DNA of 64,000 bases from Propionimicrobium lymphophilum DSM 4903 (GTDB taxonomy: Bacteria > Actinomycetota > Actinomycetes > Propionibacteriales > Propionibacteriaceae). A model generated the notes under the pieces. It did not search any database. It had not been told where the DNA came from and worked only from the letters and a program-made list of their open reading frames with translations. The position numbers were made by a program, and so were the translations under genes. How positions within the stretch are numbered: the stretch's first letter is position 1; every line of letters starts with the position of its first letter. The stretch covers positions 21,492-85,491 of the forward strand of contig NZ_AUIB01000004.1 of the NCBI RefSeq assembly GCF_000423485.1, in the 5' to 3' direction. Below are positions 1 to 64,000 of this stretch, in pieces.

Positions 1-262
1 CGCCACGCCTTGATGTTTCTTCAAAGACCCGAACTCCCACAACCTCATGCCTTTAGGTGGTCATCCGAATTATTGCGTCAAAAAAGGCTCGTCTACGAGC
101 CAAATCTGCCGCAATAATGTCGCGACCACTTAATAAGCAAGGCTGGTGGAGCTGGGTTGGCGAGCATTGGAGGCGTGGCGAAAGCCATACGCATGCGAAG
201 CATACGTCGCGAAGACACGGCGACTCGCTCGACAACCCAACCTAGACCAGAAACCGACGATC
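1..262 (+). repeat. Structured intergenic repeat, copy 1 (5'-truncated by the window edge)
   Basis: Three joined modules are visible. Module A is represented only by its right arm (1-43), ending in CAAAGACCCGAACTCCCACAAC-type sequence. Module B (about 44-140) nests GGTGGTC/GACCACTT, ATTATTGCG/CGCAATAAT and GGCTCGT-CT-ACGAGCC stems. Module C (about 141-262) runs from CTGGTGGAGCTGGGTTGG to the matching CCAACC arm. The same modules recur near 22.2, 25.7, 30.1, 43.4, 45.7 and 49.7 kb. No ORF here resembles a protein. The whole 1-416 stretch is this repeat plus the two small hairpins that follow it. Confidence 0.85.
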
Positions 263-303
263 GCCGTCCCAACCAGCCAAAAAACGTCACCAGAAAACAG
301 CAA

Positions 304-402
304 GAAAGAAAAGGTCCGTAGACGAGCCTTTTCTTCCGCGTCAATCAGACAAAAATAGCGGGAACCAAAAAGTTCGTAGTCGAGCCTTTTGGTTCCCGTT
401 AT
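304..402. terminator. Tandem pair of small A/T-armed hairpins; the inner one is the likely serC terminator
   Basis: Hairpin a (304-340) has GAAAAGG/CCTTTTC arms. Hairpin b (357-402) has CGGGAACCAAAA/TTTTGGTTCCCG arms. Both carry a TCG-N4-CGA-like core. The T-rich arm of b lies just past the serC stop on the minus strand, so it could act as a factor-independent terminator, and the symmetry would allow it to work in both directions. Similar pairs lie beside three other copies of the large repeat. Confidence 0.6.
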
Positions 403-416
403 TCGTCAAGCTGGAG

Positions 417-1517
417 TTACATCCGCTCTAACACCCAGTCGAGGCAGTTGATTAGAGCTTCGACATCGGACGGGTCCACCGCGGCGAACGTGCCGACTCG
501 GATCTGGTTGCGGCCAAGCGAACGGTAAGAGTTGATGTCTACGATGCCGTTGTCGCGCATGATGGCCAGCAGATCATCGGCCTTGATGCGCTCGTCCAAA
601 TCTAGGGTGACGGTCACCTGTGAACGGATCAACGGGTCGGAAACAAACGGTGTGACCAGCTCATGCTTCTCCGCCCAGTCGTAGAGCAGCTGGCTGGACT
701 TGGCAGTGCGGTCTGTGGCGAACTTCAACCCGCCATTCTCCAGCATCCACTCCAACTGTCCCTCAATTAGCAGAAGGTTAGCGATGGACGGGGTGTTCAG
801 CGTCTGGTGCTTTTCGGAATTGTTGATGGCCTTGACCATGTCTAGGCTGGCCGGCACCCATTCGCGGGTCTCCTGCACCTTCCGGGCGCGCTCGATGGCC
901 GCCGGCGAACAGATCGCGAACCACAGGCCGCCGTCACCGCCCAGGTTCTTCTGCGGGCTGAAATAGTAGACGTCGGTCTGAGAAACGTCGACGGGGATGC
1001 CACCGGCAGCGCTGGTCGCGTCGGTCAGGTAAAGGACGTCCTCGAAACCGCCGATCCGCTGAACCGGAGCGGCGACACCAGTGGAGGTCTCGTTCTGGGC
1101 CCAGGCGACGACGTCAACATCGTCACGCCTAGGCAGCGCGAGCTCACCGTTCTCTGCCTTGTTGATGGATGGCTCTTCGAGGAAGGGGGCGCCAGCGGCC
1201 TCCTTGGCGAACTTGGCGCCGAACTCGCCGAAGACGCCGTGCGCGGAGCGCTGAATGATCAGGGAAAAGACCGCAACGTCCCAGAACGTCGTGGCACCAC
1301 CGTTGCCCAAAACGACCTGATAGCCGTTCGGTGCGTCAAATAGTTCGGTGAACATTTCCTGCACGTGGGCGACGAGATCCCGAACCGGCTTCGCGCGGTG
1401 AGACGTGCCCATGATGTCGTTGCGGGTGCCGAGCTTGGCGAGCACATCCGGGTGTATGCGTGCCGGGCCGGAGCCGAAGCGTCCGTCGACAGGTAAAAGT
1501 TCCTTGGGGATCTGCAT
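417..1517 (-). CDS. serC: Phosphoserine aminotransferase SerC
   Basis: PLP-dependent transaminase of the class V fold that converts 3-phosphohydroxypyruvate and glutamate to O-phosphoserine and 2-oxoglutarate in cytosolic serine (and pyridoxal) synthesis. The 366-residue product begins MQIPKELLPVDGRFGSGPAR, typical of the actinobacterial branch. The likely Schiff-base lysine is in YYFSPQKNLGGDGG, and RSQVTVTL and NQIRVGTFAA mark the C-terminal domain. The ATG at 1517 is preceded by GAAAGG about 7 nt upstream. A longer in-frame start exists but would overlap the upstream small gene. That gene ends 4 bp before this start, so the two are probably co-transcribed. Serine made here is the substrate of CysE encoded nearby. 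Confidence 0.93.
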   Translation of the reverse strand: MQIPKELLPVDGRFGSGPARIHPDVLAKLGTRNDIMGTSHRAKPVRDLVAHVQEMFTELFDAPNGYQVVLGNGGATTFWDVAVFSLIIQRSAHGVFGEFGAKFAKEAAGAPFLEEPSINKAENGELALPRRDDVDVVAWAQNETSTGVAAPVQRIGGFEDVLYLTDATSAAGGIPVDVSQTDVYYFSPQKNLGGDGGLWFAICSPAAIERARKVQETREWVPASLDMVKAINNSEKHQTLNTPSIANLLLIEGQLEWMLENGGLKFATDRTAKSSQLLYDWAEKHELVTPFVSDPLIRSQVTVTLDLDERIKADDLLAIMRDNGIVDINSYRSLGRNQIRVGTFAAVDPSDVEALINCLDWVLERM

Positions 1518-1521
1518 GTCT

Positions 1522-1743
1522 TTACCTTTCGGTTGCCTGGGTCGGGTTGAAGGTGAGCCAGTCCGACGAAGTCTCGAACATTGCCGCCTGGGTGGGCTTC
1601 TCTTCCACGAGCTGCACGGGCTCATCGTAGTCGCGCTCAACCCGTTTGCTGGGTTCCACTTTTTTCGGTGCCGCGTCGAACGCCTGCATCACGAACTGTT
1701 CCAGAGCCGTGTTACCCGATTTGTGTTTGCGAACCTCTGCCAT
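1522..1743 (-). CDS. Small hypothetical protein upstream of serC
   Basis: A 73-residue acidic/basic mixed protein starting MAEVRKHKSGNTALEQFV. It has no membrane segment, signal peptide or metal motif, and I do not recognise the family. An AGGTGA ribosome-binding site lies about 6 nt before the ATG. Its stop codon is 4 bp from the serC start, so it is probably translated from the same transcript. The C-terminal half (KPTQAAMFETSSDWLTFNP) looks disordered. An upstream in-frame ATG at 1803 would add 20 residues but has no obvious ribosome-binding site. Coding status rests mainly on the good RBS and the tight spacing. Confidence 0.6.
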   Translation of the reverse strand: MAEVRKHKSGNTALEQFVMQAFDAAPKKVEPSKRVERDYDEPVQLVEEKPTQAAMFETSSDWLTFNPTQATER

Positions 1744-1941
1744 GCTTTCACCTGCTCTTAAGACTTTTGTCCTATTCAACCAGTTCGCGACAGGAATTAA
1801 CATCTTCCGGCTCCTCAGGTTTCTGGTTTGACCGCGGTCGGAAGATCAGTTTTGAGTGGGATTTTGGTCACCAATTGGGACAGCTTTGGCGGCAGCGTCG
1901 TCGGGCGGCAAAATATGCTAGGTCAGGATTTTGGAGGGCAC

Positions 1942-3369
1942 ATGAGTAAAAAAGAACACACCACGCTCGAGCGTCGGTTGACCAGCGGCCAAGTGGCCAT
2001 GATTGGCCTTTCGGGCGCGCTCGGCACCGGTCTTTTCTTGGGGTCCGGCTCGGTTATCGCGCTGGGCGGCCCGGCCACCGTCATCAGCTACGTTCTGGCT
2101 GGCCTCTGCGCACTGTCGATCGTCTGGGCGCTAGCGGAGATGGTGACGGTTCACCCCGTCCCGGGTGGCGTTGGACGAGTTGCTGGCAGCTATCTTGGGC
2201 CCTTCGGCGGTTATCTCACGCACTGGAATTTCGCGATTGAAATGCTGATCGCAGTCGGGGCCGAGGTGACGGCGTCGGCGACGTACCTGCACTTCTGGTT
2301 CCCCAACCTGCACCTGGGCATCGGCACAATCCTCTGTTCGCTTTTCGTGATTGGCCTGAACATGGCCACTGTGCGCCTCTACGGAACGAGCGAATACTGG
2401 TTCTCGATGATTAAGGTTACCGCGATCGTCGTGTTCATCCTTCTCGGTCTTTATCTAATCTTCTTCGGTTCCTCCGCCGATCACGCCACCGGATTCGGTA
2501 ACCTGACTACAGACGGGGGCTTCTTCGCCACCGGTTTCGGCGGTGTGCTCGCGGCCGCCTGCATGGCCGTGTTCTCCTTCGGCGGTATAGAGAATGTTTC
2601 GATCGGTGCGGCCGAGTCCGAGCATCCCGAGCGTGACGTGCCCCGCGCGGCCCACACCATGATTTGGCGTCTGCTGATCTTCTACGTGCTTGCAATCCTG
2701 GTTGTGCTCGCGCTGCAACCGTGGACAGAAACCGCGCAGGGTGGCGGCACCGTCAATGAATCGCCGTTTGTGCGAGTCCTGGAGATGACGGGTGTGCCCG
2801 CCGCCGCGCACATCATGAACGCGATTCTTTTGGTGGCCGCGCTTTCGGCTGCGAACGGCTGCCTGTATGCGTCGAGCCGCATGATTCACTCACTCGGCGA
2901 GCAGCGCATGGCTCCCCGCTTCACCGCGCGAACCTCCACCCATGGCGCTCCCCGCGGAGCCGTCCTTATCGCGGCTGCGGGCATGGCGATCGCCTCCATC
3001 CTGGCACTGACAAGCCCCGACAAGGCGTTCATGTACCTGTATGGCTGTGCGACCGTTGGCATTCTTGTGACGTGGATCATGGTGATGATTACGCACCTGA
3101 AGTTCCGCAGGGACCGCAAGCAGGCGGGCCTCGGCATTCCGAAGGCGCATCTGCTTGGCGCGCCCGTCGTAAACTACCTGATCATCGCAGTCTCCATCGC
3201 AATTTTCATCGCACTGCGCTGGCTGCTGCCACCGGTTTGGACGGCCGGCATCCCGTACATCATCCTGCTGTGCCTTTCGTACCTGCTTGTCAGGAACCGT
3301 CATTCGGGCATACCGCGCGGAGACCTGCTGGGGCAGTCCGTTCAGCAAGAGAAGAGCCAAAAGGCATAG
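1942..3369 (+). CDS. Amino-acid permease (APC superfamily, AAT family)
   Basis: A 475-residue integral membrane protein with about 12 hydrophobic segments. It opens with LERRLTSGQVAMIGLSGALG and GTGLFLGSG, the helix-1 signature of proton-coupled amino-acid permeases of the CycA/GabP/ProY group. The specific substrate cannot be read from sequence. The ATG at 1942 has a GGAGGG site a few nt upstream; a longer in-frame start at 1828 lacks one. It converges with cysE across a short strong terminator. A segment of this gene (about 2734-2867) is repeated in a damaged chimera near 10.5 kb, so a second permease-cysE locus probably once existed. Confidence 0.88.
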   Translation: MSKKEHTTLERRLTSGQVAMIGLSGALGTGLFLGSGSVIALGGPATVISYVLAGLCALSIVWALAEMVTVHPVPGGVGRVAGSYLGPFGGYLTHWNFAIEMLIAVGAEVTASATYLHFWFPNLHLGIGTILCSLFVIGLNMATVRLYGTSEYWFSMIKVTAIVVFILLGLYLIFFGSSADHATGFGNLTTDGGFFATGFGGVLAAACMAVFSFGGIENVSIGAAESEHPERDVPRAAHTMIWRLLIFYVLAILVVLALQPWTETAQGGGTVNESPFVRVLEMTGVPAAAHIMNAILLVAALSAANGCLYASSRMIHSLGEQRMAPRFTARTSTHGAPRGAVLIAAAGMAIASILALTSPDKAFMYLYGCATVGILVTWIMVMITHLKFRRDRKQAGLGIPKAHLLGAPVVNYLIIAVSIAIFIALRWLLPPVWTAGIPYIILLCLSYLLVRNRHSGIPRGDLLGQSVQQEKSQKA

Positions 3370-3387
3370 TCGAAAACCCATATAGAT

Positions 3388-3431
3388 GAAAGGTAGCGTC
3401 CCCTGAAATTTTTGGGGGACGCTACCTTTTT
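3388..3431. terminator. Bidirectional factor-independent terminator between permease and cysE
   Basis: A long inverted repeat, AAAGGTAGCGTCCCC / GGGGGACGCTACCTTT, is flanked by A- and T-runs on opposite sides. It would form a strong stem with a U-tract in either direction and serves two convergent genes. Confidence 0.9.
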
Positions 3432-3440
3432 CTTGAGTTT

Positions 3441-4223
3441 TTACAGCAGCATCTGGTTCATCGTCAGCGACGGGAATTCCTCGGCAGGTGCGTCGATCAC
3501 CTTAGCGGGCACGCCCGTCACCGTGGTGTGAGCCTCGACGTCGCGCAGCACGACGGAACCAGCACCGATCTTCGCGCAGTCGCCCACGGTTATATTGCCC
3601 AGCACCTTTGCGCCGGCGCCGATCATCACGCCCTTGCCGATCCTCGGGTGACGGTCGCCGTCCTCCTTGCCGGTGCCGCCGAGAGTCACCTCGTGCAGCA
3701 TCGAGAAGTTGTCGCCGACGACCGCGGTCTCGCCGATGACGACGCTGGTGGCGTGGTCGAACATGATGCCGCGCCCGATTTTTGCCCCGGGGTGGATGTC
3801 GACGGCGAAAACCTCGCTGATGCGCGACTGCAGGAACAACGCCAGCGGCTTGTGGCCAAGCTCCCAATAGTGATGGGCGATTCGGTAACTCTGAATGGAC
3901 TGGAAACCCTTGAAATACAGGAGCGGCTGCGTGTAGCCGAGAGTGGCCGGGTCGCGGTCTGCCACGGCTTGCAGATCGCAGAGCACGGCGTCGCGAATAT
4001 CCGGGTCGATCAAGGCATCGTCGATCAAACATTCCAGCGCCGAGGCCGTCATGGCGTGATTGGCAAGCTTGCCAGCAAGCAGAGAACTCAGCGCGGACTC
4101 CAAGCTGGGGTGGCGCAAGATAGCCTCGTTCAGGAAACCAGCTAGTGCTGGCTCGGCCTCGGCATCTCGCTTAGCTTCCAGCCTAACCTGAGCCCAGATT
4201 TGATCGTTTGGAACAGTCTTCAC
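3441..4223 (-). CDS. cysE: Serine O-acetyltransferase CysE
   Basis: Transfers acetyl from acetyl-CoA to L-serine, giving O-acetylserine for cysteine synthesis. At 260 residues it is the long, enterobacterial-type form: an N-terminal helical domain (about 1-140, PNDQIWAQVRLEAKRDAEAE) and a C-terminal left-handed beta-helix of hexapeptide repeats (DIHPGAKIGRGIMFDHATSV, HPRIGKGVMIGAGAKVLGNI). The catalytic Asp/His pairs are in DIHPG and FDHAT. The start is GTG at 4223, with a TAGCCT -10 hexamer exactly 6 nt before it and no Shine-Dalgarno, so the mRNA is probably leaderless. A 5' duplicate of this gene survives at about 10.6-10.9 kb. Confidence 0.95.
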   Translation of the reverse strand: MKTVPNDQIWAQVRLEAKRDAEAEPALAGFLNEAILRHPSLESALSSLLAGKLANHAMTASALECLIDDALIDPDIRDAVLCDLQAVADRDPATLGYTQPLLYFKGFQSIQSYRIAHHYWELGHKPLALFLQSRISEVFAVDIHPGAKIGRGIMFDHATSVVIGETAVVGDNFSMLHEVTLGGTGKEDGDRHPRIGKGVMIGAGAKVLGNITVGDCAKIGAGSVVLRDVEAHTTVTGVPAKVIDAPAEEFPSLTMNQMLL

Positions 4224-4229
4224 ATTACT

Positions 4230-4235
4230 AGGCTA
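4230..4235 (-). promoter_or_regulatory. -10 element of leaderless cysE promoter
   Basis: TAGCCT followed by 6 nt and the GTG start. The same element is preserved in the relic copy near 10.92 kb. Confidence 0.6.
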
Positions 4236-4333
4236 CCCGCCAACGGAATGAAGTAACTCTCAGCAGGCGCACAGGCACAAAGTTACTTGTCAAGACGCAT
4301 TTGCGAGCAGGCCAGATGTGCCAGACTGTTTTC

Positions 4334-5266
4334 ATGAAGATCCTCGTCGACACTGACCCAGGAGTTGATGACGCCTTCGCGTTGCTCTTCGCCCTGGCTA
4401 ACCCAAATCTAGAAGTGATAGGGGTCACGACGGTTGGTGGAAACGCTTTCCTAGACGACGTGACCCGAAACGCATCCGGTCTGCTGGCCCTGGCAAAGCG
4501 CTACTACGATTTCACTATTCCGACCCTGCATATGGGGCTGCAATCCCACAGGCGCGGGAACGCCGAATCCGTCCACGGCATCGGCGGCCTGGGCGGGGTT
4601 CATCTGCCCGCCAATTTCCCGGTCGGAAATGACGCGATAGGTTTCATCGTAGAAACCTTGAGGGCCAATCCCGGCGAGATCCGCCTGGTCACGCTGGGCC
4701 CGCTGACGAATATCGCGGCCGCGCTCGAAGTGGAGCCCGAGCTGCCGAGGCTTGCTGCCGGAATCAGCATCATGGGCGGTGCGGAACGTGGCGGAAACTC
4801 CGGTAACGAGGCCGAATTCAACATCTGGCAGGATCCTGCCGCAGCGGAAAAGGTTTTTGACGCCGCTTGGACATCGTTTTCGATGTGTGGGCTGGACGCA
4901 ACCGCGTGTACGACTTTCACGCCCGAATTGCGCGAGCTGTGCTTCCAGGTTGGCCGCGAGGGCAACGAGATCGGCACGCTGTTGCACGACATCACCCGCG
5001 ACTACATCAACCGCGACTGGACCGCGAACCAGGTGCTCGGCTGCCGGGTGCACGACCTGCTTCCCGTTGCGCTTCTCGTCGACGAAACCATCGCAAAATC
5101 GGTAAAGGCGCGAGTACGGGTGCAAGTTGGCGGCCCGTTCGACGGGCGGACCATCGTCACCCGGGGCACCGGGGACGTGAACGTCTACACGGACAGCACT
5201 GACAATAAGAAGCTGATGAACCTGCTGATGCTTACGCTGTTTCCCCGGCTAAAAAGATTTCTCTAG
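4334..5266 (+). CDS. Inosine-uridine preferring nucleoside hydrolase
   Basis: Hydrolyses the N-glycosidic bond of ribonucleosides, releasing base and ribose for salvage in the cytosol. The 310-residue protein carries the calcium-site motif DTDPGVDDAFALLFA at its N-terminus, GGNAFLDDVTRN, and a C-terminal HDLLPVALLVDE that matches the HDPLAVA active-site region. The ATG at 4334 has no Shine-Dalgarno; a CAGACT -10-like hexamer ends 6 nt upstream, so it may be leaderless. Its 3' end overlaps the 3' end of the convergent transporter ATPase by 18 bp. Substrate preference cannot be assigned. Confidence 0.9.
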   Translation: MKILVDTDPGVDDAFALLFALANPNLEVIGVTTVGGNAFLDDVTRNASGLLALAKRYYDFTIPTLHMGLQSHRRGNAESVHGIGGLGGVHLPANFPVGNDAIGFIVETLRANPGEIRLVTLGPLTNIAAALEVEPELPRLAAGISIMGGAERGGNSGNEAEFNIWQDPAAAEKVFDAAWTSFSMCGLDATACTTFTPELRELCFQVGREGNEIGTLLHDITRDYINRDWTANQVLGCRVHDLLPVALLVDETIAKSVKARVRVQVGGPFDGRTIVTRGTGDVNVYTDSTDNKKLMNLLMLTLFPRLKRFL

Positions 5267-5974
5267 CTTTCGCTGCTTCGGCTCAACCAGGGAAAGCAGA
5301 CCGTCTTCGAAACGGTAGTAGCGTCCACACATTGCCTTGATCAGATCGAGGTCGTGCGAAATAAGCATTACGGTAAGCCCGTGCTCTTCATTGAGTCGCC
5401 TAACCAGGCCCATGATCTGTGCCTGCACCGAAAGATCCAACATGGAACTGGCCTCGTCCAGCAGAAGGCACGATGGTTCCATCAGGAGGCACCTTGCCAG
5501 GGCTAGCCGCTGCAACTGGCCGCCGCTGAGCTGGTGCGGATAGCGTTCGAGCAGAGCTGACTCAAGCCCAACCTCGACGAGCTTCTGCTCAATGAGTTCT
5601 TTCCTGTCCTCGTAAATATTGAACAGATGCAGCGGCTCGTACATGCTCCGCTCAATCAGCCACCTGGGGTTGAACGCATTTCTGGGATCTTGAAAGACCA
5701 TCTGGACATCCCGGTGCATTTCACGTCTTGCTCGCGGGCTCAAGCTTTTGATGTCCTGACCCAGATATTTTATTTTGCCCTGCGACCAGTCCGTTAGCTG
5801 AAAAAACATCCTGAACAGGGTGGATTTGCCGCAGCCGCTCGGCCCGTAGAGCCCCAGGATTTCGCCCTTGTGTATCTCTAGGTCTAGATCGGTGAAAACG
5901 ACCCTTGGTTTAGATGTCAATAGAGACGGATAGGACTTCGTGACTCCCTCATAGCTCAGCAATACTTCAGACAT
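5249..5974 (-). CDS. ABC transporter ATP-binding protein, NikE/DppF type
   Basis: Second ATPase of the nickel/peptide-class importer. The 241-residue protein has Walker A GPSGCGKST, the signature LSGGQLQRLALAR and Walker B CLLLDEASSMLD, followed by the His-loop LISHDLD. It lacks the long oligopeptide C-terminal extension of its partner. The ATG at 5974 lies inside the 3' end of the upstream ATPase gene (19-bp overlap), which implies translational coupling. It is the last gene of the operon that begins with the cobalamin riboswitch and presumably powers uptake of the ligand bound by the lipoprotein. Confidence 0.88.
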   Translation of the reverse strand: MSEVLLSYEGVTKSYPSLLTSKPRVVFTDLDLEIHKGEILGLYGPSGCGKSTLFRMFFQLTDWSQGKIKYLGQDIKSLSPRARREMHRDVQMVFQDPRNAFNPRWLIERSMYEPLHLFNIYEDRKELIEQKLVEVGLESALLERYPHQLSGGQLQRLALARCLLMEPSCLLLDEASSMLDLSVQAQIMGLVRRLNEEHGLTVMLISHDLDLIKAMCGRYYRFEDGLLSLVEPKQRKLEKSF

Positions 5975-6885
5975 AGCACCTGCCGATCGTCTAAATTCAC
6001 AAATTCGCTCCAATTGACACACTCCGGCCTTGCATGTGGGCAGCGGGGTTCGAATGGGCAGCCCGACGGGCGTGTATAGAAGCTCGGAGACTCACCCGCG
6101 ATGGCTTTCAATCCTCGGCTCGGTAGAGCGTCTAACAGCCCTTGCGAATAGGGGTGGGCGGGTGCGTCGAAGAAGCTATCCGCATCGGCCATCTCCACGA
6201 TCTTTGAACCGTAGAAAACCCACACCTGGTCGGCTATTTCTTTAGCAAGTTTGACGTCGTGGGTGATGACCAGCAGGGTCTTACCGGACCTAGCCAGTGC
6301 GAGGATCAGGTCCTTGATGCTTTCTGTGTTCACCGGATCTAGGCCCTTGGTGGGCTCGTCAAGAATCAGGAATGACGGGTCCAGACCGATGCCAGTGGCG
6401 ATTAGAGCGCGCTGAGCCATTCCGCCGCTCAACTCGAAGGAGTAGTTTTCTGCCACCGCCTCGCAAAGGTTGGCTTTGCGCAATTGCTCGTTCGCGAATG
6501 CCCGCTTCTGTTTCCACTTGATTCTGCGCTTGTGGAAGGGCGCTTCGGATACGAGTTCTTTGATCTTGAAACTGGGGTTCAGGGCTGAAATCGCGTTTTG
6601 GGCGACCCACCCGATTTGCTCGCCGCGCACGGAATCGTATTGCGTATCGGAAAGCCCGATTAGCTCCCGCCCATCGAAGACGATACTTCCCTCGGCCTTA
6701 GCATTCACAGGCAACAGACCCACAATCGCAGAACCGAGCACGGATTTGCCACTTCCCGATTCGCCGACGATAGCGGTCACTTTGTTACGTTCAACACTCG
6801 CGTTGACGTCTGTGACTGCATAGCCCTTGCCGGTGCGGGTTTTAAAAGTGACGTTCAGATTAGATATTTCTAGCAGCGCGCTCAT
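5956..6885 (-). CDS. ABC transporter ATP-binding protein, NikD/DppD type
   Basis: First ATPase of the importer, 309 residues. Walker A is GESGSGKSVLG, the signature is ELSGGMAQRALIA and Walker B is FLILDEPTKGLDP. The C-terminal oligopeptide/dipeptide domain with paired cysteines (SGCPFEPRCPHARPEC) is characteristic of OppD/DppD/NikD subunits and in some relatives holds an iron-sulphur cluster. The start overlaps the stop of the upstream permease gene by 4 bp (ATGA), and its own 3' end overlaps the next ATPase. Family membership is certain; the substrate is inferred only from the riboswitch. Confidence 0.9.
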   Translation of the reverse strand: MSALLEISNLNVTFKTRTGKGYAVTDVNASVERNKVTAIVGESGSGKSVLGSAIVGLLPVNAKAEGSIVFDGRELIGLSDTQYDSVRGEQIGWVAQNAISALNPSFKIKELVSEAPFHKRRIKWKQKRAFANEQLRKANLCEAVAENYSFELSGGMAQRALIATGIGLDPSFLILDEPTKGLDPVNTESIKDLILALARSGKTLLVITHDVKLAKEIADQVWVFYGSKIVEMADADSFFDAPAHPYSQGLLDALPSRGLKAIAGESPSFYTRPSGCPFEPRCPHARPECVNWSEFVNLDDRQVLCLKYC

Positions 6886-7709
6886 CGGCCCACCTGCATT
6901 TCATCGTTCTGGTAGACATCCCAGCGATCCCGCAAGATTTCGCCGAGACGAATCGCGAAAAATGCAGCCAACAGCATCATCAATGCCGGGGCGATCAAGG
7001 CATAAGGCTGCACCCCGAAATACTGCCTGGCGTCCTGCACCATAACGCCCCAATCCGGAGTGGGCGGCTGCAACCCGACTCCGATGAAGCTCAAGGAACT
7101 GATGGTCAAAATCATTCTTCCCATCCGGTTCATTGCGAGCACAACCAGAGTCGGAAATGCCAGAGGCAGCACGTGCCTGCTGACCAGATAGAAGGAGCCG
7201 GGCAAATAGAGTCGAGCCGCGTCGACGAACTGCCTGTCCTTGTAGCTTCTGACCTGAGAACGGACGAGTCGAGAAACGCCCGACCACCCGGTTAACACCA
7301 TGGCGATGAAGATCGATAAATTGCTGGCACCCAAAACACCGACGATCGCGATCGCGATGCTCAGACCAGGCAACCCCTGGAAAATACTCATGAGCACCTG
7401 GACGCCAGCATCAGCCCACTTACCGAACCAGCCCGCCACTGAACCGAAGAAGACGCCGACGACCATGCTGATCAAGGTGGCTGCGAAGCTGATGCTCAAG
7501 GCACCCCTGCCGCCATAAATTACTCGGGAGGCGACGTCTCTTCCCAGACTGTCCGTGCCCAGCCAATGGGCAGCACTAGGCAGTTCATTGCGCAGCGACA
7601 TCTGCGTCTCGACCGGATCCAAAGGAGCGATCAGTGGAGCCGCGATACTCATCACGGCCAACAAAACCAAGACCGCAATGGAGAAAATTAGTTTCCTGTT
7701 GCCTCTCAA
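6882..7709 (-). CDS. ABC transporter permease, NikC/DppC type
   Basis: Inner-membrane permease of 275 residues with about six transmembrane segments. The N-terminal region ends in the DPVETQMSLRNELPSAAHWLG consensus, followed by TDSLGRDVASRVIYGGR, which identifies DppC/NikC subunits. The EAA-type ATPase-docking loop lies around DAARLYLPGSFYLVSRHVLP. It starts inside the stop of the upstream permease gene (ATGA overlap) and overlaps the ATPase gene downstream, so the operon is tightly coupled. Confidence 0.88.
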   Translation of the reverse strand: MRGNRKLIFSIAVLVLLAVMSIAAPLIAPLDPVETQMSLRNELPSAAHWLGTDSLGRDVASRVIYGGRGALSISFAATLISMVVGVFFGSVAGWFGKWADAGVQVLMSIFQGLPGLSIAIAIVGVLGASNLSIFIAMVLTGWSGVSRLVRSQVRSYKDRQFVDAARLYLPGSFYLVSRHVLPLAFPTLVVLAMNRMGRMILTISSLSFIGVGLQPPTPDWGVMVQDARQYFGVQPYALIAPALMMLLAAFFAIRLGEILRDRWDVYQNDEMQVGR

Positions 7710-8650
7710 TTCAGCCTCCTCAGCTGGGGCTGAACGGTCATCTGCAGAATATCGGCTAGCAGGAACACGATCAGGCAGATTATGCCCATCACCAAGACGT
7801 AGGCCTGAACCGCTGGATAATCATGAGAATTAATGGACTTGAGCACCCACTGCCCTAACCCTGGAAGAGCGAAAATAGATTCCGCTATGGTGGAGCCGCC
7901 CAAAATCCCAACGAAATAGTTACCCCACAAGCTAACGATGCTCGCGAAGGCGTTGGGGATGGCGTGCTTAGCCATCGAAAACTTGTATGAAAAACCCTTC
8001 GACCTGGCCATCTCGAAATATTCCTCACCCAACACCGACAGCAGATCAGAGCGAAAAACCCTGGTGATCATCATCGTCGAACTGAGCGATATGGAGACGG
8101 CGGGGAGGATTAAAGATGAAAAACCCGAGAAACCGCTAGTCGGCAACAGCCTGAGCCCCTCGGCAAAAATGAGCATCAGGATGATCGCCACCAGGAAGCC
8201 AGGAATAGCCGAAAACAGGCTTGTGATGCCCAGAAAAATTCGGTCTAGCAAGCTGTCCTTGTGGAGCGCGAGCAAATAACCCAGCGGCAGGGAGATCAAC
8301 ACCAGAATGGCCATGGCCAGCAGCGAAAGCTGCAGCGTCACGGGAATCCTGAGAAGTAGATCGTGCTCAATAGAGCGGCTCGTCATGAACGAGACACCAA
8401 TATTCCCCCGCAACAGTTGACCAACCCAAAGGATGTACTGCTCGAAGAACGAACGGTCCAGACCAAGCTCGCGACGAACCATAGCGAGCTGTTCGTCGCT
8501 TGGTGCGTCCACTCCGTCCGAAGCCAAGATCGCGTAGGCCGGATCTCCTGGGGCAATATGCCCCAGGAGAAAGCTAAGCAGTGTGATACCGAAAAGCGTG
8601 AGCAGTCCGGTCACCGCATAGCGGCCAGCGATTCGAAGAATCTTGGACAT
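7706..8650 (-). CDS. ABC transporter permease, NikB/DppB type
   Basis: 314-residue permease with about six transmembrane helices. The start (GRYAVTGLLTLFGITLLSF), the HIAPGDPA motif and the C-terminal DYPAVQAYVLVMG are classic for DppB/NikB. The EAA loop is near YFEMARSKGFSYKF. Its ATG overlaps the lipoprotein stop by one base (TAATG). It pairs with the NikC-type subunit to form the channel. Confidence 0.88.
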   Translation of the reverse strand: MSKILRIAGRYAVTGLLTLFGITLLSFLLGHIAPGDPAYAILASDGVDAPSDEQLAMVRRELGLDRSFFEQYILWVGQLLRGNIGVSFMTSRSIEHDLLLRIPVTLQLSLLAMAILVLISLPLGYLLALHKDSLLDRIFLGITSLFSAIPGFLVAIILMLIFAEGLRLLPTSGFSGFSSLILPAVSISLSSTMMITRVFRSDLLSVLGEEYFEMARSKGFSYKFSMAKHAIPNAFASIVSLWGNYFVGILGGSTIAESIFALPGLGQWVLKSINSHDYPAVQAYVLVMGIICLIVFLLADILQMTVQPQLRRLN

Positions 8651-10194
8651 TAAGCGAGGTACATCTTCGAGAGCGTAACGCCGTAAGACGTAGCCTCATA
8701 GCCCTTAAGATCCTTGCTGTGCACAACCAGGTAACTGTCATGGTACAGCGGGATGGTCGGCAGGGTCTCAATAGCGAGCTCCTGCAGTTCCTTGTAGATT
8801 TCGATCCTCTTATTCTCATCCAGCTCCGCAGCCGCCTTGCTCAGCAGCTCGGTGGCCTCCGGATTGTCGTAGCGGCCGCCATTATCAGGACCCATGAAGA
8901 CCTTGAGCATGGTAATCGGCTCGCCGTCAGGCATGCCCTGGGTGTGGAACGAAAGATCGAAGTTGCCTTCCTTGCGGCGCTTCATCTGCTCGGAGCCCTC
9001 GAGAATGGTGATCTCGACGTCGATGCCAAGCTCCTTCAGCACGGACTGAACGTATTCGGCCTGTTCCTTGTAGGGGTAGCGGTCGATGCCGTACTGCGGC
9101 ACCAACAGTTCGAGTGAGATTCGGTTGTCGCCGAGAACCTCAGCTGCCAGCTTCTTAGCTTCTTCAGGATCGTACTTCGGCTTGTCCTGCTTGTAGCCCA
9201 GCTCGCTAGCATTCAGCGGGTTGGAGGTTGCCACCGCGAAGCCGTGGTAGAACTCGTCGACAATCATCTGACGGTCGATAGCCAAAGACATTGCCTTAAC
9301 CAGACGGGGATCGTTGAGGTATTCCTTCGACTGGTTCACCTGCATGAAGTGGGTGATGGTCGACGGCTTGTACGAAGCCTCGAACTTGCCGGAATCGACG
9401 AGTTCCTTAGCCTGCGAGGGCCAGATAGCGCCGATGTCAAGAACGCCCTGGATCTCGCCGGACCTCAGCGCGGCAGCGCGGGTATCGGAGCTAGGCATGG
9501 AAAGAACTTTGACGGACTTCGTCTTGGCCTTTTCACCCCAGTAGTCTTCATTGGCCTTGAGAATCGTGTATTGATCCTGCTGGTGCTCGGTGATCTTGAA
9601 GGGGCCGGTCCCCTGAACGACGGTGGCGAAATCGCCGTTTTCGTCCAAGCATTTGGGACTAACCATCGGGCTACCGAAGTTCGTCAGACGCTGAATAGCG
9701 GTGGGCGAAGGCTCGCTGAAGACCAGCTTGACGGTGTTATCGTCGACCTTTTCGGTGTGGTCGAGGCCAGGGTAGGTCTTCTTGGCGTCAATGGTGTAGA
9801 ACGGCGATTTCTTGGGGCTGTGCTTCACAACGCGCTCGATATTGGCGATCACAGCGTCAGCATTAAACGGCTCACCATCGTGGAATTTGACGTTCTCACG
9901 TAGCTTGATTGTCCATTCTTTACCGTCTGGGGACATTTCCCAGCTGGTTGCAAGGGACGGAGCTGCGTGGCCGTCCTCGCCAAGGAGCACGAGTGGCTCC
10001 CAAACCTGCATGATCAGGCTGGTGTAATAGCCGTCCTTTTCACCGGGGGTTAGATCACGGGGAGCAGCGAGGACTACCTGTTTGTCACTCTGACCGGCAT
10101 CACTTTCAGCGGAGGTTTTGGCACCAGTGCCACATCCGGTAAGAGCCAGCAGAACGGCCATCGCCGCGGCCAGCATCTTTAAGATACGTTTCAC
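8650..10194 (-). CDS. Substrate-binding lipoprotein (SBP family 5, NikA-like) under a cobalamin riboswitch
   Basis: Extracytoplasmic solute receptor of the importer. The 514-residue precursor starts MKRILKMLAAAMAVLLALTG, with the lipobox LTGCG giving a lipid-anchored cysteine at about residue 21. The mature part has SBP-5 hallmarks: YTSLIMQVWEPLV, LATSWEMSPDGKEWTIKLR and VKFHDGEPFNADAV. The start is GTG at 10194, with AGGAGA 5-6 nt before it. Family 5 includes peptide, nickel and other binders, so homology alone does not give the ligand. The B12 riboswitch immediately upstream makes cobalt, nickel used alongside cobalt, or a corrinoid/ligand precursor the best guess. Confidence 0.88.
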   Translation of the reverse strand: MKRILKMLAAAMAVLLALTGCGTGAKTSAESDAGQSDKQVVLAAPRDLTPGEKDGYYTSLIMQVWEPLVLLGEDGHAAPSLATSWEMSPDGKEWTIKLRENVKFHDGEPFNADAVIANIERVVKHSPKKSPFYTIDAKKTYPGLDHTEKVDDNTVKLVFSEPSPTAIQRLTNFGSPMVSPKCLDENGDFATVVQGTGPFKITEHQQDQYTILKANEDYWGEKAKTKSVKVLSMPSSDTRAAALRSGEIQGVLDIGAIWPSQAKELVDSGKFEASYKPSTITHFMQVNQSKEYLNDPRLVKAMSLAIDRQMIVDEFYHGFAVATSNPLNASELGYKQDKPKYDPEEAKKLAAEVLGDNRISLELLVPQYGIDRYPYKEQAEYVQSVLKELGIDVEITILEGSEQMKRRKEGNFDLSFHTQGMPDGEPITMLKVFMGPDNGGRYDNPEATELLSKAAAELDENKRIEIYKELQELAIETLPTIPLYHDSYLVVHSKDLKGYEATSYGVTLSKMYLA

Positions 10195-10219
10195 CTTTTC
10201 TCCTAGTTTTTTAAGATGA

Positions 10220-10276
10220 GCTTGCGGCTATGCGGCGAAACGCGAATGAAATACAGCCATCCTCGTGGCCGCAAAG
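10220..10276 (-). promoter_or_regulatory. Hairpin between riboswitch and first transporter gene (possible expression platform)
   Basis: On the minus strand TTGCGGC pairs with GCCGCAA around a long loop. No clean U-run follows, so this could be part of a translational or antiterminator switch rather than a simple terminator. The alternative pairing with the aptamer was not resolved. Confidence 0.4.
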
Positions 10277-10284
10277 CACTTCTT

Positions 10285-10385
10285 CAGTTAGAGAGGTATC
10301 TGACTTAGCTCATCGCATCACAGTTACGGGATAGTTCGGGGTTCTCACCCGATTCCCTCTTGGCAAGGAAGCCTATATTTATTCC
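10285..10385 (-). promoter_or_regulatory. Cobalamin (B12) riboswitch aptamer
   Basis: Reading the minus strand, the conserved core elements appear in the right order: GAGGGAATCGGGTGAGAA, then CTATCCCGTAACTGT, then AAGTCAGATACC. These match the B12-box core (GGGAA..GGTG..AA, CCCGC-AACTG, AGTCAGA-ACC). It lies about 90 nt upstream of the GTG of the NikA-like lipoprotein gene and transcribes into it. Cobalamin riboswitches normally switch off B12 synthesis and cobalt or corrinoid uptake when adenosylcobalamin or a related corrinoid is plentiful. An A/T-rich -10-like sequence (TAAATA) sits just upstream of the aptamer. Confidence 0.87.
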
Positions 10386-10492
10386 ACAGGATTTGCCACC
10401 GTGTAGGGCATGTTCGGGGCGGATCGAAGTTTGATTTAGCCGACCGGCGCTGTCTTCGATTCGTCCAGGACGATACACACTTCGTCGCCTGG

Positions 10493-10926
10493 GCACAGGG
10501 TGGCGGCACGGTCAATGAATCGCCGTTCGTGCGAGTCCTGGAGCTGACCGGTGTGCCAGCCGCACACATCATGAACGCGATCTTTTTGGTGGCGGCTCTG
10601 TCCGCAGCGAACGGCTGCGTGTAGCCGAGAGTGGCCGGGTCACGGGTGACTACCGCCTGCAGATCGCAGAGCACGGCGTCACGAATATCCGGGTCAATCA
10701 AGGCATCGTCGATCAAACATTCCAGCGCCGAGGCCGTCATCGCTTGATTGGCAAGCTTGCCAGCAAGCAGAGAACTCAGCGCGGACTCCAAGCTGGGGTG
10801 GCGCAAGATGGCCTCGTGCAGGAAACCAGCTAGTGCTGGCTCGGCCTCGGCATCTCGCTTAGCTTCCAGCCTAACCTGAGCCCAGATTTGATCGTTTGGA
10901 ACAGTCTTCAAACCACCAGGCTACCC
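10493..10926 (-). pseudogene. Chimeric relic: permease fragment joined to a 5' fragment of a second cysE
   Basis: Bases 10493-10620 repeat the interior of the amino-acid permease gene (about 2734-2867), with scattered substitutions and a small deletion. Bases 10611-10926 repeat the first 300 bp of cysE, including the TAGCCT -10 element, at roughly 95% identity by eye. The two parts meet at CGGCTGC(G/C)TGTA, a sequence present at both parental sites, so the junction looks like a microhomology deletion in a former permease-cysE copy. The cysE start has become TTG. About 103 CysE residues are followed by antisense permease sequence and an unrelated tail to a stop at 10345. The hexapeptide catalytic domain is gone, so no acetyltransferase activity is expected. 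Confidence 0.85.
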
Positions 10927-11079
10927 GCACATCAAGAAATTTAACGCTGTGTTTTAACCCCAAAATGGTTACGGTCACTTGCCTCTTTTATACCAAACTG
11001 ATTTTCGCAAAGGCGCTATTCATGGCGCTCATCCTGAACCACTGCTGAGCGGCCGTTTTCAGCTATCCGGTAACTAAAA
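10927..11079. other. Intergenic spacer without recognisable gene
   Basis: AT-rich sequence between the cysE relic and the surface-protein terminator. I see no coding frame, RNA gene or repeat here. The 10386-10492 segment, between riboswitch and relic, is likewise unexplained apart from holding the presumed riboswitch promoter. Confidence 0.5.
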
Positions 11080-11131
11080 AACGCAGCCTAGCGGCATCGT
11101 CAAAAGAAATTAGATGCCGCTAGGCTGCGTT
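11080..11131 (-). terminator. Terminator of the coiled-coil surface-protein gene
   Basis: The inverted repeat AACGCAGCCTAGCGGCATC / GATGCCGCTAGGCTGCGTT has a 14-nt loop and is flanked by A/T runs. It lies 17 bp beyond the stop codon. Confidence 0.88.
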
Positions 11132-11147
11132 AATTTAACCAGTTACT

Positions 11148-13119
11148 TTAGTCTTTACGTCTGCGAGCCACCACATAGCTGGCGCCAGCAGCAGCAATCA
11201 GCAAAGCAGCCGCATTAGCATTGCCCTCTGCTCCGGTGCTAGGCACACCACGCTTTGCTTTATGCTTCTTGTCTGCCATCTTCTTGGAAGTCTGGTTAGC
11301 AGAATCCTGCTTATCAGTTTCTTTGTTTCCTTCAGATTTTTTGCTTCCTTCAGGTTGTCCAGCATTCTGTGCACCCTTGGCAGCGTTAAGCTGTGCCTCC
11401 AACACGCCGAGCTTTACTTGAGCGTCTTTCAACTGCGTCTGCAAAGTGTCGAGGTTTTGCTTAGCCTTTTGGGCTGCTTCAGTCTTCTCGGCAAGAGTTT
11501 TTTCAGCTTGCTGCAGTTCTGGTGAAGCTGGCAGAGCGTCCAGCAGCGCCTGGAGCCTGGCTGAAGCATTTTTCACAATAGCTTCAGCATCTTTCAGATC
11601 TGCTTCAGCTCCGTCTACCTTAGCGGTGGCAGCAGCCAATTTCTGGGCTGCTTGCGGATCTTTTGCAGCAATACCATCGTATTCCTGCTGGGCGTTGGTA
11701 AAGTTCTTTTCAGTTTCTTGCTTTACCTGATTTGCCTTTTCCAGGTTGGCTTTAGCAGCTTTAGATGCCTGATCAGCAGCCTCAACAGCCTTAACAAGTT
11801 CGTTAGCCTTAGCTACCTCTTGACGTGCTGTGCTAATCTCACCGTTCTTTTGCGAAACTTCCTGTTTTGCCTTTATCGCAGCGGCATTCGCAGATGTAAC
11901 CTTTGACTTCAGCTCATCACGCTTTTGCTCTGCCGCGACTAGCTGCTCTCGGACAGCTTCAGTTTCAGTAGTAAGATCTTCCTGAATTTTCTTCGCATCT
12001 TCCAAAGCCTGTTCTGCTTGCCTTACCTGCGCAGCGATACTGATTACCTCATTGGCAAACTTGGTGTGCTCAGTATTAACAGTTGCCTCATGCTCTTTAG
12101 CTTTGGCAAGTTTCTGGTTGGCGGCTTCCATAGCTGCTTTTGCAGTCTCGGTCTTGCCGGCATCACTACCCTGCTTTGCAGCTTCATATTCCTGCTTACG
12201 CTGATTTGCCTCAGCTTCAGCATTCTGAACATCCTGCTTTACCTTGTCCAGCTCAGCATTCTTTTCCTGGACTTTGGGTTTCAGTTGCTGCTGCTTGGCC
12301 TTGAGCTCCTGATACTTTTCAGTAGCCTGGATGGTATTTTTGCTTGCTTCTGAAACCTTATCCTTTTTGGTTTCGAATTCAGCATTAAGCTTTCGAGCCT
12401 CTTCATTTGCGTCTTCACAGTCTTTCGCAATTTTGTCGGCCGTTTCTTGAGCTTGCTGAGCTTCTTTCTGCTTCTGCGCTAACTCTTTTTCAAGGTCAGT
12501 AACCTTTTGTTGTAGCGCAGCAACGTCTGCCTTAGCCGCAGCATCTTTAGCCTTAGTTAAATTAGCGTCAGCTTCATTAGCTAGCTTGGTATTTTCGGTG
12601 ACGCTATCCTTAGCTGCTTCATCAGCTTTTTGAGCAGCGCTTAGCTTTTCCTGGGCTGCTTTAAGCTGCTGCTCGTTAGCACCAAGCTCATCCTTAATTT
12701 TTGCCAGATCAGCCTTAGCCGAAGCCAATTTCTTGGCTGCTTCATCGCGCTGAGTGGTAGCTGCGTTAAGTGCCTCTGCAGCTTCCTTATACTTAGGATC
12801 ATTCTTTTGGGCATCAATAGCAGCTTTTTTTCTTCGCTTCTAACGCATCCTGCGCATCCTTTTCAGCCTGCTTGGCTTCTTCATAGCTTTGCTCAGCTTG
12901 AGCAACTTTCTGCTCCAGCTGAGCAACCTTCGCGCTTTGCTGGTCGCGAGCTGCTTGGGCATTTTCGACAGCGTCGTTTGAAGCCATAGCCAAAGTGTTT
13001 GAAGTATTTTGCATGGATTCGACAGCCAAAGCAGTGGGAGCCGACTGGGCAACTAGGGTTAGGGCGGCTGTAACCGAGACAGCGGATGCCAGTGCAGCAC
13101 GCCTAGACATTGGATTCAC
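11148..13119 (-). pseudogene. Sortase-anchored coiled-coil surface protein, interrupted by a +1 homopolymer frameshift
   Basis: Repairing one base gives a 656-residue protein. Its parts are an N-terminal signal peptide (MSRRAALASAVSVTAALTL..APTALA), a very long Ala/Lys/Glu/Gln heptad coiled coil, a charged Ser/Lys linker and a C-terminal sorting signal. That signal consists of VPSTG (an LPXTG variant), a hydrophobic stretch and RRRKD. Such proteins are covalently attached to peptidoglycan and stand out from the cell as adhesins or scaffolds. The start is probably GTG at 13119, with AAGGAG 5-6 nt upstream; the ATG at 13110 is spaced too far. As given, translation stops after EAKKKSCY at a tract of seven A (sense strand); six A would restore ..KKKAAIDAQKNDPK... 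The downstream frame spans 11148-12728 or beyond. Base composition is visibly more AT-rich than the neighbours, suggesting acquisition. No sortase gene is in the window. Confidence 0.8.
12825..12831 (-). other. Seven-base poly-A (sense) tract at the frameshift
   Basis: The sense strand reads GCGAAG-A7-GCTGCT. Seven A throw the signal-peptide frame into an early stop; six A join it to the anchored coiled coil. The tract is a candidate for slipped-strand or transcriptional slippage, or a sequencing error. Confidence 0.75.
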
Positions 13120-13299
13120 TTTTGTCTCCTTAAAAAGATTCAAAATAAATGGGCAAGCAACTGTGGATTGCTGGTAAGAAATTACAGAAAAATAAAAATT
13201 ACCGTCAACCGAAATTAGCGATATCGGCCATTTTCTAAGGGAACACCCAGAAAAGCTAGGGTCCAAGTAAAAATTAAAACTCAGTCTGTTTTACAGCCG

Positions 13300-14307
13300 T
13301 TAAGGCATCACTGGGGCGGTCTTAGAAAGATCAAAACTTAATGCCACTTGCGCACCGACTTGTAGTGTTTCCGCCTGTCTAGAAAGCGGTGTTAGCGCAT
13401 CAACAAGTTGGCCATCAGGCAGCATTACTTGCATCCTGATATCGCCACGACGCACATTAACTGCGCAAACTTTGACCCTCATCCCACCATCAGCTAATTG
13501 GAAAGCTCCAGGGGCGCACGCTATTAACTGACCAAAATAATCTAGTGAACCCGCCAGACCCCAATCACGTATGTCACTTGGTTTAAGGAATGCCCCGTAA
13601 CCCAAAAATTCTGCGACCTGTCTAGTACCCGGATTAGTCCAAACTTGAGCTGGTGTGCCAAGGGCTAAAAGCCGTCCGCCGATCAACACGGCGATACGGT
13701 CCGCCACCGCGAATGCCTCGTCCTGATCGTGAGTTACGTAAAGGGCAGCGGTCTTCGACGCGGTGAGGATCTCGCGCAAATCACCGCTCAACCGCTCGCG
13801 CAAGGAACGATCTAGCGCGGATAACGGCTCGTCCAACCCCAGAAGTTTGGGCTTCGGGGCGAGCGACCTAGCCAAGGCGACTCGCTGAGCCTCGCCGCCA
13901 GACAGCTGGGTGATCTGGCGTTCTGCATAGCCCGAAAGGCCAACCAGGTCGAGGAGTTCGGCGACGCGTTTCTCGCGGGTTTGGGCGTCCACACCGGCGG
14001 CCCGCAGCCCGTATGCGACGTTTCCGGCGACGTTCTGATAGCCGAACAGCTGTCCCTCCTGGAACATCAAACCAAAACCGCGCTTGTGCGTGGGCACACG
14101 GGAAAGATCGACCCCGTCCCAAGAGATCGCACCGTCCGCGATGGGCTCCAGCCCGAGCACAGCGCGCAGCAACGACGACTTGCCCGAACCGCTGGGCCCG
14201 AGCAGGGCGACCACTTCGCCGGGGGCGACGCTAATGCTCACCCGGTCGACCGCGATCTTCTCGCCGTACTTCACGACCGCCTGGCTGATATCAAGTCCGC
14301 TCATCAT
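13300..14307 (-). CDS. thiQ: Thiamine ABC transporter ATP-binding protein ThiQ
   Basis: ATPase of the thiamine/TPP importer, 335 residues. Walker A is LLGPSGSGKSSLLRA, the Q-loop region is LMFQEGQLFGYQNVAGNVAY, the signature is LSGGEAQRVALARSLA, Walker B is LLGLDEPLSALDR and the H-loop is YVTHDQDEAFAVADR. A C-terminal TOBE-like extension of about 110 residues makes it longer than enteric ThiQ. The start ATG (doubled, ATGATG) lies 3 bp after the thiP stop. It is the last gene of the riboswitch-controlled thiBPQ operon. Confidence 0.88.
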   Translation of the reverse strand: MMSGLDISQAVVKYGEKIAVDRVSISVAPGEVVALLGPSGSGKSSLLRAVLGLEPIADGAISWDGVDLSRVPTHKRGFGLMFQEGQLFGYQNVAGNVAYGLRAAGVDAQTREKRVAELLDLVGLSGYAERQITQLSGGEAQRVALARSLAPKPKLLGLDEPLSALDRSLRERLSGDLREILTASKTAALYVTHDQDEAFAVADRIAVLIGGRLLALGTPAQVWTNPGTRQVAEFLGYGAFLKPSDIRDWGLAGSLDYFGQLIACAPGAFQLADGGMRVKVCAVNVRRGDIRMQVMLPDGQLVDALTPLSRQAETLQVGAQVALSFDLSKTAPVMP

Positions 14308-14310
14308 CCC

Positions 14311-15993
14311 TCACATCATCGTCGAACCCGGCGGCCGGAACCGCTCAACAAGAACCATGATCGCCGCGGTAACAACCGCCAACAGTACAGACGCAGCCAT
14401 CGCCATGCCCTGCTCGGTCGGGCTTGGACGCGACGCCAGCGCAAAAATCGCCACTGGCAGGGTCGCAGTTTGGGGCCTTGCCAAGAACGAGGTGGCGCCG
14501 AACTCGCCCATCGAAATGGCCAGCGCGAAACCGGCCGACACCAGACCGCAGCGAAGCAGGTATGGACCGTCGATCGTGGTCAACACTCGCTCGGGGCTGG
14601 CACCAAGAGCCCGCGCGGCCTCCCGCTGACGGGGATCTATCGCGCGCAGAGTCGGCAACATCGTGCGGGCAACCATCGGGATCGCCACCACCGCCTGCGC
14701 GATCGGAACCAGCCACCAGCTCGTCGCCATCCGGAAAGGCGGCCCAGAGAGCGTAACCAAAAAACCGAAACCGACGGTGACCGCTGAGACGCCCAGCGGC
14801 AGCATGAAGATCGCGTCCAATACCTTGCTGCCGAGCCGTCCCATCCGGCTCTTCGGCCGCCTGGAAAGGACGACAGAAAGCGTACCGCCGACGGCCAGCG
14901 CGATCAGGGCCGCAACAATCGCCGTCTGCAGCGAGATGCCCAACGACGCGAACACGCTGGTGTGCAAGGCTTTAGTGGCATGGGGGTCCGCCAGGGCGGT
15001 GTAGTTTTGCAGCGTCCAACGTCCGGAGCGGCGAAGCGACCTCGCGATCAGCCCCACCATCGGGGTGGCGAGCAGAAAGACTATCGTCGCTGCGGTGACT
15101 AGGATTGCCGGCAGATCGATCAGCTTCGGGGCGCGAGTTGTGCCCGCGACAAGCTTCTGCCCTCTTTCAACGCGCCCGCGCAGCCGCTCGGAAATGATCA
15201 GTGCAACCACGACGATCGCGATCTGCAGGATGCTCAACACGGCTGCCGCCCGATAATCCATGTAGGCGACCGTTTCGTTGTATATCTCGGCCTCCAGCGT
15301 CGTCGCGCCGGGCCCGCCGAGCACCTGAACCAGCGCGTAGCTGGACGCGCAGAACAAAAAGATCAAGCTGGCCGCTGAGCAGATCGCCGGCACCAGCCTG
15401 GGCAGCGTCACCGTCAGAAACACCCTAGCGGGACCAGCACCCAGCGCAGCCGCTGCCTGCTCGGCTCGAGGGTCCAGGCCAGCCCACATCGGCCCGACGA
15501 CGCGCACCACCAGCGAATAGTTGAAGAACGTCATCGCGATGATCACCAGGGTCTTCGTGCCCATCAAGCCCCAGCTCTCCAGCGGCGCGCCCGGCCCAAA
15601 CAGAGACGTGAACCCCACAGCCACCGCCATCACCGGCAGCACGAACGGGATTGAGACGAAAGCGCGCAGCCCGTTCTGGCCGGGGATCCGCAGCCGATAC
15701 AAGACGTATGCGCCCGGCAGCCCCAAAAACAGCGAGCCGAGGGTGCCGCCGAACGCCATGCCGACGGTCATTGCCGTGACCTCCCACAACCGTGGGCGGC
15801 CAAGGATTTCCCCTAGCCCGTCGCCGGAATCTCCCAAGAAACCCATCGAGACCATCCGTCCCACGGGCCACATGAAAAAGATTCCCAAGAATGCGAGCGG
15901 GGCGAGCACCGCCAAGGTGACGACGAGCACCCGCCCAGCGTTGAGTAGACGGTCCGGCCGTGCGCAAGCCGCGATCGAGCGATTAAAACGCAC
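14311..15993 (-). CDS. thiP: Thiamine ABC transporter permease ThiP
   Basis: A 560-residue permease with two homologous six-helix halves, typical of the ThiP/FbpB type. Two EAA loops are visible (about DPRAEQAAAALGAGPARVFL and DPRQREAARALGASPERVLT). The start is GTG at 15993, with GGAGAAG 5-6 nt upstream; it follows thiB by 43 bp. Identification as ThiP rather than an iron permease rests on the TPP riboswitch and the ThiB-like partner. Confidence 0.87.
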   Translation of the reverse strand: MRFNRSIAACARPDRLLNAGRVLVVTLAVLAPLAFLGIFFMWPVGRMVSMGFLGDSGDGLGEILGRPRLWEVTAMTVGMAFGGTLGSLFLGLPGAYVLYRLRIPGQNGLRAFVSIPFVLPVMAVAVGFTSLFGPGAPLESWGLMGTKTLVIIAMTFFNYSLVVRVVGPMWAGLDPRAEQAAAALGAGPARVFLTVTLPRLVPAICSAASLIFLFCASSYALVQVLGGPGATTLEAEIYNETVAYMDYRAAAVLSILQIAIVVVALIISERLRGRVERGQKLVAGTTRAPKLIDLPAILVTAATIVFLLATPMVGLIARSLRRSGRWTLQNYTALADPHATKALHTSVFASLGISLQTAIVAALIALAVGGTLSVVLSRRPKSRMGRLGSKVLDAIFMLPLGVSAVTVGFGFLVTLSGPPFRMATSWWLVPIAQAVVAIPMVARTMLPTLRAIDPRQREAARALGASPERVLTTIDGPYLLRCGLVSAGFALAISMGEFGATSFLARPQTATLPVAIFALASRPSPTEQGMAMAASVLLAVVTAAIMVLVERFRPPGSTMM

Positions 15994-16036
15994 GTTTCTT
16001 CTCCACTTATCTACTCACTTTCAGACCGGCTTAGGG

Positions 16037-17107
16037 CTATCGGCCCATCGTGTCTGCCCAAGTCTTGAGCCATTCGGTGCGGTTGTCGGCGACCTTCTTG
16101 GCGTCAAGGCTCAGCGCGTTTTCCACCTCAGGGCCATACTTGGCGAGAGCCTCCGGGAGCTTCGCTGCCGGGTTGACCGGGTACATGTAGTTGGCCTCAG
16201 AAATGATCTCCTGAGCCTCGGTGGTCACCAGGTACTCGATCAGCGCCTTAGCGCCGTCAACGTTCTTGGCACCCTTCAGCAAGCCCATATATTCGACGGC
16301 ATCGTAGCAGCTACCGGCGAGGGTCTTCATGTTGTAGATCTCGTTGCCGGCCTCATCCTCGCCTGTGGGGTAGGCGGAGCTGGACGCGAATCCGGCCATC
16401 ATCGGCTTCGTGCCGCCCTCGTTGGAAGAGAACTTGGCGAACGCCTCGGTCCAGCCGTCGGCGATCTCAACGCCGTTATCCTTCAACGCACTCCAGTAGC
16501 TGGTCCAATCTTCGCCCTGAGCCGCGATCGTGGCGGTCATGAAGCCCATGCCCGGCGTCGACTTGCGCGGGTCCTCGACGATCAACATGTCCTTGTATTC
16601 GGGCTTAGTAAGTTCGGCCAGCGACGTAGGCGCAGTGATGTTCTTGTCCTTCAGCCATTTTTCGTCGTAGTTGATGCAGTACTGCGAGCGGTCGAACGGA
16701 ACCAGATGGTCGGCGTCCGCAAGCGAATACTTTTCTACGCCCTCGGGCAGCTTGACGCCGGAATCGTCGAACACGCCCTTCTCGTACGCGGTCAGCGCGG
16801 TGTTGTTGTCCATACCAACGGCCACGTCACCCAGCGGGTTGTCCTTGGAAACCACCAGCTTGTTGGTGAGTTCGGCGGAGTCGCCGCCCTCAATCACGTT
16901 CAGCTTGTAACCGGTCGCAGCCTCGAAACCCGGCTGGATGTCCTTAGCCGGGAAAGAATCGTATGCGACAAGCGTCACCTCTTTGGTGGCCTGCGCAGCG
17001 GACTGCTCGGCGCCGGTTTCCGAAGCGCCGCAGCCGCTCATGACGAAAGCGGTACACACCGCCAGCCCAGCGGCGGCAAGTTTGAATGATTTTCCTGCTA
17101 GAAACAA
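16037..17107 (-). CDS. thiB: Thiamine-binding lipoprotein ThiB
   Basis: Substrate receptor for thiamine and its phosphates. The 356-residue precursor has a lysine-containing n-region, a hydrophobic core and lipobox VMSGCG. The mature domain begins KEVTLVAYDSFPAKDIQPGF and contains FDRSQYCINYDEKWLKD, like the TbpA/ThiB family. The start is probably TTG at 17107, since CGGAGGAAG lies just upstream and extending further would run into the riboswitch aptamer. No thiamine biosynthesis gene is in the window. Confidence 0.88.
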   Translation of the reverse strand: MFLAGKSFKLAAAGLAVCTAFVMSGCGASETGAEQSAAQATKEVTLVAYDSFPAKDIQPGFEAATGYKLNVIEGGDSAELTNKLVVSKDNPLGDVAVGMDNNTALTAYEKGVFDDSGVKLPEGVEKYSLADADHLVPFDRSQYCINYDEKWLKDKNITAPTSLAELTKPEYKDMLIVEDPRKSTPGMGFMTATIAAQGEDWTSYWSALKDNGVEIADGWTEAFAKFSSNEGGTKPMMAGFASSSAYPTGEDEAGNEIYNMKTLAGSCYDAVEYMGLLKGAKNVDGAKALIEYLVTTEAQEIISEANYMYPVNPAAKLPEALAKYGPEVENALSLDAKKVADNRTEWLKTWADTMGR

Positions 17108-17157
17108 GACTTCCTCCGTTTCATCGCAGAGGGCCACGAAATTGTGGCAGAGCTCGA

Positions 17158-17236
17158 CTACCTCCGCCGGCATTACCCAGTTCAGGTTCGAGGGTCTGCG
17201 GACTTTCCGCACTCTCAGCCTTAACGGCTCCCCTGT
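17158..17236 (-). promoter_or_regulatory. TPP (thi-box) riboswitch upstream of thiB
   Basis: On the minus strand the aptamer reads GGGGAGCCGTTAAGGCTGAG, with AGTGCGG next, and ends GACCCTCGAACCTGA..TGGGTAATGCCGGCGGAGG. All core thi-box elements are present (GGGG, CTGAGA, ACCTGA, GGGTAATxCC). A small GCCAC/GTGGC hairpin lies between the aptamer and the CGGAGGAAG ribosome-binding site, and may form part of the switch. Binding of thiamine pyrophosphate is expected to reduce thiBPQ expression. Confidence 0.93.
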
Positions 17237-17247
17237 CGTACCAATGC

Positions 17248-17253
17248 ATCTTA
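17248..17253 (-). promoter_or_regulatory. -10 element of the thiBPQ promoter
   Basis: TAAGAT on the minus strand lies about 11 bp before the first base of the TPP aptamer, the expected place for a riboswitch leader. No convincing -35 is seen. Confidence 0.45.
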
Positions 17254-17352
17254 GCCACATTCGACACACAGTTGCCCACATGGCCTGGCTGCTGTGGCTG
17301 TTTCGTGACAATTCGTGCGCAATTTTTTGACGCAGCGCGATACTGGAAGGTG

Positions 17353-19029
17353 ATGAGTTTTATTGAGCCTCAGAATTCGCCAGGGCCGCTGATCGTGCAG
17401 TCCGACCGCACGCTGCTGCTCGAAATCAACCACCCCGACGCTCCCGCCTGCCGCGGCGACATCGCCCAGTTCGCGGAGCTCGAAAGAGCACCCGAGTACG
17501 TCCACACTTACCGCATCACGCCACTAGGGCTGTGGAATGCGCGCGCCGCTGGTCTAGACGCCGAGCAGGTGGTGCACGCGCTGCTCACCTGGTCGCGCTA
17601 CCCCGTGCCCGCTCACCTACTCATCGAAATCACCGACACCATGAGCCGCTACGGCGTGCTCACCATTGAACAGCACCCCACCCAAGGCTTGATCCTGGCG
17701 TCCAAAAACGCAGGCGTGCTGAAAGAGATCGTGGAAAACCCCAAAACCGACGGGCAGCTGGGCGCGCAGATCGACGACACCACCGTCATCGTGCACCCGT
17801 CCGAGCGCGGCGAACTGAAGCACACGCTGCTTAAGCTGGGTTGGCCGGCCGAGGATCTGGCCGGGTACGTGGACGGCGAGGCCCACCCCATTAGCCTTCT
17901 GGAGGACGGCTGGCAGGTTCGCGACTACCAACGGGAGGCCGCCGATAGCTTCTGGGCGGGCGGTTCCGGAGTCGTCGTGCTGCCGTGCGGGGCGGGCAAA
18001 ACCATCGTCGGTGCGGCTGCGATGGACCTGGCCAAAGCCACCACGCTAATTCTTTGCACCAACACCATCGCCGCCAGGCAGTGGCGCGACGAACTGATCG
18101 CGCGCACAACACTGACCCCCGACGAGATCGGCGAATACTCCGGCTCGCTCAAGCAGATTCGTCCGGTCACCATCGCCACCTACCAAGTGCTCACCACAAA
18201 GCGCGACGGCCTCCACCACCACATGGAGCTTTTCGGCGCCCGCGACTGGGGCCTGATCATCTACGACGAGGTGCACCTGCTGCCCGCGCCCGTTTTCAGG
18301 ATGGTCGCCGACCTGCAGGCCAGGCGACGTCTCGGGCTCACCGCAACCCTGGTTCGCGAGGACGGCCACGAGGCCGACGTCTTCAGCCTCATCGGGCCGA
18401 AACGCTACGCGGCGCCCTGGCGCGAAATCGAGAAACGGGGCTACATCGCCCCCGCCGACTGCGTCGAGGTGCGGGTGGACCTAGACCCCGACGAAAAGAT
18501 GCTATACGCCACCTCCGAGAAGGACGTGCGCTACCGGCTGGCAGCCAACGCGGACGCTAAAACCCACGCGGTGCAAGACCTGCTCGCGCTGCACGAGGGC
18601 GAGCCGACGCTCGTCATCGGGCAATACCTAGACCAGCTCGAGGCGCTGGCGGACAAGATCGGCGCCCCGCTCATCACCGGCAAAACCCCAAACAAGCTGC
18701 GCGAGGAATATTACGCACAATTCCGCACCGGCCAGATCAACCTGCTGGTGGTCAGCAAAGTGGCCAACTTCTCCATCGACCTGCCCGCTGCTCAAGTGGC
18801 CATCCAAGTATCCGGCACGTTCGGGTCCCGCCAAGAGGAAGCCCAACGGCTGGGCCGGCTGCTTCGTCCAAACCCGGAAGAGCCCGAGAAGGTAGCGCAC
18901 TTCTACAACGTCGTCACCCGCGACACATCCGACGCCGAATTCGCCGCCCACCGCCAGCGCTTCCTGACAGAACAGGGCTACTCGTACCGCATCGTGATGG
19001 CAGATCAGATTCTCCAGCAAAACAACTAG
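17353..19029 (+). CDS. XPB/Ssl2-type DNA repair helicase
   Basis: Superfamily 2 3'-5' DNA helicase of the XPB family, found in mycobacteria and relatives, 558 residues. An N-terminal helicase-associated region (1-190) precedes RecA domain 1, which has Walker A LPCGAGKTIVGA, the DEVH box LIIYDEVHLLPA and motif III GLTATLVREDG. Domain 2 contains VVSKVANFSIDLPAA and motif VI RQEEAQRLGRLLRP. The role in bacteria is uncertain (repair or transcription-coupled unwinding). A start at ATG 17353 or GTG 17350 is chosen because GATACT lies just upstream; a longer frame would extend back through the thiB riboswitch on the other strand. Confidence 0.92.
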   Translation: MSFIEPQNSPGPLIVQSDRTLLLEINHPDAPACRGDIAQFAELERAPEYVHTYRITPLGLWNARAAGLDAEQVVHALLTWSRYPVPAHLLIEITDTMSRYGVLTIEQHPTQGLILASKNAGVLKEIVENPKTDGQLGAQIDDTTVIVHPSERGELKHTLLKLGWPAEDLAGYVDGEAHPISLLEDGWQVRDYQREAADSFWAGGSGVVVLPCGAGKTIVGAAAMDLAKATTLILCTNTIAARQWRDELIARTTLTPDEIGEYSGSLKQIRPVTIATYQVLTTKRDGLHHHMELFGARDWGLIIYDEVHLLPAPVFRMVADLQARRRLGLTATLVREDGHEADVFSLIGPKRYAAPWREIEKRGYIAPADCVEVRVDLDPDEKMLYATSEKDVRYRLAANADAKTHAVQDLLALHEGEPTLVIGQYLDQLEALADKIGAPLITGKTPNKLREEYYAQFRTGQINLLVVSKVANFSIDLPAAQVAIQVSGTFGSRQEEAQRLGRLLRPNPEEPEKVAHFYNVVTRDTSDAEFAAHRQRFLTEQGYSYRIVMADQILQQNN

Positions 19030-19030
19030 T

Positions 19031-19073
19031 TGCTGGTTACCCTTTTTCCCTTGGCAACAAAAGGTAACCAGCA
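19031..19073 (+). terminator. Inverted repeat after XPB helicase
   Basis: TGCTGGTTACC pairs perfectly with GGTAACCAGCA across a pyrimidine-rich loop. No U-run follows, so it may be a weak or factor-dependent terminator. Confidence 0.45.
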
Positions 19074-19172
19074 GCAGCCGCGCGGCATTTGGATTAGCTT
19101 CTATTACATTAGGCGGCGCCGATAACGGCGTCTTCTGGTCTCGACTATGACAGTCGGCAAGGAGTAAGTGCA

Positions 19173-21359
19173 ATGGCGCAAAAATCGGTTGCCGAGGCTA
19201 AACCGGCAAATAAAGGCGGCAAGGGCGTCGCAGGCAAAAGACTTTCGGGCGGAACAGTCCTGGCATATTCGCTTGGCGACGTAGCCAACAACCTTTCGTT
19301 CCTGATGACGTCAATGTTCCTCATGATCTTCATGACGGACATCGCGGGCATCAGTGCGGGAATCGCGGGAACCATTTACCTGATCACCAAAGTGTGGGCG
19401 GGCATCTGCGACCTGACCGCTGGCCAAGTGGTCGACAGGCCGCGAACCAGATGGGGCACGCTGCGGCCGTGGCTGCTCTGGGTGTCCGGACCGCTAGCGC
19501 TAGTTTTCGTGCTGCTGTTCAGCGTCCCCTACGGTTGGGCACCTGACGGCAGCGCCCGCGTAGTTGCGTGGGTTCTGCTCTTCGACTGCGCCTTCCAGCT
19601 GTGCTACTCGTTTACCAACATTCCCTACGGCTCGCTGTCCGCCGCCATGACGCAGGACCCCGTCGACCGGTCCAGGCTCTCGGGCGCGCGCTCGATCGCC
19701 TCCTCAGCCACGGGCGTCATCCTGTCCCTGGTCGTCGCACCGCAGTTCCAGGACACCGCTGCCGACGGCATCCGCCAGAAATTCACGATAATCATGGCGG
19801 CGATCGCCGTCGTAGCGATCATCCTCTACCTGATCTGCTTCGCAAAGAGCAAAGAAGTCGTGCCGCGCTCCACCGGCAAGATGTCCATGAAGCGCACCTT
19901 CAAGATGGTCGGCCAGAACAAGCCGCTCCTGATTCTGTGTTCTGGCGCGTTCTTCGTCCTCGCCGCAATGTTCACGATGAACGCGGTCGGCATGTACTAC
20001 GCTCGAGAAATACTTGGCAGCGCCGGCTACTGGGTATTCCTGATGCTCTCGCAGACCGTCGGCACAATCATCGTTGCGTCGATCGTGCCCACCATCACGG
20101 TTCGTTTCGGCAAGCGAAACGGCTACCTGTACTGCGCGGTATTGACGGCCATCTCGTTCGTGCTCATCTTCTTCGTGCCCAACGGGGGCCTACCCATCGC
20201 GATCATCGCCTGGTTCCTGTTCGGTTTCGCCTCCGGTGGCACCAACGCGCTGATGTTCTCCATGCAGGCCGACACCGTCGACTATGGCGAATGGAAGTCC
20301 GGCGTCCGCGCGGAGGGCGGCTCCTACTCCGTGCTGTCGTTCATCCGTAAGTGCGGCCAGGGCCTCGGCGGCTGGGCCGGTGCGTTCGTCATCGGCCTGT
20401 TCGGCTACAACAAGGCCGGAGCAGACATTGAGCAAGTGCAGCTGGGCATCAAAGTGGCGATCGGCCTGCTGCCCGCGGCGCTAGCCCTGATCGCGGTGAT
20501 TATCATGCTGCGCTACCCGCTTTCCGCCGACTTGCACGCGCAGATCGTCAGCGAACTCAACGAGCGACGCACCCAGTCCGCGGTCTCTGAGGCTGCGGGT
20601 GTCGAAACCGAGGCCGTCGTCGTCGAAAAAGAGGTTGGTGACGGACGCACCACACTGCTACGCAAGGCAGGCACCGGGGCTCCCCCAATCGTGACGCTCT
20701 TCGGGCTGCGTGGTTCGGGCGCCACCGACATCGGCCCGATGGTTGCGAAGGAATTGGGCGTGCCGTTCGTCCAGCAGGCGTTCAGCTCCGAACAGCTCGC
20801 CAAGGTGGACGCTTCCGCGCTCATCTCGGACTCCGGCTTCGACCGCTGGCTGCGAAAGATCAGCTACACGGGCACGCAGGATTCGTTGCTTTCTGCGGCC
20901 GCAGACCAGGCATACGACCACACCATGGCCAGCAACAACACGCAGACCGTGCTCAAGGCGGTGTCGAACGGCGGTGTCCTGCTGGGACGCAACGGCGCGC
21001 TGGTGCTCGGCAAGGTGGTCGGCGCAATGCACATCCGGCTCGTCGCTCCGATCGGCAAACGCATCGAGCGGGTCTCGCAGCAGACCGGACTGCCCGCGTA
21101 CGAGGCTCAAGAACAGTGCGAGGCTGAAGACCGCATCCGCGCCGAAATGTCCCACAAGCTGTACCAGTGGGACCCGAACTCCGACGAGTACTACGACATG
21201 GTGATAAACACCGCAACCGTCACATACGAGCAGGTCGCCCGCATGATCGCCAGGTTCTACCTCAGCAAGTACCCCGACGCGAAGCCGACCGTCGAGGCGG
21301 CGACCTCCGGGGTCTCGCCTGCCATTAAAGAGGAGGAAGACTTCGAAGACCGCAAATAA
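19173..21359 (+). CDS. GPH-family MFS sugar transporter fused to a cytidylate-kinase-like domain
   Basis: A 728-residue two-part protein. Residues about 20-465 form a 12-helix sodium/proton symporter of the GPH (MelB/LacS/UidB) group: LAYSLGDVANNLSF, VVDRPRTRWGTLRPWLLW and QADTVDYGEWKSGVRAEGG are family signatures. Residues about 510-710 resemble the cytidylate kinase-like family (PF13189): LFGLRGSGATDIGPMVAKEL as a P-loop-like start without the usual Lys, then GVLLGRNGALVLG and VAPIGKRIERV. A charged linker of about 40 residues joins them, so the kinase-like domain would be cytosolic. There is a good AAGGAG site upstream and a terminator downstream, and the gene is monocistronic. The sugar and any phosphorylation activity are unknown; the domain may sense nucleotides or regulate transport. 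Confidence 0.85.
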   Translation: MAQKSVAEAKPANKGGKGVAGKRLSGGTVLAYSLGDVANNLSFLMTSMFLMIFMTDIAGISAGIAGTIYLITKVWAGICDLTAGQVVDRPRTRWGTLRPWLLWVSGPLALVFVLLFSVPYGWAPDGSARVVAWVLLFDCAFQLCYSFTNIPYGSLSAAMTQDPVDRSRLSGARSIASSATGVILSLVVAPQFQDTAADGIRQKFTIIMAAIAVVAIILYLICFAKSKEVVPRSTGKMSMKRTFKMVGQNKPLLILCSGAFFVLAAMFTMNAVGMYYAREILGSAGYWVFLMLSQTVGTIIVASIVPTITVRFGKRNGYLYCAVLTAISFVLIFFVPNGGLPIAIIAWFLFGFASGGTNALMFSMQADTVDYGEWKSGVRAEGGSYSVLSFIRKCGQGLGGWAGAFVIGLFGYNKAGADIEQVQLGIKVAIGLLPAALALIAVIIMLRYPLSADLHAQIVSELNERRTQSAVSEAAGVETEAVVVEKEVGDGRTTLLRKAGTGAPPIVTLFGLRGSGATDIGPMVAKELGVPFVQQAFSSEQLAKVDASALISDSGFDRWLRKISYTGTQDSLLSAAADQAYDHTMASNNTQTVLKAVSNGGVLLGRNGALVLGKVVGAMHIRLVAPIGKRIERVSQQTGLPAYEAQEQCEAEDRIRAEMSHKLYQWDPNSDEYYDMVINTATVTYEQVARMIARFYLSKYPDAKPTVEAATSGVSPAIKEEEDFEDRK

Positions 21360-21370
21360 CCAATAGCTAG

Positions 21371-21410
21371 ATATCGCCGGTCACATGCCCTAGTGGCCGG
21401 CGATATTTTG
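21371..21410 (+). terminator. Terminator after the transporter fusion
   Basis: ATATCGCCGGTCAC / GTGGCCGGCGATAT stem, 8-nt loop, followed by TTTTG. It overlaps the upstream side of the next gene's promoter. Confidence 0.85.
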
Positions 21411-21424
21411 TGCCCCGATTGTTC

Positions 21425-21430
21425 TAGACT
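21425..21430 (+). promoter_or_regulatory. -10 element of leaderless Nudix gene
   Basis: TAGACT followed by 7 nt and ATG; no ribosome-binding site. Confidence 0.55.
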
Positions 21431-21437
21431 GCGATGC

Positions 21438-21971
21438 ATGAGAGGCGAAAAAGTAGCGGATCCGAGCCTTCGTCCCATAAAACGACGCAAGGCCGCAAGG
21501 GTTCTGGTCGTTGCCGAGGGAACCGTCCTTTTGGAGGCCGATTCCGACCCGGGCATTCCCGGCAGCGACTGGTACGTGACCCCGGGTGGCGGCATCGACG
21601 AAGGCGAGGACGCAGTCACCGCCGCCGTTCGCGAGATGAAGGAGGAGACCGGGCTGGACGTCGAGCCGGGCCAGCTGGTCGGGCCCATCGCCAGGCGACT
21701 CGTCAAGCACGGGTACTCCGACCGGATCCTTATCCAGGAAGAGTTCTTCTACCGCCTAGACCTCGAGGCGAAATTCACCCCCTCCGACGCCGGCTTCACC
21801 GCGGACGAAAAAGAGTCCGTCAAAGGGTTTGCCTGGCTAACCCCCGAGGAGATCGCCCAAAACGAAGTCTGGCCCGCTCGCCTGCTGGAACTCTTCGACG
21901 CAGACTCCTCCACCCTCATCAACGACGTCCTAGACCTGGGCGAGGAAGAAGAATCCACCATCCCGGTTTAG
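21438..21971 (+). CDS. Nudix hydrolase
   Basis: A 177-residue pyrophosphohydrolase-type protein. The complete Nudix box (GGGIDEGEDAVTAAVREMKE followed by ETGLDV) fits GX5EX7REUXEEXGU and provides the metal-binding glutamates. Substrates of such proteins range from oxidised nucleotides to ADP-ribose, and nothing here narrows the choice. The C-terminal end is acidic (DLGEEEESTIPV). The start at 21438 is chosen on the TAGACT-N7-ATG leaderless pattern; an in-frame start at 21393 would fall inside the upstream terminator. Confidence 0.87.
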   Translation: MRGEKVADPSLRPIKRRKAARVLVVAEGTVLLEADSDPGIPGSDWYVTPGGGIDEGEDAVTAAVREMKEETGLDVEPGQLVGPIARRLVKHGYSDRILIQEEFFYRLDLEAKFTPSDAGFTADEKESVKGFAWLTPEEIAQNEVWPARLLELFDADSSTLINDVLDLGEEEESTIPV

Positions 21972-22004
21972 ATCCGGCTCCCATATCGGACATCAACAGA
22001 TCAG

Positions 22005-22107
22005 TGGGAACCAAAATGTCCGTACTCGAGCTTTTCTGCACCCGTTAATAATTCTCTAGTTAGCGGGAGCCAAAACATTCGACTACGAACTTTTCTGTTC
22101 CCGTTAT
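22005..22107. repeat. Tandem pair of small A/T-armed hairpins (left of repeat copy 2)
   Basis: Hairpin c (about 22005-22046) and hairpin d (about 22062-22105) each show a GGGAnCCAAAA / TTTTCTG-CCCG type stem with a TCG-N4-CGA-like core (CGTACTCGA, CGACTACGA). They lie just after the Nudix stop and could terminate it. Confidence 0.6.
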
Positions 22108-22132
22108 TTTCGACGACGTGTTGGTTGGCCTT

Positions 22133-22549
22133 GGTGCTCTTGGTTGGTGGTTAGCTTGGACATTCTCGGTTGGCGGTAGGCCTTGCTGCTTCTCGGCGGT
22201 TGTGGGATTCGGGTCTTTGCGTCACTGGCAACGTGTCTCCGCTCCTAATTCAAGCGCTATTGCGCTTGAATGCCGTTGCTTTCGCCACGCCTTGATGTTT
22301 CTTCAAAGACCCGAACTCCCACAACCTCATGCCTTTAGGTGGTCATCCGAATTATTGCGTCAAAAAAGGCTCGTCTACGAGCCAAATCTGCCGCAATAGC
22401 GCGGTGAACACTTAACTGAACGAGGCTGGTGGAGCTGGGTTGGGTTGGCGAGCATCGAGGCGTGGCGAGAGCGAAATCTCGTCAATCGCGAAAGCGATGA
22501 GAGATAAACGAAGACACGGCGACTCGCTCGACAACCCAACCCAGACCAG
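22133..22549 (+). repeat. Structured intergenic repeat, copy 2 (near full length)
   Basis: A leader of GGTGCTCTTGGTTGGTGG type (22133-22198) precedes module A (22199-22325), B (22326-22428) and C (22430-22549). The module A tip stem is TTCAAGCGC-TATT-GCGCTTGAA. Module C ends in GAAGACACGGCGACTCGCTC and CAACCCAACCCAGACCAG. It fills the space between the convergent Nudix and DUF2207 genes; no protein is encoded. Confidence 0.88.
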
Positions 22550-22595
22550 AAACCGACCATTAAAGTCCAGGCCAGACACAAACCTCGAGAAATCT

Positions 22596-22628
22596 GGCAG
22601 CCCAATACCGTCACACGAGGGTGTTGGG
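22596..22628 (-). terminator. Possible terminator of the DUF2207 gene
   Basis: Minus-strand CCCAACACC / GGTATTGGG hairpin just past the stop codon. It lacks a clear U-run. Confidence 0.35.
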
Positions 22629-22637
22629 TATTTGCGG

Positions 22638-24353
22638 TTAGCCCCTGGAGTACAGGCGTCCTTCAAGGGTGGTGACGAAGTTATCCAGGCTGGCCGGCAG
22701 GTCCTGCAGCTGCCAGTTGGCTGGGCCGTGGTACCAGTCGATGTCGTTGGGATCGGCGACTCCGGGGTCGTCGTCGGCTTTGCCGAACGCGTTCACCCAA
22801 CGGTCCTGAGAACCTAGGACAACGGAGTACGGAAGTACCTTCGAGTATTCCTTCAGCTCGTCGTCGCCGAACATCTGCGTCGACTGGGTCTGAAGCTGGA
22901 GAGATAGCAAGTCGAGGCCGCGAAGAATCGCGCTGCCCTTCGCCGAGCGTCTAGGCATCACCTGGGCAAGAAAAAGCAGGCCAATTGCGAAACCAACAAA
23001 CGCGATTCCTGTTAGGCCATACTTGGTGAACGCAACCAGCAGGCCAAGCGTCACCAACGAAATAATCAGGGTGACGACGCCCACGGTTTGGAATCCGCTC
23101 CGCACCCGGTCGGGGCGAGACTTGAACCAGCCCTGCTTGACGACCTCTTCGTAAAGTTTGTCCTGAACCCCCTCGATGGAGTCACCGATTGTTTTCGGCA
23201 GAGCAGACAACCTTACGGGCGCAGCGCCAGCCGGAACGATGGCGTCCAGCAGCTCCCGCTCGTAGTCGAGAAGATGATCGGAGCCTTCGAGACGATCCAG
23301 GCGCCACTCGGTGCTGGCGAATTCACGCTCGCGTGGCAACTCCGTGATCAGCAGATGCCCGCGCTGTGCCAAATCTAGAATCGTCGCGGTCACGTCCACC
23401 GGATCAACCTGCTCGTCGAGCAGCGTACCGATCATGCCCGGACGGACGGCCTCGTGCAGCATGAACGAAACCTGGCCCTCCGCCACTGGAGAAAACTCGG
23501 CGATCAGGGCCGGCTCGGTGTCGCGGTTGTTGTCTCTGCCGCGGTGCCAGTGCAGCAACAGCAGAGCGCCCGCGCCAGCCAGAGCAACTGCCAGCGCCAC
23601 CAGCGAATACGGCATGTTAGCGGAGAAGGCGCGATCTAGCGTCCACTCCTCCTCGAGCACCTCGTTAGGTTTGACGATCGACTCCTTCAGCTTGAACTCC
23701 AGCTGAACGACCTGCCCGGCGCCCAAAGCCCTATTGGTGAAGCTCGGGTAGCGCGATTGATAGGTGGAGGCCGCAAAAGTGTCGCAACTGACCAGGGCTG
23801 CCGGGGCGCCAGCCTGGCAATCGACGTCAGCAACGAGTGCCCTGCCGGTGCTGACCTCGCCCGTCACCTTCTTAGCACCAACGGACAGGCCCTGGACGAC
23901 CCGCCAGTTGACTGTCGTCAACGGGTCGGAACCCTCGACGCGCTCACCTTTGAAAGCCGCGCCGCGAACCGAATAGCTGATCTCGATCGGCTTTTTGCCG
24001 GCCTTGGAGCCGCTAACCTGGATGACCGTGTAGCCCTCGTCCTCGCTCACCTCGGCACCCAAATCGGTGCCGTCAGCTGTGGCGGAGACATCAAAAATGT
24101 CGAAAACGTAGTTCGCGTAGTCGTAGGCAGGCAGCGTGTTTTCGATGCGTTGGGTAATATCTGGAGCCGCGTCCGCGAAAGTCAGTTTCTGATTGACGTG
24201 CAGCGTGCCGTCCTCGTCGACGGAACCCGACACCTCTAAAGTTTCTGCAACGCTCGGATCGGCGTGGGCCACCGGCACACAGAAAAGCGCCAGCAGGGCA
24301 CACAAAAATACGGCCAGCTGCGCGGTGACGCCGCGGCGGTGCTTGAAAGACAC
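22638..24353 (-). CDS. DUF2207-type predicted membrane protein
   Basis: A 571-residue protein with a signal peptide (VTAQLAVFLCALLALFCVPVAHA). An extracytoplasmic beta-rich domain follows (about 25-225, including ETLEVSGSVDEDGTLHVNQK and NYVFDIFDVSA), then a transmembrane helix near 240-260 (SLVALAVALAGAGALLLLHW). A cytosolic region carries a second membrane pair near 415-460, and a Gly/Ser-poor tail closes it. This matches the DUF2207 architecture, whose function is unknown. The start is GTG at 24353, with AGGAG 5 nt upstream; the longer frame lacks a site. It is transcribed away from the metallopeptidase gene from a 91-bp divergent region. Confidence 0.82.
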   Translation of the reverse strand: MSFKHRRGVTAQLAVFLCALLALFCVPVAHADPSVAETLEVSGSVDEDGTLHVNQKLTFADAAPDITQRIENTLPAYDYANYVFDIFDVSATADGTDLGAEVSEDEGYTVIQVSGSKAGKKPIEISYSVRGAAFKGERVEGSDPLTTVNWRVVQGLSVGAKKVTGEVSTGRALVADVDCQAGAPAALVSCDTFAASTYQSRYPSFTNRALGAGQVVQLEFKLKESIVKPNEVLEEEWTLDRAFSANMPYSLVALAVALAGAGALLLLHWHRGRDNNRDTEPALIAEFSPVAEGQVSFMLHEAVRPGMIGTLLDEQVDPVDVTATILDLAQRGHLLITELPREREFASTEWRLDRLEGSDHLLDYERELLDAIVPAGAAPVRLSALPKTIGDSIEGVQDKLYEEVVKQGWFKSRPDRVRSGFQTVGVVTLIISLVTLGLLVAFTKYGLTGIAFVGFAIGLLFLAQVMPRRSAKGSAILRGLDLLSLQLQTQSTQMFGDDELKEYSKVLPYSVVLGSQDRWVNAFGKADDDPGVADPNDIDWYHGPANWQLQDLPASLDNFVTTLEGRLYSRG

Positions 24354-24432
24354 GATGGCTCCTAGATAGCACGAGCAATTATCAACCAGATTAACAGCAT
24401 CGCTCGCCCGGACGATCAATAACTAAGCCGTG

Positions 24433-24438
24433 TAGTCT
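24433..24438 (+). promoter_or_regulatory. -10 element of leaderless metallopeptidase gene
   Basis: TAGTCT, 6 nt, then GTG. Confidence 0.55.
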
Positions 24439-24444
24439 GGTTGA

Positions 24445-25494
24445 GTGAGCAGCAGAAATCCGTGGGCGACTTTCCCGTCTGGTTCGGCAGGTGGGCGGCG
24501 TCGGCGAGTCAGCAACCAATCTTGGCCTCTGCCCACACAACAACGCGGACGCAGCCGGAAAGGCATCAACCCGCTCGCCAAACTACTCAGGTGGATCGGC
24601 ACCGCGCTGTTTATCATCTACACTTTCCTGAACCTGGTGGGCATGCTCACCGACGGGGACGTCTCCAGCGACAGCCGCATCCAAGAGCACTACAACAACG
24701 AGAGTTACCAGATTCCACAGGCCGATTCGCGCCCGCCAGCACTGCCGTCCCCCGCTACGTACGAGCAGGCGAAGTCGTTCTTGGTGGACAATCCCATCTA
24801 TGATCAGCAGGTGCTCAGCCCGGTTCGCTGCGACATAAACCCGATAGATTTATCCCGCGCCTCCGCAAGACAGATCGAACAGCACCTGAACGACTACACC
24901 TCATGCCTCATGCGGGTCTTCGGCCCGGCCATCGAGGGGGCCGGCTTCACCGCAGTGCGCCCGCCCGTCACCGTTTACGACGGGACCATCTACACCGCAT
25001 GCGGCGAGATGCCCGAATACAACGCCGCCTACTGTGCCGCCGACCAGCAGGTGTACTTCGCCAAGCGGCTCGCCGACATTTTCCCCCGCGAATACCTCGA
25101 CGTGCCGTTCGTCGCGGAAAGCGTCCTGGCCCACGAGTTTGGCCACGCCATCCAGGGACGCACAGGCATTCTTATCTCCGAGCGCGCTTACGAGCAGCAG
25201 TTGAGTGAGCTCGACGCCCTCGAATTTTCCCGCCGCACCGAGGTTCAGGCCGACTGTTGGGCGGGCCAGTTCAATTCGTCCGTCAACGATTCCATCGGCA
25301 TCGGCGCAAGCGACCAGCGACGCCTCGCCAGCTTCTTCTCAACCCTCGGCGACGACGCACTAACCGGCGACCCCAACGCCGTCGGCAACCATGGGCGCGG
25401 CGAAAGCCGTCAACGCTGGTACACCACCGGAACCCAAGAGACTTCCATGGGCGCATGCAACACGTTTGTCGCGCCAAGCAACACGGTTAAATAG
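24445..25494 (+). CDS. Neutral zinc metallopeptidase (YpfJ/PF04228-like), membrane anchored
   Basis: A 349-residue protein with an Arg-rich cytosolic N-terminus, one transmembrane helix (LLRWIGTALFIIYTFLNLVG, about 47-67) and an extracellular catalytic domain. The zinc motif is HEFGH in ESVLAHEFGHAIQGRTG; the downstream EVQADCWAG supplies the conserved Glu/Asp region. Cysteines in SPVRCDIN, YTSCLMR, YTACGEM and AAYCAAD may form disulphides. The start is GTG at 24445, placed by the TAGTCT-N6 leaderless pattern. The biological substrate is unknown. Confidence 0.85.
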   Translation: MSSRNPWATFPSGSAGGRRRRVSNQSWPLPTQQRGRSRKGINPLAKLLRWIGTALFIIYTFLNLVGMLTDGDVSSDSRIQEHYNNESYQIPQADSRPPALPSPATYEQAKSFLVDNPIYDQQVLSPVRCDINPIDLSRASARQIEQHLNDYTSCLMRVFGPAIEGAGFTAVRPPVTVYDGTIYTACGEMPEYNAAYCAADQQVYFAKRLADIFPREYLDVPFVAESVLAHEFGHAIQGRTGILISERAYEQQLSELDALEFSRRTEVQADCWAGQFNSSVNDSIGIGASDQRRLASFFSTLGDDALTGDPNAVGNHGRGESRQRWYTTGTQETSMGACNTFVAPSNTVK

Positions 25495-25539
25495 CCGCTT
25501 CTAACTCTGGTTTCGTTGGACGGTTTCCGACGGCTGCTG

Positions 25540-25933
25540 GCCTGGGTGCTGAAGGTCGCCTGACGGCATGGCTGCTTAAGGTCGGCTGCTGGCCTGGGTT
25601 GGGTTGTCGAGCGAGTCGCCGTGTCTTCGTTTATCTCTCATCGCTTTCGCGATTAACGAGCTATCACTCCCGACACGCCTCGATGCTCGCCAACCCAGCT
25701 CCACCAGCCTCGCTTATTAAGTGGTCGCGACATTACTGCGGCAGATTTGGCTCGTAGACGAGCCCTTTTTGACGCAATAATTCGGATGACCACCTAAAGG
25801 CATGAGGTTGTGGGAGTTCGGGTCTTTGAAGAAACATCAAGGCGTGGCGAAAGCGACGATATCCAAGCGCCAAAGCACTTGGATGAGGAGCGGAGACACG
25901 TAGCCAGTGACGCAAAGACCCGAATCCCACAAC
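25540..25933 (-). repeat. Structured intergenic repeat, copy 3 (reverse orientation)
   Basis: A GGTCGGCTGCTGGCC spacer (about 25540-25590) is followed, on the minus strand relative to copies 2 and 4, by modules C (25591-25715), B (25716-25805) and A (25806-25933). The tip of A reads, in module orientation, ATCCAAGTGC-TTTG-GCGCTTGGAT, which keeps pairing through one U-G wobble. It lies between the convergent metallopeptidase and ispF genes. The rest of the 25495-26047 gap is repeat-like flank with no gene. Confidence 0.87.
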
Positions 25934-26047
25934 CGTCGAAAACCGTTCAACGAAACCACAGACGAGTCGCAACCAAACCAGCAACCGACCTGCAGCTACA
26001 AAGTAAGCCACAAGCAGCAACCGACGAGAACGTATCGGAAAGAAAAG

Positions 26048-26518
26048 TTAAATACTCTGCACTAGCGCGGTGGCGATTGCTGCTACACCCTCGCCGCGTC
26101 CGGTAAGGCCTAGGCCATCAGTTGTGGTTGCTGACACGGCTACCGGCGCACCGAGTGCGTCGGTTAGGACGTCTTGCGCCTCGACACGTCGGGCAGCCAT
26201 GCGCGGACGGTTACCAATGACCTGCACCGCGACGTTGACCGGCGCAAAACCGGCTTCGGCGAGACGTCTAACGGTCTCGCGGATGAAGGCTACGCCGCTG
26301 GCACCGGACCACTGTGGCTCGGAGGTGCCGAAGTTGGAGCCCATGTCGCCAAGCCCTGCAGCGCTGAGCAGCGCGTCACACATTGCGTGGGCGGCGACGT
26401 CGCCGTCAGAATGGCCGGCCAGGCCCTTCGGCTCGTCGGGAAAATGCAGCCCTGCGACGTGCATTTCTACACCGTCCTTCAACTGATGTACGTCGGTGCC
26501 GATGCCAACTCGAATCAT
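26048..26518 (-). CDS. ispF: 2-C-methyl-D-erythritol 2,4-cyclodiphosphate synthase IspF
   Basis: Fifth step of the MEP isoprenoid pathway: cyclises CDP-methylerythritol 2-phosphate, releasing CMP. The 156-residue length is standard. The metal ligands are in GIGTDVHQL; the following [20 protein letters not shown] and the C-terminal [19 protein letters not shown] complete the family signature. It starts 6 bp after the ispD stop; the two genes encode adjacent pathway steps (IspE acts between them). Confidence 0.95.
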
Positions 26519-26524
26519 GCTTTC

Positions 26525-27229
26525 CTAGCTTTCGAAAGGTTCGCCAATAGCACCGGAGGCGGCGAGCGCCTCGGCGATAGCGAAATCCAGCGGATGGGTG
26601 ATTTTCATGGCAAGCTGATCGCCCTCGACGAGCTTCACCTCGTAGCCCTCAACCTCGCACACGCCGGCGTCGTCGGTGAGCGTGGAGCCAAGGTTTTTGC
26701 CGTGGCAGGCGATGAGCACCTTCGGGTCGAAGCCCTGCGGGGTTTGTACGGCACGCAGATACGAACGGTCGACCACCTCGGAGCCGTCATCGGTGAGACG
26801 ACGAATAGTGTCGGCAACGGGGATCACGGGGATAACCACGGGGTTGCCAGCTGCGACGGTATGCGTCACGCGCTCCACGACGCTCGGCGGAACCAGCGGA
26901 CGTGCGGCGTCGTGCACCAACACGACATCGCAGTTTTCGTCGACGTGTTCCAGCCCCGAAATCACGGATTCCTGGCGGGTGTTTCCGCCCTCGCAGAAGA
27001 CCAGCTCGACGCCAAGATCACGCAGGCAACTCTCGAAGCGCTCGGCGTGCTCCGCCAAGCAAACGATGATGAGCTTCTGCACCCCGCCGGCCACCAGGCG
27101 TCGCGCGCTCCAGCGAACCAGCGGATGCCCGGCCAGCAGCCTGAGCGCCTTCGGCCCGCCGCCACCGACCGTCGATTTGCCGAGCCTAGTGCCGGAACCT
27201 GCCGCGACGATGATTCCAGTTACGTTCAT
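26525..27229 (-). CDS. ispD: 2-C-methyl-D-erythritol 4-phosphate cytidylyltransferase IspD
   Basis: Joins CTP and MEP to form CDP-methylerythritol. The 234-residue protein has the nucleotidyltransferase start GIIVAAGSGTRLG, with the conserved Lys in GPKALRLLAG, and VLVHDAARPLVPP and RAVQTPQGFD. Its ATG overlaps the regX3 stop by one base (TAATG), so it is translationally coupled to the regulator gene. Confidence 0.94.
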   Translation of the reverse strand: MNVTGIIVAAGSGTRLGKSTVGGGGPKALRLLAGHPLVRWSARRLVAGGVQKLIIVCLAEHAERFESCLRDLGVELVFCEGGNTRQESVISGLEHVDENCDVVLVHDAARPLVPPSVVERVTHTVAAGNPVVIPVIPVADTIRRLTDDGSEVVDRSYLRAVQTPQGFDPKVLIACHGKNLGSTLTDDAGVCEVEGYEVKLVEGDQLAMKITHPLDFAIAEALAASGAIGEPFES

Positions 27230-27906
27230 TAACCCTCGTATTTGTAGCCCAAACCACGAACGGTTACGAGGTTAACCGGATTAGACGGGTCTTCCTCGAT
27301 CTTGCTGCGCAGCCTCTTGACGTGCACGTCGAGAGTTTTGGTGTCGCCAACGTAGTCCATGCCCCAGACGCGGTCGATCAGCTGGTTCCTGGTCATGACG
27401 CGGCCGGCGTTTCGCAGCAGCAACTCAAGCAGCTCGAACTCCTTCAAGGCGAGCTTCACCGGCTTGTTGGCCACGGTTACCTCGTGACGGTCGATGTCCA
27501 TGCGGACGTCGCCAACCTCCATCACCTCGGGGTTCAGCTCGGCCTCATTTCCGCGGCGAAGAACGGCCCGGATTCGGGCGACGAGCTCGCGGTGGCTGAA
27601 GGGTTTCGTCACGTAGTCGTCCGCGCCGATTTCCAGCCCGACGACCTTGTCAATTTCGGAGTCGCGGGCCGTCACCATGATCACCGGCACGTTGGACTGT
27701 TGACGGATCTTCTTGCACACCTCGGTGCCGGACATGCCCGGCATCATCAGGTCCAGCAAAACAAGGTCGGCGCCTTCGCGCTCGAACTCGGTCAGCCCGG
27801 AAGTGCCGTCAGCGGCCTCGAGAACCTCGTAGCCTTCCCGCTGCAGCATGTAGGAGGTGGCTTCACGATAAGACTCTTCGTCCTCAATGATGAGAATCCG
27901 GGTCAT
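27229..27906 (-). CDS. regX3: Response regulator RegX3 (OmpR/PhoB class)
   Basis: A 225-residue DNA-binding regulator of phosphate-responsive genes. The receiver domain has the acidic pair IIEDEE, the phosphoacceptor Asp in LVLLDLMMPG (about 52), the Thr in VTARD and the Lys in VTKPF. The winged-helix domain contains VWGMDYVGDTKTLDVHVKRL and TVRGLGYKYEG. It is placed between senX3 and ispD and divergent from phoU, the standard actinobacterial phosphate-signalling locus. An AGGAG site precedes the ATG. Confidence 0.92.
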   Translation of the reverse strand: MTRILIIEDEESYREATSYMLQREGYEVLEAADGTSGLTEFEREGADLVLLDLMMPGMSGTEVCKKIRQQSNVPVIMVTARDSEIDKVVGLEIGADDYVTKPFSHRELVARIRAVLRRGNEAELNPEVMEVGDVRMDIDRHEVTVANKPVKLALKEFELLELLLRNAGRVMTRNQLIDRVWGMDYVGDTKTLDVHVKRLRSKIEEDPSNPVNLVTVRGLGYKYEG

Positions 27907-27938
27907 TTGGTTTAGCTCCTGATTATTTGGTTTCCAAG

Positions 27939-29099
27939 TTAACGATAATCGGATTCGGCAACGAAATTGTCGATTACAAGCTCAATATACTTCGGCAGGC
28001 GCATCGTGAATGTTGAGCCTTGCCCCGGCTTGCTCCACACGTTCACTGTGCCACCGTGCGCATTCATGACGTGTTTGACGATCGACAGCCCCAGTCCAGT
28101 GCCGCCAGTTGCACGCGATCTGGCGTAGTCAACCCGGTAAAAACGCTCGAAGATTCGGTCCATTTCTTCGGCCTCGATGCCGATGCCGTTATCGGCGACG
28201 CTGATCTCGACGAACTCGTCGTCGGACTCGTTGACGAACCTCGTGCTGACTGCTATTCGAGACCCCTTGTCCGAATAGTTGATGGCATTTTGGATCAGGT
28301 TGGTCAACGCGCTGGTCAGCTGGGTGGCGTCTCCGAGCACCTGCAGGCCGCGTCGGCCGGCCGTCGACATGTGCACCTCGCGGTCGTCAGCCAGCACCTT
28401 GCACTGGTCGATTGCCGAGGAAGTGACATCGTCCACCTCCACGATCTCCGCGCGCGCCAGCGGATCGTTCGACTGCAACCTGCTCAGCTCGATGATCTGA
28501 CGAACCAGCTCGCCGAGCCTGGTTGCCGACTCTGACATTCTGGTGGCGAAGTGACGAACCGCTTCCGGGTCGTCGGCGGCCTCCATGACGGCCTCGGAAA
28601 GCACCTGCAGCGCCCCCACCGGCGTTTTGAGCTCGTGGCTGACGTTGGTGGTGAAGTCCCGTTTGATCTCGTCGGCCCTGGCCTGCGCCGTGCGGTCGTC
28701 GGCGATGACGATCACCATGCCCTCATCGATCTGCACCGCGCGGATGGCAAGCTCCTGAACCACCTGGCCCAGCCCGCGTCTAATAGTCAGGTTGGTGCCC
28801 ACCGGATGCGTCTTCTCACGAACCTTACGCACCAGATCCAGCATCTCTTGATCTTTGATCCTGTTGCCGCGAATCAGGCCGCTGGTCTGCGCGGCCGAGG
28901 TGGCGTGAATGACCTGATCGCCGGCGTCCACGATTATCGCAGCGCTGCGCAGCAAATCGACCACATTCAGCGTCTGCTCACTGAGCGCCGGCTCTTCAAT
29001 CGGCTGAGTCTCGTCGGAAGAATTCTTTATGCTGACGACGATCGCGCACGCGACCACCCCCACGAACAGCCCCAACAATGCAGCTACCCAGACATTCAC
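27939..29099 (-). CDS. senX3: Sensor histidine kinase SenX3
   Basis: Membrane sensor partner of RegX3, 386 residues. There is one clear N-terminal transmembrane helix (VAALLGLFVGVVACAIVVSI). A PAS-like segment (about 45-130) precedes the H-box TNVSHELKTPVGALQVL, N-box LIQNAINYS, G1 VADNGIGIE and G2 [10 protein letters not shown]. The start is GTG at 29099: TATGAT lies exactly 6 nt before it and no RBS exists, a leaderless layout. It is transcribed opposite to phoU; in known systems PhoU restrains this kinase when phosphate is sufficient. Confidence 0.92.
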   Translation of the reverse strand: MNVWVAALLGLFVGVVACAIVVSIKNSSDETQPIEEPALSEQTLNVVDLLRSAAIIVDAGDQVIHATSAAQTSGLIRGNRIKDQEMLDLVRKVREKTHPVGTNLTIRRGLGQVVQELAIRAVQIDEGMVIVIADDRTAQARADEIKRDFTTNVSHELKTPVGALQVLSEAVMEAADDPEAVRHFATRMSESATRLGELVRQIIELSRLQSNDPLARAEIVEVDDVTSSAIDQCKVLADDREVHMSTAGRRGLQVLGDATQLTSALTNLIQNAINYSDKGSRIAVSTRFVNESDDEFVEISVADNGIGIEAEEMDRIFERFYRVDYARSRATGGTGLGLSIVKHVMNAHGGTVNVWSKPGQGSTFTMRLPKYIELVIDNFVAESDYR

Positions 29100-29105
29100 A
29101 GTTTC

Positions 29106-29111
29106 ATCATA
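29106..29111 (-). promoter_or_regulatory. -10 element of leaderless senX3 promoter
   Basis: TATGAT on the minus strand, then 6 nt and GTG: the best -10 match of the leaderless set. Confidence 0.65.
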
Positions 29112-29182
29112 CGGTGCAGATTAACCACTCTCACGCTGGCGGAATGTAGGCTGAATTCGTTAGACCAAAGAAAGGCCTCCAT

Positions 29183-29848
29183 ATGCGCGAGCTATACCGC
29201 AGCGAACTGCAAGAGATCGTCAACGATCTCGTCGTCATGTCCGACTCTGTTCAGATCGCGGTGCGCGACGCCACTACTGCTCTCTTGGACGTGAATCTGT
29301 CCGTCGCCGAACGGGTCATCTCGTCCGACGTCCGTATCGACCAGGTGCACGACCACGTTGAGTATCAAGCGTTCAGCCTGATGGCGACACAGGGCCCGGT
29401 GGCCGGCGAGCTGCGCACGCTCGTTGCGTCCATCCAGATGGTCGCCGAGCTAGGCCGCATGGGAGACCTGGCCGCTCACGTCGCCAAGATCGCCCGCCTG
29501 CGCTACCCCAACCGAGCGGTTCCGGACGGCCTGGTGGAGAATTTCCGCAACATGAGTTCCATCGCCCAAGACATGGTTGGCATTGCCGGCCGCGTGTTGG
29601 CCGAGCGTGACGCGGACGAGGCCGAGAAGCTCGTCACCGAGGACGACCAGATGGACAAATTGCGCAGCGACCAGTTCCGCATGATGGTCGGCAACGACTG
29701 GCCATACAGTGTGGAGGAGGCCGTTGACGTCGCACTGCTTGGCCGCTACTACGAGCGCATCGCCGACCACGCCGTCGCCATCGGCAAACGCACCATCTAC
29801 ATCATCACCGGCGAAATGCCTGAGGGTGAAGACTGGCCGACGACGTAA
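29183..29848 (+). CDS. phoU: Phosphate signalling regulator PhoU
   Basis: A 221-residue all-helical protein with two PhoU repeats, each with the E/DxxxD metal-cluster pattern (VISSDVRIDQVHDHVE; LVTEDDQMDKLRSDQ). It modulates phosphate transport and SenX3-RegX3 signalling. The start ATG has AAAGG about 8 nt upstream. No pst transporter genes are in the window. The 3' side runs into repeat copy 4. Confidence 0.93.
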   Translation: MRELYRSELQEIVNDLVVMSDSVQIAVRDATTALLDVNLSVAERVISSDVRIDQVHDHVEYQAFSLMATQGPVAGELRTLVASIQMVAELGRMGDLAAHVAKIARLRYPNRAVPDGLVENFRNMSSIAQDMVGIAGRVLAERDADEAEKLVTEDDQMDKLRSDQFRMMVGNDWPYSVEEAVDVALLGRYYERIADHAVAIGKRTIYIITGEMPEGEDWPTT

Positions 29849-29884
29849 CCAGCCGTACTTTTGTTTGGCTGGACGCACATGGTC

Positions 29885-30381
29885 GGTTGTCGGCCTGGAA
29901 GCACAGGGACGTCTGCTGTCTTGGCTGCTCAAGGCCGGCTGCTGCTCTGGAAGCTTAAGGTCGGCTGCTGGCCTGGATTGGGTTGGCCTGTTTATGGTCA
30001 CCCCGATAGCTTCTTGTCGGTTGTGGGATTCGGGTCTTTGCGTCACTGGCAACGTGTCTCCGCTCCTGATTCAAACGCTTTCGCGTTTGAATGTCGTCGC
30101 TCTCGCCACGCCTTGATGTTCCTTCAAAGACCCGAACTCCCACAACCTCAGATATCTAAGTACTCACTTAACACGTCTTCAGAATTGTTGCGTCAAAAAA
30201 GGCTCGTCTACGAGCCAAAACTGCCGCGATAATGCCGCGACCACTCAACCGAGTAAGGCTGGTGGAGCTGGGTTGGTTTGGCGAGCATTGAGGCGTGGCG
30301 AGAGTGAAATCTCGACATCGCGCAAGCGATAAGAGATAAACGAAGACACGGCGACTCGCTCGACAAACCAACCCAGACCAG
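29885..30381 (+). repeat. Structured intergenic repeat, copy 4
   Basis: GGTCGGCTGCTGGCCTGG-type spacer units (29885-29990) are followed by module A (30020-30148), a diverged B (30149-30258; stem ATTGTTGCG/CGCGATAAT, same GGCTCGT-CT-ACGAGCC tip) and C (30260-30381). The A tip is TTCAAACGC-TTTC-GCGTTTGAA, a compensatory change from copy 2. It lies between the convergent phoU and gpmA genes. Confidence 0.87.
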
Positions 30382-30455
30382 CAACCGACCAACACCGTCC
30401 AGGCAAGCAGCCGACCACAAGCAACCTGGCCAACCACAAACGTCACCAGAAACAA

Positions 30456-30555
30456 CGAGGATAAAAAAACTCCGTAGACGAACTTTTTCTTCCACGCTAA
30501 TTAGCCAGAAAACAACGGGGATGAAAAAGCTCGACAACGAACCTTTTCTTCCTCA
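30456..30555. repeat. Tandem pair of small A/T-armed hairpins (right of repeat copy 4)
   Basis: Hairpin e (30456-30494; GGATAAAAAAA / TTTTTCTTCC arms, core CGTAGACGA) and hairpin f (30515-30555; GGGATGAAAAAGC / CCTTTTCTTCC arms, core CGACAACGA). Same spacing and design as the pairs near 0.35, 22.05 and 45.6 kb. Confidence 0.6.
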
Positions 30556-30573
30556 CGAATACGTTTTGGGCAT

Positions 30574-30610
30574 AAAAATATCCCGCGCAGGTTAGCGCGG
30601 GATATTTTTG
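30574..30610 (-). terminator. gpmA terminator
   Basis: AAAAATATCCCGCGC / GCGCGGGATATTTTT stem with a 6-nt loop, just beyond the gpmA stop. Confidence 0.9.
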
Positions 30611-30615
30611 TTGGC

Positions 30616-31362
30616 TTACTTGCCTTGGTTGGCTACGGCCTTGACGCCGGCCTCTGCTGCCTCGGGGTCGAGGTAGCGGCCACCCTTTGTGACAGGCTTC
30701 AGGTCGTCATCGAGCTCGTAGTAAAGCGGAATACCAGTCGGGATATTCAGCTTGCTGATCTCGTCGTCGCCGATGCCATCGAGGTGCTTAACCAGCGCGC
30801 GCAGCGAGTTTCCATGTGCGGTGATCAGGACGGTCTTGCCGGCACGAAGATCGGGGACGATCTGGTCGTACCAGTACGGAAGCATGCGCTTAACGACGTC
30901 CTTTAGGCACTCGGTCAGCGGACGAATCTCGCTGGGCAGGTCGGCGTAGCGTGGGTCGTCGAACTGGCTCCACTCGCCGTCCTTGTCGATTGCGGGCGGC
31001 GGCTGGTCGAAACTACGACGCCAGGCCATGAACTGATCTTCGCCGAACTGGTCGCGGATCTCTGACTTGTCGAGGCCTTGCAGCTTGCCGTAGTGGCGCT
31101 CGTTGAGGCGCCAGCTGCGCTTAACGGGGATCCAGTGACGGTCGCAGGCGTCCAGCGCCAGGTATGCGGTGTGAATTGCGCGGCGCAGCACGGAAGTGTG
31201 AACGACGTCAGGCAGCAAGTTCTGCTCGGCGAGCAGTTCGCCACCACGAGTGGCTTCGCTGATGCCCTTTTCATTAAGGTCTACGTCAACCCAGCCGGTG
31301 AACAGGTTTTTCTTGTTCCATTTGCTTTCGCCGTGGCGAAGCAGAATCAACTTTGCGGTCAT
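30616..31362 (-). CDS. gpmA: 2,3-bisphosphoglycerate-dependent phosphoglycerate mutase GpmA
   Basis: Interconverts 3- and 2-phosphoglycerate in glycolysis. At 248 residues it has the usual dPGM length. The phospho-histidine is in [27 protein letters not shown] and [17 protein letters not shown] provide the other catalytic residues. The ATG at 31362 follows TATGCT-N6, a leaderless layout; the AGGAG in between is too close to serve as an RBS. In many actinobacteria gpm genes sit near senX3-regX3, as here. Confidence 0.95.
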
Positions 31363-31368
31363 GCTCCT

Positions 31369-31374
31369 AGCATA
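31369..31374 (-). promoter_or_regulatory. -10 element of leaderless gpmA promoter
   Basis: TATGCT, 6 nt, ATG on the minus strand. Confidence 0.6.
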
Positions 31375-31444
31375 TGCGCACACCCGAATGGAGGTCTTGC
31401 CCACAGCCACTTTCACCCAATTTAGGCCCAGGGTTGCACGAATA

Positions 31445-31972
31445 TTAACCGTACGTGTCACGCGGGCCGCGGCCGTCGCGAACGGATCTGGGCCCGTGAT
31501 TCCAGCTCGGCGCCGCCGGCCCCCTGATGTCGATCCTGGTGACGGATCCTTGACCAAGAGATTCGTTAAGTGACGCGATGACTTTGGGGGCTAGTGTCCG
31601 GAGCGCGGTGGCCCATGTGGTTGACTCGGCCTGCACCTGCAGCACGCCCTCTCGGAATCCCACGGGTTTGCAGTGGTCGGCTACGGCCGTGCCGACGAGC
31701 TGCGGCCACTGGGAAAGCAGTGTGCGCACCCCGATCTGGGTCTGCCAGCCCTGGCGTTGGACAAATTTGCCGAACGCTTTGCCGAGAGGTTGCGGGTCGC
31801 GCGCGTCGGATGCGGAACCCGAATACTGCGGGGAAACGTTTTTGCGGCGCCGAACCTTCTTCTTTACGACGCCTTTGGGCGGGGGCAGGACGCCGGCCAC
31901 CTCGCGGGAGATTTTCAGCGCCAACTCGATGCCGGTGGGGTCGAATCCGGGGACTGGTTCTTCGTCGCTCAT
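31445..31972 (-). CDS. DciA/DUF721-family protein
   Basis: A 175-residue basic protein. The C-terminal half ([40 protein letters not shown]) matches the DUF721/DciA family, whose studied members load the replicative helicase DnaB. The N-terminal 60 residues are low-complexity and rich in Lys/Arg. Its ATG overlaps the recF stop by 4 bp, the classic recF-DUF721 pairing of actinobacteria. Here gyrB does not follow; gpmA does. Confidence 0.83.
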
Positions 31973-33216
31973 TTTGATGCCTCGCCGGAATCGGAGACGT
32001 CTTCGCCAAAGTTAGACGTCATTTCGTCCTCGGGAGAGCTCTGCGTTTCCTCGAACGATTCGTCCCTAACGGTTTCCGGGCCGTCGGCGGGTTCTACGTG
32101 GCCGGTTGTGACATTGAAGTATTTTCCGTTCAGCTTCTCGGGCACGTCGGTTCCGACGGCGGCGGTAACCAGAACCTGTTCGGCGTCCTGCACGGCGTCG
32201 GCTAGGCGCTGTCTACGCACCTGGTCGAGCTCGGCGAAGACGTCGTCGAGAATCAGCACGGGGTTGATGCCGTCGCAGCTTAGCAGCTGGAACGTGGCGA
32301 GGCGCAGGCTCAACGCGAGCGACCACCCCTCGCCGTGACTGGCGTATCCCTTCGCAGGAAGCGGGCCGATACTCAGGGCGATGTCGTCTCGGTGCGGCCC
32401 GAGCAGCGTGATTCCCCTGGCCAGTTCCTCGCTGCGTCGGGCAGTCAGCTGGGCGCGCATCGCATCGCGCAGGCTGGCAACGGTGGACTCCTCGGGCAGT
32501 TCGAAGGAGCACTTGTACTGGGCGTTTACTGAGTTGTTAGTGGGCGCGATCTGCTCGTAGGCGCCGGAGGCGAACGGGATCATTTCGGTGAGCGAGTCCA
32601 GGCGGGCCGCCAGCAGCTCGGCCCCGAATTCGCTCAGCTGCTCGTCCCAGATTGCCAGGGTGTATTCGTCGTCCAGACCCTCGGGGGAGCCGGATCTAGC
32701 ACCGATCTGCTTCAGCAGAGTGTTGCGTTGGCGAAGCACCCGGTCGTAGTCGGACTTCACGCCGGCCATCCTCGGCCAGCGTGAAACCACCACCTCGTCG
32801 AGGAATCTGCGGCGGTCGGAGGGGTCGCCTTTGACGAAGTTGAGGTCGTCGGGGCTGAACAGCACGACGCGGAGCATGCCGAGCATGTCGGAGGCTTTGG
32901 TTAGCTGGCCACGGTTAAGTTTCGCGCGGTTTGCTTTGCCCTGGTTGATCTCCAGCTCCAGCAGGATTCGACGCGGGTCGTCCAGGCCTGCGACCACCTG
33001 GGCGCGAATGACGGCCTGCTGGCGCCCGAACCGAAGTAGCGGAAGGTCTTGCGAGACGCGGTGGCTGGCGAGCGTGGAAATATATTCCACGGCCTCAACC
33101 AGGTTCGTTTTGCCCTGGCCGTTTCGTCCCTGAAACACGGTGACGCCCGGCTCGAGCTCAAGACGGGCAGACTCGTAGCTGCGAAAATCTGCGAGTTCCA
33201 GGCGGTCTACGTACAC
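31969..33216 (-). CDS. recF: DNA replication/repair protein RecF
   Basis: SMC-like ATPase that helps load RecA at gaps, 415 residues. Walker A is FQGRNGQGKTNLVEAVEYI, the signature region is LLGPHRDDIALSIG and Walker B is VLILDDVFAELD. The start is GTG at 33216: MYVDRLELADFRSYESARLE follows, and TAGACT lies 7 nt upstream. The long upstream extension of the frame lies within the kinase gene and is not coding. A C-terminal tail of about 50 acidic residues exceeds typical RecF. Confidence 0.93.
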   Translation of the reverse strand: MYVDRLELADFRSYESARLELEPGVTVFQGRNGQGKTNLVEAVEYISTLASHRVSQDLPLLRFGRQQAVIRAQVVAGLDDPRRILLELEINQGKANRAKLNRGQLTKASDMLGMLRVVLFSPDDLNFVKGDPSDRRRFLDEVVVSRWPRMAGVKSDYDRVLRQRNTLLKQIGARSGSPEGLDDEYTLAIWDEQLSEFGAELLAARLDSLTEMIPFASGAYEQIAPTNNSVNAQYKCSFELPEESTVASLRDAMRAQLTARRSEELARGITLLGPHRDDIALSIGPLPAKGYASHGEGWSLALSLRLATFQLLSCDGINPVLILDDVFAELDQVRRQRLADAVQDAEQVLVTAAVGTDVPEKLNGKYFNVTTGHVEPADGPETVRDESFEETQSSPEDEMTSNFGEDVSDSGEASK

Positions 33217-33223
33217 GGTTGCC

Positions 33224-33229
33224 AGTCTA
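33224..33229 (-). promoter_or_regulatory. -10 element of leaderless recF-dciA promoter
   Basis: TAGACT, 7 nt, GTG. It gives recF its own promoter within the 34-bp gap after the kinase gene. Confidence 0.55.
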
Positions 33230-33250
33230 GTTGAGCTTAAAACTTGCCGG

Positions 33251-34678
33251 TCACTGGTCCAGTTCGGCCAGTTCTTCCTCGTCGGCGGCGGGCAACACGA
33301 CGGTGAACTTGGCTCCGCCGGTGGAATTCGAGTTGCTCGCCCACACCGAACCGCCATGCGCCTCGATGGTGTGCTTAACGATAGACAGCCCAAGACCCGT
33401 CCCCGGAGTGTTTCTTGCCTTGTCGGAGCGGTAGAAACGGTCGAAGATGTTATCGAGGTCCTCCTCGGCGATGCCGGGGCCCTCGTCCTCGATGGTAAGG
33501 GTCTCGTCATGCAGCCGGACGAAAATGTGGCCTTCCCTGGGCGAGAATTTCACGGCGTTGTCCAGCAGATTGGTGACAGCTCGGCCGAGAGTATCTTGTT
33601 CGCCGACGATGAACAGCGGCTCCAGTTTGACGTCGAAAGTGATGTGCGGGCCACGACGCTTCGCCCTTGTGACGGCGTCGGTGACCACCTCCGCGAAATC
33701 GAGCACCTTTCGGCTGACATTGACCGAATCGTCGCGGCTTAGCTGAACCAGATCGCCAACCAGCGAGGTGAACTCGGCGAGCTGGGCGGAGACGTCGGCG
33801 AGGATCTCGTCCTTTGCTCCAGGAGGCAGCATTCCGGACTTCTGATCAGCCACCAACAGTTCGATGTTGGTGCGCATGGAGGTCAGTGGCGTGCGCAGCT
33901 CGTGGCCGGCGTCCGCGATCAGCCGTTTTTGCCGTTCGCGCGAGCTGGAAAGCGAGTGGATCATCGTGTCGAAGTTCCTGCTGAGCATGCCGATCTCGTC
34001 GTCGCTGTGGATGCCGATGGGCACCAGCTCGTCGGTCTCGGTCACGCGCGAAACCGCCTTCGCCATGGTGTTCAGCGGAACCATCAGGGAGCGGGAGGCG
34101 AAGTATCCGACAACAATGCTGCCCACCAACACGAGCGCCGAAACCCAGAAGATGTTGAAGCTCATGTCGCCGATCACCGCTTTCGCGTGCGAAAGTGGGC
34201 GGGCGATTACGACCGCCAGCTTGTCGTTGCTTGTCGTCATCGGAACGGCCACCTGGCGGTACTTCTGACCGTCGACGCCGAGCACCGTCCTGGCGGAAAT
34301 CCCCATCTGGGTGCGGGCGATGGCCAGCTCTGCAGCCCCCGTCTTCACGGGCACGGATGCACCGGAAATACTCCGCAGCGTGCCGTCGGAACGAACCAAA
34401 ACCATCGATAGATTGGCGGCGTCCAAGGCGGTCGAGTTGATGCCCGCCATGCCGTCCAGGTCAAACTGCAGATAGATCGACGCGTCAATTGCCGCGTCGG
34501 CGAGCTCGCCGTCCATCTGGTCGTAGATGGACGACTTAGCCGTGAAAAAGCTGGTCGCCCCAACCAGAAGCAAACCGACCACGATCGAAAGGGCAATAAT
34601 CTGCGTGATTCGTCCAGGCAGCGACCTGCACTGCGCCAGCAGATCGGCCACCCAACCGCGGATTTTGTTGCCTATCAC
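33251..34678 (-). CDS. Two-component sensor histidine kinase (MprB/TrcS-like)
   Basis: A 475-residue membrane kinase. It has transmembrane helix 1 ([21 protein letters not shown], about 24-45), an extracellular sensor, helix 2 ([19 protein letters not shown], about 175-195) and HAMP. Then come the H-box [15 protein letters not shown]-box [11 protein letters not shown]1 [11 protein letters not shown] and [11 protein letters not shown]. Its ATG overlaps the regulator stop by 4 bp. The signal sensed is unknown; MprB relatives respond to envelope stress, but assignment at that level is tentative. Confidence 0.88.
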
Positions 34679-35361
34679 GGCGCTGTTTCACGCAACACGT
34701 AGCCCACGCCGCGGACGGTGTGGATGAGCCTCGGTTCACCTTCCTGCTCTGTCTTGCGCCTCAGATAGCCGATGTAAACCTCAAGCGAGTTAGCGGTGGT
34801 GGGGAAATCGAAGCCCCACACCTCGTTGAGCAGCCAACCACGCTCAAGAACATGATTCGGGTGCTCCATGAACACCTGAAGCAGCGCGAATTCCGTGCGG
34901 GTGAGGCTGATGCGTCGCCCGCCCCTGCTGACGCCGCGCGTGGCCGTATCGAGCTCGAGATCACCGAAGTGCAGAATCTCGCTGGGCTCCTCGTGCTCGG
35001 GTTTGGTGCGACGAGTTAGCGCCCGGATCCGGGCCAGCAGCTCGTCCAGGCTGAACGGCTTAACCATGTAGTCGTCTGCGCCTGCGTCCAAACCATCGAC
35101 GCGATCACCCACCGCATCGCGGGCGGTGAGGATGAGGATCGGCACGTCGTTGCCGTTCTCGCGAAGCATCTTGGTGGTTTCGAGGCCGTCCAGGCGGGGC
35201 ATCATGACGTCCATGACGACGGCGTCGACGTTCTCAGACGCGAGCTTGGCCAGCGCGTCCAGGCCGTCGGTTGCCGTGCTGACCTCGTAACCGTTGTACT
35301 GCAGCGACCGCGCCAGCGAATCGCGGACGGCCTGATCGTCGTCAACAACTAAAATCTGCAT
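34675..35361 (-). CDS. OmpR-family response regulator (MprA-like)
   Basis: A 228-residue regulator with receiver acidic residues VVDDDQ, phosphoacceptor in [14 protein letters not shown] (about 53), VKPFS and a winged-helix domain ending [15 protein letters not shown]. Immediate overlap with the kinase gene defines the pair. It starts 3 bp after the peptidase S51-type gene, so all three may be one transcript from the leaderless promoter at 36.13 kb. Confidence 0.9.
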
Positions 35362-35364
35362 TCT

Positions 35365-36120
35365 CTAACCCCTGGAAAGCTCTGGTGCCGATTCAAACCG
35401 GATGTCGATGTGTGCGCCGGCCCTCGACAACCAGGCTACCCTGCCCTCGCCTGCCAGCTGCGTGCGCCCATTAGGAGTTACGGTCAGGCAGGTGGCCTCG
35501 TCAATTGCGGCTACGTTGGCCATTTTACCAACGAGCATGGCCTCAATGGCCCTGCCCATTGCAGAACGCGCATCGACGTGTGTCTCGACGCTCGGACCGA
35601 TCAGCCCAAGGCCGTCGGTGATTGTCAACTCGTCGAACCCGTAGGCGCATTCGGGTGTGGTGATTTGGCGTCCGTTGCTCTTCCAGCCGCCCACGATGGC
35701 GTACTTTCCGACGATCGCGGCACCGGCTGAAAAGCCCAGGTACGGCACTCCTGCGCTGACCAGCCTGCCAATGGTGGACTTGTTTCCAGCCAGATAGCTG
35801 AGCACCGACGACGGCATTCCCGGCCCGACGATCATCGCGCAGATGGATTTTTCGTCGGGGAACTCGAACGTCTCCGTATCGCCGTTCAGCCAGAAAGTTT
35901 CGATCTGCGCCTCCGGCCAGCGTTCACGCAGCACCTCTTCGTACTGGGCGCGCTCCTTGACGTTGCGGTCCTGCTCGTCGGCCGGATCGCCCACCAGAAA
36001 CAGGGCTACTTTTTCCTCAGCTGTGAAAAAATCCTTGGCCTGGGTGACGAACGCGTCGAAAACAGGGGCGAGCGAAGGCTGATTCGGAAACGGCCTGCCA
36101 CCCACTAGAAATAAGCTCAT
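35365..36120 (-). CDS. Peptidase S51-type (cyanophycinase/dipeptidase E-like) protein
   Basis: A 251-residue serine hydrolase-like protein. The nucleophile elbow is YLGFSAGAAIVGKYA (GxSAG), followed by GGWKSNGRQ and GLGLIGPSVETHVDAR, where the His is expected. S51 members cleave Asp-X dipeptides or cyanophycin; this one's substrate is not known. The start at 36120 is supported by TAACCT-N7-ATG. The gene may form an operon with the MprAB-like regulator pair. Confidence 0.78.
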   Translation of the reverse strand: MSLFLVGGRPFPNQPSLAPVFDAFVTQAKDFFTAEEKVALFLVGDPADEQDRNVKERAQYEEVLRERWPEAQIETFWLNGDTETFEFPDEKSICAMIVGPGMPSSVLSYLAGNKSTIGRLVSAGVPYLGFSAGAAIVGKYAIVGGWKSNGRQITTPECAYGFDELTITDGLGLIGPSVETHVDARSAMGRAIEAMLVGKMANVAAIDEATCLTVTPNGRTQLAGEGRVAWLSRAGAHIDIRFESAPELSRG

Positions 36121-36127
36121 GTCTATA

Positions 36128-36133
36128 AGGTTA
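36128..36133 (-). promoter_or_regulatory. -10 element of leaderless S51-peptidase promoter
   Basis: TAACCT, 7 nt, ATG on the minus strand. Confidence 0.55.
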
Positions 36134-36195
36134 GACGCAGCAGCTGACAATTCTCACCTGCAAACTCTTCTCGAGGCGCAACGAAAGGCAAACAC

Positions 36196-37185
36196 ATGGA
36201 TTTGCGGGGACGCAGTTTCCTAAAAGAAACGGACTTTTCGATCGAAGAATGGGCTCACCTTCTAGATGTCGCGGCCAAGTTGAAGGCCGATAAGAAGAAT
36301 GGGCGGGAATGTCAGCAGCTGGTCGGCAAGAATGTCGCACTGATCTTCGAGAAGACCTCCACCCGCACTCGTTGCGCGTTCGAGGTTGCAATTCACGACC
36401 AGGGCGGCCACTGCACCTATCTAGATTCGGTTGCCTCGCAGATCGGCCACAAGGAATCGATCACCGACACGGCACGGGTGCTTGGGCGCATGTTCGACGG
36501 CATCGAATACCGCGGCTTCGGGCAAGGGCGCGTCGAAACTTTGGCCGAAGCCGCTGGTGTGCCAGTGTTCAACGGCCTGACCGACGAATGGCACCCCACC
36601 CAGATGCTCGCTGACCAGCTCACCATGCTCGAACACACCGGCAGGGACTTGTCGGAGGTCTGCCTGGCATACCTGGGTGACGCCAGAAATAATGTCGCTA
36701 ATTCTCTGCTGGTTTCTGGCGCGATGATGGGTATGGACATTCGGCTACTGGCCCCCAAGATCCTGCAGCCGGCAGCCGACGTGCAGCGAACAGCCGCAGA
36801 AATAGCAGCTAAGTCGGGTGCGCGGATCACGATAACCGACGACATCGACGCGGTAGAGGGCGCGGACTTCGTCTACACCGACGTGTGGGTTTCCATGGGT
36901 GAGCCCGACGAAATCTGGACGCAGCGCGTCGACGAGCTGCTGCCCTACCAAATCAACCAGAAGCTGCTGAACAGAGCCGGCGAAAACGTGCGCGTTTTGC
37001 ACTGCCTGCCCGCATACCACGACTCCAACACAAAGATCGGGCGCAAAATCACCCAGCTAACCGGCATCACCGGTGGCCTGGAGATCACCCACGACGTCTT
37101 CGAGGCCCACCCGGAAATCTTCGATCAGGCCGAAAACCGGATGCACTCAATCAAGGCGGTTCTGGTGGAGATGCTGCGCGCCTAG
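36196..37185 (+). CDS. argF: Ornithine carbamoyltransferase
   Basis: Transfers carbamoyl phosphate to ornithine, giving citrulline; it works in arginine synthesis or, in reverse, in the arginine deiminase pathway. The 329-residue protein has the carbamoyl-phosphate loop [21 protein letters not shown], and the Cys/HCLP motif [10 protein letters not shown]. The length and SMGE segment are compatible with either ArgF or ArcB. No other arg or arc gene is nearby, so the direction is unresolved. Its stop overlaps the convergent pheA stop. Confidence 0.93.
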
Positions 37186-38090
37186 ATCCGTCCGCCGATG
37201 GAACGCACCCAGTTCATCGCGTCGGTGTATTCGGGGTCGGTTCCGCCGCGCTGATTCATCGGTTCGACGCCATTCGCCCGTTCATAGCTGCCCAGGAAAA
37301 TCACGTCCTGGCAGATCCGCTTCAGGCCGATCAGGGTGTCGGCCAGGCGCAGATCCTCGATATGGCCCTCGGCGTCGATGCTGAAGCAGTAGTTACCCAA
37401 AGATGTCTTGGTGGGACGCGACTCGATGCGACACATATTGACCCCGCGCACGGCGAACTGCTGCAAAATGTTGAGCAGAGCGCCAGGTTCATCGCGGTGC
37501 ATGTAGGCCACCAGGGTGGTCTTGTCGTGGCCGGTGCGCGCCGGGGACTTCTGCCTCTTAGTAACCAAAACGAAACGGGTGGTGGCCGACGGGTTATCGG
37601 CGACGTCGCTGACTTGTGCTTCTAGCCCGTTTAGATCGCCGGCGATGGCCGAGCAGACGGTGGCGTCCACCTTGCCCTCGGCGACGAAGTTGGCGCCCTG
37701 AGCCGTGGACCCGACCCGCATGATCTCGGCCTCGGGGAAGTTCTCGTCAAGCCAGTTGCGCACCTGCGCAAGAGCGTGCGGATGGCTGGCGATCGTCTTA
37801 ATTTCGGACAGCTGCACACCCGGCCTTGTGCACAGGTTGAAGCGTATGTTCAGCACCGTCTCGCGGACGATCTGCAGCGGATTAGCCGGGTCACCGATGT
37901 CGTCAAGCGTTGCCGTCACGCCGCCCTCGACGGAATTCTCAATTGGCACCAAGGCGGCCTCGACAGAGCCATCTCGCACCGCCTCCAGCGCCAAACCGAC
38001 GCTGGCGTACGGCCTCATGTCGTCACCGGAAACTAGCTGCAGCAACGCCTGATGAGTGAAAGTTCCTTCGGGGCCAAGGTATCCAAGCAT
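37182..38090 (-). CDS. pheA: Prephenate dehydratase PheA
   Basis: Decarboxylates and dehydrates prephenate to phenylpyruvate for phenylalanine synthesis. The 302-residue monofunctional enzyme has the catalytic TTRF region ([14 protein letters not shown]) and a C-terminal ACT domain ([24 protein letters not shown] motif) that normally binds phenylalanine for feedback inhibition. The start ATG follows TAGTCT-N7, a leaderless layout. Its 3' end overlaps argF by 4 bp. Confidence 0.94.
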
Positions 38091-38097
38091 GGGAACT

Positions 38098-38103
38098 AGA
38101 CTA
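38098..38103 (-). promoter_or_regulatory. -10 element of leaderless pheA promoter
   Basis: TAGTCT, 7 nt, ATG on the minus strand. It abuts the gltA downstream hairpin. Confidence 0.5.
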
Positions 38104-38104
38104 A

Positions 38105-38121
38105 CCCGGCCATCGGCCGGG
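38105..38121 (-). terminator. Possible gltA terminator hairpin
   Basis: Perfect palindrome CCCGGCC-ATC-GGCCGGG just after the gltA stop. It is followed by only a short T-rich stretch. Confidence 0.5.
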
Positions 38122-38131
38122 CCAACTATTT

Positions 38132-39424
38132 CTACCCGCGCTTGTTGCGCTGCACCCAGTGATTCTGCGGCTTGCCGATGTAGAGCTGACGCGGGCGGTA
38201 GATGCGCTGGGAGGTGTTGTCGTTGATTTCCTTCCAGTTGGCGATCCAGCCGGGCATGCGCCCGATCGCGAACATGACGGTGAACATGTTCAGCGGGATA
38301 CCGACTGCGCGCAGGATGATGCCCGAGTAGAAGTCCACGTTCGGGTACAGGCTACGCTCGATGAAGTAGTCGTCGGCCAGCGCCTCGGCGGCGACCTCCT
38401 CGGCCAGCTCCAGCAGCGGATCGCTGCTTTCCATCGTGTTCAGCAGCTTGCCGGCGGCCTTGCGCAGGATTTTCGCGCGCGGATCCATGTTTTTGTAGAC
38501 GCGGTGGCCGAAGCCCATCAGGCGGCTACCGTTCTCGCGCTTCTTAACCTCTTCGAGGAACTGCTTCGGCGTGATGTGTTCGCGAAGCATCCGCTGCAGC
38601 ATCTGCACCACGGCGACGTTGGCGCCACCGTGACGCTGACCCCAGAGGGCCACGACGCCCGCAGAACAAGCCGCGTACATGTTCGCCTGGCCGGATGCCA
38701 CCATGCGCACTGTGGACGTGGAACAGTTCTGCTCGTGGTCTGCGTGTAGTACCAGGAACTGGTTGATTGCCTGGCTCACCTCGGGCAGTGGCTCGTAGAG
38801 ATCGTAGGTCTTCGAGAACATCATGTGCAGGAAGTTATCGACGTACTTCAGCGAGTCCTTAGGCTGAATGATCGGCTCGCCGCGGCTCGACTTGTATGCG
38901 GCGGCCGCGATCGTGCGAACCTTGGAAATCAGGCGGGCGGCATAGTCAATCAAGGCTTCCTCGTCGCCGTGGACGATCAACGGACGCTCGTGCATCGAAA
39001 GCGAGTTGATCATCGCCGACATGATCGCCATCGGGTTCGAGTTAGCCGGGAAGGCGTCGAAATGCTTCAACATCGCCGTAGGCAGCGCAGAGTATTTCGT
39101 GAGCAGCGAACGGAAATGTTCGCGCTGCTCGGTGTTGGGCAGCTCGCCGAAAATCAGCAGCCAGGCGGTCTCGACGAAGCTGGCGCGCTCGGCAAGCTCC
39201 TCGATCGGGATGCCGCGGTAACGAAGCGTGCCTTCCTCACCGTCGATGAAAGTGATCTTTGATTTGCAGGAGCCGGTATTTGCGTAGCCGTCGTCAAGCG
39301 TGATGCAGCCAGTCTTTGCACGCAGCTGGCTGATGTCGATGGCCTTCTCGCCCTCGGTCCCCACAACTATTGGGAGCTCGTAGGTGGTACCGTCGATCTC
39401 TATCTTTGCGGTATTAGCGCTCAT
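38132..39424 (-). CDS. gltA: Citrate synthase GltA
   Basis: Condenses oxaloacetate and acetyl-CoA at the entry to the TCA cycle. It is a 430-residue type II enzyme. Active-site histidines lie in LHADHEQNCSTST and GFGHRVYKNMDPRAK; the catalytic Asp is in PNVDFYSGI. The ATG at 39424 has AGGAG 5 nt upstream, so a longer frame is rejected. A 197-bp divergent region separates it from the EcsC-family gene. Confidence 0.95.
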   Translation of the reverse strand: MSANTAKIEIDGTTYELPIVVGTEGEKAIDISQLRAKTGCITLDDGYANTGSCKSKITFIDGEEGTLRYRGIPIEELAERASFVETAWLLIFGELPNTEQREHFRSLLTKYSALPTAMLKHFDAFPANSNPMAIMSAMINSLSMHERPLIVHGDEEALIDYAARLISKVRTIAAAAYKSSRGEPIIQPKDSLKYVDNFLHMMFSKTYDLYEPLPEVSQAINQFLVLHADHEQNCSTSTVRMVASGQANMYAACSAGVVALWGQRHGGANVAVVQMLQRMLREHITPKQFLEEVKKRENGSRLMGFGHRVYKNMDPRAKILRKAAGKLLNTMESSDPLLELAEEVAAEALADDYFIERSLYPNVDFYSGIILRAVGIPLNMFTVMFAIGRMPGWIANWKEINDNTSQRIYRPRQLYIGKPQNHWVQRNKRG

Positions 39425-39621
39425 CTGTACTCCTATTCGTCTAGGCAATTGTAGGCAATATGAATGCACTGATGAGCACCCGCCCAAATGCGTGCGCGTT
39501 AATCTTGAATGAAGGGGCTAGCCGTGCACACAACAGAGCGGCTAATTGGTCACATAACGGAAGTTTTTGACGCCCAACGGCGTTAAAGCTGCAGAGGCCA
39601 TGAAAGTTTAGGAGGCCGACA

Positions 39622-40314
39622 ATGTCCAGATCCGCAAGCGAAATTGGAAAATCTATCATCGCCGTGCTGCCCAGCGCCGCCCCGAACTCTGTGGGAAAAA
39701 TGTTCCATTGGCTAATCGACCAGGCCATAAACGGAAACAAAGTACTGCCCGGCGCTAAAAAAACGGCCGGGCATCACCTGCGCAAACGACGCGGCGACGT
39801 CGAGAAGGCAATCGACAGGCTGGTTAACCTGCACGTCTCGCTTGCTGGGACGCAGGGTTTCGTGACGAGTCTTGGCGGTGCGGTGGCTAGCGTCGTCGGA
39901 ATGCCGGCTGGAATGGTCGCAATTTCCATAATTCAGGGACGAATGGTGGGCGCAATCGCGCACCTGCGCGGCTACGACATCGAATCGGGCCAGGTGCAGC
40001 AGGCCATCATGATGTCTCTGCTGGGCGAAAAGATCGTCAACGAGCTGGTGGCTTCCGGGGATCTTCCCGGTTCGCCGCTCGTCATCGCGACGGCCCCCGT
40101 TTTGGACGACGAACTGTCTGAATCCATTTCGCGCAGGGTCGCCACCTCGCTGCTCAGCCAATCCGGCGGCAAGCAGATGGCCAGCATGGCCGGCAAGAGG
40201 GTGCCGATCGTGGGCGGCGGCATCGGCCTGGTGACGGATTCATACAACACGCTCGCGATCAGCCGCTACGCACGCGCACAATTCGTCAGCAGGCGTCCCG
40301 CGCTCGACGATTAA
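39622..40314 (+). CDS. EcsC-family protein
   Basis: A 230-residue protein with the EcsC (PF12787) pattern: a helical start, then the glycine-rich hydrophobic segment VTSLGGAVASVVGMPAGMVA, IQGRMVGAIAHLRGYD and VPIVGGGIGLVTDSYNT. The function of the family is unknown. A strong AGGAGG site lies 6 nt before the ATG. It converges on dnaN across a short bidirectional terminator. Confidence 0.78.
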   Translation: MSRSASEIGKSIIAVLPSAAPNSVGKMFHWLIDQAINGNKVLPGAKKTAGHHLRKRRGDVEKAIDRLVNLHVSLAGTQGFVTSLGGAVASVVGMPAGMVAISIIQGRMVGAIAHLRGYDIESGQVQQAIMMSLLGEKIVNELVASGDLPGSPLVIATAPVLDDELSESISRRVATSLLSQSGGKQMASMAGKRVPIVGGGIGLVTDSYNTLAISRYARAQFVSRRPALDD

Positions 40315-40327
40315 GCCAACTAAGCAA

Positions 40328-40358
40328 AAATGCCCGAGATTATCTCGGGCATTTTTTA
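40328..40358. terminator. Bidirectional terminator between the EcsC gene and dnaN
   Basis: AAAAATGCCCGAGA / TCTCGGGCATTTTTT stem with A and T runs on either side. Confidence 0.9.
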
Positions 40359-40371
40359 TGTCTTGAATTCT

Positions 40372-41535
40372 TTAATTCGGCAATCTCATCAGCATGATGA
40401 CGTGCTTGTAATCGGGCTCCGGTGTGCCGTCGAGCGACTCGAGGCCCTGAACAAGACACGGCTTGCCGGCCGCGGTGAATGCGAAGTAGACGTACGGCGT
40501 GGTCAGCACCGAAAGCGCATCCTGCAGGTAGTGCGGGTTGAAGCCGGCCGCGGACAGGCTCAGCTCGCCACCGATCATGTTCTCGACGACGGCCTCCACG
40601 GCTTCTGAACCGCGAGCCTGGTCGCCAGTCGCGGCCTCCAGCGCGATCTGGTCGTCGGCAATCAGCATCCGCAATGGAGTGTTGCGCTCGGCCACCAGCG
40701 AGACGCGTTTAACCGCCGAAATCAGGTCGGAAGTCTTCGCCTTAACCGTCACCTTCGGGGTGATGTCCATCAGGTGACGAACCTTCGGGAACTCACCGCC
40801 CAGCAGACGGGTGGTGAGCTCACGCTTGCAGCCGGAACTTTCGCCGGTCAGACCAATGATTCCGTCGCCGGTGCCCTCGCTGTGGGAGATAGCCACGGAA
40901 ACCTGTTCACCGCCGGTCAGGGAACGCGAAACCTCGCTCAGCACCCTGGCCGGAACCAACGCAGACCCCTCGATCTGAGTCTTCGACGGGTTCCAGGTCA
41001 TTTCCTTTAGCGCCATGCGGTAGCGGTCGGTGGCCAGCATGGAAAGCTTGTCGTCCTCGATCTCGATACGCACGCCCGTGAACACCGGCAGCAGCTCGTC
41101 GCGACCCGCGGCGACCGCAACCTGGTTGATGGCCTGGGAGAACTTGCTGGACTCTACAGCGCCGCTGGCCGAAGGCATCTCGGGAAGCGACGGATAATCC
41201 TCCACCGGAAGCATCTGCAGCGTGAAACGCGCAGAGCCACAAACCAGCTGAACGGTGGATTCGTCGCTGGAAATCTCCACCGGCTTCTTCGGCAGGCTGT
41301 GAGAAATATCGGCCAGCAGCTTACCGCTGACCAACACTAGCCCCTCATCGATGACCTCAGCCGGGACGGAAACCTTAGCGCTGGTCTCGTAATCGAAGCA
41401 GCTCATTTCGACGCCGTCAGCGTCCGCCTTGATCAGCAGACCCGCCAGAATCGGAACGGACGGGCGGCTGGGAAGACTGCGCGCTGCCCAAGCTACGGCT
41501 TCGGCCATCGCGTCGCTTTCGATGCGAATTTTCAT
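40372..41535 (-). CDS. dnaN: DNA polymerase III beta subunit (sliding clamp) DnaN
   Basis: The ring-shaped processivity clamp, 387 residues in three repeats of the clamp fold. MKIRIESDAMAEAVAWAARS opens domain 1, the middle domain includes ESSKFSQAINQVAVAAGRDE, and the C-terminus ends with PDYKHVIMLMRLPN, close to the MPMRL motif. GGGAGAA precedes the ATG. It usually follows dnaA; here the DnaA-box region is upstream but alr, not dnaA, lies beyond it. Confidence 0.95.
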   Translation of the reverse strand: MKIRIESDAMAEAVAWAARSLPSRPSVPILAGLLIKADADGVEMSCFDYETSAKVSVPAEVIDEGLVLVSGKLLADISHSLPKKPVEISSDESTVQLVCGSARFTLQMLPVEDYPSLPEMPSASGAVESSKFSQAINQVAVAAGRDELLPVFTGVRIEIEDDKLSMLATDRYRMALKEMTWNPSKTQIEGSALVPARVLSEVSRSLTGGEQVSVAISHSEGTGDGIIGLTGESSGCKRELTTRLLGGEFPKVRHLMDITPKVTVKAKTSDLISAVKRVSLVAERNTPLRMLIADDQIALEAATGDQARGSEAVEAVVENMIGGELSLSAAGFNPHYLQDALSVLTTPYVYFAFTAAGKPCLVQGLESLDGTPEPDYKHVIMLMRLPN

Positions 41536-41559
41536 CAGTTCTCCCTCGCTTCATTTAAA

Positions 41560-42045
41560 AACTGGTTAGACATAACGCCTATCACTACGAGCATACCCGC
41601 TTGATCTCAGCTCTTCACCTAACAGCATTGAGTTGATCTTGAGGGTCTTGCTTTGTTGATTTAAAGAATTCTATTTGGTCCGGTTACGGCCATTTTCCAG
41701 ATTTCCACACCGGTTACTTTTATTAACTAAGAGATTTATAAATCTAGTAGTAGTAATAACTTCTGTGAATTAGTGGATAACCACCCATAAAACCTAGTCA
41801 ACTGTGTTTTTATACTTGTTATTCGCAGTGTTAATAACCTGTGGAAAACTTCTGGTGAATGTGGATACCGAAAACTCTTAACAGCTGTACACAAGCTACG
41901 CACAGGAAAGTAACAAGGTTTTCACACCCGCTGTGGACGTATTTCGTGACCAAACAATTATCTCAATCCACAGAGCAAACCAACAAGTCGATTTTGAGCG
42001 TGGAAAAACGTCACCAGCTTGTGGATAACTCTGTGGAATTTAGCC
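41560..42045. other. Probable chromosomal replication origin (oriC)
   Basis: A 562-bp intergenic region without a gene between dnaN and alr. An AT-rich stretch (about 41640-41830, e.g. AAGAGATTTATAAATCTAG) adjoins a group of DnaA-box-like nonamers. One is perfect, TGTGGATAA (42020-42028). The near matches are AGTGGATAA (41772), TGTGGAAAA (41840), TGTGGATAC (41860), TGTGGACGT (41932), CAATCCACA (41964), and TGTGGAATT (42032). The position beside dnaN and the change in gene-strand bias across this point both support an origin. dnaA itself is not in the window. Confidence 0.65.
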
Positions 42046-42085
42046 CCAGAGAGCAATTCTGAAGCCCTTTGTCACCCACAAGTGC

Positions 42086-42091
42086 CATTAT
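42086..42091 (+). promoter_or_regulatory. -10 element of leaderless alr promoter
   Basis: CATTAT, 6 nt, ATG. Confidence 0.45.
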
Positions 42092-42097
42092 GGTTTC

Positions 42098-43219
42098 ATG
42101 CTTTATGCCACGCACGCCATCATCGACCTGCAGCAGCTGGGGGCTAATGTCTCCGCCGTGCGGTCAAAAATAGGTGACCGTGCGCTGCTTGTGCCCGTCA
42201 AAGCTAACGGTTACGGTCACGGAGCCATCGAGGTTTCGCGTTACCTGCAAGATAACCGGTTGGCTAATCACTTAGCCGTCGCGAACACGCCCGAGGCGCT
42301 GGAATTGCGCGAGGCGGGCATCACGCTGCCGATACTTAGGCTTTCCCCGGCGTTCCCCGAAGAACTATCGGCATTGTCCGACGCCAACGTGTCCATCACT
42401 ATCGTCGACGAAGACGGCGTACGCCAGGCAGCCGAAGTCGGGTTCCGAGCCCCTGTACACATCGCCCTCGACACAGGTATGCACCGAATCGGAGTCGATC
42501 CGTCCGGCGCCCTCGATCTCGCGACGAAAGCGCAGCAGGCCGGCCTCAATGTTGAAGGCCTGTTCACTCACCTGCCCGTATCCGACGTCGAAGACGGGCG
42601 GGAATTCACCGTCGCCCAACTCAAAGCGTTCAACTCCGCAGCGACCCTAATCCAGCAGAATCGCCAGGACGCAGGTCTGCCGCCAATCAAATACGTGCAC
42701 GCGGCGAATTCCGGTGCTGTCCTCGGCCACGACCTGAGCGGCATTAACATGGTGCGTCCCGGAATAATCATCTACGGCTACTATCCCGATCCTGCCAGCG
42801 GCAAGAACCTTGACATCAAACCCGTCCTGACCTGGAAGACGAAAGTTTCCGCGCTCCGCAAAATCGGGCCCGGTGAGACTGTCGGCTATGGACGCACCTG
42901 GCGCGCAGATACCGACCGCTGGATCGCCACAGTCCCCGTCGGTTACGCCGATGGCTATTCCAGGCTGCTCAGTAACCATGGCAGGATGCTTTCGGGCGGG
43001 GTTTCGTATCCCATCGCCGGACGGGTCTGCATGGACCAAACCATGCTCGATCTCGGAGATTGTGAAAATTCTCCGCTCAAAGTTGGCGACGAGGTGACCC
43101 TCCTCGGCCGCGATGGCGACGAACAGATCACCGCCGACGAACTCGCCGACGAAATGGGCACCATCAACTACGAGGTTCTCTGCCTAATCGCCAAGCGAGT
43201 CCCCCGGGTCTACAAATAG
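42098..43219 (+). CDS. alr: Alanine racemase Alr
   Basis: PLP enzyme that makes D-alanine for peptidoglycan. The 373-residue protein has the PLP lysine in VPVKANGYGHG, the barrel sequence ALDTGMHRIGVD, and the C-terminal catalytic tyrosine region VPVGYADGYSR with RVCMDQTMLDLG. There is no Shine-Dalgarno; CATTAT ends 6 nt before the ATG. It lies directly next to the DnaA-box region, an unusual neighbour for an origin. Confidence 0.94.
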   Translation: MLYATHAIIDLQQLGANVSAVRSKIGDRALLVPVKANGYGHGAIEVSRYLQDNRLANHLAVANTPEALELREAGITLPILRLSPAFPEELSALSDANVSITIVDEDGVRQAAEVGFRAPVHIALDTGMHRIGVDPSGALDLATKAQQAGLNVEGLFTHLPVSDVEDGREFTVAQLKAFNSAATLIQQNRQDAGLPPIKYVHAANSGAVLGHDLSGINMVRPGIIIYGYYPDPASGKNLDIKPVLTWKTKVSALRKIGPGETVGYGRTWRADTDRWIATVPVGYADGYSRLLSNHGRMLSGGVSYPIAGRVCMDQTMLDLGDCENSPLKVGDEVTLLGRDGDEQITADELADEMGTINYEVLCLIAKRVPRVYK

Positions 43220-43307
43220 GGTCATTACCCATCCTTGAGGCCTCTAGCTACCGCTTCGCGTGACGCGGGGGCCTGGGTGCCTTCCTCTGGTGGCTTTTCT
43301 TGGTGCT

Positions 43308-43622
43308 CTTGATTGGTGGTTAGTTTGGACATTCCTGGTTGGCGGTTGCCTGGTTGCTTTTGACGGTTGTGGGATTCGGGTCTTTGCGTCACTGGCTACG
43401 TGTCTCCGCTCCTCATCCAAGCGCTTTGGCGCTTGGATATCGTCGCTTTCGCCACGCCTTGATGTTTCTTCAAAGACCCGAACTCCCACAACCTCATGCC
43501 TTTAGGTGGTCATACGAATTATTGCGTCAAAAAAGGCTCGTCTACGAGCCAAATCTGCCGCAATAATGTCGCGACCACTTAATAAGCAAGGCTGGTTACC
43601 AACTGATAGAGCTAGGTTGGCG
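43308..43622 (+). repeat. Structured intergenic repeat, copy 5 (3'-truncated)
   Basis: A leader of GGTGCTCTTGATTGGTGG type (43308-43365) resembles copy 2. Module A (43366-43495) has tip ATCCAAGCGC-TTTG-GCGCTTGGAT. Module B (43496-43590) is complete. Module C is cut to a remnant (AGCTAGGTTGGCG). It lies between the convergent alr and bluB-cobT genes; the 43220-43646 gap holds nothing else. Confidence 0.87.
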
Positions 43623-43646
43623 TCCACGTAAAGGTAGCCAACTGGG

Positions 43647-45428
43647 CTAGCAGGTTGGCGTCCACCGGGCGGCGGCCTCACGAACGCGCATCCCCGTCAG
43701 AAGCATTTGGGCTCCGTAGCAGGCACCGACGCCTTCGCCCGCGCGCATCCGCAGCTCGAGGAGTGGTTCGAGGCCGAGCTCGTCGAGAACTTTCTGGTGG
43801 GCGTGTTCGCGACTGACGTGGGACGCGATCAGCCAGCCTTGCACTCCGGCGCTGATCTGGACGGCAGCCAGCGCGGCGACGCTCGTCGCGAGGCCATCTA
43901 AAACTATGACGCTGCCGGCCTTGGCTGCGCCTAAGACGACGCCCGTCAGCACGGCGAATTCCGGGCCACCGACGGCGGCGAGAGCCTCGATCGGGTCGCG
44001 CAGGTCGCGTCCCTGAAGGCGCTCGAATGCGCCTGTCAGAACCTTGATTTTGCGTTCAACCATCGAGGAGTCGCTGCTGGCACCCAGGCCGACGGCATCC
44101 TCGGGGCTCAGGCCGGCGAGCGCGCACGCCAGCGCGGAGGCCACGGTGGTGTTTCCGATTCCGATTTCGCCCAGGCATACCAGGCCATCGCCGGATAGCT
44201 TCTCGCCCAGCTCGATGCCGCGCTCTACCAGCAATTTAGTTTGTTCGAGGCTCATTGCGTCAGTGGTGACGATGTCGCCGCGCTGGCCGGGCAGCCGCAG
44301 GTCTATTGCGCCCTCGATAGGCCCCTCGTTCACGCCTGCGTCTACTGTCACCGAGGTCAAGCCGATAGTTTTTGCGGTGGCTGCACCCAGCGAAGAGCCG
44401 GCCGCCGAAGCACGCATAACCTCGTATGTGACGGATGAATCGAACGCTGAAATCCTGTGCGAGGTGATCGGGTGATCTGCGCCAACGATGACCAGCGTGC
44501 CGGAATCAACCTTGTCCATCGCGGCACCCAGCCTGTCGAGCGCCTGGTCGAGCTTGCCCAATGATCCCGGAGGCGTCAACAGCTGATCGGCCTCGTCGCG
44601 GGCACCGACCACGTCCAACCTGCCGGGCGCGCTGACCTGCATGTTCGCGTACTTTTCGGCCAGATCCTCGCGTAGCCCAGAAACGGGTGCGGACGGCTCG
44701 TCGGACTGTGGCCAACGGTTTCTCAGCACGACTTCTTCCAGCGGCAGGCGTTTCGACCATCCGCGGCGCTCCAAGCCGGGCGACGGCGGGCGCTCGTCCG
44801 GCCAGCCCAGGCACATCCAACCTAGCGTCTCCACGCCCTCGGGTAGCCCGAGCATTTCGGCTAACTCTGCCGGGTCGAACAGCGTCACCCAGCCCATGCC
44901 AAGCCCGCGCGCCCGGGCGGCAAGCCACATGTTCTCGATCGCGGCCGCGCAGCTCCACATGTCCGCGTCGGTGAAAGTGTTCCTTCCTAGCACTCCCGAT
45001 GATGGGGTTCGCCTATCGCATGCCACCACAATTCCAAGCGGGGCCTCGCGAATGCCCTCCAGTTGAAGGTCCAGCAGTCGCGCCGCGCGGTCTTGAGTCA
45101 GCAGCTTCGCCTGACGTAGCCTCTCGCGGTCTGCCATCACTGCTGCCCGGTCGCGGATGTCTTGGTCGCTGACCACAATGAAGCGCCAGGGTTGCGAATG
45201 TCCAACCGAAGGGCCCCTATGCCCCGCAGTCAAAACCTGTTCGACCTGTTCCTGCGGCACCTCGTCGGCGCGATACCTTCTGATATCTCGCCTTGCAGAA
45301 ATAACCTCATCCAGAGCGGCGGTAACTGCCTCACCCATGCTCCACGCTTCCGGATCCTGCTGGCGGTCTACATGGCTCGTCGCGTCGCCGATGTTCGGCA
45401 CCGGACGTTCGTACTTATCATTGCTCAT
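43647..45428 (-). CDS. BluB-CobT fusion: DMB synthase plus NaMN:DMB phosphoribosyltransferase
   Basis: A 593-residue bifunctional protein for the cobalamin lower ligand. Residues about 30-235 are a BluB-type flavin nitroreductase fold (SARRDIRRYRADEVPQEQVE, HRGPSVGHSQPWRF, ARGLGMGWVTLFDPAEL), which turns reduced FMN into 5,6-dimethylbenzimidazole. Residues about 250-593 are CobT (PPGSLGKLDQALDRLGA, GEIGIGNTTVASAL, with the catalytic Glu region RMRAGEGVGACYG), which makes alpha-ribazole phosphate. The fusion would channel DMB. The start ATG follows TAGTCT-N6. No other cob genes are in the window, but the B12-riboswitch transporter at 5-10 kb is functionally linked. Confidence 0.92.
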   Translation of the reverse strand: MSNDKYERPVPNIGDATSHVDRQQDPEAWSMGEAVTAALDEVISARRDIRRYRADEVPQEQVEQVLTAGHRGPSVGHSQPWRFIVVSDQDIRDRAAVMADRERLRQAKLLTQDRAARLLDLQLEGIREAPLGIVVACDRRTPSSGVLGRNTFTDADMWSCAAAIENMWLAARARGLGMGWVTLFDPAELAEMLGLPEGVETLGWMCLGWPDERPPSPGLERRGWSKRLPLEEVVLRNRWPQSDEPSAPVSGLREDLAEKYANMQVSAPGRLDVVGARDEADQLLTPPGSLGKLDQALDRLGAAMDKVDSGTLVIVGADHPITSHRISAFDSSVTYEVMRASAAGSSLGAATAKTIGLTSVTVDAGVNEGPIEGAIDLRLPGQRGDIVTTDAMSLEQTKLLVERGIELGEKLSGDGLVCLGEIGIGNTTVASALACALAGLSPEDAVGLGASSDSSMVERKIKVLTGAFERLQGRDLRDPIEALAAVGGPEFAVLTGVVLGAAKAGSVIVLDGLATSVAALAAVQISAGVQGWLIASHVSREHAHQKVLDELGLEPLLELRMRAGEGVGACYGAQMLLTGMRVREAAARWTPTC

Positions 45429-45434
45429 GGCTAA

Positions 45435-45440
45435 AGACTA
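45435..45440 (-). promoter_or_regulatory. -10 element of leaderless bluB-cobT promoter
   Basis: TAGTCT, 6 nt, ATG on the minus strand. No riboswitch is visible upstream of this gene. Confidence 0.55.
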
Positions 45441-45558
45441 TCTTCACCCATTTTTGATTTTTCCGGCACTCCATTGGAGCTGGTTGATCTTTTAGCTTCT
45501 GGTCGATTTCTGACCTGGCAGCTCCCTCTTGTGGCTGGTTTGTACGTCGACGGGATTA

Positions 45559-45659
45559 GCGTTGAGGAAATTGTTCGATGTCGATCGTTTTGGTTCCCGC
45601 TAAATCTTTACGAATCAGCGTGGAAGAAATTGTTCGACGTCGAACTTTTTCCTCCTCGT
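45559..45659. repeat. Tandem pair of small A/T-armed hairpins (left of repeat copy 6)
   Basis: Hairpin g (45559-45600; core TCGATGTCGA) and hairpin h (45619-45659; core TCGACGTCGA) follow the same design and spacing as the three other pairs. This is the only pair not adjacent to a gene end. Confidence 0.6.
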
Positions 45660-45699
45660 TTTTTGCACTTGGGCCCGGGTGGCCACTTTTCAGGTTGAG

Positions 45700-45823
45700 G
45701 TTGTGGGAGTTCGGGTCTTTGAAGGAACGTAAAGGCGTGGCGGGAACGAAGTGATTCATCGCTTGCGATGAGAACGCAGCGGAGACACGTGCCCAGTGAC
45801 GAAAAGACCCGAACTCCCACAAC
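45700..45823 (-). repeat. Structured intergenic repeat, copy 6 (module A only, reverse)
   Basis: Only module A is present: GTTGTGGGAGTTCGGGTCTT at the left, its complement at the right end, and a short CATCGC/GCGATG tip. Modules B and C are absent. Unlike the other internal copies it lies between divergent genes, next to a DnaA-box cluster. Confidence 0.85.
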
Positions 45824-45916
45824 CGTCGAGATGTTCCCAGGTCAACCACCACGTCACCAGGATCAGCCGGATAAAAAAACCGGCATAAATCGACAGTCAC
45901 GCGTAAATACACAGAG

Positions 45917-46003
45917 TTATCCACAGGATTATCCCCAGAATGGGGATAATTACAGGCATGTAATTACAGCGATGTTGGTAACCCTGTGGATAACTGTGGA
46001 TAA
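45917..46003. other. Dense DnaA-box cluster
   Basis: Within 87 bp there are three perfect boxes, TTATCCACA (45917-45925) and TGTGGATAA (45985-45993 and 45995-46003). Two one-mismatch boxes face each other, TTATCCCCA (45929) and TGGGGATAA (45941). It lies in the divergent gap between the bluB-cobT gene and an unknown membrane gene. It could be a second part of the origin, a displaced dnaA-promoter region, or a DnaA-titration site. Confidence 0.7.
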
Positions 46004-46090
46004 GTGGTTATTTCCCACACGAGTGTTTGAGGGGTTCCTGCCGCAATGGGCGGCATCGTGGGCTTGTCGGGGACGTGCGAAGATGAAGAT

Positions 46091-46708
46091 ATGAACGATT
46101 ACCTGGGCGCGCTTTTTGCCACGCTTGGCGCTTCCCTGAGCCTGAACGGGGATGGCGGCAGTGTGCGCGGCTGGGCGGTGTCGGTTGGCATTGGATTGGT
46201 TGCGGGCGTCTCCACCATGCTCGGGCAGTGGGCGGTGCTGGCTATTAATAGGGTGCGTGGGCTGCGCATGGCCATGACGTTGTTGACGTCGGCTGCGGGG
46301 ATGCTCCTGAAAGGCGCCATCCAGTCAGCGCTGTTCATCTTGCTCGGAAACCTGTTTTTGGGTGTCGATCTGTCGCTGAGTCAGGTGCTGCCCCTGGTGC
46401 TCGCGTCGTACGGTCCGTTCTGGTTCGGTTTCTTAGTCGTGCTGCCCTACACGGGCCCGGGTATCGCGCGAATTTTGAACGTCTGGGTGCTGCTGGCGAT
46501 GTGGTCGTTTGCCATAGTCAGTCTAGGTTTGACCAGGCCAAATGCGTTGCTTTTGACGCTGGGCGCTTGGCTCGGCGCGCAGATCATCGACTGGTCCTTC
46601 GAGCTGGCCCCGATAAGGCTCGCCACCCGCGTTTTCAGGTGGGTCAGCGGGAGCGAAGGCGTAACGTCCGACGATCTGATGAGGGCTGCAGAGGATAGGC
46701 GAGTCTGA
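46091..46708 (+). CDS. Unknown polytopic membrane protein
   Basis: A 205-residue protein with about five hydrophobic segments: VSVGIGLVAGVSTMLGQWAV, AAGMLLKGAIQSALFILLG, VLPLVLASYGPFWFGFLVVL, NVWVLLAMWSFAIVSLG and LLLTLGAWLGAQIIDW. A short cytosolic tail follows. I do not recognise the family. The start at 46091 is chosen because it follows a GAAGAT stretch; an earlier in-frame ATG at 46046 is possible. Its stop overlaps the next ATG by one base, so the two proteins are translated together and may work together at the membrane. Confidence 0.75.
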   Translation: MNDYLGALFATLGASLSLNGDGGSVRGWAVSVGIGLVAGVSTMLGQWAVLAINRVRGLRMAMTLLTSAAGMLLKGAIQSALFILLGNLFLGVDLSLSQVLPLVLASYGPFWFGFLVVLPYTGPGIARILNVWVLLAMWSFAIVSLGLTRPNALLLTLGAWLGAQIIDWSFELAPIRLATRVFRWVSGSEGVTSDDLMRAAEDRRV

Positions 46709-47763
46709 TGATCGTTTTGCAGATTATTTTGGTCATGGTTTTGGGCCTGGTGATCGCCGGCCTATTCGCCCCCGGCGAGGCCCTGTCTTGGTGGCAGCGC
46801 AACTATGCTCATCTGGATTCTTCGCCTGACGCCCCAATTATCGACTGGCCTAGACTCGAGCAGGCAAAGCAGGCCCCGCTCGAGCAAGAAATAGAGCTAC
46901 CGGCCGAGGTGGCGGATAACGTTGCCCGGCCGAAACCGGTGGTTGCGGAGGATGGCGACGAGCACTATCTGGTTTACCTTTCCGGCATCGGCACTAGCGG
47001 GCCCGACCAGCTGCCCGTTTTTGAGGTTCCAGTCGTCGATGAGTTGGCCAAGCGCCTCGGAAAGACCACCGTTATTTGGGATATCTACCCATATTCTGTG
47101 GAAAACCAGGCGTTGACCACCGGCAGACGCTTCTCGGGGCTTTGGCAGAGGCTGAGAATCTGGAAATTCGAGAAAAAACCGGGGCGCTTTTTGGCGGTCA
47201 TGATCAACGTGCGTAACGCCTTCCAGATGCTTGTCAGTTCCGACCGCAGGTATGGGCCGGTGTTCAACCTGGCGGTCGCCGAACAGATCTCGGCGGCGTT
47301 GCTTCGTCACGGCTACAAGCCCGAGGAGAAGAAGCCGGTCACTTTGCTCGGTTGGAGCGGTGGCGCGCAAATAGCTCTCGGCGCCACCTGGTATCTGTCC
47401 GCGCTCGGTGTGCCGGTTCGGGTCATTTCGATGGCCGGCATCACAAGCTCCGACCCCGGAATCGATCGTGCAGTGAAAATCTGGCACCTGCGCGGGCACA
47501 AGGATAACGTCACCAAGGCAGGGCTGCTGTTGTTTCCGCGGCGCTGGCGGATTTTTAAGAACACGTCGTGGAATCGTGCTATCAGGGACGGCCGGATTCA
47601 GCTCGTCGACCTGGGCGCGCTCACCCACACCGGCAAGTTCGGCTACTACTCGGCCAAAACAACCCTGCCCGACGGGCGCCAACCCCGACAGGCCAGCATC
47701 GACCATATCGTTAAGGTGCTCGTCGACGAGGGCCTGGCCACGGACACCGACGGCAAGTTTTAG
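46708..47763 (+). CDS. Unknown membrane-anchored alpha/beta-hydrolase-like protein
   Basis: A 351-residue protein with an N-terminal membrane anchor (VLQIILVMVLGLVIAGLFAP). A globular domain contains YLVYLSGIG near the first strand and LLGWSGGAQIALGATWYLSA, a GxSxG nucleophile elbow. A fold relationship to lipases/esterases is therefore likely, but a catalytic Asp/His cannot be fixed by eye. It is coupled to the upstream membrane gene through TGATG. The localisation of the domain (outside if the anchor is an uncleaved signal) is uncertain. Confidence 0.72.
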   Translation: MIVLQIILVMVLGLVIAGLFAPGEALSWWQRNYAHLDSSPDAPIIDWPRLEQAKQAPLEQEIELPAEVADNVARPKPVVAEDGDEHYLVYLSGIGTSGPDQLPVFEVPVVDELAKRLGKTTVIWDIYPYSVENQALTTGRRFSGLWQRLRIWKFEKKPGRFLAVMINVRNAFQMLVSSDRRYGPVFNLAVAEQISAALLRHGYKPEEKKPVTLLGWSGGAQIALGATWYLSALGVPVRVISMAGITSSDPGIDRAVKIWHLRGHKDNVTKAGLLLFPRRWRIFKNTSWNRAIRDGRIQLVDLGALTHTGKFGYYSAKTTLPDGRQPRQASIDHIVKVLVDEGLATDTDGKF

Positions 47764-47834
47764 CCAACGGCTCCGGGGCTAGCGGCTTTGGGTTAATGCG
47801 GCGAGCGTATTGGGTAAGTTGTGGGTAACGCTGA

Positions 47835-47840
47835 TAGTTT
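47835..47840 (+). promoter_or_regulatory. -10 element of leaderless glnS promoter
   Basis: TAGTTT, 7 nt, ATG at 47848. Confidence 0.45.
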
Positions 47841-47847
47841 TGCCTGC

Positions 47848-49554
47848 ATGAGCGAGTCGAAATCTAGTAATGGCGCAGGCGACTTCATCGCCGACATGGT
47901 TGCTGCTGACATCGAGGCGGGCACCTACGGCGGCAGGGTGCAGACGCGCTTCCCACCCGAGCCTAACGGCTACCTGCACATCGGTCACGCGAAGGCCGTG
48001 ACGGTTGACTTCGGCATCGCCGAGCAGTTCGGCGGCATCTGCAAGCTGCGTTTCGACGACACTAACCCGGACACGGAGGACGTGGAATACGTCGACTCCA
48101 TCATCGAGGACATCGAGTGGCTCGGCTACGAACCCGACGAGGTGATTTACGCCTCCGACTACTTCGAGGACTTGTACGAATGGGCGGTGCTGCTCATCAA
48201 GAACGGCCTGGCATACGTTGACGATCAGGACGGCGAAACCATCTCCGCCCAGCGCGGCCGCTTCGGTAAGCCGGGAGTGAATTCCCCCTACCGGGACCGT
48301 TCGGTGGAGGAAAATCTTGACCTGTTTAAGCGGATGCGTGATGGCGAATTCGCTGACGGCGAACGAGTGCTGCGCGCAAAAATAGACATGTCTGCGGACG
48401 AGATGAGCCTGCGCGACCCGGTCATGTACCGCATCCGTCACGTGCCACACCACCGCACCGGCACCAAGTGGTGCATCTACCCCAACTACGACTGGGCGCA
48501 CGGCCAGTCGGACGCGCTCGAGCACGTCACCCATTCGCTTTGCACGCTCGAATTCGTTTCACACCGCCCGCTTTACGACTGGTTCCTGTCCCACCTGCCA
48601 CTGCCCGCGGAGCAGCCCCGCCAGACGGAGTTCGCCCGCTTGGAGTTGACGCACACCGTCACCAGTAAGCGCAGGCTGCGCAAGCTGATCGAGGATGGCA
48701 TCGTTGATGGCTGGGACGACCCCCGCATGCCTACCCTTTCGGGTCTGCGCAGGCGAGGCTACCCGCCGGCGGCGATCAAGAATTTCTGCCGCGACATCGG
48801 AGTTTCTCGCACCAACTCGCGCCAGTCCATTGAGGAGTTGGAGAGCTACGTGCGTCGCGAACTCAACAAGACGGCGCAGCGGCGCATGGGTGTTCTGCAC
48901 CCGTTGAAGTTAACGCTCACCAACTGGCCCAAGGACGAGGCCGGCAACCCTGTGGTCGAGTATTTCGAGGTGGTTAATAACCCGGAGAACCCCGACGACG
49001 GCAAGCGCAAGGTTGCTTTTACCGGTGATCTGTATATCGAGAATGACGACTTCGCCGAGGTTCCCCCGCCCAAGTTCTTCAGGCTGTCGCCGGGTCGCGA
49101 GGTGCGTCTGCGTGGCGCATACTTCGTCACTGCCACCGACGTGGTTAAGGACGCCGACGGTAACGTCGTCGAGGTTATTGCCACTTATGACCCCGAGACT
49201 AAGGGTGGCGATGCACCCGACGGCCGTCGCGTGAAGTCCACGATGCACTGGGTGTCTGCCCCGCACGCCGTGGATGCCACCGTGAACCTCTACGACAAGC
49301 TGTTCACCGCCGATCTTCCTGGAGCTGAAACCGGGGAGCCGCTGGATGATCTGAACCCGAACTCCCGCGAGATTCTGACCGGCTGCAAGGTCGAGGCATC
49401 TCTGAGTGACGTCCCCGGCGGCGAGGTAGTGCAGTTCGAGCGCCTCGGCTATTTCGCCAAGGACAAGTTGGCCGAGATGACCTTCCACCGCACGGTCGGT
49501 CTGCGCGACGAGTGGGCCGCAATTCAGCGGCGCGCCCAGAAGGCGAAAAAGTAG
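47848..49554 (+). CDS. glnS: Glutaminyl-tRNA synthetase GlnS
   Basis: Class I aminoacyl-tRNA synthetase that charges tRNA-Gln directly, 568 residues. FPPEPNGYLHIGHAKAV carries the HIGH motif; THTVTSKRRLRKLIEDG carries the KMSKS-equivalent (TSKRR). KWCIYPNYDWAHGQSDALEH is GlnRS-specific, and the C-terminal beta-barrel anticodon-binding domain is present. Start ATG 47848 is favoured by TAGTTT-N7; a GTG at 47821 is an alternative. Many actinobacteria lack this enzyme and use the GatCAB route, so its presence suggests ancient acquisition. Confidence 0.94.
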   Translation: MSESKSSNGAGDFIADMVAADIEAGTYGGRVQTRFPPEPNGYLHIGHAKAVTVDFGIAEQFGGICKLRFDDTNPDTEDVEYVDSIIEDIEWLGYEPDEVIYASDYFEDLYEWAVLLIKNGLAYVDDQDGETISAQRGRFGKPGVNSPYRDRSVEENLDLFKRMRDGEFADGERVLRAKIDMSADEMSLRDPVMYRIRHVPHHRTGTKWCIYPNYDWAHGQSDALEHVTHSLCTLEFVSHRPLYDWFLSHLPLPAEQPRQTEFARLELTHTVTSKRRLRKLIEDGIVDGWDDPRMPTLSGLRRRGYPPAAIKNFCRDIGVSRTNSRQSIEELESYVRRELNKTAQRRMGVLHPLKLTLTNWPKDEAGNPVVEYFEVVNNPENPDDGKRKVAFTGDLYIENDDFAEVPPPKFFRLSPGREVRLRGAYFVTATDVVKDADGNVVEVIATYDPETKGGDAPDGRRVKSTMHWVSAPHAVDATVNLYDKLFTADLPGAETGEPLDDLNPNSREILTGCKVEASLSDVPGGEVVQFERLGYFAKDKLAEMTFHRTVGLRDEWAAIQRRAQKAKK

Positions 49555-49572
49555 AATCCAAAACTAGAAACT

Positions 49573-49611
49573 AAAAATGGCTGGTCTTTTTTCGAAGGCT
49601 AGCCATTTTTA
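49573..49611 (+). terminator. glnS terminator
   Basis: AAAAATGGCT / AGCCATTTTT stem with T-runs, 18 bp after the stop codon. Confidence 0.85.
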
Positions 49612-49649
49612 TTGAACTGGTTTTCAAAAGCAATGCAGCTCTGTTTTTA

Positions 49650-49790
49650 ATCTGGCTGCTCAAGGTCGGCTGCTGCCATGGTTAGGTTTTTCGAGTTCTT
49701 TCGCCTGTGTCTCCGTTTCGCTCTCATTGCTTGCGCAATATCGAGCTTCACTCCCGCCACGCCTTCAATGCTCTAAAACCTAACCCTGCC
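49650..49790. repeat. Structured intergenic repeat, copy 7 (degenerate module C)
   Basis: A GCTCAAGGTCGGCTGCTGCC spacer unit is followed by GGTTAGGTTTT and its complement AAAACCTAACC. These enclose a degenerate module C (GTGTCTCCGTTTCGCTCTCA, CGCCACGCCTTC). It lies between the convergent glnS and nrtR genes; the rest of 49612-49887 has no gene. Confidence 0.7.
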
Positions 49791-49887
49791 AACAGCCTTG
49801 CCTGGAAGATCGGAAACGAAACGAGCCAATCATCGTTAGCCTTCCATACCAGGTTTCGGATTCTAGAAGCTGATGGTTTTGTGTAGC

Positions 49888-50589
49888 TCAACTCTCCGGC
49901 CGAAGAACTGCGAACGGGTCTGTCACCACGAGTTCTTGCACGGCGAAGCGGTACAGCTGCGCGGGGCGTCCACCCTTGGAGCCGGCCGTCGTCTTTTTCG
50001 GGAGCTTCTCCAGCTGGCCGCGACGGGTTAGTACTCTTTGTAGGTTCGTCGGGGCGACGTCGTGGCCGAGCGCCGCGGTGTAGATTGCCCGCAGCCCGGC
50101 GATGGTGAATTCGTCGGGTGCCAGCGCGAAGGCGATGTTGGTGTAGCTGAGTTTTCCGCGCAGCCGTTCGACGGCGTAGTTGACGATTTCCGCGTGGTCG
50201 AAGGCCATGTCTTTCAGCTTCGAAACTGGCAGCCAGTAGGCATTGTCGGGAAGGTCGATTTCTTGCTCGGCCGGAATCAGGCCGAGGTAGCTGGTGCCGA
50301 TTGTGCGCTGGGCCGGGTCACGGAATGGGTCGGATCTGGTGTCTAGCTGCTCCAGGTATGCGACGTTTTTCAAATTTGTGCGCCGGTTCAAGTGGCGCAG
50401 CACCGAATCGCCGATCTGTTCGTCGATCTCCACCGGCCCGCTCGGCAGCGCGGGGTGGCCGGAAAATGGTTCGCGTGGGCGCTCTGAAACCAGCACGCTG
50501 AGGTTTTCGCGCACTTGCAGAACCGCCGCGATCGCCTCGTGGCGATACAGGGCAACGCCGCTGTTGTCTCTGGCAGGTTGTCTCGTCAC
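49888..50589 (-). CDS. nrtR: NrtR-type transcriptional repressor of NAD synthesis
   Basis: A 233-residue Nudix-related regulator. The N-terminal domain keeps the Nudix fold, but its box is degraded (GPVEIDEQIGDSVLRHLNRR lacks the EExG metal ligands), so it binds rather than hydrolyses ADP-ribose-type ligands. The C-terminal winged helix (FTIAGLRAIYTAALGHDVAP, LQRVLTRRGQLEKL, GRPAQLYRF) is typical of NrtR. It is divergent from nadABC with a palindrome between. The start is GTG at 50589, with TATCAT 7 nt upstream (leaderless). It probably represses nadABC and itself. Confidence 0.88.
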   Translation of the reverse strand: MTRQPARDNSGVALYRHEAIAAVLQVRENLSVLVSERPREPFSGHPALPSGPVEIDEQIGDSVLRHLNRRTNLKNVAYLEQLDTRSDPFRDPAQRTIGTSYLGLIPAEQEIDLPDNAYWLPVSKLKDMAFDHAEIVNYAVERLRGKLSYTNIAFALAPDEFTIAGLRAIYTAALGHDVAPTNLQRVLTRRGQLEKLPKKTTAGSKGGRPAQLYRFAVQELVVTDPFAVLRPES

Positions 50590-50596
50590 AACAAGG

Positions 50597-50602
50597 ATGA
50601 TA
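50597..50602 (-). promoter_or_regulatory. -10 element of leaderless nrtR promoter
   Basis: TATCAT, 7 nt, GTG on the minus strand. Confidence 0.5.
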
Positions 50603-50604
50603 AC

Positions 50605-50621
50605 CTAAAATTCGGTTTTAG
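50605..50621. promoter_or_regulatory. Candidate NrtR operator
   Basis: Perfect inverted repeat CTAAAA-TTCGG-TTTTAG in the nrtR-nadA divergent region. It lies just upstream of the nrtR -10 and about 40 bp before the nadA start, well placed to control both directions. Confidence 0.6.
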
Positions 50622-50658
50622 CCTATAAGGCGAAAACCCAAGGATTGGAGTTTCGATT

Positions 50659-51660
50659 ATGACGCAGACACTGAGCGAAAACCGTCTCGCCACCTCTTGG
50701 CAGGACGAAGTGCGACGACTAGCCCGTGAGCGCGATGCCGTTATTCTTGCGCACAACTATCAGGCGCCGGAGATTCAGGATGTGGCCGACCACGTCGGCG
50801 ATTCCCTGGCGCTGTCCCGCATAGCTGCCAGCTCGGATGCGTCGACGATCGTCTTTGCCGGCGTCCACTTCATGGCCGAGACAGCGAAGCTGCTCAGCCC
50901 TCAGAAGCGCGTGTTGATTCCGGAACAGCAGGCCGGCTGTTCGCTTGCCGACTGCATCACCGCAGACCAGCTTCGCGCCTGGAAGGCAGAGCATCCGGGC
51001 GCGGTTGTGGTTTCTTACGTCAACACCACCGCCGAGGTTAAGGCAGAGACCGACATCTGCTGCACCAGCTCCAACGCTCTCGAGGTGGTCCGCTCGATTC
51101 CCGAGGACAAGGAGATCCTCTTCTGCCCCGACCAGTTCCTGGGCGCGCACGTTCGTCGTCGCACCGGCCGCGACAACATCCACATCTGGATGGGCGAGTG
51201 CCACGTGCACGCGGACATCTCCCCCAACAGCCTCATCGACGCCGTCCACTCCAACGACGGCGCGAAGCTCTACATTCACCCCGAGTGTGGTTGCACAACC
51301 AGCGCGCTTTGGCTTGCCGGTAAGGGCGATCTGCCGGAGGAAGACACGAAGGTTCTTTCCACCGGCGGAATGCTCACCGCGGCCCGCAACGAGACCGCAA
51401 AGAAGGTGCTCGTCGCCACCGAGGTCGGCATGTTGCATCAGCTGCGTGCGGTCAACAAGAACACCGACTTCCAGCCGGTGAACGCCGGCGCGGTCTGCCC
51501 GTTCATGAAGATGATCACTCCCGAAAAGCTGCTCGCCTGTTTGGGTGAACCCAGCGAAACGAGAGTCTTTGAGGTGGACGTCCCGGAGGACGTCGCCGTC
51601 AAGGCGCGGGCCGCCGTGGAGCGCATGATTCAGATTGGAAACCCCGGAAGCGCGGAGTGA
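50659..51660 (+). CDS. nadA: Quinolinate synthase NadA
   Basis: Condenses iminoaspartate with dihydroxyacetone phosphate to quinolinate using a [4Fe-4S] cluster. The 333-residue protein has likely cluster cysteines in [19 protein letters not shown] and [29 protein letters not shown] is the NadA N-terminal signature. A GGATTGGAG ribosome-binding site precedes the ATG. It is the first gene of nadABC; its stop overlaps the nadB start (TGATG). Confidence 0.95.
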
Positions 51661-53255
51661 TGCTCAAGCTAACTGCCAACGCAACAAAAAACTGTGACGT
51701 CGTCGTAGTTGGCACCGGTGCCGCTGGCCTTTCGGTCCTGCTGCACCTGGCCCGGGCGGGTGTGGAGACAATAGCGGTTACCCGTGGCTCGCTGCGGGAC
51801 TCGTCGACGGATTGGGCTCAGGGTGGTCTGGCTGCGGTTTTCGACCGGAACGACGACTTTGAATCGCACATCGCCGACACGCTGGAGGCCGGAGCCGGGC
51901 TGTGCGACCCTGTGGCGGTTCGCGAGTTGGTGACGGCTGCCCCTGGAGCCATCAACAGGCTCGTCGAGTTGGGTGCGGTATTCGACTGTGAACCCGACGG
52001 CAGTTTCGATTTGCACCTGGAGGGTGGCCACAGCGCCAACCGAATAGTGCACGCCTACGGTGACGCGTCCGGCGCGGAGGTCGAGCGAACCCTAGCCGCC
52101 TCTCTCGCCGGTGTGTTGAAGGATTCGCGCGCCCAGGTGTGGGAAAACACCAGGGTCGCTGATATTTTGACTGACGATTCGGGCGTCGCCTGTGGAGTGC
52201 GAGTAATAAACGACGACGGCGTCACGGACGTCCTGGCCGAGGTCGTCGTGTTGGCAAGCGGGGGCATCGGTCAGCTTTGGCCGGTGACGAGCAACCCGCA
52301 GGTGGCCACGGCAGACGGAATCGCGGCCGCTTTCCGTGCCGGCGCCCGCGTTCGCGACCTGGAGTTCACCCAGTTTCACCCCACCGTTCTGTTTGATTCG
52401 CAGTCCACAAAGCGCGGAATGCTGATCTCCGAGGCCGTGCGTGGGCATGGCGCAAAGCTGATCAATTCCGCCGGTGAGCGGTTCATGGCTGGCAAGCATC
52501 CGCTGGCTGAGCTGGCGCCCCGAGACGTCGTATCTGCGGAGATCATGGCCGAGCTGGAACGCAGCGGCGAGGCCTGCGTCTACCTAGACGCCACCGAATT
52601 CGGCGACGATTGGCGAACTACTTTCCCGCTCATCCTGCAGCTTTGTAACAGCCGAGGCGTCGATCCGATCTCCTCCCCCATCCCGATTCATCCCGCAGCG
52701 CACTATTCCTGCGGGGGTGTCGAGGCGGATCTGGACGGGCGCACCAGCGTCGACGGGCTCTACGCGGTTGGCGAAGTGGCATCAACCGGAGTGCAGGGTG
52801 CCAACAGGTTGGCTTCTAATTCATTGACGGAAGCTCTCGTGGCCGGCGATCGGCTGGGCGCGGCTCTAGCGTCTGGGGCTTTCCCCTCTCCTGGCACGCC
52901 GGTTGCTCGCCAGCCAGAAGATTTCGTCTCGGCGGAATCGATCGAAAAGATAAAGTCGAATATGCAGAGCCATGCATTCGTCACCCGCGACGAAGAGGGT
53001 CTGCTGCGCCTGAGCGAAGAGCTCGGCAGGCTGGGCACCGGTTGCTACAGCGATCGCGCGCTGACCGCGACGAATCTGGCTACCGCCGCCGAAATAATCG
53101 GCTTCGCTGGTTTAGGTCGGGAGGAATCGAGGGGCTGCCACAGGCGCAGCGACTTCCCCGACAGGCGGGACGAGTTCCGCTATCGGCAGGCCGTCGTGCG
53201 CGGAGTGCATGGCATGGAAATCATCAAACAACCGATCACCGGAGGCCTCAAATGA
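51660..53255 (+). CDS. nadB: L-aspartate oxidase NadB
   Basis: FAD enzyme that oxidises aspartate to iminoaspartate for NadA; 531 residues from ATG 51660 (a GTG one codon earlier is possible). The Rossmann motif is VVVGTGAAGLSVLLHLARAG; STDWAQGGLAAV, HPAAHYSCGGVEAD and ANRLASNSLTEALVAG are family signatures. The C-terminal helical domain ends HRRSDFPDRRDEFRYR. It overlaps nadC by 4 bp (ATGA). Confidence 0.95.
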   Translation: MLKLTANATKNCDVVVVGTGAAGLSVLLHLARAGVETIAVTRGSLRDSSTDWAQGGLAAVFDRNDDFESHIADTLEAGAGLCDPVAVRELVTAAPGAINRLVELGAVFDCEPDGSFDLHLEGGHSANRIVHAYGDASGAEVERTLAASLAGVLKDSRAQVWENTRVADILTDDSGVACGVRVINDDGVTDVLAEVVVLASGGIGQLWPVTSNPQVATADGIAAAFRAGARVRDLEFTQFHPTVLFDSQSTKRGMLISEAVRGHGAKLINSAGERFMAGKHPLAELAPRDVVSAEIMAELERSGEACVYLDATEFGDDWRTTFPLILQLCNSRGVDPISSPIPIHPAAHYSCGGVEADLDGRTSVDGLYAVGEVASTGVQGANRLASNSLTEALVAGDRLGAALASGAFPSPGTPVARQPEDFVSAESIEKIKSNMQSHAFVTRDEEGLLRLSEELGRLGTGCYSDRALTATNLATAAEIIGFAGLGREESRGCHRRSDFPDRRDEFRYRQAVVRGVHGMEIIKQPITGGLK

Positions 53256-54106
53256 GCGACTATTTTGCAAGCGACGTTGAGCGGGCTGTCGACGCCGCTC
53301 TGGACGAGGATTTACGGCTCGGCCCCGACGTCACGACACAGACCACCGTGCCAGCCGACGCAACCGGCGTCGCGTTGGTGGTGGCCCGCGAGCCGGGCGT
53401 GATCTCAGGCGTTACTCCCGCACTGCTGGCGGCCAAAAAGGTCTCCGAGCGGCTGGGGACGCCCATCGAGGTAGAGAAGGTTTTGGACGACGGTGCCCGC
53501 GTTAAAGAGGGCGACATCGTGCTGAAGGTCAGCGGCCCGATTCAGGCGATCCTGACAGCCGAACGCACGATGCTCAACTTTTTGGGCCAGCTTTCTGGCG
53601 TCGCCACGGCAACCGCGCGCTGGGTGGACGCCGTCGCTGACACCGGCGCAAAGATCCGCGATACCCGAAAGACCGTGCCTGGCCTGCGCCTGCTGCAGAA
53701 GAAGGCAGTCGTAGATGGCGGAGGCGTTAATCACCGAATGGCTTTAGGCGACGTCGCGCTCATCAAGGACAACCATGTTGCGGCGGCCGGCGGCGTGAAG
53801 CAGGCGTTCGATGCCGTGCGGGCCAAGGCTCCTGATGTGCCCATTGAGGTCGAGGTGGACACGCTCGAGCAGATGCGCGAGGCCATCGACGCCGGCGCAG
53901 ATCTGATTCTGCTGGACAATTTTACCCCCGAGCGGATGCGCGAGGCCGTCGAGATTTGCCGTGCTGCCAACGTGAAGACCGAAGCCAGCGGCGGTTTGCA
54001 TTTCGATGTAGCGAAGGCGGTTGCCGCCAGCGGGGTGGACTACATCTCCATCGGTGCCCTGACCCATTCCTCCAAGGTACTAGATCTGGGCCTGGACTTG
54101 CAGTAG
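53252..54106 (+). CDS. nadC: Nicotinate-nucleotide pyrophosphorylase (quinolinate phosphoribosyltransferase) NadC
   Basis: Converts quinolinate and PRPP to nicotinate mononucleotide, 284 residues. DTRKTVPGLRLLQKKAVVDG carries the substrate-binding Arg/Lys residues; LIKDNHVAAAGG, IEVEVDTLEQ and ILLDNFTPE follow in the barrel. The start at 53252 is fixed by the ATGA overlap with nadB; a longer in-frame extension is rejected. NaMN is also the co-substrate of CobT encoded at 43.6 kb. Confidence 0.95.
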   Translation: MSDYFASDVERAVDAALDEDLRLGPDVTTQTTVPADATGVALVVAREPGVISGVTPALLAAKKVSERLGTPIEVEKVLDDGARVKEGDIVLKVSGPIQAILTAERTMLNFLGQLSGVATATARWVDAVADTGAKIRDTRKTVPGLRLLQKKAVVDGGGVNHRMALGDVALIKDNHVAAAGGVKQAFDAVRAKAPDVPIEVEVDTLEQMREAIDAGADLILLDNFTPERMREAVEICRAANVKTEASGGLHFDVAKAVAASGVDYISIGALTHSSKVLDLGLDLQ

Positions 54107-54212
54107 CAGAGTTGGAAGACTGTTCGCGCCGCAGAAAATTTAGTTGGTAACATGATTTTTGGGCCGGCAAACCGGCTCAGATTCTAGCCCTTTCTAACTA
54201 ACTGGAGAATCG

Positions 54213-54821
54213 ATGAGCCAGGACAATTTTCCTTACGGCCAGGACAACAACCGGGCCCAAAACAACGAGAATTATCTGTACGACAGCTACCAGCCGAACC
54301 CGCAAGATAACGACCTAGACCTAAACCTGCGCAACGAGCAGCCCAGCCAACCAGATTTTCAGCAGTCGGGAGCCTCTCAGCAGAATTTCTCCAACCCTGC
54401 GCCTACGGATGCTTACCGTCAGCCCGGATACCAGACGGCGGTGAATCAGCCTGCGCAAAGTCAGCCCGGCTATCAGCAGCCGCCCGCCTATAACCAGCAG
54501 CCGAGCTACGGCAATTTCCAGCCCAACTACGCCGTCTCGCCGGCTCAGCAGTACCCGCCGGCCCAACAAAAGTCGAAGGTTGCTGCCGGCCTTCTCGGAA
54601 TTTTCTTCGGCTCGCTGGGCATCCACAATTTTTATACCGGGCGCACCAATATTGCTCTGATCCAGCTGATTGGTTTTCTCGGCAGCTTTATCCTCTACAT
54701 AATTTTCATCGGCCCGCTCATTCAGATGGCCATCGGCCTTTGGGCATTCATTGAGGGCATCCTCTACCTGTGCGGCTCGGGCTCCTACGCCTACGACGCC
54801 AAGGGCATCCCACTAAATTAA
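54213..54821 (+). CDS. TM2-domain membrane protein with Gln/Asn/Pro-rich N-terminus
   Basis: A 202-residue protein. The first about 118 residues are low-complexity (QDNNRAQNNENYLYDSYQPN, GYQQPPAYNQQPSYG), probably disordered and cytosolic. The rest is a TM2 domain with two helices (VAAGLLGIFFGSLGIHNFYT, then GFLGSFILYIIFIGPLI) and a third hydrophobic stretch. The GxxGxHxFY motif is intact. The function of TM2 proteins is not known. A GGAG site lies 6-7 nt before the ATG. The stop overlaps that of the convergent PPDK-like gene. Confidence 0.85.
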   Translation: MSQDNFPYGQDNNRAQNNENYLYDSYQPNPQDNDLDLNLRNEQPSQPDFQQSGASQQNFSNPAPTDAYRQPGYQTAVNQPAQSQPGYQQPPAYNQQPSYGNFQPNYAVSPAQQYPPAQQKSKVAAGLLGIFFGSLGIHNFYTGRTNIALIQLIGFLGSFILYIIFIGPLIQMAIGLWAFIEGILYLCGSGSYAYDAKGIPLN

Positions 54822-57292
54822 CTGCAGCAGATGACCTGCTGGGTGGCGATGTCGCTGTAGAGCACCTGACCATCCAGCTTCGCCACGTGGAGGACGTCGG
54901 CCAGGCTAGCTAGGCCCGGTTCGACGTCCACCAAATGATTTGGCAGGTCAGTTATCTTTTCGATGTCGAAGACGACGTCCCTAGATTCGGTGAACAGGGC
55001 CAGGTAGAACATTCCCTGCTCGACGATCTCCTGGAAGAAGTGGCTGCCTTGGCTCAGCTCCGGGCGGAAATTGCCCTTCGGGTAAGTGAATTCGGCAAGC
55101 ACCCCGGCGTTGTTCAGCTCCGTGAAGTGGCTCGGCACGCCCAGCGAGGGAGTTGTCGTCCCCCAGCGCCCAGGCCCGGCGATCATGAACGACGTGTCCG
55201 AAAGCGCGCGGTTCAACCGCCCGATTCCGCGGGCAACCGAGTAGCGCTGCTGGGTGGAAAGCTGCAGATAGGCTTCCGGACGCACGATAACCGCGTATTC
55301 GATGGGCATCCGCACATTGCCGCCCATGAAGTTGCCGCGCTGCTTGATCAGCACATCTTTCGGGTCCTTCGGCATCTGGACGCGGCTGCCCAGGCCTTTT
55401 GTCTGTAAAGGACGGCACTGAACCAGGTTGATTAACGGGACTCCTTCGGCGTCGATGTTCACCGTGAATTCGGTGTCGACCGGGTAGTCGTACGCATTCG
55501 CCAGGGTGGCAAGCATCTCGCGGATGGTTTCGGCGAAGTCCGTGCCCTCCAACAGGCCCTTGAAATCCAGCACCTTCGGGGTCTGATTCAGCTTGCGTCC
55601 GGCGTGGCGAAGCCGCATGACGGTTGGGTGGTCGACGGACGCGAACAGCCTCCAATCGGCGTCGATCGGGGTATCGATCAACGTGTTGAGCGCGATCGTC
55701 GAAAGTTTAGAGTTCTGCAGGTCGAGCACGTCCACGTATCGCTGGCTGTGGCTGCTCGGGTCTCGGACGTCGACGGGCAGTTCGGGTTTGTCGAGCGCCA
55801 CCAGCTTCGGGTAGTCGCTGAGAGTGCGGTCCACCGCCCTAGTGCCGAGCCCGAACACCAGCCGCATCAACCCGGCCTGCGGGTCTAGCGTGGCGTCCCA
55901 CACGTAGATGTTCGACGAGTTTCCGACACCCGCCGCGTGCGGAAAGAAGAGGTCGCCGTGGCGTGCTCCTGATACGCGCTGGACGAGGATCGACATCTGT
56001 TCTGGCGACTGATCCAGGCCCCTGTTTAAACGGTAGACGAGCGCCTCGTCGCCCATGACCGACGCATAGACGGTTCGGATGGCGTCCTCAAGTTCCTTCA
56101 GCTGGTTTTCTCGGCTGCCCTGATTGGTGCAGAATACGGACTCGTATTTGCCCGCGAACGCGTTTCCGAAGTTGTCCTCGAGCAGTGAACTGGAGCGAAC
56201 GATGATCGGTGCCCCATCGAAATATTCCAGCATCTGCGAGAATTTTGCTCGCACACTAGGCGGAAACGTGCCGTTTTTTAGGGCTGCGTTCAACTGGGCT
56301 CCAACTGGAAAATAGCTGGTGGGAGTCTTCTGCTCGCTCCACAGCTGCCACAGATCGTTGGCGATTATGTACTCGAAGAACAGGTCCGAGCCGAGGAAAT
56401 AAGAATCGTGGGCCTCCATTTTGCCCTCGAAGTGCCCCGTGTGCTCCAGAATCGAGCGTGCCACTAGCACGCCGACGGACTTTCCGCCGATCGGCCCAGA
56501 GCCGATCTCGCGTTCCGCTATTTTGACGGCGTCGCCCAGCGTCATGTTGCGTTTCGCCAGCTCGACGAGGTCGCCCTCGGAACCCATCGTCGTTTCGATT
56601 AGCAAGTCGCGGTTCGCCTCCCCGGTTTCTCCGGCGGCAAGCAATCGTTTGGATTCTTCAATCAGCGAATTCCAGCCGTCCAAGCCAGCTGGGTCGACGA
56701 CCGTAGGGGTTTCGACGGCCTCGCCCGCTAGATTTACCGGCCCAGGACTCTTCCGTAGCCAGAGCTTCAGCGGGTTGATTCGGCACTCGTCGCCGAAGCC
56801 GAAGACGTCGCAAACCACCTGAGCGCTGTCCAAAATCTTGTTCAGAGCAGGGTTTGTGTGGGCGCTCTTTTCCAGACCGAACGCGCTGACCGCGTTCAGC
56901 TCAAAAAGCCGCTGGGAGGTCACGTGGAAGAAGTTCGCGATGGAAAGATCGGAAAGCCAGCTCGATTTAAGTTCGCTCAGCGGATCGAAGACGTATGCTC
57001 CGCCGGTGCCATTGCCCAGCAACAAACGATTTATCTGGGATGTAAACGACTCGAAATTGTTAGCTTCCAGCTCAAAAACCCGGACCTCGGAATCCAGCAG
57101 AACAGGGTTGGAACCGAACCGCACGTAACTGACCTCGACGCCATCGTCGAGAGCGGCACCGGCGAATGCCCTTACCAGGGCTAAGTATTCGGAAAAATCC
57201 GAGTACTGCCAGACGACGTTATCGCCTGGCAGGAAACGTCCCAAGACGTGATCGAGCCCAGCAAAACCGGTACTTAACCGTTCGTAGCTCAT
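54818..57292 (-). CDS. PEP/pyruvate-binding (PPDK N-domain) protein with KaiC-like N-terminus
   Basis: An 824-residue protein. Residues 1-185 resemble the RecA/KaiC fold (STGFAGLDHVLGRFLPGDNV..) but lack a Walker A lysine where GxxGxGKT is expected. Residues about 280-670 match the ATP-grasp-like PEP/pyruvate-binding domain of pyruvate phosphate dikinase and PEP synthase, with IIVRSSSLLEDNFGNAFAGK and the arginines used for ATP. The last 150 residues (IMIAGPGRWGTTTPSLG-like segment, LAEFTYPKGNFRPELSQGSH) are unassigned. The phosphohistidine swivel domain of true dikinases is not present, so ordinary PPDK chemistry is not expected. The start ATG follows TATGTT-N6 (leaderless). Confidence 0.78.
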   Translation of the reverse strand: MSYERLSTGFAGLDHVLGRFLPGDNVVWQYSDFSEYLALVRAFAGAALDDGVEVSYVRFGSNPVLLDSEVRVFELEANNFESFTSQINRLLLGNGTGGAYVFDPLSELKSSWLSDLSIANFFHVTSQRLFELNAVSAFGLEKSAHTNPALNKILDSAQVVCDVFGFGDECRINPLKLWLRKSPGPVNLAGEAVETPTVVDPAGLDGWNSLIEESKRLLAAGETGEANRDLLIETTMGSEGDLVELAKRNMTLGDAVKIAEREIGSGPIGGKSVGVLVARSILEHTGHFEGKMEAHDSYFLGSDLFFEYIIANDLWQLWSEQKTPTSYFPVGAQLNAALKNGTFPPSVRAKFSQMLEYFDGAPIIVRSSSLLEDNFGNAFAGKYESVFCTNQGSRENQLKELEDAIRTVYASVMGDEALVYRLNRGLDQSPEQMSILVQRVSGARHGDLFFPHAAGVGNSSNIYVWDATLDPQAGLMRLVFGLGTRAVDRTLSDYPKLVALDKPELPVDVRDPSSHSQRYVDVLDLQNSKLSTIALNTLIDTPIDADWRLFASVDHPTVMRLRHAGRKLNQTPKVLDFKGLLEGTDFAETIREMLATLANAYDYPVDTEFTVNIDAEGVPLINLVQCRPLQTKGLGSRVQMPKDPKDVLIKQRGNFMGGNVRMPIEYAVIVRPEAYLQLSTQQRYSVARGIGRLNRALSDTSFMIAGPGRWGTTTPSLGVPSHFTELNNAGVLAEFTYPKGNFRPELSQGSHFFQEIVEQGMFYLALFTESRDVVFDIEKITDLPNHLVDVEPGLASLADVLHVAKLDGQVLYSDIATQQVICCS

Positions 57293-57298
57293 GGCTAG

Positions 57299-57304
57299 AA
57301 CATA
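57299..57304 (-). promoter_or_regulatory. -10 element of leaderless PPDK-like gene
   Basis: TATGTT, 6 nt, ATG on the minus strand, in the 38-bp gap after rplI. Confidence 0.55.
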
Positions 57305-57330
57305 CCGCGCTTTGCTGGGCTCAGATAAAT

Positions 57331-57777
57331 TTACGCAGCCACGACCTCTACGGTTACGTGGGCAATAACAGCGTCGGTCAGTTCGATCTCGATGGTGTGC
57401 TTGCCAACCTGCTTAACCGGCTTGGCGGTGGAGATGATGCGACGATCCAGATCCGGGCCGCCGGCCTTCTTGATGGCCTGAGCCAGGTTTTTGGTGGTCA
57501 CAGCGCCGTACAGGCTGCCAGACTCGTCAGCGCGAGCCGGGACGGTGACGTCCAGGTCCTCGAGCTGAGTGCGAATGGCCAGAGCGTGCTCATTGTCGCG
57601 AATGGTCTTCGCGGCGCGGGCGCGCTTGATGCCCTCAATCTGCTTTGCGGTGCCGCGGTTGTACGCAATAGCGAGGCCCTGCGGAACCAGGTAGTTGCGG
57701 CCGTAGCCGTCACGAACGTCAACGACGTCGCCGGCGATGCCCAGGTTTTCGACGGAGGCGGTCAAAATTAGCTTCAT
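57331..57777 (-). CDS. rplI: 50S ribosomal protein L9
   Basis: 148 residues. The N-terminal rRNA-binding domain (MKLILTASVENLGIAGDVVD, VRDGYGRNYLVPQGLA) is joined by the usual long helix to the C-terminal domain ending ELTDAVIAHVTVEVVAA. It is the last gene of rpsF-ssb-rpsR-rplI, starting 12 bp after rpsR. dnaB, which often follows, is absent here. Confidence 0.96.
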   Translation of the reverse strand: MKLILTASVENLGIAGDVVDVRDGYGRNYLVPQGLAIAYNRGTAKQIEGIKRARAAKTIRDNEHALAIRTQLEDLDVTVPARADESGSLYGAVTTKNLAQAIKKAGGPDLDRRIISTAKPVKQVGKHTIEIELTDAVIAHVTVEVVAA

Positions 57778-57789
57778 TTTATTCCCCTC

Positions 57790-58026
57790 TTATCGGTTGT
57801 TGGACGTGTACGGCAGCAGTGCGAGCTCACGCGCGTTCTTGATGGCGATTGCCACCTTGCGCTGATCCTGAACGGACAGGCCAGTTACGCGACGGGCGCG
57901 AATCTTGCCACGCTCAGAGATGAACCTGCGCAGCAGCGCGGTGTCTTTGTAGTCAACTTCGCCGATGCGCGTCGTCTTGACGGGCACGACCTTCTTTTTG
58001 CTCACAATCTTGCGACGATTTGCCAT
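57790..58026 (-). CDS. rpsR: 30S ribosomal protein S18 (cysteine-free type)
   Basis: 78 residues with the S18 core [17 protein letters not shown] and [20 protein letters not shown]. The N-terminus ([14 protein letters not shown]) has no cysteines, so this is the non-zinc form; actinobacteria often carry a second, zinc-binding S18 elsewhere. A good AGGAG-type site precedes the ATG. Confidence 0.96.
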
Positions 58027-58094
58027 TGTGGTGCTCCTTAAATGGGCCCGGCGTGATGCCGGAATGGTCTCGGATAATTACTGAAATTTATGGA

Positions 58095-58649
58095 TCAGAA
58101 CGGAGGCTCTGAGCTCTGTGCGTCGGCCCAGGGATCTGGGTTGGTGCGGTTGAAGCTCTCGTCCTGGCTAGGCTGCCAGGAGTTGCCGCCGTCGGAGGGC
58201 TGAGAGAACTGCTCGCCAGACTGGGACTGATCCCAGTTGCCGCCGCCAGCGTTGAAACCGTCGTTGTAGCCGCCGGACGAACGCCCGGAAGTGCGGTTGA
58301 CGGTTGCGGTGGCGTAGCGCAGCGAAGGACCGATCTCTTCAACGTCGATCTCAATGGAGCGACGGTTGTTGCCCTCGCGATCTTGATACGAGTTGCTCTT
58401 CATCCTGCCGCTGACGATTACCCTCGAGCCCTTGGTGAGGCTGTCGGAGATATTCTGCGCCAGGTTCCGCCATGCAACACAGTTCATGAACAGAGCCTCG
58501 CCGTCGCGCCACTGGTTCGTGGTGCGATCGAACGTGCGCGGAGTGGATGCCACGGTGAAGTTCGCCACAGCGTCTCCGCGCTGGGTGAAGCGGATCACCG
58601 GGTCCGCCGTCAGATTGCCGATGAGAGTGATGATTGGTTCACCAGTCAT
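58095..58649 (-). CDS. ssb: Single-stranded DNA-binding protein Ssb
   Basis: 184 residues. An N-terminal OB fold (ITLIGNLTADPVIRFTQRGD, FMNCVAWRNLAQNISDSL, VSGRMKSNSYQDREG) is followed by a Gly/Ser/Gln-rich linker. The acidic interaction tip is SSEPPF, slightly different from the common DDDIPF ending. It lies between rpsF and rpsR as in most bacteria. Confidence 0.95.
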   Translation of the reverse strand: MTGEPIITLIGNLTADPVIRFTQRGDAVANFTVASTPRTFDRTTNQWRDGEALFMNCVAWRNLAQNISDSLTKGSRVIVSGRMKSNSYQDREGNNRRSIEIDVEEIGPSLRYATATVNRTSGRSSGGYNDGFNAGGGNWDQSQSGEQFSQPSDGGNSWQPSQDESFNRTNPDPWADAQSSEPPF

Positions 58650-58759
58650 TGTCTGCCCTTCCAGTTGTGCTGCATTGAGTAATAGCTAGCTTGCCACCAG
58701 CCACTGACAATTTCGGATCTGGAATCTGAAATTGTGGATAACTTATGCAGCAGCAGGCT

Positions 58760-59050
58760 TTACTTGCTGTCGGTGCGCATGACCTTGGCGCGCATGATCT
58801 TCTCGTCGATAGCCATCAGACGATCGATCTCGGAAACAGTCGCCGGCTCGCAGGTGAGCTGCAGAACGGCGTAGATAGCCTCGGCCTTCTTGTTGATTTC
58901 GTAGGCCAGACGACGCTTGCCCCAAACGTCAACGTTGTCGACGACACCGTTCTCGCTGGTAACAACCTTGGTGTACTTCTCGATCAGCGCGGGAACCTGA
59001 CGTTCGTCAACCGCGGGATCGATAATGACCATAATTTCGTACTTGCGCAT
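58760..59050 (-). CDS. rpsF: 30S ribosomal protein S6
   Basis: 96 residues, MRKYEIMVIIDPAVDERQVP; the central WGKRRLAYEINKKAEAIYAV is diagnostic. The ATG at 59050 is about 10 nt after GGAGGT; an upstream GTG overlaps that site and is unlikely. First gene of the S6 operon. Confidence 0.95.
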   Translation of the reverse strand: MRKYEIMVIIDPAVDERQVPALIEKYTKVVTSENGVVDNVDVWGKRRLAYEINKKAEAIYAVLQLTCEPATVSEIDRLMAIDEKIMRAKVMRTDSK

Positions 59051-59051
59051 G

Positions 59052-59105
59052 CTTGACCCCACCTCCTTCGGACTAAACGGCCACGAGACGTTCCCGTGGC
59101 AGGAG
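59052..59105 (-). promoter_or_regulatory. Possible S6:S18 autoregulatory leader
   Basis: On the minus strand a GCCACG / CGTGGC hairpin is followed by two CCG triplets flanking TTTAGT, just before GGAGGT. Known S6:S18 leader RNAs use a CCG-containing bulge near the ribosome-binding site. The match here is only by eye. Confidence 0.4.
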
Positions 59106-59126
59106 GGATATTGCTTGCGAAAGCTA

Positions 59127-59132
59127 ATAGTA
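59127..59132 (-). promoter_or_regulatory. -10 element of the rpsF operon promoter
   Basis: TACTAT on the minus strand, with TCGACT about 18 bp upstream as a weak -35. It gives a leader of about 70 nt. Confidence 0.45.
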
Positions 59133-59163
59133 CCTGCTGAAAACTTCCAAAGTCGAACGTGGG

Positions 59164-59547
59164 TTACTTCGGCTTGCCAGGCACCAGCGGCTGGCCGTCG
59201 GCGACCCAGGCCAGCAGGCCACCAGCCAGCGACTTAGCGTCGAAGCCCTGTTCGCGAAGCATATGCGCGATCGCCGACGCGTGCTTGGGTGTGGCGCTGA
59301 CCACGACGATGGTTTTGTCGGTCTCCGCGAACGGGTCGTTGGCCCAGATGGCGTCGACGGGAGATTCGCGCAGTGCGCTCAACTCGACGAACTTGGCTCC
59401 GGGAATGTGGCCCCGCTCGTAGTCAGCCTCCGAGCGCACGTCGATGAAGACGCCGCCCTCAAGACGCGCCTGTAGTGCGTCCAACAGGCTGAGTTCGTCT
59501 GGCCCGGGCTCGGGCGCGGCCGGCTTGAACAGATCGCTAAATGCCAT
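59164..59547 (-). CDS. Rhodanese-like protein lacking the catalytic cysteine
   Basis: A 127-residue single rhodanese domain: VFIDVRSEADYERGHIPGAK, a WANDPFAE insert, and GFDAKSLAGGLLAWVADGQPL at the end. The position of the CxxGxR active loop is occupied by VVVSATPKHASA, so sulphur transfer by the usual persulphide route is not possible. It may be a binding or regulatory module. The ATG follows TAAGCT-N6 (leaderless). Confidence 0.87.
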   Translation of the reverse strand: MAFSDLFKPAAPEPGPDELSLLDALQARLEGGVFIDVRSEADYERGHIPGAKFVELSALRESPVDAIWANDPFAETDKTIVVVSATPKHASAIAHMLREQGFDAKSLAGGLLAWVADGQPLVPGKPK

Positions 59548-59553
59548 GAGCCA

Positions 59554-59559
59554 AGCTTA
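59554..59559 (-). promoter_or_regulatory. -10 element of leaderless rhodanese promoter
   Basis: TAAGCT, 6 nt, ATG on the minus strand; 6 bp from the opposing -10 for the lipoprotein gene. Confidence 0.6.
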
Positions 59560-59565
59560 AGGCCT

Positions 59566-59571
59566 TAAACT
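59566..59571 (+). promoter_or_regulatory. -10 element of leaderless solute-binding lipoprotein promoter
   Basis: TAAACT, 7 nt, ATG. It faces away from the rhodanese promoter within a 31-bp intergenic region. Confidence 0.6.
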
Positions 59572-59578
59572 TGCACCC

Positions 59579-60853
59579 ATGAGAATTTCTCGGTTGCCCT
59601 GCGCTGTGACGCTCGCTTCTTGCCTGGCGCTATCTGCGTGCCAGTCGCAGCCACCGCAGCCGGCCCCATCCACGCCGTCGTCGACGCCGGTGAAGGTGAA
59701 GATGCTGTGGTGGGGAACGCAGCAGGAAGAAAGAGTGCTTAACGACCAGATAGCCGGGCTGGGGCTTGACGTCGAGGTCGAGAAAGTGGCCGCCGACGAG
59801 GTGGAGGACGTTCTGGCTGAGCGCGTCGAGGCCGGGGACACGCCCGATATCGTTCGCACGCTGCGTCCCCGAGAGGTCGAGACCAAAGAGTTGAGCATGG
59901 AGTGGGACTTCGTCGACGAGGCTAAGGCTGCGGCAACCGACGACGGTTCGCTGATCGCCGCCCCCTACGACGCGGCCATGACGGCTACGTACGTGAATAG
60001 CGACGCTTTCGCCAGGGCCGGCGTCGATGTGCCACCTTCCGGGCATCCGTGGCGCACCTGGGAGCACCTGATAGCCGACGCCGGGCGCGTGAAGGACGCA
60101 AACGGCATGGCCAACGCTTTTGCGATAAGCAACGATCCGCAGACGCTGGCCGCCTTCTTCGGCAGCTACGACAATTCTCTGATGGGAAAGAACCCGCTGC
60201 ACGTGTCTTTCGACGGCAACACCGCCGTCAAGAGCCTGAAAAATCTGAAGGGCTGGGTGGAATCTGGAGTGTTGAACGCCGATGTCTTCCCCAAATACGT
60301 GGAGCCGGACCCCGATGCGACTCCCACACCCTCTCCTAGCGCCTCGTCCAGCGCGACTCCGAAGCCTTTCGAGCCGGCAACCGCGACCGCTCTGCAGCTT
60401 TTCGAGCAGGGCAAAGTGCCGGTGGTGATAGTGCCAGCCAGGACGCCCGCGCCAAGCAATTCCGTCCGTGTGGATAATCCCTGTCAAGAGGTCTGTGGTG
60501 GCTTGCCGCAGTTCAGCTATCTCGCCGCGCTGACTCCAGACGGTGTCGCCTCTAAAGTGATCGAGGCGCTTACCAGCGTGGACGCGGATTCGGCGCGCGT
60601 CCAGACAACCGGCGGGCTGCCCGTCCATCCGGAGCTAATCCCGCAGGACAAGCAGGGCGAAGAGGGGCTGCTCGGTGAGTACGCCCGGCTGAGTGTCCAA
60701 CAGATGTCCAGCGGCCTATCCCCCATCACCGCAGGCTTGACGGATTGGCCCGGCGAACAGATCGCCAAGCTGTTGGCCGATGAAGCCACCGAGCTGGAGG
60801 CAGCCAGTCAAATGCGAGAGGTGTTGACCAAGAGCGTCAAGGCTTATGAATAA
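59579..60853 (+). CDS. Orphan extracellular solute-binding lipoprotein (SBP family 1-like)
   Basis: A 424-residue precursor with signal peptide and lipobox (LASCLALSACQSQ). A Pro/Ser-rich tether follows, then a periplasmic-binding fold resembling sugar-type receptors (KVKMLWWGTQQEE, NAFAISNDPQTLAAFFGSYD). An unusual Pro/Ser/Thr insert (PDATPTPSPSASSSATPKP) interrupts the second half. Two cysteines in NPCQEVCGG may pair. No permease or ATPase gene is adjacent, so it either uses a distant transporter or has another envelope role. It lies ahead of a PBP gene. Confidence 0.75.
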   Translation: MRISRLPCAVTLASCLALSACQSQPPQPAPSTPSSTPVKVKMLWWGTQQEERVLNDQIAGLGLDVEVEKVAADEVEDVLAERVEAGDTPDIVRTLRPREVETKELSMEWDFVDEAKAAATDDGSLIAAPYDAAMTATYVNSDAFARAGVDVPPSGHPWRTWEHLIADAGRVKDANGMANAFAISNDPQTLAAFFGSYDNSLMGKNPLHVSFDGNTAVKSLKNLKGWVESGVLNADVFPKYVEPDPDATPTPSPSASSSATPKPFEPATATALQLFEQGKVPVVIVPARTPAPSNSVRVDNPCQEVCGGLPQFSYLAALTPDGVASKVIEALTSVDADSARVQTTGGLPVHPELIPQDKQGEEGLLGEYARLSVQQMSSGLSPITAGLTDWPGEQIAKLLADEATELEAASQMREVLTKSVKAYE

Positions 60854-60948
60854 ATAAGTTCCTAAATGCCCTTCCGCAAAGCGCGGGTAAATAAAAATGT
60901 CGGTGCTCACCGATAGCCTTGAATCGTAACTTCGACGATTGGTAATCG

Positions 60949-62901
60949 ATGGCACAAAAGATATTTTCCAGGCTAGCAGCGGCCGCTCTGGCTTGCCTTT
61001 TTATTGCGGGCTGCAGCAAGCCCGGATACACCCCGCCCGATGGTGCCGAGGAGATAGGCGAGGCTTTGGCAAATGTGCTAGCCAGCGGCCAATTCAATGG
61101 TCTGCAGGTGGCCGGCGATGCCCAGGCGGCCGAGGCCGATTTCGACGAGGTTATCGCGGGAATGCAGGGGCTGCGTCCCGAGGTTAAAGTTGGCGAGATC
61201 AAATACGAAGGCACGATGGAAAACCCGGCGGCTCAGATCTCGCTGAATCAGAACTACACGTTCAGCCGCAACGTTGAGCCGCAGGACGAGTCCGCCAGCC
61301 CCGAGCCCACCCCTTCAATTAGCCGTTGGGCCTTCACCAGCAAGGCGAATCTGGTCTACGAGGGCGGCTGGAAGGTGTCGTGGACCCCCAGCATCGTCCA
61401 CCCGCAATTGGACGAATACACCCGCCTGGTTTACGAACGGACCAGCCCAAAGCGTGGCATCATCACGGACCGTAACGGAGCCGCGATCGTTTCCGAGCAG
61501 CCGGTATATAAGGTCGGTGTCGACAAAACCAAGCTGAATGGTGCCGATGGCGACGAATCCGCGCGCAGACTCGCCGAGTTGGTGAAGGTGGACGTCGACG
61601 CCTACGTTTCTCGTTTCCAGGCCAGTGGGCCACAGGCATTCGTCGAGGCGCTCACCGTGCGCTCCGAAAAGCTGCCCGAGGGCATCGAGGAGATCCCGGG
61701 CGCGATCGCTCTGGGCGCCAACATGCCCCTTGCCCCGTCGGAGAACTTCGCCGGCAACATCTTCGGCACGGTTGGCGAGGCAACCGCAGAGGAGATCAAG
61801 AATTCCGACGGCCTGCTCAGCGCCGGCGATCAAGTGGGCAAACAGGGGCTGCAAAAGAGCGCAGACGCCAGGTTGCGCGGAGACACCGGCCACAAGATTT
61901 CGCTGAAGTTCCGAAAGAGCGTCAGTAAACAGACCCAGGAGGAGCTGGCCAAGCCGGCCACTCCCTCGGCAGAGCCCATAGTCGAGGCCGATCTGTTCTC
62001 GCTTTCCCCTAAGGGCGGCGAGGCCGTTCAGACGACTCTGAATATGTCGATCCAGACTAAGCTCGAGGCCGCGCTGGCGAAGTCTTCGGGCAAGATCGCC
62101 GTCGCCGTCTTGGACAAGGATGGCGGAATCCTCGCCGCCGGCACGTCACCGGATGTTGGGAGCCAACCGCTAGCCACCGTCGGGCAGTTCCCGCCGGGTT
62201 CGACGATGAAGGTCGCTAGTTCTCTGGCCTTGCTGCGTCGCGGCGAGAAACCGACGTCGAAGGTGGACTGTTCCGAAAAGGCCGAAGCCGGAGGCCGCGA
62301 ATTCACCAATTATCCGGGTTACCCCAAGGTGTTTATCGGAAAGATCTCGCTGGCCAATGCACTCGCCCAGAGCTGCAACACCGCATTCGTCAACGCGAAG
62401 ATCACCAGCAAGGAGCTCAGCTCGGCGGCAGCCAGCCTGGGCATGGGCGTGGATTACGACGCTGGCTTCGACTCGTTCTACGGTTCCGTGCCCGCCACCG
62501 AGGACCCGGTGGTGGCCGCAGCCAATTCCTTCGGCCAGGGTCACGTGCTTGTCTCACCGATGGCGTTGGCCGCGATGTCCGGGTCCGTGAACTCCGGCAA
62601 ATCGCTGGTCGCCCACCTGCGCACGGACGTCGTCCCCACCCTGGATGCCAGCCCGATCACCGAGGACGAAGCAGCCCAGCTCAAAGAGATGATGGAGGGA
62701 GTGCTCAAGGGCACTGGCTCCAGTTACGCTAAGTGGTTAAGCGGCGCCAAGACCGGCACCGCGGAGTTCGAAGAGGGGTCCGAAACCAAGACCCACATCT
62801 GGGTGACAGGTTTCTCTGGCGACATGTCAGTAGCGATAATCGATTATGACGCTAAGGATGGCAAGAATTTCGAGCCGATCCTAACCGCTATTTTCAAGTA
62901 G
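60949..62901 (+). CDS. Class B penicillin-binding protein (lipoprotein, MecA-N-like)
   Basis: A 650-residue peptidoglycan transpeptidase. The lipobox CLFIAGCSKPG anchors it. An NTF2/MecA-N-like domain (about 25-150) and a dimerisation-type domain (SPKRGIITDRNGAAIVSEQP) precede the transpeptidase domain. That domain has SxxK in PPGSTMKVASS, SxN in QSCNTAF and KTG in SGAKTGTAEFE. The GLQKSADARLRGDTG segment is typical of class B enzymes. The role is in cell-wall synthesis; the low-affinity architecture can confer beta-lactam tolerance, but that is not shown here. Confidence 0.92.
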   Translation: MAQKIFSRLAAAALACLFIAGCSKPGYTPPDGAEEIGEALANVLASGQFNGLQVAGDAQAAEADFDEVIAGMQGLRPEVKVGEIKYEGTMENPAAQISLNQNYTFSRNVEPQDESASPEPTPSISRWAFTSKANLVYEGGWKVSWTPSIVHPQLDEYTRLVYERTSPKRGIITDRNGAAIVSEQPVYKVGVDKTKLNGADGDESARRLAELVKVDVDAYVSRFQASGPQAFVEALTVRSEKLPEGIEEIPGAIALGANMPLAPSENFAGNIFGTVGEATAEEIKNSDGLLSAGDQVGKQGLQKSADARLRGDTGHKISLKFRKSVSKQTQEELAKPATPSAEPIVEADLFSLSPKGGEAVQTTLNMSIQTKLEAALAKSSGKIAVAVLDKDGGILAAGTSPDVGSQPLATVGQFPPGSTMKVASSLALLRRGEKPTSKVDCSEKAEAGGREFTNYPGYPKVFIGKISLANALAQSCNTAFVNAKITSKELSSAAASLGMGVDYDAGFDSFYGSVPATEDPVVAAANSFGQGHVLVSPMALAAMSGSVNSGKSLVAHLRTDVVPTLDASPITEDEAAQLKEMMEGVLKGTGSSYAKWLSGAKTGTAEFEEGSETKTHIWVTGFSGDMSVAIIDYDAKDGKNFEPILTAIFK

Positions 62902-62913
62902 TTAAGGATATTG

Positions 62914-63840
62914 ATGATTCCCGCACAGATTAAGTTCGTTTGGCCCCAAACCCTGATCGAGATTTTGATCATCCTGGCGATAATCATCGTCGCTCGCTGG
63001 GCACTGCGAAAGGCTGTGAAGGCGCTGGTCCATACAGCCGAAGCCAACCCAGCTAAGACGTTCAAGCGTCTGGGTGCCAAGGCAACCAAGACCATGAAGG
63101 GTTCCAAGGACCCGACGGAAATGTTCATGAGCGTGGATCCCAAGGAGGACGAACGACGTCACGCGCGCATGAAGACGCTGGCGTCCATCCTCAACTCGGT
63201 GATCACGGTTAGCGTCGTCATCATCGGTTCCTTTTGGCTGCTGCGCGCGGTGAACATTGACATCACGCCGGTGCTGGCCTCCGCCGGTCTGGGTGGTTTG
63301 GCGATCGGCTTCGGCGCGCAAAGCCTGATTAAGGACGTCATCAGCGGCACCTTCCTGATCCTCGAAGATCAGCTCGGTGTCGGCGACATCATCACCATCG
63401 GCGACGTCACCGGCACAGTTATTGCAATGCAACTGCGCGTCACCCAGGTTCAGGACATGAATGGCGAGATGTGGTACATCCGCAACGGCGAAATCACCAC
63501 CCTGGGCAATATCTCGCAGGGCTGGTCGAACTCCGTCATCAGCATCCCGGTCAATATTGACGAGGATCCTTTCAAGATCATCAATCTGCTCAAGCAGGCA
63601 GTCAAGGAGCTCGAGGGCGATCAGGAGATAGAGAAGGTGCTGCTGGATGAACCCGCAGTGCTTGGCCTGAGCAATTTCGATTCTTACATTGCCAACTACG
63701 GCATATTGGTCAAGTGCCGCGGCAACCAGCAGTGGGGCGTCGAGCGCGCGATCCGAGCTGCCTCCCTGAAGGTGTTCCAGGAAAATGGCGTAGACACCCC
63801 CGCAACTCCGGTTCGCACTGTGGACGAAAAGTCGAACTAG
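62914..63840 (+). CDS. Small-conductance mechanosensitive channel, MscS family
   Basis: A 308-residue membrane channel that opens under hypo-osmotic stress. Helix 1 is TLIEILIILAIIIVARWAL; helix 2 is ILNSVITVSVVIIGSFWLL. The pore helix has the Gly/Ala pattern VLASAGLGGLAIGFGAQSLI, followed by the beta domain DQLGVGDIITIGDVTGTV. AAGGA precedes the ATG. It starts 12 bp after the PBP stop, so the two may be co-transcribed. Confidence 0.93.
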   Translation: MIPAQIKFVWPQTLIEILIILAIIIVARWALRKAVKALVHTAEANPAKTFKRLGAKATKTMKGSKDPTEMFMSVDPKEDERRHARMKTLASILNSVITVSVVIIGSFWLLRAVNIDITPVLASAGLGGLAIGFGAQSLIKDVISGTFLILEDQLGVGDIITIGDVTGTVIAMQLRVTQVQDMNGEMWYIRNGEITTLGNISQGWSNSVISIPVNIDEDPFKIINLLKQAVKELEGDQEIEKVLLDEPAVLGLSNFDSYIANYGILVKCRGNQQWGVERAIRAASLKVFQENGVDTPATPVRTVDEKSN

Positions 63841-64000
63841 AAGTTGAGCAATAAGCAGATTTGGGGGTCTGCCTTAGTCGCGATCTCGTCGATAGTTTCC
63901 ATGAACTTTGGTGCGTATTGGGCGAAGACTTTGATGCTCGAGGCCGGTGCCGACGGCGCTGCCGTTTAACCTCGAGCTGATCGTGCTGTCGAAAATCCCG
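63841..64000. other. Window-end sequence without assigned gene
   Basis: On the minus strand an open frame ends ..ADPQICLLLNF-stop at 63841, but it meets an in-frame stop about 42 codons upstream and has no start. It may be a remnant; nothing can be assigned. Confidence 0.3.

Follow-up and report, generated by a model that had tools for sequence, protein, structure and literature searches.

The closest described counterparts of the repeats considered here are the BIMEs of Escherichia coli, that is, mosaics of palindromic units (REP/PU units of 20–40 bp) and linkers in which the order and number of the units vary and their orientation alternates; BIMEs lie outside genes, with an excess between convergent ones, are specific to a strain or species, and number in the hundreds. 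The BOX elements of pneumococcus are MITE-like, modular, intergenic, and hairpin-forming, with tens of copies and no coding capacity. The attC sites of integrons are imperfect hairpins: the lower part of the stem is conserved, some internal positions are unpaired, and the tip varies in sequence and length. For REPINs and the GTAG- or CGTC-tagged REPs, the published descriptions (PMC3116915; PMC3733652) report short inverted pairs of hairpins, positions about 20 bp or less from 3′ ends, stems and loops that vary and, for the CGTC REPs, no dedicated transposase. REPs are located near gene 3′ ends and at convergent junctions (PMC3733652; PMC1525189), and PMC3733652 reports no CGTC REP family from the phylum of the organism studied here.

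We analyzed a stretch of 64,000 nucleotides (the window; C3:21492–85491) from Propionimicrobium lymphophilum DSM 4903, the genome of which comprises 2,035,623 bases in 26 contigs. An earlier note had proposed that the window contains seven copies of a multi-hairpin intergenic repeat with compensatory changes in its stem tips. The reading that we favor, with a probability of about 0.68, is that these repeats form a lineage-specific, BIME/REP-like family of intergenic palindromic mosaics, that is, insertions kept palindromic at the DNA level.

The family shares with BIMEs the mosaic of palindromic units, their alternating orientation, the extragenic location, the preference for convergent genes, and the narrow distribution; it differs in that its sequence is unrelated and not built from enterobacterial REP/PU sequence (no match in the collections searched), its units measure 46, ~120, and 129 nt, its core loci number ~20, and no Y1 transposase was detected in the genome. 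The family works like a BIME and, judged by its sequence, is not one by descent. Arrays of its D hairpins recall the inverted pairs of REPINs, and its positions and varying stems and loops recall REPs; however, the hairpin feet of D and A have neither the GTAG nor the CGTC tag, the D stem is twice as long, and the genome contains no RAYT gene. The resemblance to BOX extends to modularity, intergenic location, hairpin formation, copy number, and the lack of coding capacity, but there is no sequence match, and no transposase ends or target duplications were identified. The resemblance to attC lies in the form of the hairpin; here, however, the core boxes are absent or reversed, and no cassette array was seen.

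Modules of the family and copies in the window

The family has an A-B-C core surrounded by arrays of D hairpins and by E repeats. Module A is a 129-nt hairpin (feet GGTTGTGGG / CCCACAACC) with a bulged C; its 22-bp lower stem is near-invariant, its internal loops are conserved, and its tip varies. Module B is a small hairpin with the tip GGCTCGTAGACGAGCC within a AAGTGGTC stem. Module C is a hairpin of ~120 nt that has the mid-stem sequences GTGTCTYCG and CGCCACGCC in common with A; the model of A finds C modules (E = 5e-6 and 2e-4), so the two, which had been described as separate modules, are homologous. Module D, the most numerous, is a 46-bp hairpin (about TTAACGGGAACCAAAAAGCTCGTAGTCGAACCTTTTGGTTCCCGTTAA; feet AAAYARCGGG / CCCGTTAATT) that occurs singly or in arrays of two or three spaced ~59 nt apart, in which the loop orientation often alternates. 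The imperfect repeats of module E measure 26 nt (about GGTCGGCTGCTGGCCTGGATGCTTAA) and flank the core in inverted orientation. The modules combine and decay independently, giving full, partial, and rearranged arrangements. Folded as single-stranded DNA, one whole copy is predicted to form three hairpins (A, B, and C) at 8.6 SD below shuffles; for another copy the prediction is z = −3.9 versus shuffles.

Reading and direct comparison of the seven stretches in the window establish that they are homologous members of one family, as the earlier note had claimed (with copy 2 as BLAST query against its own genome, the best non-self match has E = 1e-169, compared with 1.8e-218 for itself); the A-tip variants that it gave for copies 2, 4, 5, and 6 are also correct. 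Its count was too low for the genome as a whole, and D arrays and E repeats extend beyond the boundaries that it had drawn.

Copy 1, placed by that note at positions 1–262, is a family member of which the window contains only the right part, the copy beginning at C3:21268, before the window. The part inside consists of the 3′ end of module A (1–43, plus strand; the remainder precedes the window and is separated by a 10-N scaffold gap that lies inside the copy at the window start), module B (69–118, plus), and module C (141–261, minus), with a tip that is unrelated to the common C tip and still paired; two D hairpins without assigned strand are nearby (304–403, that is, 304–337 and 354–403). 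Because ~100 bp is repeated on both sides of the gap, part of copy 1 may be an assembly artefact. Copy 2 is preceded by two D hairpins (22000–22109, no strand assigned) and has a G-rich imperfect repeat arm of the E type (22117–22197), module A (22198–22326), and module B (22348–22403), all on the plus strand, followed by module C on the minus strand (22425–22560). Copy 3 has E repeats with a 26-nt period (25528–25605, plus), module C (25579–25718, plus), module B (25732–25781, minus), and module A (25806–25934, minus), the tip of which has a U-G on the module strand. Copy 4 has four E units with a 26-nt period (29881–29984, plus), module A (30019–30147, plus), module B (30182–30235, plus), and module C (30258–30392, minus), with two D tips after it (30472–30540, that is, 30472–30488 and 30524–30540; no strand assigned). 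Copy 5 has modules A (43365–43493, plus) and B (43518–43567, plus), with C truncated after B. Copy 6 is a lone module A (45703–45826, minus), the sole copy at a divergent junction, adjoined by a D hairpin (45613–45664, plus), and copy 7 is a diverged module C (49651–49797, plus).

Copies across the genome and searches beyond it

The BLAST search with copy 2 returned 32 matches, and more than 12 further family loci lie outside the window in the 2.04-Mb genome; the copies are carried by contigs C1, C3, C4, C6, C9, C12, and C13. Core copies occur in both orientations and in truncated forms. Four contigs (C4, C9, C12, and C13) end within module C, and parts of these copies, as of copy 1 at its scaffold gap, are to be treated with caution.

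Over 199 genomes of the taxonomic family, the model of A matched its own genome and none of the 198 others, and the model of D matched its own genome and gave one weak partial match (E = 0.0024, 24 nt) that we take as chance. Two sequence patterns, one for the exact A arm and one for the A/C core with gaps, had no match in GTDB r220 contigs (84,980 species, among which the genome itself is perhaps absent), and neither IMG/VR nor, by distant blastn, plasmids and phages yielded a match. No gene for a Y1 transposase (RAYT; PF01797) was found in the genome, which is estimated to be 100% complete, by a search that was positive in control genomes; no IS110 transposase was detected either. The suggestion that the copies could be decayed insertion-sequence ends was checked for these two families, and neither has a transposase here. 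With respect to the definition of a MITE, the two transposase families searched are absent and no target duplication was seen, at G012 junctions (described below) that are too diverged to show one.

Positions between genes

On heuristic coding-potential gene calls, which overlooked at least one short locus of two ORFs, 13 of the 21 element-bearing junctions are convergent, seven tandem, and one divergent; convergent junctions make up 39 of the 321 without an element (Fisher P = 4.5e-7). Several D hairpins start 2–10 bp past a stop codon, and most copies adjoin ordinary housekeeping genes.

We compared these junctions with those of the nearest complete relative (G012; 2.01 Mb, one contig). The genes that flank copy 3 are separated by ~0 bp in G012 and by 553 bp here; the corresponding gaps are 5 and ~440 bp at C6:28k, 35 and ~170 bp at C4:131k, and 0 and ~1,500 bp at C1:79k, where an ATPase gene has also been gained here. 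At the copy 1 junction the gap in G012 is about equal in length and is filled with other sequence. Because genes nearly abut at the matching junctions in G012, the elements are most simply insertions in this lineage, and element loss in G012 could also account for the difference; the divergence between the genomes is too great for target duplications to be discerned.

Several genes are located between element copies. The ATPase gene (AAA/DUF4143; L103:388–1893, C1:79387–80892 of this genome, G000) lies between D hairpins, and the two genes outside it abut in G012. A locus of two ORFs that has an AbiEi-like domain and is apparently frameshifted lies between near-identical pairs of D hairpins (L047:8749–10022, G000 C1:69748–71021), and copies 5 and 6 have a BluB-CobT fusion gene (dimethylbenzimidazole synthase and phosphoribosyltransferase) between them (43647–45428 in the window). 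Such genes suggest plasticity at the junctions that the repeats mark. At a tandem junction, a lone B-type hairpin (L045:9709–9756, G000 C1:31.7k) is found just upstream of a sequence that resembles a cobalamin riboswitch by eye.

The copies are unevenly spread. The gene dnaA is at C3:102.7k and a dif-like site is at C2:302.8k. All modules are missing from C2 (465 kb), where 5.7 of about 25 loci would be expected (P about 0.0015). Eight element-bearing junctions fall within the initial 72 kb of C3, and on the far side of dnaA this contig has no match. By marker mapping on G012, most but not all carriers are within 400 kb of dnaA; C6:28k is about 590 kb away. Since the test was devised post hoc, after the matches had been seen, and the contig order is not known, the skew is a lead only. 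As a separate observation on this region, gyrB and gyrA are ~90 kb from dnaA here (G000 C3:10241–104057) and gyrB is ~5 kb from it in G012, a rearrangement near the origin.

Pairing in the stems and strand polarity

Across 12 copies of module A, the covariation score is 0.081, versus 0.038 in shuffles (0 of 500 reach it), with 12 double-changed cells versus 2.9. We then used a tree-based null, that is, the parsimony number of changes placed randomly on the tree, also with a tree that omits the tip columns; the observed values were reached in 0 of 2000 replicates for the score and 0 of 2000 for double-changed cells, with the signal lying wholly in four pairs of one 9-bp tip, at about two events each. 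In module D (31 copies) there is no excess: the score is 0.155 versus 0.169 in shuffles, and five pairs are double-changed versus 8.9. The compensatory change that had been read in the stem tips is therefore supported against a phylogenetic null for four pairs in the tip of A, and D does not have it. In addition, the tips of A and C include mutually unrelated sequences that are still predicted to fold, some weakly, so part of the tip change is block replacement, not stepwise substitution.

A structured RNA from one strand (a 3′-UTR or small RNA with three hairpins), the tip pairing of which is selected as RNA, would explain why the covariation in A exceeds both nulls; it would also fit the strong predicted folding and the two invariant G-U pairs of A, which sit on the module strand and are too few to decide. 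Such selection is expected to leave single-side changes as G-U rather than A-C on the selected strand. Instead, the single-side departures in A are even (3 G-U and 3 A-C in module orientation), and in D, which has no covariation, A-C is at least as frequent as G-U (91 and 65 cells in loop orientation). The earlier note took the wobble in copy 3 as a hint that RNA from that strand is the selected form; the U-G is present, but two other copies (L002 and L009) have the reverse polarity, C-A in module orientation, that is, G-U solely on the opposite strand. The A-C at A columns 57/74 occurs in two copies, both at contig or scaffold ends. Also against an RNA are the occurrence of core copies in either orientation, some of them truncated, and an Rfam scan that matched nothing within the elements and only cobalamin and TPP riboswitches (in the window these are on the minus strand, at 10274–10399 and 17142–17244). 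Given the absence of covariation in D, the even polarity in A, and the block-wise replacement of tips, selection as one-strand RNA is unsupported, and we regard this explanation as unlikely, if the strongest of the alternatives. Template switching in DNA can create and repair hairpins and yields compensatory change (PMC8794818).

Other explanations

It is still surprising that A and C have a conserved mid-stem core in common beneath tips that change freely yet stay paired, and that genes occur between copies. The A and C hairpins might be recognition structures in which the conserved bulged core (GTGTCTYCG / CGCCACGCC) is read by unknown machinery that tolerates any paired tip; the elements and the genes between them would then move as single-stranded DNA in its folded form, with no Y1 transposase. 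This proposal is unlikely.

If the elements were attC-like recombination sites bordering mobile gene cassettes, this would account for the imperfect hairpins observed here, with a stem conserved in its lower part, unpaired positions inside, and a tip that varies, and would explain the ATPase gene that G012 lacks between its outer neighbors and the AbiEi-like gene between D pairs. However, the attC core boxes (RYYYAAC...GTTRRRY) are absent in A, and C has similar letters in reverse order, on which ground identity with attC was rejected; with housekeeping genes flanking most copies, we consider cassette sites improbable.

If the elements were selected as bidirectional terminators or as mRNA 3′-end protectors of converging genes, they would be expected past stop codons at convergent junctions, where many of them are; a terminator consensus is also matched by B tip hairpins that have T runs after them. 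However, D stems have no T run 3′ of them, a terminator scan shows no excess over shuffles, and 39 of 52 sampled convergent junctions have no element. Since several elements have distinct terminator-like palindromes beside them (30572–30611 and 49572–49611 in the window), we rejected termination as their main role, and selection for it is very improbable.

Least probable of all is a chromosome-organization site, bound by protein as duplex DNA and excluded from the terminus: the copy-free dif-bearing contig and the dense start of C3 fit it, but the post hoc test, the distant copy on C6, the empty far side of dnaA, and the long imperfect hairpins, which are atypical for such sites, speak against it.

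Implications

We therefore return to mosaic palindromic repeats of the BIME/REP kind, a reading to which the genome-wide mosaic family, the convergent bias, the near-abutting junctions in G012, and the REP-like positions point, as do the even G-U/A-C polarity, the lack of covariation in D, and the exchange of whole tips in A and C with folding retained. Three observations run against this reading: the A-tip covariation passes the tree-based null, as a selected structure would; no mover enzyme (Y1 or IS110) was found and no target duplication was seen; and the two invariant wobbles of A are on the module strand. Of the three possibilities that the earlier note had left, a cruciform and a non-autonomous mobile element fit best when taken jointly as a REP/BIME-like palindromic repeat, and a structured one-strand RNA fits less well.

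The elements would have spread as non-autonomous DNA, by a lost or not-yet-identified enzyme or by recombination, and would have persisted where insertion is harmless. Their tips would stay palindromic since both arms act as a single DNA object, either because one arm templates the other during replication (template switching) or because a protein requires the extruded hairpin; the resulting paired substitutions and whole-tip replacements would mimic RNA covariation. Template switching may operate at these elements by analogy with the described cases, and any effect of the hairpins at RNA 3′ ends would be secondary.

The family is new and previously uncatalogued; its kind, BIME/REP-like, is already known, that is, the same way of life with an unrelated sequence. 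Covariation in a hairpin may pass a tree-based null without implying a functional RNA: within these elements A covaries, D does not, and the strand polarity is neutral. The family adds a BIME-like mosaic that has no match in the collections searched and no resident Y1 transposase, and it bears on how repeats of the REP type spread.

Follow-up and report, generated by a model that had tools for sequence, protein, structure and literature searches.

A five-gene ABC importer of the substrate-binding protein (SBP) family 5, or "peptide-nickel", class stands behind a cobalamin riboswitch in Propionimicrobium lymphophilum DSM 4903, and its SBP belongs to a distinct clade whose other members come from Bacillota. 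The stretch of DNA analysed, termed the window below, is 64,000 nucleotides long. We put at about 60% the probability that plentiful adenosylcobalamin or another corrinoid represses this importer through the short riboswitch, probably at translation initiation, and that low B12 permits synthesis of the importer, whose most likely cargo is cobalt. The metal would enter in the form of a small Co(II) chelate, not as the free ion, and would feed the corrin pathway encoded by the genome.

The operon is tightly packed, occupying 10194-5249 (-), with its features given in Table 1. The SBP and first permease genes overlap as TAATG, and the next two junctions (permease 1 with permease 2, permease 2 with ATPase 1) overlap by 4 nt each. 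The lipoprotein gene has a GTG start and an AGGAG Shine-Dalgarno sequence at about 10204-10200. Pfam matches to SBP_bac_5, two BPD_transp_1 and two ABC_tran domains give the architecture of a peptide-nickel importer. The preliminary description of this DNA had set the unit at 8650-10385, which takes in the SBP gene and the aptamer, but the whole unit is longer (10399-5249).

Table 1. Coordinates of features discussed in the text (window positions)
Feature	Position	Strand	Remarks
Substrate-binding lipoprotein, SBP family 5, lipobox LTGC	8650..10194	-	clade member, not NikA
Permease 1, NikB/OppB-like	7706..8650	-	profile matches
Permease 2, NikC/OppC-like	6882..7709	-	profile matches
ATPase 1, OppD/NikD-like, oligo_HPY C-terminus	5956..6885	-	profile matches
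ATPase 2, NikE/OppF-like	5249..5974	-	ATG at 5974 likelier than the longest-ORF start at 6022
Cobalamin riboswitch aptamer, short form of RF00174	10274..10399	-	8 nt replace 66 middle model positions
Expression platform (predicted)	10195..10273	-	anti-aptamer pairing and weak hairpin over Shine-Dalgarno
Scar: 5' part of cysE joined to internal piece of amino-acid permease gene	10493..10925	-	upstream of riboswitch
BluB-CobT fusion	45428..43647	-	TIGR02476 BluB 220.9 (cut-off 150); CobT part 228.8, under 319.3
Thiamine-type importer	SBP 17311-16037 (longest ORF); permease 15993-14311; ATPase 14307-13300	-	behind TPP riboswitch
Split coiled-coil protein	13266-12814 (signal-peptide part); 12728-11148 (long part with repeats and a VPSTG sortase-like motif)	-	

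An aptamer directly before the five-gene importer had been claimed earlier, and cmscan against Rfam bears this out: the sequence passes the gathering threshold of the Cobalamin covariance model RF00174 (42.5 bits against 31.5; E 2.4e-7 for the window and 1.8e-9 for the whole genome) and lies about 80 nt upstream of the lipoprotein gene. It is the one cobalamin riboswitch that the Rfam scan detected in the window. Its core motifs AGGGAA, GGUGAGAACCCC, CCCGUAACUGU and AGUCA-GAUACCU are all present, and its short form is common to three other riboswitches of the same genome. Judged by eye, the leader holds no clear complement of L5 (UGAGAAC) for an L5-L13 kissing loop.

Within the aptamer, GATGAGCT (10314-10307) is fully complementary to AGCTCATC, directly upstream of the Shine-Dalgarno sequence, and pairing of the two would disrupt the aptamer. 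A weak UCUUA/UAGGA hairpin, whose UCUUA adjoins AGCTCATC, is able to mask the Shine-Dalgarno sequence. When B12 is absent the anti-aptamer helix would thus form and open the ribosome site, and when B12 is bound the site would be masked. The 8-bp match was equalled in 41 of 2000 shuffles, so this switching model is a suggestion and not a demonstration. A terminator scan of the leader gave nothing above chance level, and control is probably exerted at translation.

The riboswitch might be genuine and yet be a relic of a neighbouring gene, with the operon outside its control. A degraded duplication scar does lie directly upstream, and the aptamer is the lowest-scoring RF00174 match within the riboswitched clade. 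We nevertheless regard such a relic as very unlikely, given that the SBP start is the sole one downstream and that 12 relatives have a riboswitch heading the same operon. Position and the equal arrangement in these relatives instead lend good support to the earlier claim that B12 controls the importer.

The SBP is none of NikA, CntA, DppA, OppA and GsiB. Its best curated models are NikA (TIGR02294 equivalog, 222.8 bits against 393) and CntA (NF047575, 205 against 800), with scores equal to 57% and 26% of the respective cut-offs, and the remaining operon proteins are likewise under the cut-offs of the NikB, NikC, NikD and NikE models. DppA (119.7 against 1005), OppA (97.4 against 947) and GsiB (142.1 against 594) are ruled out by their NCBIfam cut-offs. 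A tree with 66 SBP5 proteins separates a NikA/CntA group at 100/100 support and places the window SBP outside it. The NikA residues W100, R137, W398, Y402 and H416, which we take to line the pocket, are kept in the seven aligned NikA/CntA-group proteins (H416 in 6/7) but by none of the 13 clade members. In place of W100 the clade has Phe, with a single Tyr, in place of R137 always Phe and in place of W398 always Gly, while the position of Y402 is variable; the clade's pocket would appear to have been remodelled for one common ligand. Cut-off, tree and pocket residues together rule out NikA and CntA as identities of the SBP. The initial label "NikABCDE/Opp-type" is therefore apt for the five-gene architecture, but not for the binding protein, which is not NikA. 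An AlphaFold2 model of the SBP (mean pLDDT 88.8) was searched with Foldseek; dipeptide-, glutathione-, staphylopine- and nickel-binding proteins ranked close together, so the fold leaves the cargo undecided.

The clade comprises 13 SBPs, the window protein and 12 from Bacillota, at 100/99 support. The window SBP is basal, the other 12 grouping together at 95/93; it also deviates at several sites that the rest of the clade conserves, and carries a short deletion around residue 438. Its nearest relatives are Bacillota proteins (41-50% identity), and the best matches in its own family and order reach only about 30%. One partial match of 51% in a same-family genome belongs to an ordinary SBP5 protein that has 30% identity overall and no riboswitch. 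A clade profile separates members (E <1e-200) from the next proteins (about 1e-88) by a clear gap. With this profile the clade was detected in 4 of 391 genomes of Clostridia and 3 of 400 of Bacilli, and in the organism's own class in the present genome alone out of 395. The permeases show the same affinity; the ATPases do not discriminate.

A same-strand riboswitch of a cobalamin class precedes each of the 13 clade members, as against 0/27 SBP5 loci that belong neither to the clade nor to the NikA group. One clade operon (L043) carries a riboswitch of the AdoCbl-II class (RF01689), and another (L131) has tandem cobalamin riboswitches at 3275-3471 and 3852-4049 (-), of about 119 bits each. The association of riboswitch and importer thus outlasts changes of riboswitch class.

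The 2.04-Mb genome (26 contigs) has six cobalamin matches, five of them over cut-off. Besides that of the window, they precede nrdDG, a cob/cbi operon (CobI, CbiX-like chelatase) and three Fep/Btu-type importers; the strongest (L007 8269-8481, C1:280268) is that of nrdDG, the B12-independent class III ribonucleotide reductase. Corrin-pathway genes encoded include CobI, the CbiX-like chelatase, CbiJ, CbiC (C1:41621) and BluB-CobT, the last confirmed as a fusion where the preliminary description had placed it (43.6-45.4 kb), with its BluB part over cut-off. CbiM is encoded at C1:42433, and the whole-genome scan gave no RF00174 match near it. The corrin genes and CbiM suggest that the host is probably a B12 maker in need of cobalt, with the standard ECF cobalt route already there. 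The presence of CbiM rules out the SBP5 importer as the only cobalt route of the genome. We also observed that a protein near the corrin genes (L009 2199-2951 (-)) looks similar to one (L141 2719-3489 (+)) encoded close to the Fep/Btu-type importer that precedes a clade operon; both are presumably of the kind called 'putative heavy-metal chelation'.

The nature of the cargo was approached through the hosts. CbiC, indicating de novo corrin synthesis, is present in 13/13 clade hosts. Among 196 Clostridia, the control sample, CbiC was found in 50; 156 have a cobalamin riboswitch, and 46 of these have CbiC. The difference between 13/13 and 46/156 gives a Fisher p of 3.7e-7, or 2.6e-4 counting seven hosts, values which ignore shared ancestry, draw their control from Clostridia only and rely on CbiC as one gene of the pathway. 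Non-makers would be expected to have an importer of finished corrinoids as well, so that the occurrence of CbiC in all clade hosts favours cobalt over corrinoid salvage. The preliminary description had left the cargo as cobalt or a corrinoid-related compound; of these two, cobalt now seems the better candidate and a corrinoid the less favoured.

A corrinoid or corrinoid fragment (cobinamide, cobyric acid or a lower-ligand nucleoside) nonetheless deserves consideration, since corrinoid importers are commonly under B12 riboswitches and the other three riboswitched importers of this genome are of the Fep/Btu type. Those same three systems would already serve such a need, however, and the SBP is of family 5 rather than BtuF type: SBP_bac_5 is its sole Pfam match, the BtuF-like Peripla_BP_2 not being matched. 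With the CbiC distribution added, we consider a corrinoid cargo rather unlikely.

Co-occurrence with CbiC fits a corrin precursor equally well. We therefore keep as a rival an organic compound from which the corrin ring or its side chains are built, for instance 5-aminolevulinate. In E. coli 5-aminolevulinate is taken up via the Dpp system, which is related to SBP5 importers. Small amino acids and peptides are bound by SBP5 proteins, and Foldseek places the dipeptide- and glutathione-binding proteins level with NikA/CntA. We know of no precedent for B12-riboswitched aminolevulinate uptake, however, and one would expect the hosts to synthesize aminolevulinate themselves; this cargo appears improbable. 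A further possibility is a peptide or other nutrient by which a step that needs B12 is circumvented; control by B12 would then serve as a back-up for failure of a B12-dependent enzyme, much as nrdDG is under a cobalamin riboswitch in this genome. Such a function would not predict restriction to corrin makers, and we hold it to be quite improbable.

The cobalt reading has evidence against it as well. CbiM occurs in this genome and in 6/7 other clade hosts tested, so the SBP5 importer would be a second cobalt route. The clade pocket without the NikA/CntA residues, the divergence of the window SBP and the low aptamer score also count against it.

A SAM-dependent methyltransferase of one family lies inside or ends five of the 13 clade operons (L045, L048, L141, L144 and L145) and is absent from the window operon. 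The present genome has a weak, unlinked relative beside an NRAMP-like gene (C2:278337), and Paenibacillus sp. H1-7 has a strong homologue, likewise unlinked. This enzyme might make or modify a metal chelator. It could be speculated, at a low probability, that the clade consists of undescribed cobalt-chelate importers with a pocket of their own and that the methyltransferase produces or modifies the chelator, which would amount to a 'cobaltophore' system under B12 regulation.

Horizontal transfer probably brought the operon to its place next to cysE, as the occurrence of the clade in a single own-class genome indicates. The scar upstream of the riboswitch repeats two parts of window 2734-4237, namely 2734-2867 and 3921-4237, in degraded form and with an internal deletion; its identity to the intact copy is 94% in the cysE portion and 87% in the permease portion. 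The segment of about 4238-10492 is therefore flanked by the intact cysE/permease region and by the scar, which marks one edge of the acquired segment and is not part of the transporter. These flanks would fit a recombination event in which the incoming piece shared this flank, with one of the two copies later suffering a deletion. The distribution of the clade suggests that transfer was from Bacillota to this organism; the window SBP is basal, so no sampled donor can be named. No notable DNA relative that would point to plasmid origin was found in PLSDB. Also within the inserted segment is a nucleoside hydrolase gene (4301-5266 (+); IU_nuc_hydro, under all equivalog cut-offs), with no clear functional link to the transporter.

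Two other loci of the window were noted. A TPP riboswitch at 17244-17142 (-), scoring 60.3 bits, precedes a thiamine-type ABC importer and looks ordinary. A coiled-coil surface protein (13266-11148 (-)) is seemingly split over two frames; a frameshift, phase variation or an assembly error may be the cause.

B12-riboswitched importers of the SBP5 class are a known kind. According to Zhang 2009 (PMC2667541), citing Rodionov 2006, B12 riboswitches had been predicted for NikABCDE-family transporters of C. tetani and D. hafniense, and the riboswitched NikA transporters were predicted to be cobalt importers; Zhang 2009 treated these two as exceptions to nickel specificity (PMC2667541). The nikA riboswitch of Sporomusa ovata has been used in reporter assays (PMC9600662), and among sampled Clostridia we found a riboswitch in 2/7 NikA proteins over the curated cut-off (L154 and L155). 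The NikABCDE systems of C. tetani, D. hafniense and S. ovata resemble that of the window in being five-gene SBP5-class importers with a cobalamin riboswitch and predicted cobalt cargo, whereas the SBP encoded in the window branches apart from the NikA/CntA clade and has none of the pocket residues of that group. For C. tetani and D. hafniense, the published proteins may be members either of NikA proper or of the B12 clade. A B12 riboswitch together with host corrin synthesis, the mark of predicted cobalt importers, was found for 13/13 clade hosts.

Other cobalt systems are less alike. CbtJKL of Sinorhizobium meliloti is an ABC importer with an adenosylcobalamin riboswitch and a genetically shown role in cobalt supply (PMC7689651), but CbtJ is BtuF-like, whereas the window system has a family 5 SBP, two permeases and two ATPases. 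The table of a 2021 review of cobalt homeostasis lists CbtJKL as the sole canonical ABC importer, and none of NikABCDE type (PMC7689651). CntABCDF of Staphylococcus aureus, which handles metal-staphylopine, is of the same ABC class as the window importer, and CntA with staphylopine and cobalt (5yhe) is among the top Foldseek matches of the window SBP; the pocket Arg and Trp of CntA and NikA are, however, replaced by Phe and Gly in the latter. The CbiMNQO ECF transporter shares the predicted cargo and the genome, but its architecture is unrelated.

Judged in the open-access literature, the separate SBP clade looks undescribed. It gives a precise and testable set of candidates for cobalt-chelate uptake, and automatic 'nickel' or 'peptide' labels are unsafe for such operons.
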